A DNA stretch of 47,834 bases from Dehalococcoidia bacterium. GTDB taxonomy: Bacteria; Chloroflexota; Dehalococcoidia; Dehalococcoidales; RBG-16-60-22. The position numbers and the translations under genes are program-made. Below are positions 1-47,834 of this stretch, piece by piece; positions within the stretch are counted from its first letter, which is position 1; each line of letters opens with the position of its first letter. The notes below the pieces were generated by a model. That model searched no databases, had not been told where the DNA came from, and saw nothing but the letters and a program-made list of their open reading frames with translations. The DNA is taken from contig JAUXAC010000008.1 of the NCBI GenBank assembly GCA_030615035.1, positions 1 through 47,834 on the forward strand, read 5' to 3'.

Positions 1-32
1 GTGTATCATTTTCTACCTACCTCCTTTTATTT

Positions 33-106
33 TGGTAGCGGGGGCAGGATTCGAACCTGCGTAAACGGCTTATGAGGCCATTGAGCAACCACTACTCCAC
101 CCCGCG
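33..106 (-). tRNA. tRNA-Met (CAT), initiator type
   Basis: Read on the minus strand this is a 74-nt cloverleaf with a CTCATAA anticodon loop (anticodon CAT), a T arm GCAGG-TTCGAAT-CCTGC and an encoded CCA tail. The acceptor strands CGCGGGG and CCCCGCT pair except at position 1-72, which is a C-U mismatch. An unpaired 1-72 position is the hallmark of bacterial initiator tRNA (normally C-A), so tRNA-fMet is the best reading. The anticodon stem has GGC/GCC rather than the usual three consecutive G-C pairs, a mild oddity. Confidence 0.88.
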
Positions 107-126
107 ACGCCGCTACCGTTCGTCTT

Positions 127-323
127 TTACCTTGCCTCATCAAACATTTTTGCTAATTCTTCTAACCCATCCAATGTCGTTAAATCGCTGAGCTCGGGCA
201 AAATGCCCAAGGGGATGGTGGCAGCCTTGACCGTGGTTACCTCTTCCTGAGTCATTGCCGAAATGGGCTTGGTTTTAAGGAGCTCTTTTGCTGCTCGAAA
301 GATGTTTCCATTAAGCCTAGCTA
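127..323 (-). pseudogene. Detached 3' part of the 324-542 gene
   Basis: An open frame without a usable start codon continues directly from the 3' end of the gene at 324-542, in the -1 frame. It encodes about 66 residues, with text such as IIARLNGNIFRAAKELL and ending in EELAKMFDEAR, then TAA. The composition is protein-like (amphipathic helices, Ala/Leu/Glu rich). If one extra A existed in the GGGAATAAT stretch near 325-331, the two halves would join as ...PADLRE-IIARL... into one protein of about 140 residues. The most likely cause is a one-base deletion (real or a sequencing error); a programmed -1 shift is less likely. The function is unknown. Confidence 0.45.
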
Positions 324-542
324 TTATTCCCTCAAGTCAGCTGGTATGCAGATAAAAGGCTTCCGGTCAGGGATTACTTCCCCCTTCCTATTGGCGGGGT
401 AAATGACCCGGTACTCTAGGAATCGGCAGCGAAGTTCAGTAGCACCAAGGTGGGCGGTATTATGGACACAACCAACACAGTGGCGCCGGAAGAGGTGACC
501 TTTGTTAAACTTCTTAACAAGAGTGCAGTAAGTTCCTATCAT
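324..542 (-). CDS. Small Cys-rich protein, probably frameshifted
   Basis: This 72-residue frame starts with ATG immediately after the TAG stop of the gene before it, so it sits in the same packed minus-strand unit as the integrase. Residues 22-40 hold a possible zinc site (C..C, a following His and a later RCRF Cys). The C-terminal half reads like the middle of a protein and is cut by TAA just before another open frame that continues the apparent sequence. I do not recognise a family. The context (integrase, other tiny genes with 1-4 nt overlaps) suggests a mobile-element accessory gene. Confidence 0.5.
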   Translation of the reverse strand: MIGTYCTLVKKFNKGHLFRRHCVGCVHNTAHLGATELRCRFLEYRVIYPANRKGEVIPDRKPFICIPADLRE

Positions 543-752
543 CTACGGTTTCCTTTCAAACTTCGTTGGTTTACGACATCGGCAATACCACTGCCCGATT
601 CTTCTCTCAGGGATCATCCCGAGCCTGCAGCCATTGACTGTTTCGCCCTTCTTATTCTTGTACCACCACGGAATCCACTCCTCGCAGCCCTCCTTGCAGA
701 GCTCCCGGTCCCAGTCCAGACCATCGCTACTCAGAGCTGGCTCTCTACGCAT
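543..752 (-). CDS. Unknown 69-residue Cys-rich protein
   Basis: The ATG shares one base with the upstream stop (TAATG), and its own TAG directly abuts the next ATG, so translational coupling is likely. The protein has five Cys (ELCKEGCEEW, then a later CRL and a WYCRC pair) and several Trp, which fits a small zinc-binding or knuckle-type protein, although no named family is recognised. It lies third in the integrase-led unit. The tight packing is typical of phage or integrative-element modules. Confidence 0.5.
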   Translation of the reverse strand: MRREPALSSDGLDWDRELCKEGCEEWIPWWYKNKKGETVNGCRLGMIPERRIGQWYCRCRKPTKFERKP

Positions 753-1093
753 TAGTCTATCGTCTCCTTTATGCCCACTCTCTTGGTATACTCCTCAAAG
801 GTGAGCCCACAATCCAGACACTTATTATTTCGGAAGTAATGTCCGTAAAGGCTACGCTTACTATGGCGTTTCCATCCCAATATTTTATAAATTTCCAATC
901 CGGCTTTGTGTTTCTTAACCAAGTGATTAGCACATTCTTCCTGAAGGCTTTGCTCCGTGGCTCCTGTCTGGCTGAAAACCGCTATCTGTTCGCCTTCGTG
1001 CATTAACAGTAAAACGTGGTCATCAGGATGCTCCAAGGTAAACCCCCGGTCGGCAAACTCACCGAGACCCTGAATTTGCGCTTGTGTTGTCAT
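752..1093 (-). CDS. Unknown 113-residue protein beside integrase
   Basis: It starts with an ATGA overlap (4 nt) with the integrase stop and ends in a TAATG overlap with the next gene, so it belongs to the same transcript. The N-terminal half (about residues 1-60) looks like a small alpha/beta domain; the C-terminal part has a CLDCG pair near residue 95. No family is recognised. Position suggests an accessory or excision-related protein of the element, but this is only inference from context. Confidence 0.55.
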   Translation of the reverse strand: MTTQAQIQGLGEFADRGFTLEHPDDHVLLLMHEGEQIAVFSQTGATEQSLQEECANHLVKKHKAGLEIYKILGWKRHSKRSLYGHYFRNNKCLDCGLTFEEYTKRVGIKETID

Positions 1094-2040
1094 GTAGACC
1101 TCCCTTCTAGTATTGCCTCAGCCTCTTTAACAGCTTGGGTCTCGAATAAAAGCCCCTGGGCGGCCCTGTCCAGCACCTCCCTAAGTGGGGTGCAGCGCTG
1201 ATGGTTCCGTGCCATGCGTATAGGGTTGTTCTGGATATACCGCAGGGTTGTCTTGAAGTCTTTATGACCCATGATTTCCTGCAGAACCGATGGGTCGCAG
1301 CCCTCGGCGGCGGCATAATTTGTACCAAATGTGTGACGAAAGGTATGCGGGGAGCACCGCTTGCCTTCAATGCCTGCCCGGTGGCAAAGGTGACGCACCA
1401 ACTTGTAAATGCCCTGATAGGTCATCGGCCCGCGCTCCCCCAGGAAGACGTGCTGCTCGATGCCGCCACCATTCCTGAGTGCCAGCAGACGCCGGTAGGT
1501 GGTCTCGCTGATCGGGACCGTCCTCGACCCGGTCTTCCCCTTGAGAACCACGAAGCCCGGTATCACGTACTCCCAGACCAGGTTGGCACACTCGTCCGCC
1601 CTGGGCCCGACGTCTAGGAGAAGGGTGGACAGGGCGCGGTCCCTGGAGGAGAGCGGCAGGCTAAACAGGGAGTAGAGCTCCCGGTCGGCGAATATCCGCA
1701 TGGTCTTTTTCTTTAACTCCGGCGGCCTGACCAGTTTCATAGGATTGGGTATTTCCGGTGTCTTACCAGGCAGTGTGGGGTGCCAGAGTTCGAGCTGGTT
1801 GTACATAGCCCTGATGGTGCGGAAGCGGGCGTGGACAGTTTCCGGCTCAACACCGTGGGGGTTAGCTTCGGACGTGATGGTGAAGCTGTTGAGATAGGAT
1901 TGAAGAGGCTGGGGTGTCGTGGGCAAATCGGGGAAGGACCTCTGAAAATGCACCAGGTGCATCCGATAATCCTTCAGAGTCTTGGGGCGGAGTCCGCCCC
2001 GGCTGAGCATAAATTCCTGAACGGCTTGTTCAGTTAGCAT
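1090..2040 (-). CDS. Tyrosine recombinase / phage-type integrase
   Basis: This 316-residue site-specific recombinase has an N-terminal SAM-like core-binding domain (about residues 1-110) and a C-terminal catalytic domain. The catalytic residues are visible in order: Arg in VGPRADE, the HTFRH box (His-x-x-Arg), the GH of IMGHKD and the Tyr of LRYIQ. It therefore looks intact and active as a DNA breaking-rejoining enzyme. The ATG is preceded by GGAGGTGG at good spacing. It leads a compact group of small unknown genes and lies 170 bp from a tRNA-Gln-like sequence, the usual arrangement for an element integrated at a tRNA. XerC/D-type housekeeping function is less likely because of the neighbours. 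Confidence 0.9.
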   Translation of the reverse strand: MLTEQAVQEFMLSRGGLRPKTLKDYRMHLVHFQRSFPDLPTTPQPLQSYLNSFTITSEANPHGVEPETVHARFRTIRAMYNQLELWHPTLPGKTPEIPNPMKLVRPPELKKKTMRIFADRELYSLFSLPLSSRDRALSTLLLDVGPRADECANLVWEYVIPGFVVLKGKTGSRTVPISETTYRRLLALRNGGGIEQHVFLGERGPMTYQGIYKLVRHLCHRAGIEGKRCSPHTFRHTFGTNYAAAEGCDPSVLQEIMGHKDFKTTLRYIQNNPIRMARNHQRCTPLREVLDRAAQGLLFETQAVKEAEAILEGRST

Positions 2041-2206
2041 AATACCACCTCCCTACTTGCATCGTGACACTTGGACAGGGAAAGACAAGGCAACCTTGAC
2101 TGCCGATTTATAAATTCACGAAGGGAAATTACACACGTGACTAACGAGCCATGACGAAAGTTATAGAAAATGGGCAGGTTGATGGTGGTAGAGGGGCGTG
2201 ATATTA

Positions 2207-2279
2207 TGGGGGTGTTGCGGGAACTGGGCAGCTGACTCTGGATCCGTAAGGGAAGGTTCGAATCCTTCTTCCCCAGCCA
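2207..2279 (+). tRNA. tRNA-Gln (CTG)-like, possibly degenerate
   Basis: This 73-nt stretch ends in an encoded CCA with discriminator G. The T arm GAAGG-TTCGAAT-CCTTC is perfect. The anticodon loop CTCTGGA gives CTG (Gln), and U1-A72 fits tRNA-Gln. The acceptor stem has a weak 6-67/7-66 end, the anticodon stem has one T-C mismatch, and the D stem is weak, so the 3' half is much better than the 5' half. It may be a functional divergent tRNA or a displaced 3' fragment left by integration, since the integrase lies just to its left. Confidence 0.55.
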
Positions 2280-2308
2280 GTCTGAAAACATTCCAAACTC
2301 GTTTTCGC

Positions 2309-2340
2309 CAAACAAAAGCTCCTGCCGGCTGGCAGGAGCT
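2309..2340 (-). terminator. Terminator of the dsrABDN-C-MK operon
   Basis: A perfect 10-bp inverted repeat (AGCTCCTGCC / GGCAGGAGCT) has a 4-nt loop. On the minus strand the stem is followed by TTTTGTTTG, a good rho-independent tail. It lies about 40 bp beyond the stop of the last minus-strand dsr gene, and may also stop transcripts from the tRNA-like sequence coming the other way. Confidence 0.8.
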
Positions 2341-2381
2341 GCTTATTTCCAACTCTTCAGGGCTGGTAACAGTGCTTTAGC

Positions 2382-2726
2382 TCACAGGCTAATGACGTCA
2401 TTATGCAGAATCAGGTCTAAGATTTCCCCCAAAGTCGCCGGCTTACCCACCACTATCTTACCAGTAAGCCCTAATTCTCTTACACACAATTGTCCCGCCA
2501 GAATACTTACGCCTTTTTCCTCGAGGCGTCTTAAGCGTGCCAGTAAGGGAGAGTCTTCAGTCAACAACTTGACAGCAGTATTCCAGCAGACAATCGCTAT
2601 CGGTCTGTCCTCACGTTCGGGTAGAGCCTCCAGCAATGTAGCCAAGATTTCCAAGCCAAGGTCAGCATCGCCGGAACCACAGCCTTCAGAACTTAATAAG
2701 ATAACTTTATCCCTTGATTCACCCAT
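2382..2726 (-). CDS. DsrE-fold protein, YedF-like C-terminal domain
   Basis: This 114-residue soluble protein shows a DsrE/DsrF-like sulfur-carrier fold: an N-terminal strand VILLSSEG, a GDADLG loop, AIVCWNTAVKLL in the middle and LEEKGVSILAGQLC near residue 82. The pattern closely follows the DsrE half of YedF-type sulfurtransferase-like proteins (GRGDDELG, then a conserved Cys in the G-x-C region), but the TusA half is missing. AAGGAGAG precedes the ATG. It is the last gene of the minus-strand dsr unit, 26 bp after dsrK2. It may handle sulfane sulfur, possibly exchanging with DsrC; that role is inferred from context. It is not part of a DsrEFH set. Confidence 0.72.
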   Translation of the reverse strand: MGESRDKVILLSSEGCGSGDADLGLEILATLLEALPEREDRPIAIVCWNTAVKLLTEDSPLLARLRRLEEKGVSILAGQLCVRELGLTGKIVVGKPATLGEILDLILHNDVISL

Positions 2727-2752
2727 TGCCTCTCCTTTATACGGAACTCAGA

Positions 2753-4366
2753 TTAACGCCACTCCCACTTTATGAATGGCTCTTTGATATCTACCATCGC
2801 ATTCACTATTAGCTCAACCAAGCCACCATAGAGAATGCCACATTTCTCCCACATATCATAGTAATTGAATAGGTCTCTAAGCTGACCTTTGCAGTTGGAA
2901 CAGGGTGCGCACACATATTTCTTGATTTCAGGACTAATCACGTCCTGGAAAACTTCCAGAATCTGTTTAAACTTCATTCTGCCGGAAACACTCCCCCTCC
3001 AATCCGGAAAATTCATCGGGGACATAATGGCAAACCCGCTTCCTCCACCACAGCAGTAGTTGTCCACACCGTGTGGCTCCATTTCCCAGAACTGCGGGCA
3101 GATTTGCCTTAGGATTCTTCTCTGAGGCTCAATAATTCCCATCAGCCTCACTATATTGCAGGGGTCATGCAGGGTAACCGGAAAGTCGTTCTTTTTGGGG
3201 TCAAGCTTGAGCTTACCATTACATACCAGGTCTTCAAGCAGTGGCAAGCAACTTTCCCTGGGGAAATTAGCTTCGTCAGTGATTACCCTATCAGCAATAA
3301 CGATAAGTGCCTTATGAGCGTGCCCACATTCGCCGACAACTATCTTCTTCACCTTGAGTTTCCGGGCAATCTCGGTTTGTTTGAGCACTATTCTAGCGAG
3401 CTGGACATCATCGTACCACACTCCGTAATTGGTCGCTTCGTAACCAGCTACCTCACTGGACAAAGTCCAGCTTATCCCGGCAGCCTCAAAGATGATGGCA
3501 AAGGCTTCCGGGTTCTCCATCCATGACAGATATTCCCCAGAGTTGTGGATAACCAGGATGTCCACTCCCTCCTTATCAACGGGTATTTCTATTCTCTTAC
3601 CCGTTTTTTCCTCAATTTCCTCCTCCATGAACTGGACCATATTCTTAAAGGCTTTAGGACTTATTCCGGTGCTGGCGCCCACCTTGAGTTGCTGAACCGT
3701 GCCCAGCTCATGGAGTTCCTTGGCGGCAATGCCCATTTCCTGACTGAACAACTTCCTGAGTTCGTGGGTTATCAAGCCGTTGTCGCTGCCCAAGGGACAC
3801 CACGAAGCACATCTCCGGCATATAGTGCAACGATAAGCTAATTCGGCTAATCTGGCAATTGTTGTCCAATTGAGCTCAACATCATTTCCGGTGAGCTTGG
3901 CGAAGGCTTTGCCTCCTTTATCCAGGTATTTCTTTTTAATCCGGCGCAGCACTTCCGACCGGTAAGTCGGGCGATAAATCTCCTGCTCCCCACTGGCAAG
4001 ATATATCGGGCAGGCTTCGTTACAGGTCTGACATCTGACACAGCTATCCAGCGTAAGCATCAACTGTTGCCAAAAAGTCCAGTTATCCTCTTTAGACAGC
4101 AGCTTCTTCAGCCCGCTCAGGAACCTTTTAACCATTCTATCCTCTTCCTCTTTGCTTTTCGGTTTAGGTATACCAACAACCGATACTCCATCCAAAGAGG
4201 ATTCATATGTGTTCTTTTGTTCCTCAGTAAGTGGCTTAACTGGCACCTTGCTATCCGGTTTATCATAAGGGTAAGGAAGCGGCACCAGTTCCTCAGCGGT
4301 AATATCCAGAAGCTGTTCGTCTGGATTCTTGCCGATGTCACTCAGTCTTATTTTTTTCTTTTTCAT
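2753..4366 (-). CDS. dsrK: DsrK-like HdrD-type Fe-S subunit (second copy)
   Basis: This 537-residue cytoplasmic-facing Fe-S protein resembles the catalytic subunit HdrD/DsrK. Two [4Fe-4S] motifs lie at about residues 110-125 (CVRCQTCNEACP) and 180-195 (CTICRRCASWCP). They are followed by a Cys-rich CCG domain with HDPCN, NYCCGGGSG and CAPCSNCKG, the ligand set expected for a noncubane [4Fe-4S] centre. It is thought to reduce the DsrC trisulfide using quinol electrons from DsrM. The ATG overlaps the dsrM-like gene by ATGA. It lies with dsrC and DsrM but without J, O or P, so this is a standalone DsrMK module in addition to the dsrMKJOP on the plus strand. Confidence 0.88.
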   Translation of the reverse strand: MKKKKIRLSDIGKNPDEQLLDITAEELVPLPYPYDKPDSKVPVKPLTEEQKNTYESSLDGVSVVGIPKPKSKEEEDRMVKRFLSGLKKLLSKEDNWTFWQQLMLTLDSCVRCQTCNEACPIYLASGEQEIYRPTYRSEVLRRIKKKYLDKGGKAFAKLTGNDVELNWTTIARLAELAYRCTICRRCASWCPLGSDNGLITHELRKLFSQEMGIAAKELHELGTVQQLKVGASTGISPKAFKNMVQFMEEEIEEKTGKRIEIPVDKEGVDILVIHNSGEYLSWMENPEAFAIIFEAAGISWTLSSEVAGYEATNYGVWYDDVQLARIVLKQTEIARKLKVKKIVVGECGHAHKALIVIADRVITDEANFPRESCLPLLEDLVCNGKLKLDPKKNDFPVTLHDPCNIVRLMGIIEPQRRILRQICPQFWEMEPHGVDNYCCGGGSGFAIMSPMNFPDWRGSVSGRMKFKQILEVFQDVISPEIKKYVCAPCSNCKGQLRDLFNYYDMWEKCGILYGGLVELIVNAMVDIKEPFIKWEWR

Positions 4367-5235
4367 TTCTCTTTTCCAGAGGTATCTTCTGGCATTCCTT
4401 GGGCTACCTCACCCCAACTCTTTCCAGACTGAATATGAGGGGCTGACCAACCTATAGGTTGATTGAGAAGTTTTTTCACCCTTCTCTCGATATCGCTTCC
4501 TCTCAGGTTTGGTACATGATCCCAGCGCAGTTCGTGGTAATATCTGAAGAAAAGCTGCATCATATGGCTGAATGGAATGTATATCAACCAAGGTACAACA
4601 AACAGTACATGGAGTGCACTAAACAAAGGGGGGTTAAGCTTATGTTCCCATTCAAACGCAAGCTGGCCTTTTACGTATCCCATAACGGCAGGCATGCTGG
4701 CGCCATAATAGAATTGAACCGCATAAAACCCTCCCCCAAGAGTCACCAGCACAAATACCCACTTCAAATAATGTATCGGGGGATAAAAAACTTTTAGCTT
4801 TTCGTCTGTTATCCTTTTTATGAGTATGCCAGCACCGCCAACGAAAATCAGTGCCGTGGCAACACCACCCCACACCAAACTCCAGATAGAGGCGGTTTCA
4901 ATATCTATGGTCACAGCGCCGATAAAAAGCCAGGCATGCCAAAGAATAAGCAAGTAAAGCCCAATATGGAAGGGAAATAAGAAGTACCAGAACCCCCTGT
5001 TCCGGTGGTAATACTCCCGCAAAAGAAAGATATCTTTTGCTACCGATATAAGCTTTTCTTTAAAGCTTACGTGAGTTTTAGTCCACCAGTCAGACAGTTC
5101 GTAAACAGAACTTCCACGATAAAGTTCCCACCTTAAGTGCAAGGGGGCATTAGCGTACTTGACCACCCTCACTATAGAAGCAATCACACAAAATAGGATG
5201 CTTCCGTAAAAGATACCGAGAACAATACCACCCAT
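4363..5235 (-). CDS. dsrM: DsrM-like cytochrome b subunit (second copy)
   Basis: This 290-residue integral membrane protein of the nitrate-reductase-gamma/HdrE type has about five transmembrane segments, beginning right at the N-terminus. His residues in the second and last segments (HIGLYLLILWHAW; SALHVLF and SHMMQLF) are candidate b-heme ligands. It would oxidise menaquinol and pass electrons to the DsrK subunit encoded next (4-nt overlap). AAGGAG precedes the ATG. It is shorter than the DsrM in the plus-strand dsrMKJOP set (330 residues) and clearly divergent from it, so this is not a recent duplication. Confidence 0.82.
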   Translation of the reverse strand: MGGIVLGIFYGSILFCVIASIVRVVKYANAPLHLRWELYRGSSVYELSDWWTKTHVSFKEKLISVAKDIFLLREYYHRNRGFWYFLFPFHIGLYLLILWHAWLFIGAVTIDIETASIWSLVWGGVATALIFVGGAGILIKRITDEKLKVFYPPIHYLKWVFVLVTLGGGFYAVQFYYGASMPAVMGYVKGQLAFEWEHKLNPPLFSALHVLFVVPWLIYIPFSHMMQLFFRYYHELRWDHVPNLRGSDIERRVKKLLNQPIGWSAPHIQSGKSWGEVAQGMPEDTSGKEK

Positions 5236-5287
5236 CTATTCTCCTTTTTGCGTTAGACGCGATTTGCCTGGTAATTAAAGACTCAAG

Positions 5288-5605
5288 CTACACGCATCCA
5301 GTAGGTTTGGGCAGGCCAGCCACCTTACAGGCTCCTGCTGCCGGCCCCTTGGGGAACATCTGGTAAATATATTTGAGGTCGAGTCCGGTTTGTCTGGTCA
5401 ACATCCGGATCGGTGGAGCAATCTCATATTCGAGGAAATAATCCCTGAGATAATTCACTACCTTCCAGTGGTCATCGCCCATGGGGCCAGAAGCCTCTTC
5501 CTTGGCCAGGTCATCAGCCACTTCCTTACTCCACTTTTCCGGCTCCTGGATGAAACCGTCCTCATCAACTTCGAGCTCCATTCCTCCAAGTACAGCTTTC
5601 GGCAT
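5288..5605 (-). CDS. dsrC: DsrC sulfur-carrier protein
   Basis: This 105-residue protein is the DsrC substrate of the sulfite reductase. It binds the DsrAB-bound sulfur intermediate as a trisulfide, which DsrMK(JOP) then reduces. The flexible C-terminal arm is intact: Cys93 and the penultimate Cys104 are separated by ten residues (ACKVAGLPKPTGCV). Both Cys are required in true DsrC; TusE-type homologues keep only the last. An insertion-type loop near residues 35-45 and the PPIRMLTR segment also fit the family. AGGAGG precedes the ATG. It lies between the YHS gene and the DsrMK pair. Confidence 0.95.
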   Translation of the reverse strand: MPKAVLGGMELEVDEDGFIQEPEKWSKEVADDLAKEEASGPMGDDHWKVVNYLRDYFLEYEIAPPIRMLTRQTGLDLKYIYQMFPKGPAAGACKVAGLPKPTGCV

Positions 5606-5615
5606 GTGTTACCTC

Positions 5616-5819
5616 CTATTTCTTAATAAATTTTTCTGGGGACTCGTCGAATTTTTTCTTGCAAGCTTTGCTACAGAAGTAGTAGTCTTTACCTTCATAG
5701 GTGCTGGTAGCCCTTGGGGCGGCTCTTACTGCCCCGAAGAGTTTAGCCACTTCAGACCCCACCTCTATTTCCATACCGCATACTGGACATTTAACAGTTC
5801 CCCTTTCTTCAGCCATCAT
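5616..5819 (-). CDS. YHS/TRASH-like small metal-binding protein
   Basis: This 67-residue protein has two Cys pairs: CPVCGMEI near the N-terminus and FCSKACKKKF near the C-terminus, with the aromatic-rich YYF before the second pair and F-x-x-x-P-x-x-F after it. This is the layout of YHS domains, small modules that bind metal ions or accompany metal-handling proteins. It lies between dsrN and dsrC, 10 bp from each. Two ATGs are adjacent in frame; the second (5816) has the better spacing to AGGAGG. A role in metal or sulfide sensing or delivery near the reductase is possible but only inferred. Confidence 0.75.
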   Translation of the reverse strand: MMAEERGTVKCPVCGMEIEVGSEVAKLFGAVRAAPRATSTYEGKDYYFCSKACKKKFDESPEKFIKK

Positions 5820-5828
5820 CTACCTCCT

Positions 5829-7250
5829 TTAAGTTTTGAGTCTTGAAAATGAGGGCTGGCGTTTCCGTTCCCGTAATGCCAGGGATACGAAAGCGTCTGC
5901 CCACTGGGGCACACCTAAAGCATGTAGGTGGGTGTAGGCAGCGAAAACATTCTTATATACGATGCCGTCTGCCCTGCCACCTATCCCCTGCCCACGTCGC
6001 ATCCGATAGGCAAATTTGAGGCCATTTGATTTAGACAGTCTTGAGTGGTGGAATTCATGACCCCAAAATGTCAAGCCGATGGGGAATAACGGGTTTTCAT
6101 CAGCAACCTCAACCATTACATAGCCATGAGCCTGAGGTTGCTGGTATATTTCTACTTCAGCGGGGATTACGCCAATCATATCATGCTGTTCTCCACGCCA
6201 ACGTATACCCTGGCATAAATACATAAGGCCGGCACACTCAGCATATACCGGCAAATAGTCTTCAATTGCCTGAGCAATATGCTGGCGGAGTCGACGATTG
6301 GCTTCCAATTCTGGCAAAAATAACTCAGGGAAGCCGCCACCGATATAAAGACCATCAATCTCAGGTAACTGTTGGTCCCGCATGGAGTCGATAAACACCA
6401 ATTCGGCGCCGGCCCGAGTCAGCGCCTCAAGGTTATCCGGGTAATAGAAGGTAAAGATGCAGTCAAGCATTACTCCTAACTTGACCACAGCTGTTTTACT
6501 TTCGGCGACAGTAGCCACTACGCGTCCGCCTTTGGCACTACGGGCGATATTAAAAATACTATCTAAGTCGAGAGTCTCTTCAAGACGATGGCAAATATTG
6601 TTGATTACAGTCTCCTGACCAGCCTCCCGGTAAGGTATCAAACCAAGGTGTCGCTCAGTGATACTCAGGCTGAGATCTCTTGGTATGCTTCCGACGACAG
6701 GTATCCCGCAGTATTGTTCTATGGCGGTTACCAGTTTGTGCTCATGCCGGCTTCCCGCCACATTATTCAGAATTACCCCAGCGATATTGGTCTCTGGCTC
6801 GAAACGCTGGTATCCAGTTACCATTGCCGCTATACTACGTGTCATACGGGCGGTATTGATTACCAGAATGACCGGACTTCGCAGTAGTCTGGATATCTGG
6901 GCAGTACTCCCCCGACCTGTTGAATCAAAGCTGTCATATAGACCCATTGCTCCCTCAATAAGAGCCAGGTCTGCCCCCTGACATGCTTGCTGGAAGGAAG
7001 CCAATAATGTCCTTTCAGGCATTAAGACGGCATCTAAATTGCGACAGCTTCTGCCGGCTGCGGCGGTAAGCCATGAAGGGTCAATATAGTCAGGGCCTTT
7101 TTTGAACGACTGCACTACAAAGCCGCGCCGCCTGAAAGCAGCACATAATCCGACACTGATAATCGTCTTTCCGGAGCGACCTTGAGGGGCAGCAATAATA
7201 ACACGGGGCGGCCACTGGTTAGCATGAGCCTGTGATTGACTACCTACCAT
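5829..7250 (-). CDS. dsrN: DsrN, CobB/CbiA-type siroheme amidase
   Basis: This 473-residue glutamine-dependent amidotransferase is of the cobyrinate a,c-diamide synthase family. The N-terminal ATP-binding domain has a P-loop-like APQGRSGKT at about residues 20-28 and LIEGAMGLYD near 95. The C-terminal class-I glutaminase domain has the nucleophile Cys in YAECAGLMYL and the His in GHEFHHS. In dsr clusters this homologue (DsrN) amidates siroheme to the form found in DsrAB; its position directly after dsrD supports that over cobalamin synthesis, since no other cob genes are present. The ATG has only a weak ribosome site, 16 bp after dsrD, so coupling is likely. Confidence 0.85.
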   Translation of the reverse strand: MVGSQSQAHANQWPPRVIIAAPQGRSGKTIISVGLCAAFRRRGFVVQSFKKGPDYIDPSWLTAAAGRSCRNLDAVLMPERTLLASFQQACQGADLALIEGAMGLYDSFDSTGRGSTAQISRLLRSPVILVINTARMTRSIAAMVTGYQRFEPETNIAGVILNNVAGSRHEHKLVTAIEQYCGIPVVGSIPRDLSLSITERHLGLIPYREAGQETVINNICHRLEETLDLDSIFNIARSAKGGRVVATVAESKTAVVKLGVMLDCIFTFYYPDNLEALTRAGAELVFIDSMRDQQLPEIDGLYIGGGFPELFLPELEANRRLRQHIAQAIEDYLPVYAECAGLMYLCQGIRWRGEQHDMIGVIPAEVEIYQQPQAHGYVMVEVADENPLFPIGLTFWGHEFHHSRLSKSNGLKFAYRMRRGQGIGGRADGIVYKNVFAAYTHLHALGVPQWADAFVSLALRERKRQPSFSRLKT

Positions 7251-7266
7251 TACTGCTTTAACCCTG

Positions 7267-7473
7267 CTACTTGCCTTTGAGCACTACACAGGTGATGCCG
7301 CCAAAGCTTTGATACTCAATCTTGTCTTCTTTAGCCAGTTCGCCCATTGCCTTATCGACCAGGTATTTCTCCACACCAATCGCCCGAGCTACATCTCTAT
7401 TCTTAGCTTTGCTCACCGTTCCCATGTATTTCAGTATCCTTTGCTTGAGTTCGTCAGTTACCAACTCGCTCAA
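7267..7473 (-). CDS. dsrD: DsrD winged-helix activator
   Basis: This 68-residue winged-helix protein matches DsrD in size and pattern (VSKAKNRDVARAIG helix-turn-helix, then a FGGITCVVLKGK C-terminal wing). DsrD stimulates DsrAB sulfite reduction and is found chiefly in organisms that run Dsr in the reductive direction, though exceptions exist. It follows dsrB by 65 bp, the usual place. The start codon is TTG: an in-frame TGA lies immediately upstream and GGGAGG is 8-9 nt away, so no earlier start is possible. Confidence 0.92.
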   Translation of the reverse strand: MSELVTDELKQRILKYMGTVSKAKNRDVARAIGVEKYLVDKAMGELAKEDKIEYQSFGGITCVVLKGK

Positions 7474-7538
7474 TCACATCACCTCCCTCTGACCGAGGGT
7501 CGTCCTAATTTTATCTTCCCAGTGAATTTGTGAGGTAT

Positions 7539-8603
7539 TTACCACCTGAATTGGGTTGTCGTTCTATAAGTTTCTACAGCATGAGTAAAGTCATCAATAT
7601 GCTGCTCGGTAAAAGGTATTCCGGTAAGTCGGAAGAAGGTCTCCCAGCCTACCCTCTCTATCCATTCGCCCACCCTTTCCTCCGGCCGGGCATTTTTGGC
7701 ATAAACTTCGACAATATTCTTAATAGCACTGACAACCTCGGGCCAGCGTGGCGGGGTGTTCGGCAAATAAGGAATAGCTAAACGGGAAAACTTGGGAGCA
7801 CTCCTGGCATTGGAGACTTTGCCCCCGACATAAATAGCTATACCGTCACCCTCTGCATCAGCAATCGGCAGTGCCGGACACACCGTGAAGCAGTTAGCGC
7901 AGTACATGCACCGCTCTTCATTAATGACAACGCTCTTTATATTTGGGTCGGAATGTCGCCGGATAGCCCCAGTAGGACAGGAGGCCATAGTTGTCGGAAT
8001 TTCACATACTGCACCTAATCTTTCATGCTCTATCTTTGGCGGCTTGGTGTGTATGCCAACAACGGCTAGATCCGAACAATGAACAGCACCGCACATGTTT
8101 ATACAACAGGCTAAGGCAATCCTCAGCTTGGCTGGTAGTTTCATAGTGATGAAGTAGTCATAAAGCTCGTCCATTATCGCTTTCACAATTCCCGAGGCAT
8201 CTGTAGCTGCACTATGACAATGCACCCAGCCCTGGGTATGAACAATGTTGGAGATAGATTTTCCGGTACCGCCTACCGGAAGACCAAGCTTTTTTACCTC
8301 CCCAATTATTGGCTCGACTTTGGTCTTGTCTGGAGTTATGAACTCAATGTTATATCGGCTGGTGAATCTAAGGTGCCCATCACAGTATTTATCAGCTATG
8401 TCACAGAGGTCGCGGATAAAGTCTATACTTACCAGCTTGGGGGAGCCTGCCCTCACCGTATAGATTTCACCCCCAGTCTCAGATACGTGCCTCAATACTC
8501 CCGGGCGCAATATCTCATGATATTTCCACTTCCCGTAATTCTTTTTTAGTACTTCCGGCATCATCAACTTGTAATCGGGAGGACCAATATCAGTTTTAGC
8601 CAT
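7539..8603 (-). CDS. dsrB: Dissimilatory sulfite reductase beta subunit
   Basis: DsrB is 354 residues and pairs with DsrA in the alpha2-beta2 siroheme enzyme that reduces sulfite. The coupled [4Fe-4S]-siroheme region is visible as [11 protein letters not shown] (Cys129) and [11 protein letters not shown] (Cys167, Cys171). The inserted ferredoxin domain has Cys209 then [12 protein letters not shown] (232-242). Length and residue order are typical of functional DsrB. AAAGGAGG precedes the ATG, 30 bp after dsrA. The neighbours dsrD and dsrC indicate the reductive type, and no dsrEFH or dsrL is present. Confidence 0.97.
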
Positions 8604-8633
8604 TGCTAACCTCCTTTTTTACTAACCTTTCAA

Positions 8634-9803
8634 TTAATCGAAGAAAACATAGGGATTTGACCTCGGTTTATATACCATCTGTGGAAGTGGCTTCAGTCCC
8701 ATGGCACGCAGGAATGTCTTTAGCCCTACCCTCTCAATAAGCTCGGCAATTCTTTCCCTAGTCCTGCCGTTTTCATCCCACCACTCCCACGCCTTGCCCA
8801 CCAGTTCCTTGAACTCGGTGTATGGCGGCTCCATCCTCATGAAGGGAACCAATACCCAAGAGAGGTAAGCCCCCTTGATTATAGGCGCTTTGCTACCAAT
8901 CAGGATAGTCGCCCCTCTATCAAGACCCGGCCTCAGAGCTTTAGGCATCCTGTTTATGCAGTGCATGCACCTGACACAATCCTCCACCTTCAGTATCAGT
9001 TCGGCTGCTTTCTCATCCCACTCCAGCGCGTTAGTGGGACACTTATCAATGACTACAGTCTTAATATCAAAGCCGCCTTTTGCATATTCCCTGACCGCAG
9101 CCTGGTCAATCCTGAGGCTATCCTTCCAGGTACCGATTATGGTGAAATCGGACCTGGCTATAGCTGCCACACAGTCGTTGGGGCAACCAGAAGCCTTAAT
9201 TTTGGATTTATATGGCCACCTCGGTCGGTGTATCTCGTCTTGAAATGTCATAGTCAGGTCATGAATTATGTCAGGGGTGTCTATGCAAGCAAATTCACAC
9301 CGAGCCGGTCCGACGCAACAGGTTGGCGTCCTCAAGTCTCCCCCTGACCCGCCTAAATCAAAGCCTATTTCCGTCAGTGCATCAAAGCAAGGCTGTAGAT
9401 TGGCGGTGGTCGTTCCCAGAAGTATGATGTCGCCAGTTGAACCGTGGAAGTTGGTCATGCCACTGCCATACTTCTCCCACATATCACAAAGTTCCCTCAG
9501 GGCTTTTGTAGTATAAAACCAGCCTGCGGGCTGGTTTACCCGCAAAGTATGGAAAGATTCAATATTAGGAAACTGTTCGGGAACATCGGAGTACCTACCT
9601 ATAACCCCTCCCCCATAGCCCCTAACGCCAACTATACCGCCGTGTTTCCAGTGGGTTATCTTCTCCTTGAAAGATAGTTCCTGAACTCTTAAAAGGTCCT
9701 TTGCTGCCGGGTTCCGCTTAGCCATCCTTTTAATTTCTGTAACATAGCTTGGCCACGGACCTTTCTCAAGCTCATCAAGCTGGGGGGTCTCACTTTTAGC
9801 CAT
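8634..9803 (-). CDS. dsrA: Dissimilatory sulfite reductase alpha subunit
   Basis: DsrA is 389 residues and carries the catalytic siroheme site. Ligands for the siroheme-linked cluster appear as C-x5-C ([11 protein letters not shown], Cys163/Cys169) and C-x3-C (GCPNDC, Cys207/Cys211). The ferredoxin domain has Cys255 and CVRCMHCIN (276-282). [13 protein letters not shown] is the classic DsrA block. It is the first gene of the minus-strand operon, with AGGAGG before the ATG and a consensus promoter upstream. No adenylylsulfate reductase genes are in the window, so the sulfite may come from sulfate genes elsewhere, from sulfite itself, or from sulfonates. Confidence 0.97.
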
Positions 9804-9884
9804 TTAGCTACCTCCTGTATATGTGATTTTTATGTGATATTATGTAAATGGTTATTGAATATAATTTTAAGAACGCCGTTTGGC

Positions 9885-9913
9885 ATTATAGCACTCGGTA
9901 TAATGGTTGTCAA
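9885..9913 (-). promoter_or_regulatory. Consensus sigma-70-type promoter for dsrAB operon
   Basis: On the minus strand TTGACA (9913-9908) and TATAAT (9890-9885) are separated by exactly 17 bp: a perfect match to the housekeeping consensus. The predicted start near 9878 leaves a leader of about 75 nt before dsrA. Such a strong core promoter suggests high expression, limited if at all by a repressor. Confidence 0.8.
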
Positions 9914-10017
9914 CGGGTAATTCTTGTCCGTCACCGTTATAGATTTTCAGATTCCTTAACAAACCCCGAGAAGTTTTGACAACATAGCCCCAATTCGGTT
10001 ATTATTTCTCGGTATAA
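9894..10017. repeat. CTCGGTATAA direct repeat in divergent dsr promoter
   Basis: The 10-mer CTCGGTATAA occurs at 9894-9903, inside the spacer of the dsrA promoter, and again at 10008-10017, at the expected transcription start of the plus-strand promoter. Both copies therefore overlap polymerase contact regions of the two divergent dsr operons. It could be the operator of a shared regulator; chance cannot be excluded for a 10-mer. Confidence 0.4.
9976..10005 (+). promoter_or_regulatory. Promoter for rsbRD-dsrMKJOP
   Basis: TTGACA (9976-9981) and TATTAT (10000-10005) are 18 bp apart on the plus strand, about 50 bp before the first gene of the dsrMKJOP operon. The -35 is perfect and the -10 has one mismatch. 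Confidence 0.65.
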
Positions 10018-10053
10018 GTCTACTACCCAGAGTCAAACACAATGGGCTAGGTT

Positions 10054-10581
10054 ATGGTCTTAGAACATTTACTGCCACAAAAAAGAGCCGCCATTTTGGA
10101 AAGGTGGTTCCAACTGATACTGGAAACTTACCCAGCTGATACTTCAAGATTTTTAAAACAGGAAAAGGACAGGTTCATTAATCCGGTTGGATATACGATT
10201 TCTCAGGAGATAGAGGCACTATATGATGAACTCCTCCAAGAAATGAATTCTGACAAACTCGCTGCCTGCCTCGACAATATTATCAGAATCAGGGCAGTCC
10301 AGGATTTTCCTCCATCCCAGACCATTGCCTTTATCTTCCTTCTAAAGAAAGCGATAAGAGAAGAGTTGACAAGTGAGATTGCGGAAAATCGGGTCCTTGA
10401 GGAGTTATTGAAATTTGAGTCCAAAATAGATCAACTGGTTCTGCTTGCCCTTGACATATATATGAAATGCCGGGAGAAGGTCTTTGAAATCAGAGTAAAC
10501 GAGGCAAAAGCGGAAAGAGAGCGGGTACTCAAGCTGTTGGAAAGAACAAATCTAACTATGGAGAGTCAGAGCGAGAGATAG
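10054..10581 (+). CDS. RsbRD N-terminal-domain sensor protein
   Basis: This 175-residue, helix-rich protein opens with LLPQKRAAILERWFQLILETYP, shortened here to its key WF-Y pattern, and continues through a four-to-five-helix bundle. It matches the RsbRD N-terminal domain, a sensory module related to stressosome and histidine-kinase input domains. A charged coiled-coil C-terminus (about residues 140-175) has no effector domain. Such proteins are recurrent immediately upstream of dsrM in sulfate and sulfite reducers. The stop is 1 bp from the dsrM ATG. The function is unknown; it may sense redox or quinone state or help assemble DsrMKJOP. Confidence 0.72.
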   Translation: MVLEHLLPQKRAAILERWFQLILETYPADTSRFLKQEKDRFINPVGYTISQEIEALYDELLQEMNSDKLAACLDNIIRIRAVQDFPPSQTIAFIFLLKKAIREELTSEIAENRVLEELLKFESKIDQLVLLALDIYMKCREKVFEIRVNEAKAERERVLKLLERTNLTMESQSER

Positions 10582-10582
10582 A

Positions 10583-11575
10583 ATGAGTGCCTTCTATGCC
10601 CTCTTAGCAGTCGCAATACTTGTTCTGTTTGTCTTCATCGGAGTATGGGGACTGGGTTTGTATTCCCTCTTCGCAGTTATAATACCTTATGCAGCCATTG
10701 CCACGTTCATTGTCGGATTTATTTATCGCGTCCTAAAATGGGCAAGGGCACCGGTCCCATTCCATATACCAACAGTCTGCGGACAGCAGAAATCTCTCCC
10801 CTGGATTAAATCCAATAATATTGAGAGCCCCTCTAGTACCGCTGGTGTGATAACCAGGATGGTCCTTGAAGTGCTTCTTTTCCGCTCCCTGTTCAGAAAC
10901 GAAAGGGCTGAAGTAAAAAGGGCAGAAAAGCTGGTATATGGCGGCAACAAGTACCTCTGGCTAGGAGGCCTGGCTTTTCACTGGTCTCTTTTAATCATCC
11001 TCTTCCGGCATTCAAGATTCCTGCTTGAACCGGTGCCTTCCGTCGTTCTTTTCGTTCAGAATCTTGACGGGATTTTCCAATTAGCGGTGCCGACACTCTA
11101 CATAACCGATTTCGTTATTTTGGTAGCCTTGACTTACCTTTTCTTTAGAAGAGTTATTTACCCGCAGATACGTTACATCTCCCTCCCCTCTGACTACTTT
11201 GCTGTTTTGCTCATCTTTGGCGTGGCTCTTTCCGGGGTTCTCATGCGGCTGTTTTTCAAAGTGGATATTGTGGCAGTGAAGGAGTTGGCACTGGGAGTGC
11301 TCAGTTTTCACCCTGTCATCCCGGAGGGGATCGGCTTACCCTTTTACATCCATCTATTCCTTATTAGCACTCTGCTAGCTTACTTTCCCTTCAGCAAGAT
11401 AATGCACTCGGCGGGGATCCTCCTCAGCCCGACGAGAAACCTGAAGAATAATAGCCGCATGCAACGACACGTCAATCCCTGGGATTATCCGGTCAAAGTT
11501 CACACCTATGAGGAGTGGGAGGACGAATTCAGAGAAAAAATAAAAAAGGTTGGACTGCCCCTAGAGAAGGAATAA
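10583..11575 (+). CDS. dsrM: DsrM, membrane cytochrome b subunit of DsrMKJOP
   Basis: This 330-residue membrane protein has an N-terminal transmembrane pair (residues 1-50), then a cytoplasmic stretch, then about four further helices. His residues in FHWSLLIILFRHSRF and in FYIHLFLI are candidate heme b ligands. In the complex it exchanges electrons between menaquinol and DsrK/DsrJ. The C-terminal soluble tail (PWDYPVKVHTYEEWED) is typical of DsrM. dsrK starts 2 bp after its stop. It differs strongly from the shorter DsrM copy at 4363-5235. Confidence 0.9.
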   Translation: MSAFYALLAVAILVLFVFIGVWGLGLYSLFAVIIPYAAIATFIVGFIYRVLKWARAPVPFHIPTVCGQQKSLPWIKSNNIESPSSTAGVITRMVLEVLLFRSLFRNERAEVKRAEKLVYGGNKYLWLGGLAFHWSLLIILFRHSRFLLEPVPSVVLFVQNLDGIFQLAVPTLYITDFVILVALTYLFFRRVIYPQIRYISLPSDYFAVLLIFGVALSGVLMRLFFKVDIVAVKELALGVLSFHPVIPEGIGLPFYIHLFLISTLLAYFPFSKIMHSAGILLSPTRNLKNNSRMQRHVNPWDYPVKVHTYEEWEDEFREKIKKVGLPLEKE

Positions 11576-11577
11576 AA

Positions 11578-13197
11578 ATGCCAGATAACGTATCAGCACC
11601 AGAGGAATTGTTGAAGATAGATTATACGCCTCCCAAAAAGAGTTGGCTGGAGCCGACTGTTGAATTCAGAAAGGGCACTTACTGCTACAGTGCGCCAGCA
11701 AAACACCTGGAATATCTTGGACTCCCATACCCGAGGGAATGGCGTCCCTATGAAGATGACTGGAAACTCCCGGAAAACTGGAAGAAGACAATACTGGCCG
11801 GGATGAAAGACCGCTTGAAGAAGTACCGTTCGTTTCAGCTCTTTCTGGATATCTGCGTGAGGTGTGGCGCCTGTGCCGACAAGTGCCATTTCTTCATCGG
11901 CTCCGGAGACCCCAAGAATATGCCTGTTCTCAGGGCAGAGCTCCTGAGGTCGGTATACAGAAAATACTTCACGCTGGCCGGAAAGGTCTTCGGCAAGTTT
12001 GCCGGAGCCAGAGAACTCACCGAGGATGTGCTGAAAGAGTGGTTCTACTATTTCTATCAGTGCACCGAATGCCGCCGCTGCTCGGTTTTCTGCCCTTACG
12101 GCATTGATACCTGTGAAATAACGATGATGGCCAGAGAGCTGCTTGATTCGGTTGGTTGCGACATAAACTGGATCCTTGACCCGTCGGCTAAGTGTTTCCG
12201 AACAGGAAACCACCTCGGTGTTCCCCCTCATGCCTTCAAACCGACTATAGAGGCTGCTGTAGAAGAGGTAGAGGAGCTAACCGGCATCAAGGTGGAGGCA
12301 CCAATCAACAAGAAGGGCGCTGAAGTGCTCTTTGTCGCTCCTTCTGCTGATTACTTCGCCATGCCCCACTGGTTTACCTTCATGGGTTATCTTATGCTTT
12401 TCCACGAAATCGGACTCGACTACACCTGGAGCGCCTTTGCCTCTGAAGGTGGTAACTTCGGTCTCTTCCACTCCGCGGAGCTGACAAAGAGACTAAACGC
12501 CAAAATATACGCCGAAGCGAAGAGGCTAGGGGTAAAATGGATTCTGGGTGGAGAATGCGGTCATATGTGGCGGGTCCTCCACCAGTATATGGATACTTTC
12601 AACGGCCCCGCCGATTTCCTGGAGGAACCGGTATCTCCGATAACCGGCACCAAATTTGAAAACACAAAGTCCACCAAGATGGTTCATATCTGCGAATTTA
12701 CTGCCGACCTTATCAATAACAATAAATTAAAACTGGACCCTCGCCGAAATGATAAATGGAAAGTAACCTTCCATGACTCCTGTAACCCAGCTAGAGCTAT
12801 GGGACTCATTGAGGAGCCACGGTACATTATCAAAAATGCGTGCAACTCTTTCTATGAAATGCCGGAGAATACCATAAAAGAGCGGACTTTCTGCTGCGGG
12901 AGCGGGTCTGGCATAGGCACCGACGAGAATATAGAAATGAGGTTGAGGGGAGGCCTTCCCAGGGCAAACGCCATAAAGTACGTTCATGAGAAATACGGGG
13001 TGAATCTAATGGCCTGTATCTGTGCCATTGATAAAGCTTCCTTCCCACCCCTCTTTGAATACTGGATTCCTGGAATAGAGGTCGCCGGCGTTCACGAACT
13101 GGTGGGGAATGCGCTGGTGATGAAGGGAGAGAAAGAGAGAACCACTGACCTGCGCGGTGAATCCCTCAAAGAAACGGAGGAAGAAGTGGATGCATGA
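11578..13197 (+). CDS. dsrK: DsrK, HdrD-like catalytic subunit of DsrMKJOP
   Basis: This 539-residue Fe-S protein faces the cytoplasm. Two [4Fe-4S] motifs are present (CVRCGACADKCH; CTECRRCSVFCP), then a CCG region with FHDSCNPARAMG and TFCCGSGSG. The last ligand group reads MACICAIDK instead of the usual CxxCxxCK, so the noncubane centre may be altered. The ATG at 11578 was chosen because it follows the dsrM stop by 2 bp; a GTG 63 nt upstream would overlap dsrM. The C-terminus is an acidic tail. It would reduce the DsrC trisulfide with electrons from DsrM. Confidence 0.92.
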   Translation: MPDNVSAPEELLKIDYTPPKKSWLEPTVEFRKGTYCYSAPAKHLEYLGLPYPREWRPYEDDWKLPENWKKTILAGMKDRLKKYRSFQLFLDICVRCGACADKCHFFIGSGDPKNMPVLRAELLRSVYRKYFTLAGKVFGKFAGARELTEDVLKEWFYYFYQCTECRRCSVFCPYGIDTCEITMMARELLDSVGCDINWILDPSAKCFRTGNHLGVPPHAFKPTIEAAVEEVEELTGIKVEAPINKKGAEVLFVAPSADYFAMPHWFTFMGYLMLFHEIGLDYTWSAFASEGGNFGLFHSAELTKRLNAKIYAEAKRLGVKWILGGECGHMWRVLHQYMDTFNGPADFLEEPVSPITGTKFENTKSTKMVHICEFTADLINNNKLKLDPRRNDKWKVTFHDSCNPARAMGLIEEPRYIIKNACNSFYEMPENTIKERTFCCGSGSGIGTDENIEMRLRGGLPRANAIKYVHEKYGVNLMACICAIDKASFPPLFEYWIPGIEVAGVHELVGNALVMKGEKERTTDLRGESLKETEEEVDA

Positions 13198-13573
13198 TGC
13201 CGATAAGATCATGATTGGACTATTTACCTTCCTCTGTATAATAACCCTGCCTGTCTGGTATGTTATAGCTAGTGGGAAAGCCGACTATGTGCCCGAACCA
13301 GAAATCGTTACCGAGGAAAAGCAATGCATAGAGTCAGCACAATACATGAGAGATAACCACACGGACTTGCTGAATGAGTGGAGAGAGTCAGTCGTTCGTG
13401 GGGACAACCGGACTTATGTAGCCAGCGATGGTCAGGAGTATAATATCAGTCTTACCGACACATGCATGGACTGTCATTCGAACAAGGCTGAATTTTGCGA
13501 CCAGTGCCACGATTACGTAGCAGTTGAACCTGACTGCTGGGATTGTCATAACCCGCCCGAGGGGGATGAATAG
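13190..13573 (+). CDS. dsrJ: DsrJ, triheme cytochrome c
   Basis: This 127-residue protein has one N-terminal transmembrane anchor (about residues 6-28) and an extracytoplasmic domain with three CxxCH heme motifs at 92-96 (CMDCH), 103-107 (CDQCH) and 116-120 (CWDCH). Cys46 in the KQCIESAQYMRDNH segment is at the position of the unusual Cys heme ligand of DsrJ. The ATG at 13190 is preferred; it overlaps dsrK by 8 nt. An in-frame GTG at 13157 would place a charged KKRRKK segment before the anchor. DsrJ links the complex to periplasmic-side electron exchange. Confidence 0.93.
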   Translation: MHDADKIMIGLFTFLCIITLPVWYVIASGKADYVPEPEIVTEEKQCIESAQYMRDNHTDLLNEWRESVVRGDNRTYVASDGQEYNISLTDTCMDCHSNKAEFCDQCHDYVAVEPDCWDCHNPPEGDE

Positions 13574-14347
13574 ATGAAGGTCAACCGGAGAGGATTCTTA
13601 AAGATAGCCGGACTGGCTACATTGGGGCTTGTAGCCAAGCCAGCTTTTGATATGCTCTCGGGGCTCAATCTGATAAAGGCTTCGCCGGCAGCAGGAGCTC
13701 TGGTGGGCGCAAGGTGGGCTATGGTTGTCAACCTGAAGGCGTGCCTGGCAAAGGATGGATGTAGAGAGTGCATAGATGCTTGCCACCGCATCCACAATGT
13801 GCCTGTTTTTGGCAATTCAAAGGATGAAATCAAATGGATCTGGACTATTCCGTATGATGAGGCGTTCCATGAACAGAAACACGAATTCACTGAAGGGGTT
13901 TTAAAAGATAGCCCTGCTCTCGTGTTCTGCAATCATTGTGATAACCCCCCTTGCGTAAGTGTCTGTCCCACGAAGGCTACATGGAAGAGAGAAGACGGAA
14001 TAGTCATGATGGACTATCATCGGTGCATTGGCTGCAGATATTGTATGGCCGCCTGTCCTTACGGCTCAAGAAGCTTTAATTGGAGAGACCCCCGACCTTT
14101 TATCAGCGAGACAAATCCAGACTTTCCGACCAGGGCGAAAGGGGTTGTGGAAAAATGCAACTTCTGCCAGGAGAGGCTTGCCCAGGGTCTTCTTCCAGCA
14201 TGCGTGGAAGCGTGCCCGGAAAGGTCGTTAGTTTTTGGTGACCTGGGAGACCCCGGCTCAGAGGTAAGGAAAATTCTTCGTTCATACCATACCATTCGCC
14301 GCAAACCTAGTCTTGGTACAAAGCCCGAAGTTTACTACCTGGTGTGA
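13574..14347 (+). CDS. dsrO: DsrO, Tat-exported ferredoxin subunit
   Basis: This 257-residue polyferredoxin has a twin-arginine signal (NRRGFLKIAGLA at residues 4-15), so it is exported folded. Four Cys groups are visible: CLAKDGCRECIDACH, FCNHCDNPPCVSVCP, CIGCRYCMAACP, and CNFCQERL with CVEACP. This is the NrfC/DmsB/HybA layout for four [4Fe-4S] clusters. It transfers electrons between DsrJ and the membrane subunit DsrP. The ATG follows the dsrJ stop directly. Confidence 0.94.
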   Translation: MKVNRRGFLKIAGLATLGLVAKPAFDMLSGLNLIKASPAAGALVGARWAMVVNLKACLAKDGCRECIDACHRIHNVPVFGNSKDEIKWIWTIPYDEAFHEQKHEFTEGVLKDSPALVFCNHCDNPPCVSVCPTKATWKREDGIVMMDYHRCIGCRYCMAACPYGSRSFNWRDPRPFISETNPDFPTRAKGVVEKCNFCQERLAQGLLPACVEACPERSLVFGDLGDPGSEVRKILRSYHTIRRKPSLGTKPEVYYLV

Positions 14348-14353
14348 GGCAGT

Positions 14354-15511
14354 ATGTTTGAAAAGGCACTCAGTGGCAGTCGAAGATACTGGGGATGGAT
14401 AACTCTGCTGGCCGCAGTTAGTGCGGTGGGCTTTGCCTTCTACCTCCAGCAATTGAGCTACGGCCTGGGAATAACCGGCATGAGCCGGGATGTTTCCTGG
14501 GGTCTCTACATCGCCAATTTTACATTCTTCGTGGGTGTAGCCGCTTCAGCGGTTATGGTAGTCCTGCCCTACTACCTGCACAACTATAAACAATTTGGGA
14601 AGATTACCGCTTTGGGAGAGTTCTTAGCCGTTGCGGCGGTGGTGATGTGCGGATTGTTCATCTTTGTTGACCTCGGTCAGCCGGCTCGGGTCTTCAACAT
14701 GATACTTCATCCGTCCTTCAGCTCGCTCTTAGTCTGGGACATGATTGTCCTGTCAGCTTACCTCCTGCTTAATCTAGTGATTGCCTGGTCCACATTGGAT
14801 GCAGAGCGTAAATCAGAACCACCGCCGGCCTGGGGAAAACCTTTGATACTGCTTTCTATCCCGTGGGCAATCAGCATTCATACGGTTACCGCTTTCATCT
14901 ACTGTGGTCTCGGTGCCAGGCCTTTCTGGCTTACCGCCCTTCTGGCGCCCCGCTTCCTCGCTTCAGCATTCGCTTCCGGACCCGCCCTGCTGATAATACT
15001 GTGCCTCATCATAAAAAGGTTCACCAAATTTGACCCCGGAAGGGAAGCACTGCAAAAGGTAGCACAGATTGTCACTTACGCCATGATTATCACCATGTTC
15101 TTCCTGCTGGTCGAACTCTTCACTGTCTTCTACAGTAAGATACCCGAGCACATGATTCACTTCCAGTACCTGTTCTTTGGTCTGGATGGGAAAGCGACAC
15201 TTGTGCCCTGGATGTGGATTTCTATTATACTTGCCCTAACGTCTATTGTCCTCTTGATCAACCCCAGCACACGCCGAAGGGAGAATATCCTAGCCATAGC
15301 CTGTGTGATGGTATTTGTTTCCATCTGGATAGATAAGGGGCTTGGTCTGATTGTACCCGGATTTATCCCCTCGCCTACGGGTGAAATATTTGAGTATTGG
15401 CCAACGGTGCCTGAGGCGTTAATCACCCTTGGCATCTGGGCACTGGGATTCTTAATACTCACCGTCCTATACAAGATAGCCATCTCAGTTTCAGAGGAGA
15501 CATCAACCTAG
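14354..15511 (+). CDS. dsrP: DsrP, NrfD-type quinone-interacting membrane subunit
   Basis: This 385-residue polytopic protein has about ten transmembrane helices and no heme motifs, as in the NrfD/PsrC/DsrP family that exchanges electrons with quinone and partner Fe-S protein DsrO. Characteristic pieces include YGLGITGMSRDVSWGLYI near the N-terminus and DLGQPARVFNMILHP near residue 105. Six base pairs separate it from dsrO. It closes the dsrMKJOP set; 83 bp with no convincing terminator separate it from the following aldehyde dehydrogenase, so read-through is possible. Confidence 0.94.
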   Translation: MFEKALSGSRRYWGWITLLAAVSAVGFAFYLQQLSYGLGITGMSRDVSWGLYIANFTFFVGVAASAVMVVLPYYLHNYKQFGKITALGEFLAVAAVVMCGLFIFVDLGQPARVFNMILHPSFSSLLVWDMIVLSAYLLLNLVIAWSTLDAERKSEPPPAWGKPLILLSIPWAISIHTVTAFIYCGLGARPFWLTALLAPRFLASAFASGPALLIILCLIIKRFTKFDPGREALQKVAQIVTYAMIITMFFLLVELFTVFYSKIPEHMIHFQYLFFGLDGKATLVPWMWISIILALTSIVLLINPSTRRRENILAIACVMVFVSIWIDKGLGLIVPGFIPSPTGEIFEYWPTVPEALITLGIWALGFLILTVLYKIAISVSEETST

Positions 15512-15594
15512 AAGAAAGAGAGGCTCTCTTTGGGTGCAGATATTGTGTCTTTTTCAGGTCAAGGAAATACTAGAATAAGAAAGGGAGGCTAAAA

Positions 15595-17001
15595 ATGGTT
15601 TCTACGCAAGGTGGACAAGAGAGTCAGCTCATTAAGGAGCTGGTTGCCACCGCCAGAAAAGTGCTGCCACAGTTGGAGAAGTATAATCAAGAACAAATCG
15701 ATGAAATAGTAACGGCAATTTCCTGGGTAGGCGGCAAACCAGGAAATGCTGAGTATTTAGCCAAACTGGCTACGGAAGAAACGGACTATGGGAACGTTGA
15801 AGATAAAATAAAAAAGATTCGGAACAAAACGAGAGGTACTTTAAGAGACCTTAAAGGCGAAAAAACTGTAGGCGTGATAGATGTGAATGAAAAGACGGGC
15901 ATTACCCGCATAGCTAAACCCAAGGGGATAGTGGGAGCTCTCATTCCGGTGACTAATCCGGAAGCAACCCCTATTCATAACGCAATGATTGCCTTAAAGG
16001 GAGCTAATGCGATAATATTCGCCCCTCATCCGCGTGGCAAAAAGACATGCGCCGAAGTAGTGCGCTTCATTCATGAAGAACTGGCTAAAGTTGGCGCTCC
16101 CCTAGAAGCGGTGCAGTACATTCCTGAACCCACCATAGAACTGAGTCAGGAACTTATGAGAAACGTCGATTTTGTTATTGCCACCGGGGGCGGAGCAATG
16201 GTCAAAGCTGCCTATAGCAGCGGAACACCAGCTATCGGTGTTGGGCCAGGAAACCCCCCAGTTATTATTGACTCCTCGGCAAATATTGACGACGCTGCTG
16301 AAAAAATATCTATCGGAACAATATTTGATTACAATAGCAGCTGTTCTAATGAAAGTTGTTTAATTATTGAAGACAGTATCTATGACGAGGTTCTTGAAAA
16401 GCTAAAAAACAAAGGGGGTTACTTATTATCTGACACAGAAAAAGGGAAACTGGAGAAAACCCTCTGGGTGAATGGGGTTCTGAATCGTGACGTAATCATT
16501 CGGTCTCCCCAAGTTATCGCCAGCAAAGCTGGTCTTAGCAAGGAGGCAGCACAGGCCAAGTTTTTCCTTGTCGAGGAAGAAGGAATAGGCAAGGATTATC
16601 CTTTTTCTCGAGAAAAACTGTCAGTTATACTGACACTCTATAACTATAGTACCTTTGAAGAAGCTATTGATAAGGTTAATCAAATCTGTTCTTTTAGCGC
16701 TCCAGGCCACTCCTGTGGCATTCACTCCCATAACGAGGAGCATATTCAAAGACTAGCCAAAGCTGTCCCGGTATGCCGCGTCCTGGTAAATCAGGTTCAT
16801 GTTTTTGGTAATGGCGGTTTCTTTAATAATGGACTATGGTTTACCCTATCGCTGGGGTGTGGTTCATGGGGGGGTACAACCACCGACGACAATTTAACTT
16901 ATTATCATCTCATTAATTACACTAAACTGGTGAGAACCATACCCGAGGTAATTCCTAACGATGAAGAATTGTGGGGAAACTACCTCAGAAAGTACGGTTA
17001 A
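15595..17001 (+). CDS. Acylating aldehyde dehydrogenase, sulfoacetaldehyde-type candidate
   Basis: This 468-residue CoA-acylating aldehyde dehydrogenase belongs to the group containing acetaldehyde dehydrogenase domains and sulfoacetaldehyde dehydrogenase (SauS). Visible are the N-terminal TRIAKPKGIVGALIPVTNP, TGGGAMVKAAYSSGTP for nucleotide binding, and the catalytic Cys250 in NSSCSNES. Such enzymes interconvert an aldehyde and its acyl-CoA with NAD(P). Its place directly after dsrMKJOP, with an aminotransferase, alanine dehydrogenase and ComA downstream, makes sulfoacetaldehyde to sulfoacetyl-CoA plausible. An ordinary acetaldehyde or propionaldehyde enzyme cannot be ruled out. GGGAGG precedes the ATG. 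Confidence 0.75.
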   Translation: MVSTQGGQESQLIKELVATARKVLPQLEKYNQEQIDEIVTAISWVGGKPGNAEYLAKLATEETDYGNVEDKIKKIRNKTRGTLRDLKGEKTVGVIDVNEKTGITRIAKPKGIVGALIPVTNPEATPIHNAMIALKGANAIIFAPHPRGKKTCAEVVRFIHEELAKVGAPLEAVQYIPEPTIELSQELMRNVDFVIATGGGAMVKAAYSSGTPAIGVGPGNPPVIIDSSANIDDAAEKISIGTIFDYNSSCSNESCLIIEDSIYDEVLEKLKNKGGYLLSDTEKGKLEKTLWVNGVLNRDVIIRSPQVIASKAGLSKEAAQAKFFLVEEEGIGKDYPFSREKLSVILTLYNYSTFEEAIDKVNQICSFSAPGHSCGIHSHNEEHIQRLAKAVPVCRVLVNQVHVFGNGGFFNNGLWFTLSLGCGSWGGTTTDDNLTYYHLINYTKLVRTIPEVIPNDEELWGNYLRKYG

Positions 17002-17009
17002 GTAAAGAC

Positions 17010-17040
17010 AAACTGCGGGGGCTCTTCCCCCAACCAGTTT
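17010..17040 (+). terminator. Strong hairpin after the aldehyde dehydrogenase
   Basis: AAACTG-c-GGGGG-ctctt-CCCCC-aac-CAGTTT forms a two-part stem 8 bp after the stop codon. There is no clear T tract, so it may be a weak or factor-assisted terminator or a 3'-stabilising structure. Confidence 0.5.
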
Positions 17041-17151
17041 ACACAACCTATTCACTTCAGGGTAGCTCCTTGTCAAATTATGCAGAAATAGCCACTAGAC
17101 ATCATTCGCATTAGATTTTCTCACGGGTGTGTTAGTTGGAAAACTGGTTTC

Positions 17152-17649
17152 TTATTTCTGGGTTTTGGTCGGTGAGGGAATATCAAAGTTACGGACGAGC
17201 TCGATAGTATCTAATAGGCTTACCGACCCTTTGATGATATCTAGGTTGACAAAGGCTTCACTTCTCAATACACCGGGGATGGTGGCCAGTTCGGTTTCCC
17301 AAAAGTGGGAATACTCCTCTGGCGAGCGGGTGACAACGATGGCGATGAGGTCAAATCTGCCGGTGACAAAGGCCAGGAAGCACACATGTTGATTCTGAGC
17401 TAGTTTCGTTGCCACTTTTCTCATATCTGCCACCGAAACCTGCACTGCCGTAATGCTTACGAAGCCATAACCCAGCTTACGCAGATTTGGCACAGCAACT
17501 ATCTTTATGATGTTCCTATCCAGAAGATGCTTAACTCTCTTCCGTACCGTGCCCTCAACCACCCCCAGCCCGCTAGCTAAGTCTACATAGCCCTTCTTGC
17601 CATCTTTTTGCAACTCCAGTATCAGTTTTCTATCAAGCTCGTCAGTCAT
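17152..17649 (-). CDS. Lrp/AsnC-family regulator (AldR-like position)
   Basis: This 165-residue feast/famine regulator has an N-terminal helix-turn-helix (about residues 4-55: DELDRKLILELQKDG, VVEGTVRKRVKHLL) and a C-terminal RAM/ligand-binding domain with the ITAVQV strand and the GRFDLIAIVV segment. It binds amino acids and controls nearby genes as oligomers. It is transcribed divergently from alanine dehydrogenase across 460 bp, the arrangement seen for AldR-type activators, so alanine-responsive control of ald is the best inference. GGGAGG lies before the ATG, and a promoter and palindrome lie upstream. Confidence 0.88.
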   Translation of the reverse strand: MTDELDRKLILELQKDGKKGYVDLASGLGVVEGTVRKRVKHLLDRNIIKIVAVPNLRKLGYGFVSITAVQVSVADMRKVATKLAQNQHVCFLAFVTGRFDLIAIVVTRSPEEYSHFWETELATIPGVLRSEAFVNLDIIKGSVSLLDTIELVRNFDIPSPTKTQK

Positions 17650-17679
17650 AGCAACCTCCCAAGTAAAGTTTGATAGTTA

Positions 17680-17707
17680 ATTATAACAGACTCCCGTCGG
17701 CAGGCAA
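17680..17707 (-). promoter_or_regulatory. Promoter of the Lrp/AsnC regulator
   Basis: On the minus strand TTGCCT (17707-17702) and TATAAT (17685-17680) are 16 bp apart, about 30 bp before the regulator's start codon. Confidence 0.6.
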
Positions 17708-17722
17708 AGATAACTCAATGCC

Positions 17723-17745
17723 TTTGTTACGGTTTTGGTAACAAA
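17723..17745. promoter_or_regulatory. Palindromic operator candidate TTTGTTAC-N7-GTAACAAA
   Basis: A perfect 8-bp inverted repeat with a 7-bp centre lies just upstream of the regulator's -35 box and about 100 bp upstream of the ald-side promoter. Size, AT-rich centre and location suit an Lrp/AsnC-family binding site controlling both directions. Confidence 0.55.
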
Positions 17746-17844
17746 ATATTATGAAATGACCGAATTTTTACATTTTCCCAAGAAATATTTCATCTAGAAG
17801 CACACTGTCAGCTTAGCCCATACGTAAAAATTACCGTCATTAGC

Positions 17845-17873
17845 TTGACAACCTACTTTTTTGGTGCTAATAA
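17845..17873 (+). promoter_or_regulatory. Promoter upstream of the ald leader
   Basis: TTGACA (17845-17850) and TAATAA (17868-17873) with a 17-bp spacer. The predicted start near 17880 would give a leader of about 230 nt before ald that contains a short frame and a terminator-like hairpin. I see no second promoter between that hairpin and ald. Confidence 0.6.
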
Positions 17874-17974
17874 TAATCAGCCACGCTGCATTATTAAAAA
17901 TTCAATAGCCTGACTCTCATTTCATAGTGCTTCTGCCGAACAGTTAAATATTTGGTGGCGAGGAGCAAGTACAA

Positions 17975-18013
17975 TTGGCTAAAGTAAACAAAGAAAAAGG
18001 CGTAAGCGATTAA
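17975..18013 (+). CDS. Possible 12-residue leader peptide upstream of ald
   Basis: A TTG start 9 nt after AGGAG opens a short frame, MAKVNKEKGVSD, whose TAA lies at the base of the hairpin that follows. The position just before an intrinsic terminator and far upstream of the structural gene is what a transcription-attenuation leader would look like. The Lys-rich sequence shows no obvious run of a regulatory amino acid such as Ala. It may equally be chance or a gene remnant. Confidence 0.3.
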   Translation: MAKVNKEKGVSD

Positions 18014-18060
18014 AGAGGCTGATGAACACGATTAATGTGTTTCCAAGCCTTTTTTATTTT
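18012..18060 (+). terminator. Intrinsic terminator / attenuator in the ald leader
   Basis: AAAGAGGCT pairs with AGCCTTTTT around an inner GAACAC/GTGTTT stem, followed by TTTTTTATTTT. This is a good rho-independent terminator located 50 bp before the ald start and downstream of the only visible promoter, so ald expression would need read-through or antitermination, or the hairpin ends a separate small RNA. Confidence 0.65.
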
Positions 18061-18110
18061 GTGGGGAAATAGAAGAAGAAAAAATTTAATATTAACGGGG
18101 GCTTAAAATA

Positions 18111-19229
18111 ATGATTATTGGTGTTCCTAAAGAAATAAAGACCGAGGAATATAGGGTTGGTGCCCCACCTATGGCAGCCGGAGTACTTACTCAGGCAGGT
18201 CATCAAGTGCTGGTTCAGACTAAAGCTGGAGATGGAAGCGGCTTTACTGATGAAGAGTATGCCAAGGTTGGAGCTACTATAGTAAGCACAGCTGAAGAGG
18301 TCTATGGTCAGGCAGAGATGATTTACCACGTTAAGGAACCGCTCGCTCCTGAATACCCGCTATTAAGGAGAGACCAAATTCTCTTTACCTATCTTCACCT
18401 GGCGGCAGCTAAGGAAGTAACGCAGGTGCTTATGGATAAGGGAGTAGTTGCTATTGCCTTTGAGACAGTGGAGCTACCCGATGGCACTCTGCCCTTGCTT
18501 GACCCCATGAGTCAGGTCGCCGGGAGACTAGCTACTCAGATAGCCGCTCAGTATCTTGGGAAAATGTATAAAGGCAGCGGGAAATTGCTGGGCGGTGTCC
18601 TGGGGGTGCCACCTGCCACTGTAGTCGTCCTCGGTGCTGGCAACGTGGGTGCCGGGTCTGCCAAGGTTGCTTACGGTATGGGCGCCCGCGTTATTATTGT
18701 CGACATAAGTGTCGAGCGCCTGCGCCACCTGAGTGAGGTATTGGGCGGTCACTGTGAGACACTAGTTTCAAATCCACATAATATTGCTAATGCGGTCAAA
18801 GAGGCGGATGTAGTCATTGGGGCGGTTCTAGTTAAAGGTGGTAGGGCACCTATTTTGGTTACCAGAGAGATGGTCAAAAGCATGAAGCCCGGTTCGGTTA
18901 TCGTTGATGTTGCCGTAGACCAGGGTGGATGTATTGAGACTACCCATCCTACCACCCATGATAAACCTACCTTTATTGTTGATGATGTTATCCACTATTG
19001 TGTTACCAATATGCCAGGAATGGTCCCCCGAACTTCCACCATGGCCTTATCCAATGCTACCTTGCCTTACGCCTTAAAGCTGGCCAATCTGGGTTATCTG
19101 AAAGCTCTGAGGTCCGATGAGTCATTGAGGAAAGGGCTTAATGTGTATAAAGGTAAAGTTACCAATAGATTGGTGGCTGAGTCACTTGGCTTAGAATATA
19201 CTCCTTTTGAACAGATAGAACGCACCTAA
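18111..19229 (+). CDS. ald: Alanine dehydrogenase
   Basis: This 372-residue enzyme interconverts L-alanine with pyruvate, ammonium and NADH. The N-terminal MIIGVPKEIKTEEYRVG block is diagnostic. The catalytic Lys lies in YHVKEP, His in LHLAAAK, and the Rossmann fold VVVLGAGNVGAGSAKVA near residue 170 binds NAD. In anaerobic taurine or beta-alanine use it regenerates the pyruvate amino acceptor from alanine made by an omega-transaminase, consistent with the class III aminotransferase 4 kb downstream. Regulation is probably by the divergent Lrp/AsnC protein and a leader terminator. Confidence 0.96.
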   Translation: MIIGVPKEIKTEEYRVGAPPMAAGVLTQAGHQVLVQTKAGDGSGFTDEEYAKVGATIVSTAEEVYGQAEMIYHVKEPLAPEYPLLRRDQILFTYLHLAAAKEVTQVLMDKGVVAIAFETVELPDGTLPLLDPMSQVAGRLATQIAAQYLGKMYKGSGKLLGGVLGVPPATVVVLGAGNVGAGSAKVAYGMGARVIIVDISVERLRHLSEVLGGHCETLVSNPHNIANAVKEADVVIGAVLVKGGRAPILVTREMVKSMKPGSVIVDVAVDQGGCIETTHPTTHDKPTFIVDDVIHYCVTNMPGMVPRTSTMALSNATLPYALKLANLGYLKALRSDESLRKGLNVYKGKVTNRLVAESLGLEYTPFEQIERT

Positions 19230-19315
19230 CGGGTGTGGTATTGCCCATAGTGGTTCTAAATTTGAACCTAAAAGTAAGAGCTTTCAAAACTAAATAGTCT
19301 CCCGAGGGAAGATGG

Positions 19316-22300
19316 ATGAAGGCTGATACAGTTTGTCTCCGCTGTCACCAAAAGTGCGTTCTAACTGCGGAGGTCATTAACGGAAAAGTAGTAAGTGTTG
19401 TGGATGCGTCTCCGATAAACAGGATACCGCCCTGCAGTGAGGCTTGTCCCATAGGTATGGATATTCCTGGTTATGTCAACTCCGTGTCCCAGGGCAAGTT
19501 CAAGGAAGCTATGGAAATAATACGGGACACCAATCCTTTTCCTTCCGTTACCGGAAGGGTTTGCCACCATCCCTGCGAACTTGAGTGCCGTAGAATCGCT
19601 ATCGATGAACCTCTCGCAATTGAGTGGGTCAAACGGCTGGCGGCTGAGTATTCGCTGAAGTCTGAGGGGAAACCTGTTCCCGCCAAGAGGACGAAGAAGG
19701 AAGAGATTGCCATTATTGGTTCAGGGCCGGCCGGCCTCACTGCCGCCCACGACTTGGTGAAAGCGGGATACGGTGTTACCGTTTATGAAGCCGCCCCAGT
19801 GGCTGGCGGCATACTAGCCACAGCAATTCCCGAATTCAGACTTCCCCAAGCTACGGTTCAAGCCGACATCGATTATATTACGGCTCTAGGTGTACAAATT
19901 AAGACTAACACACCGATTGGCAAGAGCCTGACAATTGATAGCCTCCTCGAGAAGTATAACGCTGTCTTGGTCTCCGTTGGCTGCCAGAAGTCTGCCACCC
20001 TAGCTATTCCAGGCTCAGATTTGAATGGTATCTATTATGCCCTACCCTTCCTAAAAGATATCAAACAGGGCAAGAAGATTCGTCTTGGTGGCAAGGTCGT
20101 AATAATTGGTGGCGGTAATGAGGCTGTAGATTCAGCCAGGTGTGCCTGCAGGCTTGGTGCTGATGAAGTTACTATTGTCTACCGGCGCTCAGAGATGGAA
20201 ATGCCAGCCTGGCGCGAGGAGGTGGAGAATACCAAGAAGGAGAGTATCCAATTTAAATTTTTAACTAATCCGAAGAGATTTCTAGGCAACGAGCGGAACC
20301 AGGTGGTGGGTATAGAGTGCTATAAGATGGAGCTTGGTGAGCTTGATGAGACTGGCCGACCTCGCCCCGTTGCCATTCTGGGCAGCGAACACTCAATAGA
20401 TGCTGATGCGGTAATAGTCGCTATTGGTCAGACCGCCGACATCTCATCCCTGGGGGGAGATAGTAAAGTGAAGCTAACTCACCGCGGCACGGTGGTGGTC
20501 AACCCCGAGACCTTAGCCACCGATATTCCTGGTCTTTTCGCCGCTGGAGATGTTATCGTCGGTGCCGGCACAGTGGTAGATAGTATAGCCACCGGACGCA
20601 AGGCGGCTTCTTCCATCATCAAGTACTTGGGTGGTCCTGAGCCAGAGAAGCCGGAAACCAAGGAAGCACTCATGCCAGAAATAGTGACTGACTTCATCGG
20701 TGAAAAGAGCCGCCAAGGAATGCCCACCCTAACACCTGCTGAAGCTGTCGGCTCTTTCCAAGAGGTCAGGCTGGGTTACAGTGACCGGACGGGGATTGAA
20801 GAGGCTAACCGTTGTATGAACTGCGTTACCCAATGCATTAAAGGAGTGACCATCCCTGATGTCATGTATCATCCTAACCGATTACTGTATCCATTAAAGA
20901 GGGCTGGGGAAAGAGGAGAGGGCAAATGGGAGCGCATATCCTGGGATGAAGCTCTAAACACCATTGCCGGGAAATTGAAGGAGATAAAGGAGAAATACGG
21001 GCCAGAAGCTATCCACATCTCGTGTGGTTCGGGTCAAAAGCATGTCGGACTGGAGACTATATCGATAGCTGAGAAACTATGGCCCTGTCCAAATACTCAC
21101 TGGGGGCGGTATACCTGTCAAACTCCAGACGAATTTCAGAACTGGATAACTTTTGGAGACTCAATCACTTATGAGTTTGGACCAGACTACGAGCACTCAA
21201 AATGCATCGTGTTTTGGGGTTCAATCCCAGAAGTAGGTGTTCCATCTCAAACACGAGCGGTCTACAGGGGTCTGCGTAACGGGGCCAAACTGATAGTCAT
21301 TGACCCCAGACCGGTGCCCATGACGAAGAGAGCTAATATGTGGTTGAGGATTAGACCGGGAACAGATATGGCTTTGGCTTTAGCTATGGCGCACGTGATT
21401 ATAAATGAAGAGCTTTATGATAAAGAGTTCGTTGAGAAATGGTGCGCGGGGTTTGATAAACTGAAGGAGCATGTTCAAAAATATCCGCCCGGGTGGGCGG
21501 CTAAAGTAACCGGGTTATCCGAAGAGGATATAGTTAAGACCGCCAGGCTGTATGCCACTAATACACCCGGATGTGTTTACGTGCGATTAGGTGCCGGTGC
21601 TCAAATAATTACTTCCACTCAACAATCCAGAGCCATATCGATTTTAATAGCCTTATGTGGCAATGTAGATGTTCCCGGAGGCAACTTGTTATATTACCGG
21701 ACTTATCGCGACGTGCTGTTCTGGCATATCTATGACATGGATAAGGGTATTATGGGCCCCGCTTCCGTAGAGGCAAAGCGGATAGGAGCCAAGGAATATC
21801 CATTTATGCATAAGGGCAGGGTCTGTGACATCCCTGGTACTATCCGAGCCATGGGAGATGGCAGGGTTAAAGCGTTATGGTGTGTTTGCAATAATCTAAT
21901 CGTGGCGGAGATAGGTAGCTGGGAGATATGGGAAGTCATGAAGAACAAACTGGACTTCATCTTTGTATCAGAATTCTTCATGACACCAACCGCCGAACTG
22001 GCTGATATTGTGCTCCCAGCCGCTTTCTATCAGGAAATTGACTTGCTTGTCGGGGCTTTTGGCTATCCATCCAACTATATCTTCGCAGCGCAAAAGTTAG
22101 TAGAACCTCTGGGCGAATGTAAGGACGACAGGGAGGTAGCGATTGAGATAGCTGAAAGGATGGGAATGGACGTTACTCCCTGGGAGAGTGTTAAGGACTG
22201 GCTTAACTGGAGGCTGAAATACATGGGTCTCACCTACGATGAACTTTACCAGAGACCAGGCTCAAGGATAACACTGCCTAGAGAGTTCAGGCGATATGAA

Positions 22301-22846
22301 AAGAGTCAACCTCCTTTTGGCACTGCTAGCGGCAAAGTTGAATTATATTCATCAGTTTTTGAGGCGGTAGGATATGACCCATTACCTAACTACCAAGAGC
22401 CTCCTGATGGTCCGATAAGCACGCCCGAGCTCTTCAAGGAATTCCCCTTGATTTACACACATTATAGAACACTAAGCTACATGCACAGCGAGGGCAGGCA
22501 AATCGACCGCCAACGACGGTTAACCCCGGACCCCTACCTAGAAATTAATTCGGAAACAGCATCAAAACTCGGCATCAATGAAGGGGATTGGGTTTACCTT
22601 GAAACACCTAAGTCTAAAGGTAAATGGCGTATTACCTTTAAAGCACGGCTCATCCCTGAAATGCATCCGGATGTGGTCGCCGGACCCCATGGTTGGTGGT
22701 TTCCCGAGAAACCAGGACCGGAACATGGTTGCTTTGATTCAAATATAAATGCTGTGCTGACTCTTGACCCCCCCTACGACCCTGCCATAGGGGTTATGCA
22801 ATGTCGAGCCTTTCTCTGCCGGGTATGGAAGGCTGAATCTCAATAG
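19316..22846 (+). CDS. Molybdopterin oxidoreductase with nested GltD-like FAD/NAD(P) module
   Basis: This 1176-residue fusion begins with Cys7, Cys10 and Cys14 (CLRCHQKC) and EVINGKVVSV, the start of a molybdopterin-family [4Fe-4S] domain. Then comes a GltD-type module: a Cys-rich Fe-S part (residues 40-100: CSEACPIG, CHHPCELECRR), an FAD-binding motif GSGPAGLTAAHD (about 134) and an NAD(P) site IIGGGNEAVDSA (about 263). After CMNC (500-503) the interrupted domain resumes at Cys507-IKG with YHPNRLLYPLKRAGERG and the full molybdenum domain (to about 1000), then the C-terminal barrel. The substrate is unknown; it may couple NAD(P)H to an organic substrate or ferredoxin. It has no Tat signal, so it is cytoplasmic. 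Confidence 0.9.
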   Translation: MKADTVCLRCHQKCVLTAEVINGKVVSVVDASPINRIPPCSEACPIGMDIPGYVNSVSQGKFKEAMEIIRDTNPFPSVTGRVCHHPCELECRRIAIDEPLAIEWVKRLAAEYSLKSEGKPVPAKRTKKEEIAIIGSGPAGLTAAHDLVKAGYGVTVYEAAPVAGGILATAIPEFRLPQATVQADIDYITALGVQIKTNTPIGKSLTIDSLLEKYNAVLVSVGCQKSATLAIPGSDLNGIYYALPFLKDIKQGKKIRLGGKVVIIGGGNEAVDSARCACRLGADEVTIVYRRSEMEMPAWREEVENTKKESIQFKFLTNPKRFLGNERNQVVGIECYKMELGELDETGRPRPVAILGSEHSIDADAVIVAIGQTADISSLGGDSKVKLTHRGTVVVNPETLATDIPGLFAAGDVIVGAGTVVDSIATGRKAASSIIKYLGGPEPEKPETKEALMPEIVTDFIGEKSRQGMPTLTPAEAVGSFQEVRLGYSDRTGIEEANRCMNCVTQCIKGVTIPDVMYHPNRLLYPLKRAGERGEGKWERISWDEALNTIAGKLKEIKEKYGPEAIHISCGSGQKHVGLETISIAEKLWPCPNTHWGRYTCQTPDEFQNWITFGDSITYEFGPDYEHSKCIVFWGSIPEVGVPSQTRAVYRGLRNGAKLIVIDPRPVPMTKRANMWLRIRPGTDMALALAMAHVIINEELYDKEFVEKWCAGFDKLKEHVQKYPPGWAAKVTGLSEEDIVKTARLYATNTPGCVYVRLGAGAQIITSTQQSRAISILIALCGNVDVPGGNLLYYRTYRDVLFWHIYDMDKGIMGPASVEAKRIGAKEYPFMHKGRVCDIPGTIRAMGDGRVKALWCVCNNLIVAEIGSWEIWEVMKNKLDFIFVSEFFMTPTAELADIVLPAAFYQEIDLLVGAFGYPSNYIFAAQKLVEPLGECKDDREVAIEIAERMGMDVTPWESVKDWLNWRLKYMGLTYDELYQRPGSRITLPREFRRYEKSQPPFGTASGKVELYSSVFEAVGYDPLPNYQEPPDGPISTPELFKEFPLIYTHYRTLSYMHSEGRQIDRQRRLTPDPYLEINSETASKLGINEGDWVYLETPKSKGKWRITFKARLIPEMHPDVVAGPHGWWFPEKPGPEHGCFDSNINAVLTLDPPYDPAIGVMQCRAFLCRVWKAESQ

Positions 22847-22855
22847 GGAAGAAAA

Positions 22856-23455
22856 ATGTCAGGAGAGTTGACAAAGAAAATAGAGGGAATACTTCAAATG
22901 CCTGCCGAAGAGTTAAAAGGAGCTTTACCTCTTACTCTTGATGAAATAGGCAACTACGGCATTGAAAAAATGCTGAAGGAAGTGCCAGATTTACTATCTA
23001 AGATAATAGGAAAGCTGATAGAAGTTGATGCGGCAAAGTTTATAAGTGAGGTGCCTGAAGCTTCAGACAAGTTCATGGATTTCCTATGGGAAGGCGTAGG
23101 CGTACTTGCTGTAAAATCTAAAGAGTTAATGTCAGAGTTAGAGTCGGAGAGATTGATGTCAGTGTTAAAGAGGACTAAGCAGCTAAATGTCAATATCGAA
23201 GCTTCGGATAGCCCTTTAAGCGGTCACTTCGCCATAAGCCAGGGAAAACTCTCCGGGGGTTCGGGGTTACTGCACTTTAAAGACCAGGATTTTAGGTTTC
23301 ATGGTCCCACGAAGATATTACTGAAATTATTGAGAGGTGAGCTCGCTTTGGGTTTTAGTGACCCGGAGCTTATGACAGATGGACATCCAGGGTTCGCACC
23401 CTATATCAGCCCGGTAATACAGGGAATATCTAAAACCATTAAGGGTAAACAGTAA
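22856..23455 (+). CDS. SCP2-like small protein, function unknown
   Basis: This 199-residue soluble protein has a helical N-terminal half (residues 1-110) and a C-terminal part resembling a sterol-carrier-protein-2 fold: LSGHFAISQGKLSGGSGLL, cut here to its pattern, then FHGPTKILLKLLRGEL and a PELMTDGHPGF loop. Such domains bind hydrophobic ligands. It starts 10 bp after the molybdo-flavoenzyme and 17 bp before the aminotransferase, so it is probably co-transcribed and may be a partner of the large enzyme. The family call is tentative. Confidence 0.55.
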   Translation: MSGELTKKIEGILQMPAEELKGALPLTLDEIGNYGIEKMLKEVPDLLSKIIGKLIEVDAAKFISEVPEASDKFMDFLWEGVGVLAVKSKELMSELESERLMSVLKRTKQLNVNIEASDSPLSGHFAISQGKLSGGSGLLHFKDQDFRFHGPTKILLKLLRGELALGFSDPELMTDGHPGFAPYISPVIQGISKTIKGKQ

Positions 23456-23471
23456 TATAAGGAGGAGAAAA

Positions 23472-24818
23472 ATGGTTAGTAAGAGGACAGAAGAGCTTAT
23501 CAAATGGGATGCGGAACACATAATACATCCCTATGTTCCCGTTGGGCAAAATGCAGGATTGGTGATTGAAAAGGGCCACGGGATCTGGTTGGTGGACACA
23601 GAGGGCAAGGAATATATTGACATGGGGGCACAGTTGGGATATGCCCTCTTAGGTTACGGTCGGAAGGAAATCGCTGATGCAGTGCATGAGCAGATAAGTA
23701 ACCTCGGCACCACCCATTTATGGTTTGGATGGTCCAATGCAAAGATTATTGAGTGTGCCCAGAAGCTAGCTGAGTTTATGCCAAAGGGGCTAGACTATTT
23801 TCACTTCACCTCAGGTGGTTCGGAAGCCGTGGACAGCGCTCTTAAAATGGCTCGCCTATACTGGTCGCTTCAAGGCAAGAACAAGTGGAAAATCATCTGC
23901 TTCTATGGTGCCTACCACGGCTTTGGAGGCGCCACGTGGAGCACATCTCTAGGCAGAGGGAATGCGTGGGAAGGTATCGGGCCACCAACGCCCGGTTTTG
24001 TTTTCATCCCATCTTACTACTGCTATCGCTGTATGTTCGGGATGAAGTATCCCGACTGTAATATGCTGTGTGCTCGATATCTTGCTGAAGTTATTCAGAG
24101 CGAGGGAGTGGGAACTGTAGCCGCCTTTATGGCTGAGCCGGTGATGGGTGCCGCTGGCCTGATTGCACCCCCGCCTGAGTACTGGTCAATGGTGAGAAAG
24201 ATATGTGACGAGCATGATGTATTGATGATTGGTGACGAGGTGCAGAGCGGCTTTGTCAAAACCGGTAAGATGTTTGCCCTGCAAAATTGGAATGTCACAC
24301 CGGACATAATGACCTTCGCCAAGGCGATTAACAACGGCTTCGTTCCTTTTGGAGGAGTGGCAATTAACGATAGGGTTTACCAGGTTTTGAAGGGTAACCC
24401 ATTTTGGCACGGCTATACCTACAGCGGGCATGCGGTTGGTGCCGCTGCCTCAATAGCAACCCTTAACATCTACGCCAGAGACAAGGTAGTCGAGAATACT
24501 GTCAGGGTAGGCAAGCATATCGTGGAACGCCTTGAGGCTGAGTTCATGCCCCTTCCCTGCGTGGGCGGCTACACTGCGCTGGGTCTGATGATTGGAGTGG
24601 AAATAGTTGCCAACAAGACTACCAAGGCAGCATTTTCTCCAGAGATGAGGGGTAATATCCAGCGTCAGATGTGGGAGAGGGGAGTCCTGGCTCGACCAAT
24701 CTCTGGCTATGGGGGAACCAGACTTTTCATTGGCCCACCGTGCATAATAACCGTGGAACAGGCAGATAAAATGCTTGACCGCGTATTGCCCGTAATAGCT
24801 GCCCTAAAGCCAAGTTAG
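23472..24818 (+). CDS. Class III omega-aminotransferase (taurine/beta-alanine type candidate)
   Basis: This 448-residue PLP enzyme has a fold-type I layout: TSGGSEAVDSALKMAR (PLP phosphate site, near 115-130), YGAYHGF, the acidic GDEVQSGF and the Schiff-base Lys284 in FAKAINNG. A CYRCMFGMKYPDC segment near residue 185-200 is shared with several omega-amino acid and taurine:pyruvate aminotransferases. The linked alanine dehydrogenase suggests pyruvate is the acceptor. With ComA and Dsr nearby, taurine to sulfoacetaldehyde is attractive; beta-alanine or GABA are real alternatives, particularly as a malonate-semialdehyde-type dehydrogenase follows. GGAGGAG precedes the ATG. Confidence 0.78.
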   Translation: MVSKRTEELIKWDAEHIIHPYVPVGQNAGLVIEKGHGIWLVDTEGKEYIDMGAQLGYALLGYGRKEIADAVHEQISNLGTTHLWFGWSNAKIIECAQKLAEFMPKGLDYFHFTSGGSEAVDSALKMARLYWSLQGKNKWKIICFYGAYHGFGGATWSTSLGRGNAWEGIGPPTPGFVFIPSYYCYRCMFGMKYPDCNMLCARYLAEVIQSEGVGTVAAFMAEPVMGAAGLIAPPPEYWSMVRKICDEHDVLMIGDEVQSGFVKTGKMFALQNWNVTPDIMTFAKAINNGFVPFGGVAINDRVYQVLKGNPFWHGYTYSGHAVGAAASIATLNIYARDKVVENTVRVGKHIVERLEAEFMPLPCVGGYTALGLMIGVEIVANKTTKAAFSPEMRGNIQRQMWERGVLARPISGYGGTRLFIGPPCIITVEQADKMLDRVLPVIAALKPS

Positions 24819-24892
24819 ATAATGATTTATAGTCTAAGAGAAGATGAGCTTAATTTCCTGATACCAAAAATCAGTAAAAAGGAGCACAAGAC

Positions 24893-26380
24893 ATAGTAAT
24901 CTTAGCGGAGCCAATAAAAGAGGTATTAAAACTCAGGAACTATATCAATGGGAAATGGGTTGAATCCAAGGGTAAACTCCAAGATGTAATCAACCCTGCC
25001 ACTCAGAAGGTGATTGCCAAAGTTCCGGTATCAACCAAGGATGAGGTAGATGCGGCTGTAGCTGCAGCCAGGGAAGCTTTCCCTAAATGGAGAGCCACTC
25101 CTGCAGATGCCAGGGTGAGTTATCTCTTCAAGCTGCGGAACTTGATAGAAGAACGTGCCGAAGAAATTAGCAGAATTCAAACCATGGAGCACGGCAAGAC
25201 AATTCATGAATCGAGAGCAGAAACAAGGCGTGGCAATCAAAACGTGGAATTTGCGACCGGGATACCTTCGTTCATGATGGGATGTAACTCGGAGGATGTC
25301 GAGCCGGGCGTAGATGAGTATCTTATCCGACAGCCCCTGGGGGTCTTTGGCATGATTGCTCCGTACAACTTCCCATTTATGTTCCCACTTATGTTTCTAC
25401 CTCACGGTATTGCCACCGGGAACTGCATGGTTCTAAAGCCATCGCCTCTGGCTCCCATCAGCCAGGTAAAGATTGCCGAACTACTAGATGAAATTGGCCT
25501 TCCGCCTGGCGTATGGAATATAGTCCATGGCGGCGCCGAAGCTTCGTTAGTCATGCTAGAGCACCCAGACATCGTGGGAATAGCTTTTGTCGGCACCACT
25601 AAAGTAGGCAAGGATGTCATCTGCCGAAAGTGTGGGGAGACCGGCAAGAGATTTATCGCGCAATGTGGTGCCAAGAACTTCCTGGTGGTAATGCCGGATG
25701 CCGATGTAGAAAAATCGGTGACACACATGATGCCATCGTTTTTTGGCAATACCGGCCAGCGGTGCCTAGCCGCTAGCAATCTTGTTATTATTGGTGACGA
25801 TAAATTCTATAATAAGTTTGTAGATACGATTGTGGAATCAGCCTCCAAGCTAAAGGTTGGCCACGGGCTTGATGAAACAATTCAGGTTGGACCCCTCAAA
25901 TCAGTGGATGGTAAAGAGAGGGTAATTAAATACATCGAAAAAGGTATAGAGGAGGGAGCAAAACTTAGGCTTGATGGGAGAAACCCGAAAATCGTGGGGG
26001 GCTACCCGGACGCATGCTTTGTTGGGCCAACAATTTTTCAGGATGCAACACCGGATATGACGATTGGCCGGGAAGAAATCTTTGGTCCCGTGATGAGCAT
26101 TATGAGAGCCGAGAGTTTTGATGAAGCGATAGATATGATCCACAGTAATCCCTACGGCAATGGGGCGTCTATCTTTACCTCGAATGGCAAGCTTGCCAGA
26201 GAATTTCAATGCCGGGTCCAGGCTGGCAATATCGGTATAAATGTAGGGGTACCGGCGCCGGCGGCAAGCTTCCCGTTTGGAGGGATGAAGGATTCTTTCT
26301 TTGGAGTCTTGCACGGGGAAGGTCAAGAGGTCATCCGTTTTTTCACCGAGAGTAAAGTCGTTGTCCAGAGGTGGTTCTAG
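24893..26380 (+). CDS. Methylmalonate-semialdehyde-dehydrogenase-type ALDH, no canonical start
   Basis: This member of the aldehyde dehydrogenase superfamily resembles CoA-acylating MmsA/IolA: APYNFPFMFPLM, the catalytic Cys291 in NTGQRCLAAS, EEIFGPV and the C-terminal HGEGQEVIRFFTESK. The conserved N-terminus LRNYINGKWVESKG is encoded upstream of the first canonical start (GTG at 25010), so translation must begin earlier. The only site with a good ribosome signal is ATA at 24893, 8 nt after AAGGAG; an in-frame TAA lies at 24875. From there the protein is 495 residues, the family's usual length. The substrate could be malonate semialdehyde or another short semialdehyde, including a sulfo-aldehyde. 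Confidence 0.78.
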   Translation: MVILAEPIKEVLKLRNYINGKWVESKGKLQDVINPATQKVIAKVPVSTKDEVDAAVAAAREAFPKWRATPADARVSYLFKLRNLIEERAEEISRIQTMEHGKTIHESRAETRRGNQNVEFATGIPSFMMGCNSEDVEPGVDEYLIRQPLGVFGMIAPYNFPFMFPLMFLPHGIATGNCMVLKPSPLAPISQVKIAELLDEIGLPPGVWNIVHGGAEASLVMLEHPDIVGIAFVGTTKVGKDVICRKCGETGKRFIAQCGAKNFLVVMPDADVEKSVTHMMPSFFGNTGQRCLAASNLVIIGDDKFYNKFVDTIVESASKLKVGHGLDETIQVGPLKSVDGKERVIKYIEKGIEEGAKLRLDGRNPKIVGGYPDACFVGPTIFQDATPDMTIGREEIFGPVMSIMRAESFDEAIDMIHSNPYGNGASIFTSNGKLAREFQCRVQAGNIGINVGVPAPAASFPFGGMKDSFFGVLHGEGQEVIRFFTESKVVVQRWF

Positions 26381-26464
26381 ATGAAACCAAATACAACATC
26401 GGCCATCATCAGTTTGGCCGAAAGGCTTGAAAAGAGACCCGACAAGATTATCTCAATGACTTGA
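26381..26464 (+). CDS. 27-residue frame, possible truncated gene start
   Basis: An ATG directly follows the aldehyde dehydrogenase stop and encodes 27 residues (MKPNTTSAIISLAERLEKR... then TGA). It reads like the amino-terminal helix of a larger protein that has been cut off. The TGA overlaps a TTGACA box of the next promoter. It is a small-protein candidate or gene remnant; no family is recognised. Confidence 0.3.
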   Translation: MKPNTTSAIISLAERLEKRPDKIISMT

Positions 26465-26487
26465 CATAGTGCTATAATTGCTATAAT
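26461..26487 (+). promoter_or_regulatory. Promoter candidate for the TRAP operon
   Basis: TTGACA (26461-26466) is followed after 15 bp by TATAAT (26482-26487), in a very AT-rich stretch with a second TATAAT at 26473. The spacing is short; with 17 bp the -10 would be TAATTA. It lies about 155 bp before dctP, so the leader is long. Confidence 0.5.
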
Positions 26488-26641
26488 TATATATAAAAGA
26501 CTTTATTAGCCTTGAGGCCGAGCTAAGTACTAAGTTTGTCTAGCACTGAAATAATGTAGAAAAAGGGGGTGGTAATATAAGAAGCATCAATTTAGGAAGA
26601 AAACAGACTAAGACAAATTTTTAAAGAAAGGAGTGAAAAAG

Positions 26642-27769
26642 ATGAAAAGGAAAATATTGTTAATCCCATTGGCATTGCTGTTAGCCATAAGCCTGGCTGC
26701 TATTGGCTGTCCGGCACCAGCTCCAGCTCCGGCACCAGCACCTGCTCCGGCACCAGCTCCAGCTCCGGCACCAGCACCAGCGCCAACACCGGCCCCAGAA
26801 TACGGGCCTCCATCAGAGGTGACCGACTGGGTATTCCAGCCATGCTTTGATTCATCAGACGCCGGCTGGCCACTTGGTCTAATCCCCTGGATTAGGGACG
26901 TGGAAGCATCGACTGAAGGCACGGTAAAAATCGAGCTACTCGCTGTTGGCTCCATAACCAGCTCGGACGAGGCGTTCGGGGCTGCTGCTTCGGGGATGAC
27001 CGACGTCTATGCTGGTTGGGCCACTGTCTATAGCGGAGATTTGCCCGAGGGTATGCACGCCTATGGAAACGCGTTTGGTTGTGCAAATCACTTTGAAGGC
27101 TGGGCCTGGGTAAAGGGAGACCCTAAATATCGTGTATATGATATTGTTGAGGCAGGAGCTAACAGGGTCAATATGCACTGGGCTGGTTGGTGTTCCCAGG
27201 GACCCAATGCCGCATTCCCCAACAAGCCCGTACGCAAATGGGAGGACTTCGAGGGGATCAAGATGAGGGCTGGTGGTCCTCAAGCGATATTCCTTGAAGC
27301 CATGGGTGGTGTACCGGTGGCTATGCCTGGTGGTGAGATATATATGGCGATAAAGCTGGGCACCATTGAAGGCACCTTCTGGGACACCGGCGGCACGGAT
27401 GACATGAAATTCTACGAGGTTGTAGACTATGCAATCCAGCCAGGATGGTGTCCAAATCAGTGTCAGGAAATATACGTAGGCCTTGATAGCTGGAATGCCC
27501 TGACGCAGTGGCAGAGGGACCGCATCGACGATGTGTTCATGCCCAACTACTTCGAGTCCAGTCGACTGCACTATGCAGGAGTAATTGAGGCACTAAAAGC
27601 CATTGAGGATTACGGCGGCGAGGTTATATACCTATCTGATACAGAAATAGCCAGAATGACCCAGAGGTGCGTGGAGCTAGTATACCCCAAGGTCGCTGCA
27701 CTATCGGCAGGCTCTGCCCAGGCAATCGAATTGCAGAAGGAATTCCTCAGGGACGTTGGTCGGCTGTAA
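26642..27769 (+). CDS. TRAP transporter solute-binding lipoprotein DctP
   Basis: This 375-residue extracytoplasmic binding protein has a lipoprotein signal ending in LAAIGC, Cys23 being the lipidation site. A 29-residue Pro-Ala linker follows, then the DctP-type binding domain with MRAGGPQAIFLEAMGGVPVAMPGGEIYMA patterns (the Arg of MRAGG normally binds the substrate carboxylate). The ATG at 26642 is chosen for its 8-nt distance from AAAGGAG; a GTG at 26633 is too close. TRAP systems import acidic organic solutes with a Na+ gradient. The gene context suggests a sulfonate such as taurine, isethionate or sulfolactate, but the ligand cannot be read from sequence. Confidence 0.9.
   Translation: MKRKILLIPLALLLAISLAAIGCPAPAPAPAPAPAPAPAPAPAPAPAPTPAPEYGPPSEVTDWVFQPCFDSSDAGWPLGLIPWIRDVEASTEGTVKIELLAVGSITSSDEAFGAAASGMTDVYAGWATVYSGDLPEGMHAYGNAFGCANHFEGWAWVKGDPKYRVYDIVEAGANRVNMHWAGWCSQGPNAAFPNKPVRKWEDFEGIKMRAGGPQAIFLEAMGGVPVAMPGGEIYMAIKLGTIEGTFWDTGGTDDMKFYEVVDYAIQPGWCPNQCQEIYVGLDSWNALTQWQRDRIDDVFMPNYFESSRLHYAGVIEALKAIEDYGGEVIYLSDTEIARMTQRCVELVYPKVAALSAGSAQAIELQKEFLRDVGRL
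26711..26797 (+). repeat. Pro-Ala coding repeat in DctP
   Basis: About 14 CCN-GCN dipeptide codon pairs encode residues 24-52 of the lipoprotein as an extended linker between lipid anchor and binding domain. Codons vary (CCA/CCG/CCT, GCA/GCT), and longer blocks such as GGCACCAGCTCCAGCTCC recur, indicating growth by duplication. Confidence 0.9.
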
Positions 27770-27800
27770 TCTTGAGTAAAAATTGGAGGGCGTATCCTTA

Positions 27801-28343
27801 GTGAAAGTTTGGAGCCAGATAGGCCAAACAATTGAGTCCACCAATGAATGGGCGGGGAGGGCAGTGTGGGTCGTTATCATCTACTTGATGTGTTTGGGTG
27901 TATTCGATGTAATGATGAGGTATCTGTTCAACAAGCCCTCTCTATGGATTTGGCTAACACTTCAGTTCGCTATGGTTACATTTGCTTGCCTTGGTGGGGG
28001 ATACGCCCTCCAAAAAGGCGCATTCGTCAAGTTAGACATACTCTACGGTCGCCTTCCTACTCGTACCAAGGCGATTCTTGATATAATTACTTTTTCCTTC
28101 ACTTTGCTATATTGTTCCGTATTGATATGGAAGGGGATAGAGGCAGCTAACGCATCTTTTACCATTCGCCAGATGACGTCAACTGCGATTCGGCTACCCC
28201 TCTACCACCTAAAGTCACTGATACCTCTGGGGGGTTTATTGGTTCTGCTGGTGGCAATAAAGAAATTTGTCCTAGATGTCAGGATAGTGCTCGGTAAAGG
28301 AGCAGTGCCGAGCGGAAGTAAGCCCTCTGGTTTTTTCTCTTAA
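27801..28343 (+). CDS. TRAP transporter small membrane subunit DctQ
   Basis: This 180-residue protein has four predicted transmembrane helices, beginning near residue 17 and including the typical VFDVMMRYLFNKPSLW segment. It bridges binding protein and channel subunit in TRAP systems. GTG at 27801 is taken as the start because GGAGGG lies about 10 nt upstream; the further-upstream TTG would overlap that site. It lies between dctP and dctM. Confidence 0.88.
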   Translation: MKVWSQIGQTIESTNEWAGRAVWVVIIYLMCLGVFDVMMRYLFNKPSLWIWLTLQFAMVTFACLGGGYALQKGAFVKLDILYGRLPTRTKAILDIITFSFTLLYCSVLIWKGIEAANASFTIRQMTSTAIRLPLYHLKSLIPLGGLLVLLVAIKKFVLDVRIVLGKGAVPSGSKPSGFFS

Positions 28344-28469
28344 GGTGGGGCATAAAGTCAAGAGTAGCAAAAGATAAAGAAGGATTTCAAGCCCTTTGCA
28401 TTAATAAGGTAAATGGCTAAGTGAGATTTATATGCTTAGGAATTTTAGAATTACCGGAGACACACGAGA

Positions 28470-29795
28470 TTGAGTGTTGAACTTATTACCATATTAATGT
28501 TTGTGTGCCTCTTTGGCTCCCTGTTCATGGGATTGCCTGTTGCCCTTGGTTTGGGTGGCACTGCAATTCTATTCGCCGTCCTGATGAGTCCCCGGACTCT
28601 CTTAGCTGCTGCTATGACCTTTTTTTACACTCCGTGGCAGGCTGTCCTTGTAACCGTCCCTATGTTCATTTTCATGGGGAATCTGGTGCGATATTCAGGT
28701 ATTGCCGACGCTGCCTATGATATGGGATACAAGTTGATTGGTAGTCTCAGCGGCGGACTGGCAATGGGAACTGTCATCATCTGCACCTTCTTCGCCGCTA
28801 TTACCGGGATAACTCCCCCAGCTACTATTACCATGGGACTGATAGCCATCCCATCTATGTTAAAGCGTAAGTACCATAAGACAATAGCCATTGGCTGTGT
28901 AGGAGCAGGGGGGGCACTGGGTGCCCTCATTCCCCCCAGCGTTCCCTTTATTTTCTACGGTGTTATCGCCAAGGAATCAATAGGGGCTCTATTTATGGGG
29001 GGAGTCATGCCCGGATTGTTGCTGGCTACCTTGTATATAAGTTACATTGGTATAAGGTGCAAACTGCAGCCGCACATGGGTCCGGCAATACCGCCGGAGG
29101 AGAGGGTCTCCTGGGGTGAGAAAGCCAAATCGGTCACCGCCATCTGGCCATTCCTAGTCCTTATCTTTATCGTTCTCGGCGTAATCTGGTTGGGAGTGGC
29201 AACGCCGACAGAGGCAGCCTGTTTTGGTGCTGCTGGCGCTCTTATCATTAATACTGTATACCGCAAACTCAGCCGGCAGGTGCTCAAAGACTCACTGTCT
29301 ACTACCGTTCAGCTAGCCGCTATGGGTGTGTGGATTCTTATTGGAGCTAACCTCTTTGTCAACGTCTTTAGCGCTTTAGGCTGCCAAGACGTGGTGACTT
29401 CAACTGTTCTGGCGATGCCCGGTGGCAGGTGGGGTATCCTGATTATGATGATGTTCGTTATCATGATACTTGGGTGTGTTATGGATGACTGGGCGATAAT
29501 AATGCTGGTTACTCCCCTGTATGTGCCTATAATTGTAGCTCTGGGCTTCAGCAAGCTATGGTTTGGCATCATTTTCATCGTCAATATACAGATTGCTTAC
29601 CTGTCGCCTCCCTTCGGCTTTGTCCTGTTCTGGCTGAAGGGTATTGTGCCGCCAGGTGTAACCATGGGAGATATTTACCGCTCAATTTTCCCCTTTACCA
29701 TACTTCAATTAATTGGCTTGACTTTATGTATAGTATTCCCCCAGATAGGTATGTGGCTTCCCGGCACAATGATTAAGAAGCCAATAGGAGCATGA
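28470..29795 (+). CDS. TRAP transporter large permease subunit DctM
   Basis: This 441-residue polytopic permease of the ion-transporter superfamily has about 12 hydrophobic segments. FMGLPVALGLGGTA at the N-terminus, GALIPPSVPFIFYGVIA near 155 and the conserved ATPTEAACFGA near 250 are typical DctM motifs. It starts with TTG, with GGAG 10 nt upstream. It moves the solute delivered by DctP, driven by Na+ or H+. A 126-bp gap after dctQ contains nothing recognisable. Confidence 0.93.
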   Translation: MSVELITILMFVCLFGSLFMGLPVALGLGGTAILFAVLMSPRTLLAAAMTFFYTPWQAVLVTVPMFIFMGNLVRYSGIADAAYDMGYKLIGSLSGGLAMGTVIICTFFAAITGITPPATITMGLIAIPSMLKRKYHKTIAIGCVGAGGALGALIPPSVPFIFYGVIAKESIGALFMGGVMPGLLLATLYISYIGIRCKLQPHMGPAIPPEERVSWGEKAKSVTAIWPFLVLIFIVLGVIWLGVATPTEAACFGAAGALIINTVYRKLSRQVLKDSLSTTVQLAAMGVWILIGANLFVNVFSALGCQDVVTSTVLAMPGGRWGILIMMMFVIMILGCVMDDWAIIMLVTPLYVPIIVALGFSKLWFGIIFIVNIQIAYLSPPFGFVLFWLKGIVPPGVTMGDIYRSIFPFTILQLIGLTLCIVFPQIGMWLPGTMIKKPIGA

Positions 29796-29903
29796 TTAAG
29801 TAAGTTCCGGTAGTGCACTAAAGTGTGAGATATAATTTGATGGACGCACTGAGAGCAGATAACAGTTTAAAAACAGAATAATAACGGGTAGGGTGCATTA
29901 AAA

Positions 29904-30899
29904 GTGCAAGAACTATATAAGCGGGCTGTTCAAGTTGTTAGAGCAAAGTTCGGCTTAGTGTCGAATAAGCGGGAATTAATATTTAACCCAGAGTTTTTTG
30001 AGAATCGCAAAGTTATACAGTGTCTATTAACTGATATATACCGAGTTGATGATATTCCCTTTAATGAAAAGTTGGATGCCTGTATTTATGTGCATGATGT
30101 TGAGGGTGTCCCACCAGCTGTTACCGTAACTAACCGAGAGGTACGGTTGGTGGGCAATATCAGCCAGCTCGATGCGCAGATGTCAGACAGGCGATATAGT
30201 CTCTTTGGCAACCTTGGGCTCTTCTTCAGATATTCCCTAGCTACTCTGGAGAGATATCACGATATTTTTAGTTTCCACGCCTCGGCAATGTACATCCCTG
30301 ACGAAGATGAGCTTCTTCTTCTCGTAGGTGGGGCCGGAGCGGGTAAGACATGTTTGTTGCTGGAGGGTTTGAATCGGGGGTATCAGATGTTCAGCACCGA
30401 GATGACCCACATCAAGTTTGAAGGCGATAAATGCCTCTTTTTCAAGGGTTCGCTCATTGATAATGTGCGGATTGGTAATTTCGTTTACGATTTCCCCACT
30501 GTGCCCCGGTTGCTGAACTTAAGGTTGCCTAAGGTTAAGGATATATGGAACACGAAGGTAACCGTTGACTTGCATGACAGGACTACCAGCGAGGATATTT
30601 TGGTCAATCCAAAGGTAACCCTAATATTTCCCAAAATAGAGGAGGGTCGTGACGAGGCTATTTTTGGGGATATCACTGACAAGCGCAAGCTGGTAAAGTC
30701 GCTTTTTGATAATGCCACGGAAAAAATTGCCAACACGGCTCTCCTGTACGATACCATCCCGGTAGGCTGTCTGGATAGTCCAGAGCTTATGCAGAAGCGG
30801 CTGAAGGCGATGGAAAAATTCGTTTCCGGTGAGCTTTTCGAAATTAAGAGGGCTAAAACAATCTTAGCTAGCCCAACAACTTGTATGAAGGAGGTGTGA
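29904..30899 (+). CDS. HPr-kinase/PEPCK-like P-loop protein
   Basis: This 331-residue protein has an uncharacterised N-terminal domain (about 1-125) and a C-terminal nucleotide-binding region: FHASAMYI, Walker A GGAGAGKT (Lys148-Thr149), then GYQMFSTEMTHI. This order (His box, P-loop, acidic box) is that of the HPr kinase/PEP carboxykinase-like superfamily, some members of which phosphorylate small molecules or Ser rather than HPr. No PTS gene is in the window. It ends where the ribosome site of comA begins, so the two are translationally linked. A small-molecule kinase acting on sulfolactate is a hypothesis from that linkage alone. GTG start. Confidence 0.6.
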   Translation: MQELYKRAVQVVRAKFGLVSNKRELIFNPEFFENRKVIQCLLTDIYRVDDIPFNEKLDACIYVHDVEGVPPAVTVTNREVRLVGNISQLDAQMSDRRYSLFGNLGLFFRYSLATLERYHDIFSFHASAMYIPDEDELLLLVGGAGAGKTCLLLEGLNRGYQMFSTEMTHIKFEGDKCLFFKGSLIDNVRIGNFVYDFPTVPRLLNLRLPKVKDIWNTKVTVDLHDRTTSEDILVNPKVTLIFPKIEEGRDEAIFGDITDKRKLVKSLFDNATEKIANTALLYDTIPVGCLDSPELMQKRLKAMEKFVSGELFEIKRAKTILASPTTCMKEV

Positions 30900-30900
30900 T

Positions 30901-31695
30901 ATGACTAAAGCATGGGAAGGATATGTCCCAATTCCAGTCAAGGGGAGAAGTGTTAAGCCGCGCACTTCAGGCTATACCATGGTCATTGAGAAAGGCTCGG
31001 GTATTAACGCCACTAAAGACTTGATGAACACGGCTGCCGATTATATTGATTCAGTTAAGAACACGTTCGGCACGGCGGCATTCCTGGACGAGAAGCTGCT
31101 CAAGGAGAAGATTGAGATAATAAAAGCGGCTGGGGTAGATGTCTATCCCGGTGGCACCTTCCTCGAAGCAGCGGTAGCTCAAGGAGCCTATGATAAATAT
31201 CTGGAAAGGTGCAAGCAGCTCGGATTTAACACTATAGAGGTCTCTGACGGGACCATTGAAATATCCAAAGAGCTTCGCAAAGAGCTAATTATCAAAGCCC
31301 TGGATAAGGGTTTTAAGGTAATCTCGGAAGTAGGCAAAAAAGACCCGAAAGACGACCCGCCTTTAGAAGTGAAGCTAGATTTAGTCAAATTTGACCTGTC
31401 GTTGGGAGTCTTTAAAGTTATTGTGGAAGCGCGGGAAGCCAGTAAAGGCGTGGGCATTTATGATGCTTCAGGGGCGGTAAAGGAATCTGAGGTAGATGCC
31501 ATTGTCGCCGGAGTTGACGATGTTAATGACCTGATTTGGGAAGCAGCCATTAAGAGTCAGCAGTTATTCCTTATTCGAAAGTTCGGCCCCAATGTTAACA
31601 TCGGCAATGTGCCCCCCGAGGACATCCTGGCTCTGGAAGCGCTAAGGTGTGGTCTACGCGGAGACACTCTAAAGGCAGCGGTGGCAAAGCTCTAG
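30901..31695 (+). CDS. comA: Phosphosulfolactate synthase, ComA family
   Basis: This 264-residue TIM-barrel enzyme adds sulfite to PEP to form (R)-2-phospho-3-sulfolactate, the first step of coenzyme M synthesis in methanogens and of sulfolactate formation in some bacteria. Family blocks are clear: KPRTSGYTMVIEKGSG, GGTFLEAA, LGFNTIEVSDGTIEI, GVGIYDASG and NVNIGNV followed by LEALRCGLRGDT. AAGGAGGTG precedes the ATG and it is coupled to the P-loop gene before it. Neither comB (phosphatase) nor comDE (decarboxylase) is present nearby, so coenzyme M synthesis is not supported. The reverse reaction would yield sulfite and PEP. Confidence 0.88.
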   Translation: MTKAWEGYVPIPVKGRSVKPRTSGYTMVIEKGSGINATKDLMNTAADYIDSVKNTFGTAAFLDEKLLKEKIEIIKAAGVDVYPGGTFLEAAVAQGAYDKYLERCKQLGFNTIEVSDGTIEISKELRKELIIKALDKGFKVISEVGKKDPKDDPPLEVKLDLVKFDLSLGVFKVIVEAREASKGVGIYDASGAVKESEVDAIVAGVDDVNDLIWEAAIKSQQLFLIRKFGPNVNIGNVPPEDILALEALRCGLRGDTLKAAVAKL

Positions 31696-31723
31696 TTAAA
31701 TCTTAAGGAAAGGCAGGTATTTT

Positions 31724-31954
31724 ATGGCAAGAATTTACGTTAATGAGGATTACTGTAAGGGCTGTAACTTGTGCATACATTTTTGCCCCAAGAATGTGTT
31801 CGAGACTTCAACCAGGTTAAATAAGCGCGGGTTCCCTATGCCGACAATAGTCCACATTGAGGACTGTAATGCTTGTGGTGTGTGTGAGTTATTCTGCCCC
31901 GACTTCGCTATCGTGGTTGAAAAGGAGGAAAAGGAGGAGGTAGCCAAAAAATGA
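31724..31954 (+). CDS. 2-oxoacid:ferredoxin oxidoreductase, delta (ferredoxin) subunit
   Basis: This 76-residue protein carries two [4Fe-4S] motifs, CKGCNLCIHFCPK and CNACGVCELFCPD, as in KorD/VorD. It passes electrons from the TPP-bearing core to free ferredoxin. Its TGA overlaps the ATG of the alpha subunit (ATGA). It is the first gene of a four-subunit set that follows comA after 28 bp. Confidence 0.9.
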   Translation: MARIYVNEDYCKGCNLCIHFCPKNVFETSTRLNKRGFPMPTIVHIEDCNACGVCELFCPDFAIVVEKEEKEEVAKK

Positions 31955-33135
31955 TATCTGATGTTATTAAAGAGGGAGTGCATTTCGTTGAGGGTGATGA
32001 GGCGCTTGCTATGGGTTGTATTGCCGCTGGATGCCGATTCTGCTCCTTTTACCCCATCACACCGTTTAGTGAGTGCGCTGAAGCTATGGCTACCATGCTG
32101 CCAAAGCTAGGAGGAATAGCCATACAGATGGAGGATGAGATTGGCTCAATACATGCCGCTAATGGTGCCTCCATAGCTGGACTAAAGGCAATGACGGGTA
32201 CTTCCGGTCCCGGGTGCAGTGTCCACCAGGATGGATATGGCTGGGCAATAAAAAATGAGATACCGCTAGTCATTGTTGATGTGCAACGAGCCGGTCCCTG
32301 TAATGGGGTAGCCACCCTGGTTGGTCAAGGAGACCTTTATCAAGCCAAATACGGAACTCATGGTGGAAACTATGAAATTATTGCCCTCTCGCCGAGCACT
32401 GTCCAAGAGGTGTTTGACCTGGTAATTGAGGCTTTTAACCTGGCCGAAATATTCAGGCTCCCGGTTATATTCTTGATGGACGAGGTTACCGCCCACACCA
32501 GGGAAAAGTTGATTGTACCACCGTGGAGGGAGATAGAACCAAGAATAGTCGACCGCATAAGGAAACCAGATGTGCCACCTCAGGACTATAAATCCTTCGG
32601 GCATATAGCCACCCCCGAGGCAATTTCGGTTCCCTTCCCGGCGGCAGGTGATGGTTACGGTTTGTGTCTTTCTCCATATACTCACAACGAGATGGGCTAT
32701 CCTTCCACCGCCTTTCGGGAGCAGGATCGCATGGCGAGGCGGTTAATTCAGAAAGTCCGCGCCAATGCCGATAAGCTAGAAAAGTTTGAAACGGCATACC
32801 TTGATGATGCTAAATCAGCGGTTGTCTCCTACGGATGCTCGGCAAGGTCATCGTTAACCGCAGTAAAGAGGCTCAGGGAGGAAGGAGTAAAGATTGGCTT
32901 TTTCCGGTTAATAACCATCTGGCCGTTCCTCGATAAGCAGATTTATGAATTAGCCGAGGCGATGGATACTCTTTATGTGGTGGAATGTAATTTAGATGGG
33001 CAGTTATCCCGTGAGGTTCAACGGGCATCATTGGGTAAAGCCGAGGTAATACACATTGGGAAGGCTGGAGTTGAAATGCATACGCCGGATGAAGTGATAG
33101 AAGCGATTAAAAAACACACGGCTGTGACTAAGTAG
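31951..33135 (+). CDS. 2-oxoacid:ferredoxin oxidoreductase, alpha subunit
   Basis: This 394-residue subunit has the pyrimidine-binding domain of the PFOR superfamily: FYPITPFSECAEAMA near the N-terminus, QMEDEIGSIHAANGAS (the Glu region that activates TPP), TGTSGPGCSV, and a C-terminal transketolase-like domain II with VVECNLDGQLSREVQ. The set oxidatively decarboxylates a 2-oxoacid to an acyl-CoA with ferredoxin, and can run in reverse. The substrate is not determined by the sequence; 2-oxoglutarate/branched-chain type subunit layout is visible, and sulfopyruvate is a context-driven alternative. Confidence 0.92.
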   Translation: MISDVIKEGVHFVEGDEALAMGCIAAGCRFCSFYPITPFSECAEAMATMLPKLGGIAIQMEDEIGSIHAANGASIAGLKAMTGTSGPGCSVHQDGYGWAIKNEIPLVIVDVQRAGPCNGVATLVGQGDLYQAKYGTHGGNYEIIALSPSTVQEVFDLVIEAFNLAEIFRLPVIFLMDEVTAHTREKLIVPPWREIEPRIVDRIRKPDVPPQDYKSFGHIATPEAISVPFPAAGDGYGLCLSPYTHNEMGYPSTAFREQDRMARRLIQKVRANADKLEKFETAYLDDAKSAVVSYGCSARSSLTAVKRLREEGVKIGFFRLITIWPFLDKQIYELAEAMDTLYVVECNLDGQLSREVQRASLGKAEVIHIGKAGVEMHTPDEVIEAIKKHTAVTK

Positions 33136-33146
33136 GAGGTGAAACT

Positions 33147-33992
33147 GTGGTAACTGAGACGAAGATACATCCGCTTGTTGAGAAGTATTTTAGAATTGAC
33201 CGAATGCCTCACCTAGCCTGCCCGGGATGCGGGATAGGAATAGTTATGAACTATACCCTGAAGGTTATTGATGAGCTAGGTATAGACCCGCAAAAGTTTA
33301 CCTGGGTCACCGGGGTTGGCTGTAGCAGTAGACTCCCCTACGCTACCTGGCTGGGAGATTGTATTGATGCTACCCATGGGCGGGCGTTAGCTACGGCTAC
33401 CGGGCTTAAGCTAGCCCGGCCTGATTTGACAGTAATGGTCTATACTGGAGATGGTGACTGTCTATCTATCGGGGGTAACCATTTCATCCATGCCTGCCGG
33501 CGGAATGTTCCGGTTACGGTGGTAATGTTCAATAACATGATATACGGCATGACTGGAGGGCAGGTGGCTCCAACTACCCCGGTGGGTGCTGAAACCCAGA
33601 CCACTCCTTATGGTGATATTGAAGAGCCTTTTGATGGCTGCAAGCTGGCGGCGGCAGCCGGTGCGGTATATGCTTGCCGGTGGACTGTTTTCCAGCCCAA
33701 ACGCGTCATGTCCTCCCTCAAGAAGGGGCTACAGAAGAACGGCCTTTCCTATATAGAGATTTTTACCCCTTGCCCCACTCAATTTGGAAGGTATATCCTT
33801 AAGATCGGCGACCCGGTAAAGCTAGCCATCTGGACTAAAGAACAGACAGTTGACTTGAAGAAGACGGAGACAATGACCGAGGAGGAGTTGAAGGACAAAA
33901 TCATAGTTGGTGAGTACGTTGATATTGAGAAACCGAGTCTGGTTGACCGGTATGCCGAGCTGCTTGAAAAAGTCAAAGGAGTTAGTGCTTGA
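33147..33992 (+). CDS. 2-oxoacid:ferredoxin oxidoreductase, beta (TPP) subunit
   Basis: This 281-residue TPP-binding subunit contains LACPGCGIGIV (cluster/TPP region), the GDGDCLSIGGNHF motif that binds Mg-diphosphate and NNMIYGMTGGQ. It starts with GTG preceded by TAGGAGGTG. The layout is of the KorB/VorB type. A 12-bp gap separates it from the alpha gene. Confidence 0.92.
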   Translation: MVTETKIHPLVEKYFRIDRMPHLACPGCGIGIVMNYTLKVIDELGIDPQKFTWVTGVGCSSRLPYATWLGDCIDATHGRALATATGLKLARPDLTVMVYTGDGDCLSIGGNHFIHACRRNVPVTVVMFNNMIYGMTGGQVAPTTPVGAETQTTPYGDIEEPFDGCKLAAAAGAVYACRWTVFQPKRVMSSLKKGLQKNGLSYIEIFTPCPTQFGRYILKIGDPVKLAIWTKEQTVDLKKTETMTEEELKDKIIVGEYVDIEKPSLVDRYAELLEKVKGVSA

Positions 33993-33993
33993 G

Positions 33994-34551
33994 ATGAGAA
34001 CAGAAATCAGGTTAGCTGGCTTTGGTGGACAGGGGCTAGTTCTAGCCGGAATGGTGCTGGCTAGAGCTGCCGTTATGTATGCTGGCATAGAAGCGGTGCA
34101 GAGGCAATCTTATGGCACTGAGGCAAGGGGAGGAGCAAGCCGGTCAGAAGTTATAATTTCCGACCAAGTGATTGATTACCCTGGAGTGGTTTCAGGTAAG
34201 AATGACGTTCTGGTGGCTATGGGGGGAGCGGCGCTAACCAGGTATTTAAAGGATGTCAAACCCGGAGGGATAGTCATTTATGACCCCGACCTAATCTCAG
34301 ATGTGCCCAAGGATGTTGACGCTAAATTCTATGGAATTCGGGCAGCGGCAACTGCTGAACGCTTGGGGAGAAGGATCGTAGCCAACATGGTTATGGTTGG
34401 TGCCCTTACCGAACTAATCGGTGTCCTGCCCCCTGATGCAGTGAAAAAATCAGTGGCAAGTACCGTGAAAGCAGGAACGGAAGATTTAAACCTGAAGGCT
34501 ATTGATGCCGGCATTGCCGAAGCCAGGAGCTTGGCGGAGAAAGCAGCCTAA
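33994..34551 (+). CDS. 2-oxoacid:ferredoxin oxidoreductase, gamma subunit
   Basis: This 185-residue subunit has the GFGGQGLVLAGMVLARAA motif near residue 10 and YGTEARGGASRSEVIIS near 35, both typical of KorC/PorC gamma domains that contact CoA. ATG at 33994 is chosen because it follows the beta-subunit stop by 1 bp; longer frames would overlap it. The gene ends before a strong inverted repeat that separates it from convergent genes. Confidence 0.92.
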   Translation: MRTEIRLAGFGGQGLVLAGMVLARAAVMYAGIEAVQRQSYGTEARGGASRSEVIISDQVIDYPGVVSGKNDVLVAMGGAALTRYLKDVKPGGIVIYDPDLISDVPKDVDAKFYGIRAAATAERLGRRIVANMVMVGALTELIGVLPPDAVKKSVASTVKAGTEDLNLKAIDAGIAEARSLAEKAA

Positions 34552-34641
34552 AGTTGAAGCCTACCCAGTTAGTTCTAGAAATTCAGTCTACAATTTTTCG
34601 GTCTATCTCCAAAGTCAAAAGTAAACGTTACTAATGTTAGA

Positions 34642-34668
34642 GTGCCCAAGCTCTCCGAGCTTGGGCAC
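34642..34668. terminator. Bidirectional terminator between convergent operons
   Basis: A perfect 12-bp inverted repeat (GTGCCCAAGCTC / GAGCTTGGGCAC) with a 3-nt loop lies between the 2-oxoacid oxidoreductase operon and the convergent Ldh2 gene. No T tract follows on either strand. Confidence 0.65.
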
Positions 34669-34700
34669 CGACTTAAGGATAACACATCTTAACCGGAAGT

Positions 34701-35714
34701 TTAACCCCCTAGCTCGCAGAGCTGCTGCCAAAGCTTCTCGTCCAATGAAATTCCCTCCTTCATCCTTGTTGAGCGAGTTATCAGCTCTGGGTCACCGGGT
34801 AGATAAATCTGGGCAACTCCTGGAGCTTTCTTGCAGGCTTTGATTTGTTCCTGCAACCGCTCTACTCTGTCCAGGAAGTCCGGGGAGCTAGTGAACATCT
34901 GGGGGTCGATGGCGATAAAAAGGTCGCCTTTGGTGCAGATGTCCTCAGTATGTACTGTGCCTTTGACATCAGCTCCCACGGAAGCTCCGGCAAGGGCACC
35001 AGTTAAGACATCAATGGCGAAAGCCAAACAATAGCCCTTGGGACCAGCGATGGGGAGCAGAGCCCCTTCCAGTGCAGCTGCTGGGTCTTCAGTATCTGCC
35101 CCATCTTTATCTACTGCCCATCCCTTGGGTATTTTCTGCCCCTTCCGCGAGAACTCTAAGATCTTACCCCGGGCAACAACACTTGTCGCCAAATCAACCA
35201 CAATGGGCTCCCCTCTGGATGGAATTCCGACGCATATCGGGTTGGTGCCAAGAATAGCCTCCGCCCCACCCGGCGGGCTCATGGCTGGTTCGGTATTAGT
35301 AAAGGCAATGCCGATTGTTCCCTGCTTTGCCGCCTGCTCAGTATAGTAACCGAGGAAACCTATGTGGGAGGCATTTCTCAGGCTTACAATCCCGATACCA
35401 ACCTTATGTGCCTTTTCTATGGCTAGAGTCATAGCTTTCACCGCTACAATCTGGCCAATGCTATGCTTGGCATCTAATAATGCAGCGGCAGGGGTTTCTC
35501 GAACAACGCTTACCTCTGTGCTAGGGCTTATAGTACTTTTCTGTATGCCCTTCATAATGCCCAGTAGGCGCATGACGCCGTGAGAATCACGCCCCCTTAG
35601 ATTTGCCTCAACCAAATGGTCAGCAACTAGAGCCGCCTCACTTTCCAAGACCCCAGCCGATGTCAGGATTCCGATTGCCTTCTGCTTCAACTCTGTGGCA
35701 GTTACAACTTCCAT
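34701..35714 (-). CDS. Ldh2-family dehydrogenase, ComC/sulfolactate-type candidate
   Basis: This 337-residue NAD(P)-dependent 2-hydroxyacid dehydrogenase belongs to the malate/L-lactate dehydrogenase-2 family, which includes (R)-sulfolactate dehydrogenase ComC. Seen are GRDSHGVMR (His and substrate Arg region), ASHIGFLGYYTEQA, GTNPICVGIP, DLATSVVARGKI, PKGWAVDKDG and LPIAGPKGY. It would interconvert sulfolactate and sulfopyruvate, or malate/lactate and the oxoacid. It faces the comA/2-oxoacid oxidoreductase operon convergently, which makes a sulfolactate role reasonable but unproven. AAGGAGG lies before the ATG. Confidence 0.75.
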   Translation of the reverse strand: MEVVTATELKQKAIGILTSAGVLESEAALVADHLVEANLRGRDSHGVMRLLGIMKGIQKSTISPSTEVSVVRETPAAALLDAKHSIGQIVAVKAMTLAIEKAHKVGIGIVSLRNASHIGFLGYYTEQAAKQGTIGIAFTNTEPAMSPPGGAEAILGTNPICVGIPSRGEPIVVDLATSVVARGKILEFSRKGQKIPKGWAVDKDGADTEDPAAALEGALLPIAGPKGYCLAFAIDVLTGALAGASVGADVKGTVHTEDICTKGDLFIAIDPQMFTSSPDFLDRVERLQEQIKACKKAPGVAQIYLPGDPELITRSTRMKEGISLDEKLWQQLCELGG

Positions 35715-35915
35715 GTCTTTCCTCCTTAAGGTTCGAAAAGTTAGTTAATTAGTTCGCAAACTTGTTAATAGACAGGTTTTTCAGGGTGATGTTCAAGCTG
35801 CCACGCGCCAAAAGGCATCAGAATATCGCCAGAGCTTCCAATCAACACCATAATCCTATCACTCTTGCTCCAGAATGGCAAGGAACTTTAATAGCTTTGC
35901 AGTTGGCAGGTGAGC

Positions 35916-35944
35916 TTGACTTTCTATTTGACAAAGGCGATAAT
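35916..35944 (+). promoter_or_regulatory. Promoter for tRNA-Glu
   Basis: TTGACT (35916-35921) and GATAAT (35939-35944) are 17 bp apart, placing the start of transcription about 40 bp before the tRNA. The remaining part of 35715-35991 shows no convincing gene. Confidence 0.55.
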
Positions 35945-35991
35945 GCCGAATGGCGCCTACTCTGTGAGACGACCTTCTAGCTACTTTATGT

Positions 35992-36065
35992 GGCGCATTC
36001 GTCTAGGGGTTTAGGACACCTCCCTCTCAAGGAGGAGATCACCGGTTCGAATCCGGTATGCGCTA
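35992..36065 (+). tRNA. tRNA-Glu (CTC)
   Basis: This 74-nt cloverleaf has acceptor strands GGCGCAT/ATGCGCT (G1-U72 wobble), anticodon stem-loop CCTCC-CTCTCAA-GGAGG (anticodon CTC) and T arm ACCGG-TTCGAAT-CCGGT. The discriminator is A and CCA is not encoded, unlike the tRNA at 33-106. A terminator follows. Confidence 0.93.
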
Positions 36066-36077
36066 CTCAAGCATAAT

Positions 36078-36125
36078 AAAGCCGTCTGTTTGAAGCTAAA
36101 CTGGCTGTAAAGACGGCTTTTATTT
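36078..36125 (+). terminator. Terminator after tRNA-Glu
   Basis: AAAGCCGTCT and AGACGGCTTT form a 10-bp stem around a 23-nt loop, followed by TATTTTAGG. It lies 12 bp after the tRNA. Confidence 0.75.
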
Positions 36126-36270
36126 TAGGTTTTGCTAATAATTTGCTAACTAGAGAGAAGAGGTTAGACCCTGCAATGTTCCCTCATGCGTTTATCATAA
36201 GTAATACCCTTATCCTCCTTTGCCCGATTACGGCTGAGGCACCACGCGGTAGGGGGAAGATGCGTTATTA

Positions 36271-36298
36271 CCCCAGTTTCCCCTGGCAGAGCCCGCCT
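36271..36298 (-). repeat. 28-bp intergenic repeat, copy 1
   Basis: The plus strand starts CCCCAGTTTCCCCTGG and ends GAGCCCGCCT. This copy is identical over 28 bp to the one at 37161-37188 and about 80% identical to the one at 39003-39030. It lies 40-67 bp beyond the stop of the kduD-like gene. All three copies have the same orientation relative to minus-strand genes. Confidence 0.85.
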
Positions 36299-36337
36299 AG
36301 CTAGTATATGACAAGGCTCACCCGATACATCCCAGAG

Positions 36338-37108
36338 TTATCTTGACAGCCACCCACCGTCTACGTTTAATATGGCACCATCGATATAATTAGACGCTGC
36401 CGATGCCAAGAAGACAACCGCACCCTTCAAATCATCAGGTTCCCCCCAGCGGCCAGCCGGAATCCGCTCAAGGATTGACCTATTACGTACAGGGTCTTTC
36501 CGAAGTTCTTCTGTGTTCCTTGTGACAATATAGCCAGGGGCGATAGCATTTACATTTACCCCTTGCCCCGCCCACTCATTGGCAAACGCCTTGGTGAGCT
36601 GTCCAATCCCAGCCTTACTGGCAGCATAGCTAGGAATCAATATACCTCCCTGGAATGTTATCATCGAGGCAGTAAAGATTACCTTGCCCGAACCACGCGC
36701 CAGCATATCCTTCCCTATTTCGCGGGTCAAAATAAAGTGAGAGGTCAGGTTGATTTCAATTATCTTATCCCAATACTCGTCCGGGTGCTCGACGGCTGGT
36801 TTACGTAGAACGATGCCCGCGTTATTCACTAGAATATCAATGACAGGATTATCAGATTTCACCCGGGAGATAAAGTTATACAGGGCCTGCCGGTCACCAA
36901 AATCACACTTATAGCCTTTGAAGTTTCGGGCCAGAGCGTTGACCTCCTTCTCTATTTCACTCCCGGACTCCTCCAAGGTAAGACTGACACCAACGATATC
37001 AGCACCGGTCTCCGCTAGTCCCACTGCCATGGATCTGCCAATTCCGTGCTTACAACCGGTTACCAAGGCAACTTTTCCATCTAGTCTAAATTGATCCAGT
37101 ATGCTCAT
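36338..37108 (-). CDS. kduD: KduD-like 2-deoxy-D-gluconate 3-dehydrogenase (SDR)
   Basis: This 256-residue short-chain dehydrogenase has TGCKHGIGRSMA (NAD site), the ILVNNAGI strand and the catalytic Ser...Tyr-x3-Lys (SYAASKAG). NVNAIAPGYIVTRNTEELR and IPAGRWGEPDDLKGAVVFL match KduD, which forms 2-keto-3-deoxygluconate from 2,5-diketo-3-deoxygluconate in uronate degradation. The kinase and aldolase for the next two steps are adjacent, supporting this reading. The gene is bracketed by identical 28-bp repeats. A related SDR acting on another sugar acid is possible. Confidence 0.82.
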   Translation of the reverse strand: MSILDQFRLDGKVALVTGCKHGIGRSMAVGLAETGADIVGVSLTLEESGSEIEKEVNALARNFKGYKCDFGDRQALYNFISRVKSDNPVIDILVNNAGIVLRKPAVEHPDEYWDKIIEINLTSHFILTREIGKDMLARGSGKVIFTASMITFQGGILIPSYAASKAGIGQLTKAFANEWAGQGVNVNAIAPGYIVTRNTEELRKDPVRNRSILERIPAGRWGEPDDLKGAVVFLASAASNYIDGAILNVDGGWLSR

Positions 37109-37160
37109 TTCTTTCGCCTCCTTAATTTAAGCCAGTGGGTCAAAACATAAGCCCCTAGCG

Positions 37161-37188
37161 CCCCAGTTTCCCCTGGCAGAGCCCGCCT
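37161..37188 (-). repeat. 28-bp intergenic repeat, copy 2
   Basis: Identical to copy 1 over 28 bp. It lies about 50 bp before the start of the kduD-like gene and 33 bp beyond an SDR tail remnant, so copies 1 and 2 flank kduD as direct repeats. Confidence 0.85.
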
Positions 37189-37220
37189 GAAATATACGGA
37201 AACTTTTTGATTCGGTTAAG

Positions 37221-37250
37221 CTATCTTGACAGCCATCTGCCATCGACAAA
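37221..37250 (-). pseudogene. Remnant of an SDR C-terminus after kdgK
   Basis: On the minus strand, immediately beyond the kinase stop, the sequence reads FVDGRWLSR then TAG. This is nearly the C-terminus of the neighbouring KduD-like protein (VDGGWLSR). With the identical 28-bp repeat that follows each tail, it indicates a former second SDR copy whose body was lost. Confidence 0.6.
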
Positions 37251-37252
37251 AC

Positions 37253-38245
37253 TTACCGAGTTATTCTCATGCTTGCTCCACTGGCTATTAACTTTTCTAC
37301 TTCCTCTGGAGCAAACCAGTTAAGGTCGCCGGGATTTGAATGTTTCAATGCTGACACTGCAGTGCCATATTTTAGTGCTCGTTCAATGTCCTCTTTGTTG
37401 GTAAGATAACCGTACAGAAAGCCACCGACGAAAGAATCTCCGGCACCAAGCCGGTCCACTATCTCAACATCATATTTTCGGTCTTCATAAAACTTGCCCT
37501 GATGATAGACAATAGCTGTCCAGTAGTTCCTCCACACGCTGATATTCTCCCTCAGAGTGATGGCTACCACTTTGAAGTTGAAATGCTCGGCAAGCTTTAG
37601 AGCTACCTCTTTGTAGTCCTTACCTTCCAGCTGGAAAACTCTGGCGGTATCTTCCTCAGTGGTAAACAGGATATCAATGTACTCCATTAAGGGGGTGAGG
37701 GTATTCTTTGCTTGCTCCGTACTCCAGAGGCGAGCCCGGTAGTTGAGGTCAAAACTGACCAGTAAGTTTGCCTTTCGTGCCTGGCTCAGGGCTTCCCGGG
37801 TAGTCTCGGCGGCACTACTACTTAATGCCGGGGTAATCCCGGTTAGATGAAAAACCCTTGCCTCGGAGAACAGATTAGCCCAATCAACCATGCCCGGTTG
37901 TATCTTTGATACCGCCGAATTAGCCCGGTCATAGAACACTGTGCTTGGACGGGGCAGTGCCCCGAACTCAAGAAAATAGATACCGAGCCTATCCTCATCT
38001 GACCAGATAATATATGAAGTATCAATACCTTGTTCGCGCGTCTTATTTCGTACCATTCTTCCCAGGGGGTTACGAGGCAGACGAGTTATATAAGTCGTGC
38101 TCAGTCCCAGCCTTGTTGCGGTAGCAGCCACATTAAGCTCAGCACCACCGATATAGGCATCGAAGCTTGTCGTTTGCTCCAGCCGCTGAAAATGTGGTGG
38201 AGAGAGTCTTAGCATTGCTTCCCCGAAAGTGACCAAGTCAAACAT
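37253..38245 (-). CDS. kdgK: 2-keto-3-deoxygluconate kinase (PfkB family)
   Basis: This 330-residue ribokinase-fold sugar kinase opens with VTFGEAMLRLSPP and GGAELNVAATATRLG (substrate side), and carries the DRLGAGDSFVGGFLYG motif near residue 270 with the catalytic Asp in GAGD. It phosphorylates KDG to KDPG. The ATG overlaps the aldolase stop (TAATG), and the AAAGGAGG for it lies inside the aldolase gene, so the two are translationally coupled. Related PfkB sugar kinases are alternatives, but the pairing with an Eda-type aldolase is telling. Confidence 0.87.
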   Translation of the reverse strand: MFDLVTFGEAMLRLSPPHFQRLEQTTSFDAYIGGAELNVAATATRLGLSTTYITRLPRNPLGRMVRNKTREQGIDTSYIIWSDEDRLGIYFLEFGALPRPSTVFYDRANSAVSKIQPGMVDWANLFSEARVFHLTGITPALSSSAAETTREALSQARKANLLVSFDLNYRARLWSTEQAKNTLTPLMEYIDILFTTEEDTARVFQLEGKDYKEVALKLAEHFNFKVVAITLRENISVWRNYWTAIVYHQGKFYEDRKYDVEIVDRLGAGDSFVGGFLYGYLTNKEDIERALKYGTAVSALKHSNPGDLNWFAPEEVEKLIASGASMRITR

Positions 38246-38910
38246 TATTTACCTCCTTTGAGTCTTTGCCTGACCTCTCTTATCCTGACAATGTAGTCTC
38301 GCGCTTTTTGCTCCAATATCCCGTAATCTCCTTTAGCTAGGGCTTCCTTGGTTAAGTCGCCCCCCACCGCCACCGCCACTGCCCCCGCCTCAAACCACTC
38401 CGCCACATTATCCAGGTTTACCCCTCCAGTTGGAATCAGCATTGCCTGTGGTAATGGTTCTCTTATCGCCTTGATAATGCTGGGCCCAAAGAGACTGGCG
38501 GGAAAGATTTTTATGGCATCAGCCCCGCTCTCCAGGGCTTCAACCACCTCTTTGACACTCATCGCCCCGGGTATGCTGACCTTGCGGTAGCGATGGCACA
38601 TCCGGACAGTCTCGAGGTCAAAGTAAGGACTAACCACGTATTCGGCTCCGGAGAGAATAGCCAGACGGGCTGTCTCCGGGTCTAGGACGGTGCCCGCCCC
38701 AACTATTATCTCTCCGCTCTGGTATCGCGATGCCAGCTCGCGGATTACCTCAAGAGCTCCGGGGACGGTCATCGTTATCTCAATGGCGGTGATGCCACCC
38801 TTGCGGGCCGCCTCGGCTAGATTGTATCCTCGTTCAACATCAGGTGCCCGGATTATGGCAATTATGCCACCTTCGAGAATACGCCTCAGGGTTTCACACT
38901 TGTCTTGCAT
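38245..38910 (-). CDS. eda: KDPG/KHG aldolase (Eda type)
   Basis: This 221-residue class I aldolase has AIEITMTVPGA (Glu), GAGTVLDPETA, and the Schiff-base Lys in GADAIKIFPAS near residue 130, followed by MLIPTGGVNLDN. It splits KDPG into pyruvate and glyceraldehyde 3-phosphate. With the kinase and KduD-like enzyme it completes uronate catabolism. Sulfo-sugar variants (KDSG aldolases) also exist in other families, but nothing here requires that. Confidence 0.92.
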   Translation of the reverse strand: MQDKCETLRRILEGGIIAIIRAPDVERGYNLAEAARKGGITAIEITMTVPGALEVIRELASRYQSGEIIVGAGTVLDPETARLAILSGAEYVVSPYFDLETVRMCHRYRKVSIPGAMSVKEVVEALESGADAIKIFPASLFGPSIIKAIREPLPQAMLIPTGGVNLDNVAEWFEAGAVAVAVGGDLTKEALAKGDYGILEQKARDYIVRIREVRQRLKGGK

Positions 38911-39002
38911 TTTCTCCCTCCCTCACAGACCTTTTTAGTTTTGCTACGAGACCTCTCGTGGCGGTGGAAAAACACACCGAAGGGGAATATTCGCCTATAT
39001 TG

Positions 39003-39030
39003 CCCCAGTTTTCCCTTGCACAGCCCGCTA
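39003..39030 (-). repeat. 28-bp intergenic repeat, diverged copy 3
   Basis: Matches copies 1 and 2 at most positions (CCCCAGTTT kept, AGCCCGC kept; about five changes). It lies in the gap between the second Ldh2 gene and eda, about 40 bp beyond the Ldh2 stop. Confidence 0.7.
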
Positions 39031-39071
39031 ATGGTATTTTATGAGCTCTCTCACCTATGGACGCAGTATAA

Positions 39072-40169
39072 CTACCCTAGCGGTAGCCTGATGTCAAACC
39101 TCTGAGCGATATCCCGCAGTTTTCGAACGGTTCCTTCAGGAAGGGGAATACCGTTCCGAGAACGGTCGTCAAAGATTCTGTTCTCAGGCTCACCGGGAAC
39201 GAATATCTCGCTGAATCCTTCCGCCTTGGGCAGGGCTTTCAGACCATCAATGAGATTATCAATATGCTCCTTGTAACCTTCCACATCGGTAAAAGTGCTG
39301 ATGTCAATCGCAACGACAACACTGTTCTGAATATGACGACTAGAGTAGCCCGGGCGAACTTGTATGACCTCTGGTTTCTCGCCCTGCGTTAGGGGACCTA
39401 CTTCCTTGTCCAGTAGTGCCGGCTCTAGCAGCGGGTTACCCACCATGACACTGGACAGACACTCGAACATAAGTGCCAAGCCGGAGCCCTTGGGACCACC
39501 AAAGGGTAGCAGTGCCGTTCCCTCCTTAGGGTCGGTAGTAGGATTTCCGTCCTTGTCTATCGCCCAGCCCACCGGTATGGGAACACCCTTGTCGAGAGCA
39601 AGGTGGATCTTCCCCGCAGCGACCACGCTGGTGGCCATGTCCAGAATTAGTGGGCGGTGACGCTTCGCCGGCACGGAGATGGCTATCGGGCTATTGTGCA
39701 CTCCCGGAACCTTGGCACCATAGGGTACCATGTTGGGGGGATTACTAACAAAAGTGAGTCCCGCCATACCTTTCTCCGCTGCCATCAATGCATAGTAACC
39801 TATGGCTCCCTGGTGCGTGTTGTTGCGGATTGCCGCCCAACAGACGCCTACCTCTTTCGCCTTCTCAATCACCCGGTTCATAGCGAACATTGTGACTACC
39901 GCACCAAAAGCACGATCGGCATCAATTAACAGGGTGGCGGGCGTCTCCTTCATAATCTGAATGTTAGGTTTTGGGTTCATCATGCACTTGTCCACGTTTT
40001 CCACGTACCACGGAATTAGTAGCACGCCGTGGGAATCTACCCCTCGCAGGTTGGCCCATATTAACACTGTAGACTCAGTTTCTGCATCCTCCGGAGGCAT
40101 TCCTACCCGTACAAATATCTCCTTGGCGAATTGTTTCAACGGGTCTCCAAGCACTCTAGTCTCTCCCAT
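39072..40169 (-). CDS. Ldh2-family 2-hydroxyacid dehydrogenase (second)
   Basis: This 365-residue enzyme is a second member of the malate/L-lactate dehydrogenase-2 family: GVDSHGVLLIPWYVEN, NTHQGAIGYYALMAAEKG, DMATSVVAAGKI, IPVGWAIDKDG and LPFGGPKGSGLALM. It is longer than the first copy, with an extra stretch near residues 250-290, closer to ureidoglycolate or 2,3-diketogulonate reductase-like members. It stands first in the run with eda, kdgK and kduD, so reduction or oxidation of a sugar-derived 2-oxo acid is one option; sulfolactate or malate are others. Confidence 0.78.
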   Translation of the reverse strand: MGETRVLGDPLKQFAKEIFVRVGMPPEDAETESTVLIWANLRGVDSHGVLLIPWYVENVDKCMMNPKPNIQIMKETPATLLIDADRAFGAVVTMFAMNRVIEKAKEVGVCWAAIRNNTHQGAIGYYALMAAEKGMAGLTFVSNPPNMVPYGAKVPGVHNSPIAISVPAKRHRPLILDMATSVVAAGKIHLALDKGVPIPVGWAIDKDGNPTTDPKEGTALLPFGGPKGSGLALMFECLSSVMVGNPLLEPALLDKEVGPLTQGEKPEVIQVRPGYSSRHIQNSVVVAIDISTFTDVEGYKEHIDNLIDGLKALPKAEGFSEIFVPGEPENRIFDDRSRNGIPLPEGTVRKLRDIAQRFDIRLPLG

Positions 40170-40243
40170 AATTCATTCTCCTCAACAAATTTACTATATA
40201 TCAGTAAAGGCTCATCGCAACATTATTTCGAGTCACTACTTTT

Positions 40244-41038
40244 CTATCTCCTAACAGATGTTGGCGTGAGACCCCCCTGAGCAAAGCCACCATCCACCTT
40301 TATGTAATCAGCAGTCACGAAATCAGAAGCATGGCTTGCCAGAAATATCGCCACTCCAGCAAAATCCTCCGGCTTACCCCACCGCCCTGCTGGTGTCTGG
40401 AGACGTACGAAATCATCCAGACCAGGGAAGTCTCTTCGTGCCGATACCGTCATAGGAGTATCAATCCAGCCGGGCAGAATGGCATTTACCTGAATATTAT
40501 CTTTTGCCCAAGCGACTGCTAAAGAATAGGTTAGTGACAGAATCCCCATCTTGCTGCAGGCATAGGGCACTACCTTCCCTAGGCCAAATAGCGAGGTCAT
40601 CGAGCCAATATTTATAATCTTACCGCCTCCAGCCTCTTTCATTGACGGATAAACTGCCCTGGAGCACAGGAAGGCACCACGCAGGTTTATGTTCAGTATC
40701 CAGTCCCACTCCTCGACGCTGTAGCCCTCGGGCATCTTGCGAATAATAACACCGGCGCAATTAACCAGGATGTTGACTTTACCAAATTTATCAATCGCTT
40801 TCTTCACGCCCTCCTGAATGCTCACTTCTTGACCTATATCCACCACCAACCCCAGTACATGAACGCCAAATTTCTCTCTGATGTCCTTTACGGTCTCAGC
40901 GGTTTTGGTTTCATTCAGATCTACGATCACGATGTCACTTCCAGCTGAGGCCAAGGCATCGGCAATACCTTTACCAATACCACCGTTGCCACCAGTGACC
41001 ATGGCTACTTTATCCTTCAGGTTAAATATATCTTGCAT
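40244..41038 (-). CDS. SDR-family oxidoreductase, gluconate 5-dehydrogenase-like
   Basis: This 264-residue short-chain dehydrogenase has TGGNGGIGKGIADAL for NAD(P), NILVNCAGV, and catalytic Ser (NIGSMTS) with YACSK. The region QTPAGRWGKPEDFAGVAIFLAS and the KVDGGF tail are typical of sugar-acid SDRs. It is 75 bp upstream of the second Ldh2 gene and likely heads the carbohydrate-acid operon. The substrate is unknown. GGAGGTG precedes the ATG. Confidence 0.82.
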   Translation of the reverse strand: MQDIFNLKDKVAMVTGGNGGIGKGIADALASAGSDIVIVDLNETKTAETVKDIREKFGVHVLGLVVDIGQEVSIQEGVKKAIDKFGKVNILVNCAGVIIRKMPEGYSVEEWDWILNINLRGAFLCSRAVYPSMKEAGGGKIINIGSMTSLFGLGKVVPYACSKMGILSLTYSLAVAWAKDNIQVNAILPGWIDTPMTVSARRDFPGLDDFVRLQTPAGRWGKPEDFAGVAIFLASHASDFVTADYIKVDGGFAQGGLTPTSVRR

Positions 41039-41170
41039 TTGACACCTCCAAAATAAACTGTATTCTCTCCACTCACATCACCTTAAATTTTCTTTTTACC
41101 AACTCTATCCTCCTTTGTACTGTGGCCGTTAGTTTAGTATTAGATTACGTCCATTACCTTTAGTGCCTCT

Positions 41171-41317
41171 TTAAGTTCTATTCCCCACTACATTAGGTCT
41201 GGTTCTGCCACCATCTATAGGAAGAGTCTGTCCAGTTGACCTGCCTCCACAAAGGATACCACTTCTTAAGTTAGAATAACAGACATCCTGACCTCTGGAG
41301 CCGGTGGCCGGTACCGA
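41171..41317 (-). pseudogene. Decayed C-terminal fragment of another SDR
   Basis: The 371-bp gap 41039-41409 has no intact gene, but its minus strand reads, across frame breaks and an in-frame stop, as the end of a short-chain dehydrogenase: RYRPPAPEV, then EVVSFV in the same frame, then in another frame STGQTLPIDGGRTRPN. The TGQTLPIDGG piece is the classic SDR terminal strand. It is a relic of an additional SDR gene upstream of the intact one. Confidence 0.55.
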
Positions 41318-41409
41318 AGCGCACTATGAGGCTGACTAGAAACACGGTGGGTAGCATTGGTAGTACCCTTCTGATTATATAAGCACGCATACTGCTTGAG
41401 TTTCACTAG

Positions 41410-41970
41410 CTAATCGGCTGAAGGGAGAGCATAGGGTGGTTCTTTGACTAGGCGTTCAAGTACTTCGTACCAAGTATAATCTACCAGACCTACGTCGTTT
41501 GAGTTGGGGGCTTGTATGTAAAAAGCATCCCCATCCGGTGTTCTATCGCCTACTGTAATATTCAGGATATCTCCATCCTCTAGGGTTAGGATTATTTCCA
41601 TTTGTGGTTGAGTTAAGCCGAATTCAGCAAGCTTTTCCTCCGTGGCATTTAGGGCAATGACCCTTTCTGCTCCGGGGCCGCTTAAAAGAAGCGGTATGCC
41701 TCCTCCCCATCGTACCACATCTACTTTAGTCTTCTCGGCATCATCGAAGTGCCAGGGGAACTTATCCCCTTCTGATATTTTGATGAATGCCTCACTTTTG
41801 TCCTCACGGGGGAGCCTTATTTCAATGTGCTGTATTTCATCCATTCTAATATCCCATACGAACACCCTTGGTTCCACCTTTGGAGGAGGCTCAGCATCAT
41901 TGGAAAAGTAAAAATAGCCTCCTAGAGCAAGGAGAATAGCGAGCAGAATAAGAATGTTTCTGAGTCTCAA
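41410..41970 (-). CDS. DUF4340-type membrane-anchored protein
   Basis: This 186-residue protein has an N-terminal transmembrane anchor (residues 4-22) and a beta-rich extracytoplasmic domain (IQHIEIRLPRED, LAEFGLTQPQMEIILTLEDG, TPDGDAFYIQ) matching DUF4340. Such proteins regularly follow GldG-like genes in ABC exporter clusters. It starts with TTG, 31 bp after the GldG-like gene, and is the last gene of the unit. The role is unknown; it is perhaps an accessory part of the exporter. Confidence 0.78.
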   Translation of the reverse strand: MRLRNILILLAILLALGGYFYFSNDAEPPPKVEPRVFVWDIRMDEIQHIEIRLPREDKSEAFIKISEGDKFPWHFDDAEKTKVDVVRWGGGIPLLLSGPGAERVIALNATEEKLAEFGLTQPQMEIILTLEDGDILNITVGDRTPDGDAFYIQAPNSNDVGLVDYTWYEVLERLVKEPPYALPSAD

Positions 41971-42001
41971 GCGATTTTCCCCCCGAGATAAGTCCCTTCT
42001 A

Positions 42002-43642
42002 CTACCTTCTTCGCCACCAGATGATGCCCCCTATTACCAGTACTAGCAACGGCAGCAAGCCTATACTGGAATAATTGATGAACCTTTCTGCCTCTGGGCC
42101 AACGATTAATCTGCGGAAGGGAAGGACCTTGCGCTCGATTGAAATTATCTCCGTCCCGGCGGTAAGTAAATCTACCGCATAGAGGAAGAGATCACCGTTG
42201 TTGCCGCTGTAAAAATGCTCGTTTGAAGCGAAGTCTGAATCACCAATGACTATCAGGGTAGTTCCTTGTCCCTCAACAACTTCACCAGCTTCATCAGTTA
42301 GAGGAGCTAAAATGATAAAGCCAGGAAACAGGGGCCCCTCCAGGTCTATTCCCTCATTAAACTCAGACTCTTTTAAGGGGTCAAAATCCTTTTCCAGCCA
42401 GCTATCCCCGGTCGCCACCAGCAGCATAAACATCTGAATCTGGCTATCCTCGCTCGTCCAGACGACCTGTATTCCACCTTCCTCTGTTTGAATGAGTTTA
42501 GGCGTATATTCAAGGTGAGGGATTATAGCGGTAGCCCCTGGGAAGTGGGTCTTTTCAAAACCGAAGTAATTCCTCTCCCGTGTTATCAGAGGGGTATCCT
42601 TATTGGGGGAAACATATGATGACGAGTCGATAATAGTTCCATCCTCTATATTAATCCCCCAGGAAGAGAGTAATTGCTTCATTTCTTGCGGAGGGTTGGG
42701 ATTTATGAGAATCAGTGCCTGTCTGCCACTTTCCAGGTAGCGCTCAATAATATCGACCTCGCTGCTCGCTAGTGACAGCTGCGGCGCGGCAATTATCAGG
42801 GCGGCACAGTCCTCGGGGATACTGGAAGTAGCCCGAAGGTTCAGTGTCTCTACCTTAAAGAGGTTATCGAGCAGCTCTTGCCTGGCGTAGCTATAGTCAA
42901 AATAAATGTCACTCTCACCGTGCCCGGTGAGGAAGTATACCTTTTTCTGCACAATCCCGGTAACCTCTAGGATAGCACCGGTAAAGGCGTGTTCTGCTTG
43001 TACCGGAACAATCTGCTCTTGTTCGAGTGCACAGTACTCCGGCCACAATACCATCCGTTTCCCGCTCTCTCCTTCAAATACGATTGTCGGATACCTGTAT
43101 TCTTGCGGGATTAGGGTTGTGCCATACTCTCTTGCTATGTCTGGATGCTCAGCCGGGTCAATAGATTCTATGCTCAACTGGTCGGTATAGTTCTGGTATT
43201 CCTCCAGTAAATTAACGGCGTATTCGCCGATAGGTTCACCGGGAATATGGAAGGCCATAATCTGCACCGGCGTTTCTAGTCCGCTGAGAACCTCCTTTGT
43301 CTGGGGAGTGAGAGTGAATTGCGCCACACCGGTGACGTCAAAACGGTGATAGCTTCCGATACTAATAGCGTTAACTAAAAGGATGATGCCGATGAAGATT
43401 GAAGCCATTACCGTAGCGCTAACGCCAAACCTCCCACGCCTACCAGTTAGGGCGCGGCTAACTCGCCTGAAATCAATGATAAAGGCCGTGGCCAAGAGTA
43501 GTATTCCCAGCACCAAGATACCCCAAGCTGCGTATTGAATGCTGGGCAGCAGTAGCATAACTATTAAACCTATCAGCAGAGCTACCAGCCCAAGCACGGC
43601 GATTAGCCCGGAAAATCTATAACCTCTGGGGTTAGTCTGCAT
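42002..43642 (-). CDS. GldG-like ABC exporter auxiliary protein
   Basis: This 546-residue protein has two N-terminal transmembrane helices (about 10-50), a third near 85-100, a large extracytoplasmic domain with the ABC-transporter auxiliary signature (FTLTPQTKEVLSGL, VYFLTGHGESDI, ALIIAAPQ, ALILINPNP) and a C-terminal helix ending in RRR. It is of the GldG/DUF4350 type and partners an ABC-2 permease. The ATG abuts the permease stop. In most bacteria these sets are not gliding machines; the substrate is unknown. Confidence 0.85.
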   Translation of the reverse strand: MQTNPRGYRFSGLIAVLGLVALLIGLIVMLLLPSIQYAAWGILVLGILLLATAFIIDFRRVSRALTGRRGRFGVSATVMASIFIGIILLVNAISIGSYHRFDVTGVAQFTLTPQTKEVLSGLETPVQIMAFHIPGEPIGEYAVNLLEEYQNYTDQLSIESIDPAEHPDIAREYGTTLIPQEYRYPTIVFEGESGKRMVLWPEYCALEQEQIVPVQAEHAFTGAILEVTGIVQKKVYFLTGHGESDIYFDYSYARQELLDNLFKVETLNLRATSSIPEDCAALIIAAPQLSLASSEVDIIERYLESGRQALILINPNPPQEMKQLLSSWGINIEDGTIIDSSSYVSPNKDTPLITRERNYFGFEKTHFPGATAIIPHLEYTPKLIQTEEGGIQVVWTSEDSQIQMFMLLVATGDSWLEKDFDPLKESEFNEGIDLEGPLFPGFIILAPLTDEAGEVVEGQGTTLIVIGDSDFASNEHFYSGNNGDLFLYAVDLLTAGTEIISIERKVLPFRRLIVGPEAERFINYSSIGLLPLLVLVIGGIIWWRRR

Positions 43643-44353
43643 TTAACTCCACCTGCTGCTTGCGAGAGACCTTATCGCTAGAAATAGAAACAACAGCGTG
43701 ATACTTATATAATAAATTACGCCCCTGGTATCAATTACTCCCCTCATAAAGTCAGGGAAGTAATGGGAGAGCGAGAAGTAGCCGATGACTTCTCCCAGGG
43801 CTTCGGGAAGTAAATCGGCAGTCATGCCTATAAACCACAGGGCACAGAGAATCCCCCCAGCGACCACTGCCGCTACGATCTGGTTTGAGGTCAGCGATGA
43901 AGCAAACAGTCCTACTGCCAGGGAGGTACAGCCCACAAGAAAGAGCCCGAGGTAACCGGTAGCAATGGGCCCCCAATCAGGGTCGCCAAACCACATTAAG
44001 AGAATGGGGTAATAAAAGGTGAGTGCCAGCATTGCGGTAAGGATGCCCAGGCTCCCCAAGAACTTTCCAGCTATTACTTCACTGTCTCTCACCGGTGCCG
44101 TGAGCAGTAATTCCAGGGTGCCCATTTTCCTCTCCTCAGCAAGCAAACGCATGGTGAGCACTGACGCTAACAGCAGCAACAGGATACTACCCCATACTAA
44201 AAAGCCATTGATGCTGGTTTCAGAGTAGGTGGTTGGACTGCTTTGAAAGAAGAAGCCAGTGAGCACCAGAAAGATGCCAGTCACTACGTAGGCCATAGGC
44301 GATGCCAGGTAGGACTTGAACTCCTTCAGGGCGATAGTTGTCGTGTTTCTCAC
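43643..44353 (-). CDS. ABC-2 type permease, GldF-like
   Basis: This 236-residue membrane protein has six transmembrane segments of the ABC-2/NosY/GldF kind. The cytosolic LLAEERKMGTLELLLTAPVRDSEVIAGKF stretch, shortened here to its EERKMGTLELLL core, is the standard signature. GTG start overlaps the ATPase stop (GTGA), showing coupling. It forms the membrane channel for the ATPase encoded just upstream. Confidence 0.9.
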   Translation of the reverse strand: MRNTTTIALKEFKSYLASPMAYVVTGIFLVLTGFFFQSSPTTYSETSINGFLVWGSILLLLLASVLTMRLLAEERKMGTLELLLTAPVRDSEVIAGKFLGSLGILTAMLALTFYYPILLMWFGDPDWGPIATGYLGLFLVGCTSLAVGLFASSLTSNQIVAAVVAGGILCALWFIGMTADLLPEALGEVIGYFSLSHYFPDFMRGVIDTRGVIYYISITLLFLFLAIRSLASSRWS

Positions 44354-45279
44354 TGGCTCGTTTCCTCTTCAGTGGTTAACTTAAGGAAAAATTCCTCAAG
44401 GCTCATTTCCATGGATTCTAGAGAGAGCAGAGTCCACCCGCCCTGGACTATGGTTTCCATTATCTTGCCACGAGGGTCTTGCCCTTCAGAGCATTCAATG
44501 ATGTAGTGAGAGTCTTCACGGCTAACCTGAAGAACACCCTCAATCTGGCGCAGATGCTCAGCTACTTTTCCAGAGGGGCCTTCTACTTCCAATCGGATAC
44601 GCTTTGAACCGCTTATTAAGGAGGAAAGGTTCTCAATACGGTCCTCAGCTACAATCCTACCCTCATGTATGATGATCACCCGCTCACAGGTCATACTTAC
44701 CTCGGGGAGGATATGGGTAGAGAGAAGGACGGTGCGCTCTTTGCCCAGTTCCTTGATAAGTTGTCTGGTCATAGCTACCTGAATAGGGTCGATGCCTATA
44801 GTTGGCTCATCCAGAATCAATACTTCTGGCTCATGGATAATGGCTTGAGCCACACCAACTCGTTGTCTAAATCCCTTTGATAGCTTTCCAATAAGCACAT
44901 CAATATATTCTTCGAGGTGGCATGTATCCACCACCTCTTCTATTCTGGTCTTTATCCTATTTTTATCTAAACCCCTGAGTCTGGATGAAAAGTCAAGGTA
45001 AGAGCGGACGGTCATGTCGGTATATAAAGGCATCGCCTCCGGAAAATAGCCAATGTGCTGGCGTGCCTCCAGGGAATGCTGGCTCATGTCATAGCCGGCG
45101 ACCCATATATTACCTCGGGTTGGTGCCAGAAACCCGGTAAGGATGCGCATCGTAGTCGTCTTCCCCGCTGCATTGGGGCCGAGGAAGCCTACGACCTCCC
45201 CCCTTTCTACATTGAAGCTAATATTGTCCACGGCGAGGCGTTTTCCGTAATATTTGGTTAAATTTTCAACTCGTATCAC
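44350..45279 (-). CDS. ABC transporter ATPase, GldA/CcmA-like
   Basis: This 309-residue ATPase has Walker A GPNAAGKTTT (an Ala replaces the usual second Gly), signature LSKGFRQRVG, Walker B VLILDEPTIGID and the switch His in LLSTHILPE. A C-terminal extension (about 225-309) is typical of exporter ATPases. It powers the permease/GldG-like set that follows. GTG start. It is first in the operon. Confidence 0.93.
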   Translation of the reverse strand: MIRVENLTKYYGKRLAVDNISFNVERGEVVGFLGPNAAGKTTTMRILTGFLAPTRGNIWVAGYDMSQHSLEARQHIGYFPEAMPLYTDMTVRSYLDFSSRLRGLDKNRIKTRIEEVVDTCHLEEYIDVLIGKLSKGFRQRVGVAQAIIHEPEVLILDEPTIGIDPIQVAMTRQLIKELGKERTVLLSTHILPEVSMTCERVIIIHEGRIVAEDRIENLSSLISGSKRIRLEVEGPSGKVAEHLRQIEGVLQVSREDSHYIIECSEGQDPRGKIMETIVQGGWTLLSLESMEMSLEEFFLKLTTEEETSQ

Positions 45280-45333
45280 TTTTCCCTTGCCTACCTTAAC
45301 TAGTCAGAAACAGACAATACTATACCAGCTACT

Positions 45334-46317
45334 TTATTTTTTTGCCAGTTGCCAATTTATCCAGGCATCGATTTCGGAATTATAGTTCCATGTTACTTCA
45401 TGGAATTTGACTTCTTCCAAAAGCCAGACATCAAGAACCTTGTCTTTCAGTGTCTGTAAGGCATCCCCGGTTATCTCCCGGGCGTCAGCCTTCTCTGACA
45501 CCATAAGGAGATAGTAGAATATTTCAGTTGACGTGGGGTCGCTTACATAGGCTAGGGGCTTGCTTACATCACCAATAGCAAGGCTAAATGCTATCTCGTC
45601 GAACCCATACTGTAAAACGCCACGAGGCAGCCAGCCAAGGTCATCTACCTCTCCCTCAGACTGTTTATTCTGCCATACTTCCCTGGTAAGCTTGTCCATA
45701 TCCTCTCCCTCCTCCACCTTTTCCCATATCTTCCTTGCCTCCTCTGTGCTCAGCAAAACGGCATGAAGGTGAATCTGCTCGGCTACCGTGGATACTCTTT
45801 CGGCTAGATATTCATGGAGGCGAAAGGCTAATAGACTAGTGGCCATAATTTCTTTGTATTCAGAATCTGAGAGACCAATTTCATTAAGTAGTTGACGGTA
45901 CCACTCCTTAAATTCACTCTCAGAGATAGTTTCGCTCTCGCCGCGGGCTATCCCCCTCAACTCCTGGTCAATATCCTCCGGGCTGACTTCGGCAACATAG
46001 CGTGGTGCCTCTATTTTAATGAGCTGTTCGTTAGTAAGCGTATTAAGCATTTCCATAGAGTCGGCGCCAGCTAACCGAGTTCTCATCAGAAAGTAGTCCA
46101 TGTTGATGGAGATGTCATCCACTGTAATTATGATGCGGCGAAAAGGTGCTGAATTCATATAAAGGCTAACGCCTACTATAATCAGGATTAGGACAATAAC
46201 CACCGAGGCAATAATAAATGCTGTTCGTCTCCCTTTACGGGCTCTATCTATGGCTTTTGAACCCGGTGCTTTACCTGCTGGGTTATTACCGGATGACTTT
46301 TTTTTAAGTTGAGGCAT
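45334..46317 (-). CDS. Membrane-anchored parvulin-type peptidyl-prolyl isomerase
   Basis: This 327-residue protein has a charged cytoplasmic start, one transmembrane helix (about 32-52), a SurA-N/PrsA-like helical chaperone region and a parvulin domain (HLHAVLLSTEEARK, EGEVDDLGWLPRG, FSLAIGDVSKPL). It would assist folding of exported proteins outside the membrane. The Lys/Ser-rich N-terminus contains no lipobox. It lies 54 bp upstream of the exporter operon and may be a separate unit. The spacer 46318-46494 shows nothing convincing. Confidence 0.82.
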   Translation of the reverse strand: MPQLKKKSSGNNPAGKAPGSKAIDRARKGRRTAFIIASVVIVLILIIVGVSLYMNSAPFRRIIITVDDISINMDYFLMRTRLAGADSMEMLNTLTNEQLIKIEAPRYVAEVSPEDIDQELRGIARGESETISESEFKEWYRQLLNEIGLSDSEYKEIMATSLLAFRLHEYLAERVSTVAEQIHLHAVLLSTEEARKIWEKVEEGEDMDKLTREVWQNKQSEGEVDDLGWLPRGVLQYGFDEIAFSLAIGDVSKPLAYVSDPTSTEIFYYLLMVSEKADAREITGDALQTLKDKVLDVWLLEEVKFHEVTWNYNSEIDAWINWQLAKK

Positions 46318-46494
46318 GCCTTCTTTAATCCAATAAGGTATTTTGAGCGATTTGCTAAATGATTTGATTCAATAGGTATTCTAGGTTATTTACTATAGCA
46401 AAAATGAAAGATTATGGCAAATGGGTGAATCTGCTCTCTTTCTCGTTGGCAATCTTTACAATCAGGCTTGTTGGTCTACCGAAACATTAACCGG

Positions 46495-47472
46495 CTAGAC
46501 TCGGTGACACGCCACCCAGTGCTCGCCACCAATGTTTCTCAATTCTGGCTCTTGCTCCTCGCAGATGTCAATTGCCATACTGCATCTGGGGTGGAAATGG
46601 CAGCCACTGGGGGGATTAACCGGGCTGGGCGCATCACCGGTTAGCAGAATCCGCTTTCGCTGGCGGTCAACCACCGGGTCAGGTATAGCAACTGCTGACA
46701 GCAGGGCAATAGTATAAGGGTGAAGCGGATTATCATAAAGCTCACCACTATCCGTAATCTCCACAATCTTGCCCAGATACATCACTGCCACCCGGTCGCT
46801 GATATAACGAATTACCGCAAGGTCATGGGCGATAAATAGATAGGTCAGCCCCAGTTCCTCTCGGAGCCTTATCAGCAGTCGGGTGACCTGTGCCTGGACG
46901 GAAACATCCAGTGCCGAAACCGGCTCGTCACATATGATAAGGTGGGGCCTCACCGCTAGCGCTCGAGCTATCCCGATACGCTGCCGTTGCCCACCGCTGA
47001 ACTCGTGGGGATAGCGCTCCGCCATATAAGGCTCAAGCTCTTCCATTCTAAGTAGCTCGGCAACCTGCTCCTTGTATTCCCTGCCCTTGACCAGGTTATG
47101 AACTAGTAACGGTTCACCGATGATATCACCAGCGGTCATACGGGGGTCGAGCGAGGCATAGGGGTCCTGGAATATCAACTGCATATTCCGCCGCAGAACT
47201 CTCCTATCTTTGCCCTTAACCTTGGTGATGTCCTTTCCCTCAAAGAATATTTTGCCCCCCGTAATCTCATAAAGCGCCAGAATACAATGCCCGGTGGTAG
47301 TCTTGCCACAGCCACTTTAGCCCACTAGCCCCAGAGTCTCGCCTCTCTTTATATAAAAACTTATCCCATCTACCGCCTTAAGGTCAGCTATCTTTCTCTG
47401 CATAACGCCAGCGGTTACCGGGAAATACATAACCAGATTCTCTACTTCAACTAAAATATCATCTCTCGCCAT
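46495..47472 (-). pseudogene. Oligopeptide ABC ATPase (OppF/DppF), stop in Walker A
   Basis: From ATG 47472 (GGGAGGT upstream, 14-nt overlap with the previous ATPase) the frame encodes a typical OppF/DppF start, then LGLVG, a TAA at 47319-47317, and SGCGKTTTG. The family has Glu there (GESGCGKST), so GAA became TAA. The rest is intact: [43 protein letters not shown] and a C-terminal oligopeptide-type Cys-rich tail (CHFHPRC). Restart at the ATG near 47184 would lack Walker A. It is either a fresh nonsense mutation or a base error. Confidence 0.85.
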
Positions 47473-47834
47473 AAGCAATACCTCCCTCACCTATTTGCAC
47501 TTCTCCACTTCTAAAGCAAGCCGAGTAGTGGTTTTCGTCTACTTCTTCTAGCTCTGGTTTCTCTTCTCGGCACCTATCGATAGCAAGATAGCAGCGAGGA
47601 CAGAAGGCACAGCCCTTGGGTAGACGGGCAAGATTAGGCGGCAGACCGTCAATAGAACCCAGCTTGCGGGCTCGGGCCAAGTCCAACCGAGGCACCGATA
47701 CCAGAAGCCCCACAGTATAAGGATGCTTTGGATTGCCAAATAGGATATCTGTCGCTGCTATCTCCACAATCCGCCCGGCATACATCACATTCACCCGGTC
47801 GGCATAGCGGGCGACTACTCCCAGGTTATGAGTT
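47459..47834 (-). CDS. Oligopeptide ABC ATPase (OppD/DppD), 5' part outside window
   Basis: The frame runs off the right edge, with [20 protein letters not shown] preserving the switch His region of a peptide-transporter ATPase. It ends with the oligopeptide C-terminal domain ([28 protein letters not shown]). About one third of the gene is visible. The stop overlaps the start of the second ATPase. The permease and binding-protein genes are expected further right. Confidence 0.9.

Follow-up and report, generated by a model that had tools for sequence, protein, structure and literature searches.

To our knowledge, sulfite-releasing enzymes either cleave an unphosphorylated sulfonate (SuyAB, Xsc, IslA and CuyA) or need oxygen. 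The account of one taurine- and sulfolactate-respiring bacterium describes TRAP transporter genes together with tpa and ald, as well as an slcHFG-slcC-comC set that feeds SuyAB (PMC10507020). ComA, as presented in PMC5695019, is described in the synthetic direction only. For the Dehalococcoidia, Wasmund et al. 2016 reported dsr genes in a marine cell whose incomplete genome, as far as that report describes it, held no genes yielding sulfite from sulfate, thiosulfate or sulfonates, and its sulfite source was left open there (PMC4959651).

Here, we analyze a stretch of 47,834 nucleotides (the window) from a Dehalococcoidia bacterium (GCA_030615035.1, contig JAUXAC010000008.1, positions 1 to 47,834), which is a Chloroflexota (Dehalococcoidales-like) fragment, with a focus on the piece from 15,595 to 35,714. 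The scan of open reading frames (ORFs) combined Pfam and NCBIfam, each applied to a part of them, and covered a subset that leaves out, for example, 40244-41970; every gene named in an earlier note on this DNA was recovered (Table 1). The Dsr genes lie at about 2.4-15.5 kb, outside the piece that the note covered. Among the scanned ORFs of this 47.8-kb window, no model for sat, apr or qmo is over its cut-off, and the same holds for Xsc, glycyl-radical, SuyB and CuyA models, in line with the earlier remark that no standard sulfite-releasing enzyme is recognizable there. Neither pyruvate kinase nor PPDK is seen in the window. DsrA and DsrB are 76% and 81% identical to the genes of locus L016, in which DsrA is over the dsrA cut-off, the DsrJ candidate has no Pfam match, and a 68-aa ORF between dsrN and dsrB (7267-7473, the candidate position for DsrD) has only a FaeA-like match just below cut-off. 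The KorC ORF as listed begins at 33907, with the model match starting from residue 30.

Table 1 Features of the window, with the evidence for each assignment.
Feature	Position	Strand	Evidence
DsrC	5288..5605	-	PF04358
DsrN-like CbiA amidotransferase	5829..7250	-	domain scan
DsrB	7539..8603	-	NIR_SIR domains
DsrA	8634..9803	-	NIR_SIR domains
DsrMKJOP	10583..15511	+	M, K, O, P by domains; J by position only
SauS-like CoA-acylating aldehyde dehydrogenase	15595..17001	+	NF047625 591.4, cut-off 600
Lrp/AsnC-type regulator	17152..17649	-	matches under curated cut-offs
Alanine dehydrogenase (Ald)	18111..19229	+	TIGR00518 508.1 > 391.85
GltD-like NAD(P)-binding + formate-dehydrogenase-alpha-like fusion	19316..22846	+	domain scan
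199-aa protein without family	22856..23455	+	Pfam/NCBIfam scans
Class III aminotransferase, taurine or beta-alanine type	23472..24818	+	model scan
MMSDH-type CoA-acylating aldehyde dehydrogenase	25010..26380	+	TIGR01722 477.6 > 448.5
TRAP uptake system DctP, DctQ, DctM	26633..29795	+	domain scans
P-loop protein, predicted PEPCK fold, putative sulfolactate 2-kinase	29904..30899	+	AlphaFold model
ComA (phosphosulfolactate synthase family), putatively toward PEP + sulfite	30901..31695	+	TIGR03849 322.9 > cut-off 280; PF02679
KorD ferredoxin subunit	31724..31954	+	Fer4 domains
KorA, 2-oxoacid:acceptor oxidoreductase alpha	31951..33135	+	NF006412 434.5 > 411
KorB, beta subunit (TPP)	33147..33992	+	best NF007207, below cut-off
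KorC, gamma subunit	33994..34551	+	best NF006323, below cut-off
ComC-family (Ldh_2) dehydrogenase, convergent, putative sulfopyruvate/sulfolactate dehydrogenase	34701..35714	-	PF02615

The P-loop gene ends 1 bp ahead of comA on the same strand. At E values up to 0.1, its product matches no Pfam family, PF01293 (ATP-PEPCK) included, but the AlphaFold model (pLDDT 92.9) has a predicted PEP-carboxykinase fold, and the PEPCK structures matched by Foldseek span it from end to end at about 11% sequence identity. The FHAS/Walker A stretch matches PEPCK with E 1.4e-4 and probability 52.8 in one pairwise profile comparison using a 28-row P-loop set. A 34-sequence profile gave a probability of 0.1 against PEPCK, in an alignment that was probably forced global, and against PDB sequences the P-loop profile found weak Walker A matches only (best E 0.11). 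By eye, the protein has no evident lysine matching the one that we take to be the PEPCK metal ligand, which counts against a kinase reading. The earlier note listed the P-loop gene only for checking; what is added here is the PEPCK fold, along with the neighbouring genes for racemase, PPDK and pyruvate kinase.

Public genomes yielded 27 P-loop loci, and in 22 of them comA lies directly downstream in the same orientation, an adjacency that exceeds chance; in the remaining five P-loop genomes ComA is found nowhere in the genome. The pair occurs in both Chloroflexota and Desulfobacterota-type records. The mirror-tree correlation of the two proteins (r 0.925 for 22 of 25 pairs, leaving out three in which ComA is cut by contig ends) makes no correction for shared ancestry, and we do not treat it as proof. 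The window ComA aligns with 1qwg over residues 23-257. PPDK is directly upstream of the pair in 7 of 22 loci, and pyruvate kinase sits between the P-loop gene and comA in one P-loop operon (L134) and ahead of a comA without P-loop gene in L133; both loci are in genome G003, and the two kinases score 409 and 393.8 with TIGR01064 (cut-off 306.4). Of 22 clusters, 9 include a PGDH-like D-2-hydroxyacid dehydrogenase, 8 the oxidoreductase and 7 a LarA-type racemase near the pair, and TctC/TctA transporters occur in several. The linkage of comA with the oxidoreductase, which the earlier note had proposed looking for, recurs in relatives, as does linkage with a 2-hydroxyacid dehydrogenase. A ComC-family dehydrogenase occupies the same place in L001 (69% identity); the window protein scores 382.3 with NF040650, below the cut-off of 500. 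Because the P-loop/ComA pair recurs beside uptake, racemase and PEP-consuming genes, these clusters suggest a new, ATP-primed release of sulfite from small organosulfonates.

We consider it fairly probable that a PEPCK-fold sulfolactate kinase and ComA replace SuyAB in these organisms, and we infer the substrates and the direction from gene content and predicted fold. The kinase would use ATP to phosphorylate the 2-hydroxyl of (R)-3-sulfolactate, ComA would then split 2-phospho-3-sulfolactate by elimination into PEP and sulfite, and pyruvate kinase or PPDK would turn PEP into pyruvate with recovery of the ATP. In the window, the released sulfite would pass to DsrAB. Either enantiomer, or sulfopyruvate, could be converted to the required hydroxyacid by SlcC-like or ComC-like dehydrogenases together with LarA-type racemases. 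The literature searched gave no description of such a pathway. The earlier note had ComA running toward PEP and sulfite, with ATP regained from PEP; comparative genomics backs phosphorylation, elimination and ATP recovery, while the taurine half of that proposal is one that we infer.

The presence in the window of TRAP, aminotransferase, Ald and SauS-like genes suggests that a C2 sulfonate (taurine) may enter as sulfoacetyl-CoA, which Kor would carboxylate to sulfopyruvate. A full anaerobic C2-sulfonate route, from taurine or sulfoacetate to sulfoacetyl-CoA, with Kor and CO2 to sulfopyruvate, and on through sulfolactate, kinase and reversed ComA to PEP and to sulfite for Dsr, is a tentative and rather doubtful proposal. 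Sulfoacetyl-CoA would be made by a SauS-like enzyme, a CoA-transferase or a SucCD-like ligase, differing by lineage, and carbon would, if the route is true, be gained as PEP from a two-carbon sulfonate and CO2. There is a nearly even chance that the dehydrogenases, Kor and transporters instead serve sulfolactate and pyruvate only (pyruvate to acetyl-CoA), with SauS, aminotransferase, Ald and MMSDH as a separate beta-alanine or taurine module and no carboxylation of sulfoacetyl-CoA, an arrangement that is compatible with the core of kinase and reversed ComA. The aminotransferase, Ald and an MMSDH over its cut-off fit beta-alanine breakdown as well, and the SucCD-like ligase or CoA-transferase that accompanies Kor in relatives fits conversion of pyruvate to acetate. 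The nearest solved chain to the SauS-like protein by sequence is 8cei, a succinate-semialdehyde dehydrogenase (acetylating). A separate module sits less well with the best score of that protein, which is with sulfoacetaldehyde dehydrogenase, though narrowly below cut-off, or with KorA and KorB, which score with 2-oxoacid and 2-oxoglutarate types and not with pyruvate types. Pair-linked KorA sequences, including that of the window, fall in one clade (13 rows, support 100/100). Under the strict label 'on a P-loop contig' the Kor tree needs six changes, because clade members on broken contigs are scored as unlinked, and this was matched by 76 of 500 shuffles.

For the core itself, the sharpest rival is a SuyB-like gene inside the cluster. 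SuyB/UxaA-family proteins (PF04295) are present in 20 of 23 pair-bearing relatives, which counts against the kinase and ComA reading, and in G009, G012 and G014 (the last cut by a contig edge) they lie within the cluster. These proteins could be real sulfo-lyases; three of them match only the galactarate dehydratase model in NCBIfam, far below cut-off, which does not separate SuyB from UxaA. In G011 and G013, Kor and the cluster gene next to it lie too close together to accommodate such a gene. The earlier note had also proposed checking the same genome for xsc; in relatives, a standard Xsc is rejected as the sulfite source, as none of the 23 relatives has a protein over the TIGR03457 cut-off; sub-cut-off matches occur in all 23 and also in 14 of 14 controls. 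PFL-like proteins are found in 12 of the 23 genomes. Seven of the 12 PFL-like loci were scanned, and the matches listed for these seven include no IslA model; the proteins of G010 and G003 are HypD and HpsG, respectively (over cut-off). When three of the proteins were aligned to PDB chains, the IslA chain 7kq3 ranked below other glycyl radical enzymes.

The linkage of comA with dsrAB on which the earlier note built is real but rare, being found in three places (the window, L016 and L017). Among 22 pair genomes, dsrA is over cut-off in 11, only one of which has AprA over cut-off; the other 11 count against a breakdown coupled to Dsr. No general P-loop/dsr link is seen in the Chloroflexota class of G001, which likewise counts against that reading: among 393 sampled genomes (at most four or five candidates scored per genome), none of the 10 with dsrA carries the P-loop gene, and the sole bearer, G001, is without dsrA over cut-off. 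The 5.4-19.9 kb around those 10 dsr loci contain no relative of the P-loop protein, ComA, Kor, SauS, aminotransferase or TRAP at E <= 1e-10.

It is unlikely that the pathway runs toward synthesis, with ComA adding sulfite to PEP, the P-loop protein dephosphorylating the product (HprK/P-like phosphorolysis) and sulfolactate passing through sulfopyruvate to sulfoacetyl-CoA, for an osmolyte, a cofactor or sulfite detoxification. PPDK can also run toward PEP, which counts against breakdown and could supply the substrate, the P-loop fold also matches HprK/P, more weakly, and Kor, the SucCD-like ligase or the CoA-transferase could run oxidatively. This would also be the direction in which ComA is characterized (PMC5695019). 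Among the 22 pair genomes, 10 encode ComB-family phosphatases (PF04029), which count against breakdown because a synthetic pathway would need ComB, but in none of these 10 do ComB and ComA share a contig, which counts for breakdown, and the DNA around ComB in four genomes (L040-L043) contains no ComA relative. The PEP-consuming pyruvate kinases adjoining comA in G003, the uptake systems and racemases that the clusters encode and the three Dsr linkages likewise argue against synthesis.

We also regard it as improbable that the pair acts on malate, glycerate or a similar 2-hydroxyacid, with the ComA-family lyase expelling a group other than sulfite. The model that best fits the LarA neighbours is malate racemase, with scores above the cut-off in L018 and under it in L133, L134 and L140, and therefore the hydroxyacid may not be sulfolactate. 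In L002, an enolase gene points away from the pair, ComA-family paralogues have expanded to occupy 11 places in G003 and five in G017, and some P-loop homologues come without ComA. Yet ComA is over the phosphosulfolactate synthase cut-off in the window, L133 and L134, the 1qwg motifs are kept, and there is linkage to Dsr, with dsrA mostly occurring without aprA. Finally, an HprK-type regulatory protein kinase next to an ordinary biosynthetic ComA is very unlikely, although HprK/P is among the Foldseek matches (E 1.1e-4): the matches to PEPCK outrank it and extend over the whole model, and the metabolic neighbours and the close spacing to comA also speak against it.

If true, ATP-primed elimination yielding PEP from phosphosulfolactate would be a different solution from that of the known sulfite-releasing enzymes, would assign a role to a kinase-fold family that has no name (406 homologues at E <= 0.001) and would supply Dsr-bearing Chloroflexota with sulfite without their having to activate sulfate. 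The P-loop protein shares with ATP-PEPCK the predicted fold over its whole length and the FHAS and Walker A stretch, and the proposed route would deliver PEP too. However, it has 331 aa compared with about 530 aa in ATP-PEPCK, and it is proposed to phosphorylate only, leaving C-S cleavage to ComA. With coenzyme M biosynthesis (ComA/ComB/ComC) the locus shares the ComA family, over a curated cut-off, and a nearby ComC-family dehydrogenase, but no ComB is seen among the scanned ORFs of the window and, in contrast, there are a kinase-fold partner, PEP consumers in relatives, uptake genes and a proposed opposite direction. Taurine respiration as described for Bilophila and Taurinivorans (Tpa-Ald-SarD-IslAB or Xsc) brings together aminotransferase, Ald, TRAP and Dsr, as the window does; here, a SauS-like enzyme and Kor are present instead of a recognized Xsc or glycyl radical enzyme. 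A further close parallel is SlcC-ComC-SuyAB, as described for Taurinivorans muris (PMC10507020) and Paracoccus wurundjeri (PMC12421959), which has in common TRAP/TTT uptake, a pair of hydroxyacid dehydrogenases, the end products sulfite and pyruvate and, in the anaerobe, the passage of sulfite to Dsr. Compared with that system, a LarA-type racemase here stands in place of, or beside, the dehydrogenase pair, and the task of SuyAB would be taken over by ComA together with a PEPCK-fold kinase and an enzyme that consumes PEP.

The gene set that the earlier note had read in the window is borne out by ORFs and family scans, which find dsr, SauS-like, Ald, aminotransferase, TRAP, comA, kor and ComC-family genes. 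After dsr the order is SauS-like, Lrp, Ald, a GltD-FdhA fusion, a 199-aa protein without family, class III aminotransferase, MMSDH-type dehydrogenase, TRAP, the P-loop gene, comA and korDABC, followed by the convergent ComC-family gene. The closest named homologues of the P-loop protein (88%) and ComA (92%) belong to a Dehalococcoidales MAG, which makes Chloroflexota the most likely origin. The start of the window is possibly a mobile-element edge, and the fusion could be a source of low-potential electrons or CO2.

Coordinates of features in the window and in two loci of related genomes
Sequence	Position	Strand	Feature
Window	33-2040		tRNA-Met and phage-type integrase ORF (1090-2040), next to dsr block
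Window	~2.4-15.5 kb		dsr block
Window	19316-22846		GltD-like flavoprotein fused to formate-dehydrogenase-like molybdopterin subunit
Window	29904-30899	+	P-loop gene, predicted PEPCK fold, proposed sulfolactate 2-kinase
Window	30901-31695		comA
Window	31724-34551		korDABC (Kor), 2-oxoacid:ferredoxin oxidoreductase
Window	36338-40169		Sugar-acid genes: KduD-like SDR, KDG kinase-like, KDPG aldolase, second Ldh_2 dehydrogenase
L004	12297-15205		LarA-type racemase gene apparently split by IS1595-family transposase gene
L017	8201-16771		Pair flanked, up to dsrAB, by fumarase-like alpha, FrdA-like, FrdB/Rieske and cytochrome b genes; beta-like fumarase ORF assigned by position

The P-loop gene and comA form a recurrent pair. 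One pattern scan of genome contigs gave 27 P-loop loci (L001-L027), and at 22 of them (L001-L022) comA lies downstream on the same strand, with gaps between -29 and +9 bp at 13 and between 81 and 406 bp at eight; the gap of -194 bp at L001 was reckoned from a generous ORF start. The other five (L023-L027, L027 being truncated) hold homologues at 36-42% identity with no adjacent comA, and no ComA was found anywhere in their five genomes. These are Chloroflexota/Anaerolineae records; in some, genes of solute-binding, DsbA-like, mannosyltransferase-like and phosphoesterase-like type surround the homologue. The scan is not exhaustive, because at least two P-loop genes of greater divergence (L134 and L140), each beside another ComA gene, escaped it. 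The P-loop gene is patchily distributed, being present in 8/8 genomes of the class of G022 versus 1/393 of the class of G001.

The divergent locus L134 bears on the direction of ComA; there, TctA and TctC (assigned by similarity), HpaI-type aldolase, D-2-hydroxyacid dehydrogenase, LarA, P-loop (32%), pyruvate kinase and ComA (49%) genes follow one another on one strand. PEP is a substrate of ComA in its known direction, so an enzyme making phosphosulfolactate would compete for PEP with the PEP-consuming kinase encoded between the kinase-fold gene and comA; this arrangement therefore points to elimination by ComA. The P-loop kinase would convert sulfolactate and ATP to phosphosulfolactate, ComA in reverse would release PEP and sulfite, and pyruvate kinase would close the ATP cycle by forming pyruvate and ATP. 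PPDK, immediately upstream of the pair at 7/22 loci, could be an alternative PEP user, with AMP and PPi, but can also run toward PEP. L133 carries LarA, pyruvate kinase, ComA (50%) and class II aldolase, with no P-loop gene within the fetched stretch, and L140 carries LarA, P-loop (43%) and ComA (45%). At L133 and L134, pyruvate kinase and ComA both score above the curated cut-offs, and the racemases and the HpaI-type aldolase score below them. These neighbours strengthen the central step of the earlier proposal, and we lean towards the pair converting sulfolactate to PEP and sulfite; the interpretation as a whole is partly supported.

Neighbours were counted over L001-L022, with longer stretches fetched for Kor, and the counts are lower bounds because many loci are short. 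PGDH-like members of the D-2-hydroxyacid dehydrogenase family, to which SlcC belongs, lie within the cluster at nine loci, a LarA-type Ni racemase close to the pair at seven (divergent in L016), Kor at eight, TctC/TctA at several and a ComC-type dehydrogenase at L001. At L017, gene content by analogy would let an entry from 3-sulfopropionate through sulfoacrylate to sulfolactate be imagined.

The linkage of comA to dsrAB seen in the window recurs at two loci (L016, L017). Over the cut-off, dsrA occurs in 11/27 genomes, every one among the 22 pair genomes (but not in G001, G002, G004-G010, G013 and G021), and aprA in one pair genome (G017); 10 of the 11 thus resemble sulfite reducers, not sulfate reducers, allowing for MAG gaps. 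In the class of G001, 10 of 393 genomes have dsrA over the cut-off and none of these 10 carries the P-loop gene, so the pair is not the general sulfite source there.

Sulfite might also come from other enzymes. Xsc was over the cut-off in 0/23 genomes. Glycyl radical enzymes occur in 12/23; among seven scanned, HpsG (G003) and HypD (G010) passed their cut-offs, and the other five reached the general subfamily model at most. The HpsG, (2S)-3-sulfopropanediol dehydratase (L109; 1138.4, cut-off 1000), comes from a Chloroflexota genome in which both dsrA and the pair are present. PF04295, which does not tell UxaA from SuyB, is in 20/23 genomes. The cleanest case is G019: dsrA and the pair are both present, PF04295 is absent, and no match to Xsc or AprA exceeds the cut-off; of its two glycyl radical enzymes, the one compared resembles glycerol dehydratase more closely than IslA. 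ComB occurs in 10/22 pair genomes, in none on the same contig as ComA. Two genomes share the order ComB, 382-aa protein without assignment, ComC-type dehydrogenase (L040, L041), with no ComA within the fetched stretch.

A search for KorA in 17 pair genomes gave matches in 16. In a tree of 30 loci (one or two per genome, among many more matches) plus the window and L021, a clade of 13 rows (support 100/100) unites the window, all KorA known on P-loop contigs, G003_C62, G012_C545, G015_C26 and G022_C159; the remaining sampled paralogues fall outside. Clade Kor genes adjoin other cluster genes in G012 and G015, TctA/TctC in G003 and a contig end in G022. Under the strict label 'linked', six changes are needed and 76/500 shuffles do equally well, because those four rows, and one repeated entry for the linked G021 gene, carry the label unlinked. 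Kor of one orthologous clade is therefore part of the system in many lineages. By sequence, it would fit conversion of sulfoacetyl-CoA to sulfopyruvate and pyruvate oxidation alike; lineage differences in acyl-CoA-forming genes (SauS-like, CoA transferase, SucCD-like ligase) fit either role. The full C2 sulfonate route is less likely than not.

A second, divergent ComA-family group scores ~150-210 bits versus 265-320, and ComA-family genes occupy 11 places in G003 and five in G017. TctC/TctA-like uptake genes adjoin the divergent genes at 7/10 loci fetched (L131, L135, L136, L137, L138, L144, L145) and are not beside the ComA-like gene at L141-L143, which suggests further uptake-linked ComA-like enzymes with unassigned substrate.

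Open-licence PMC full text contains no mention of 'sulfolactate kinase', and none of the matches listed from that literature describes a pathway of this kind. In Taurinivorans muris, SuyAB is supplied by slcHFG-slcC-comC, which encode a tripartite tricarboxylate importer and two dehydrogenases, and the genes for taurine lie together with those for TRAP, tpa and ald (PMC10507020). Compared with that system, the P-loop clusters have similar outer parts, with SuyAB exchanged.
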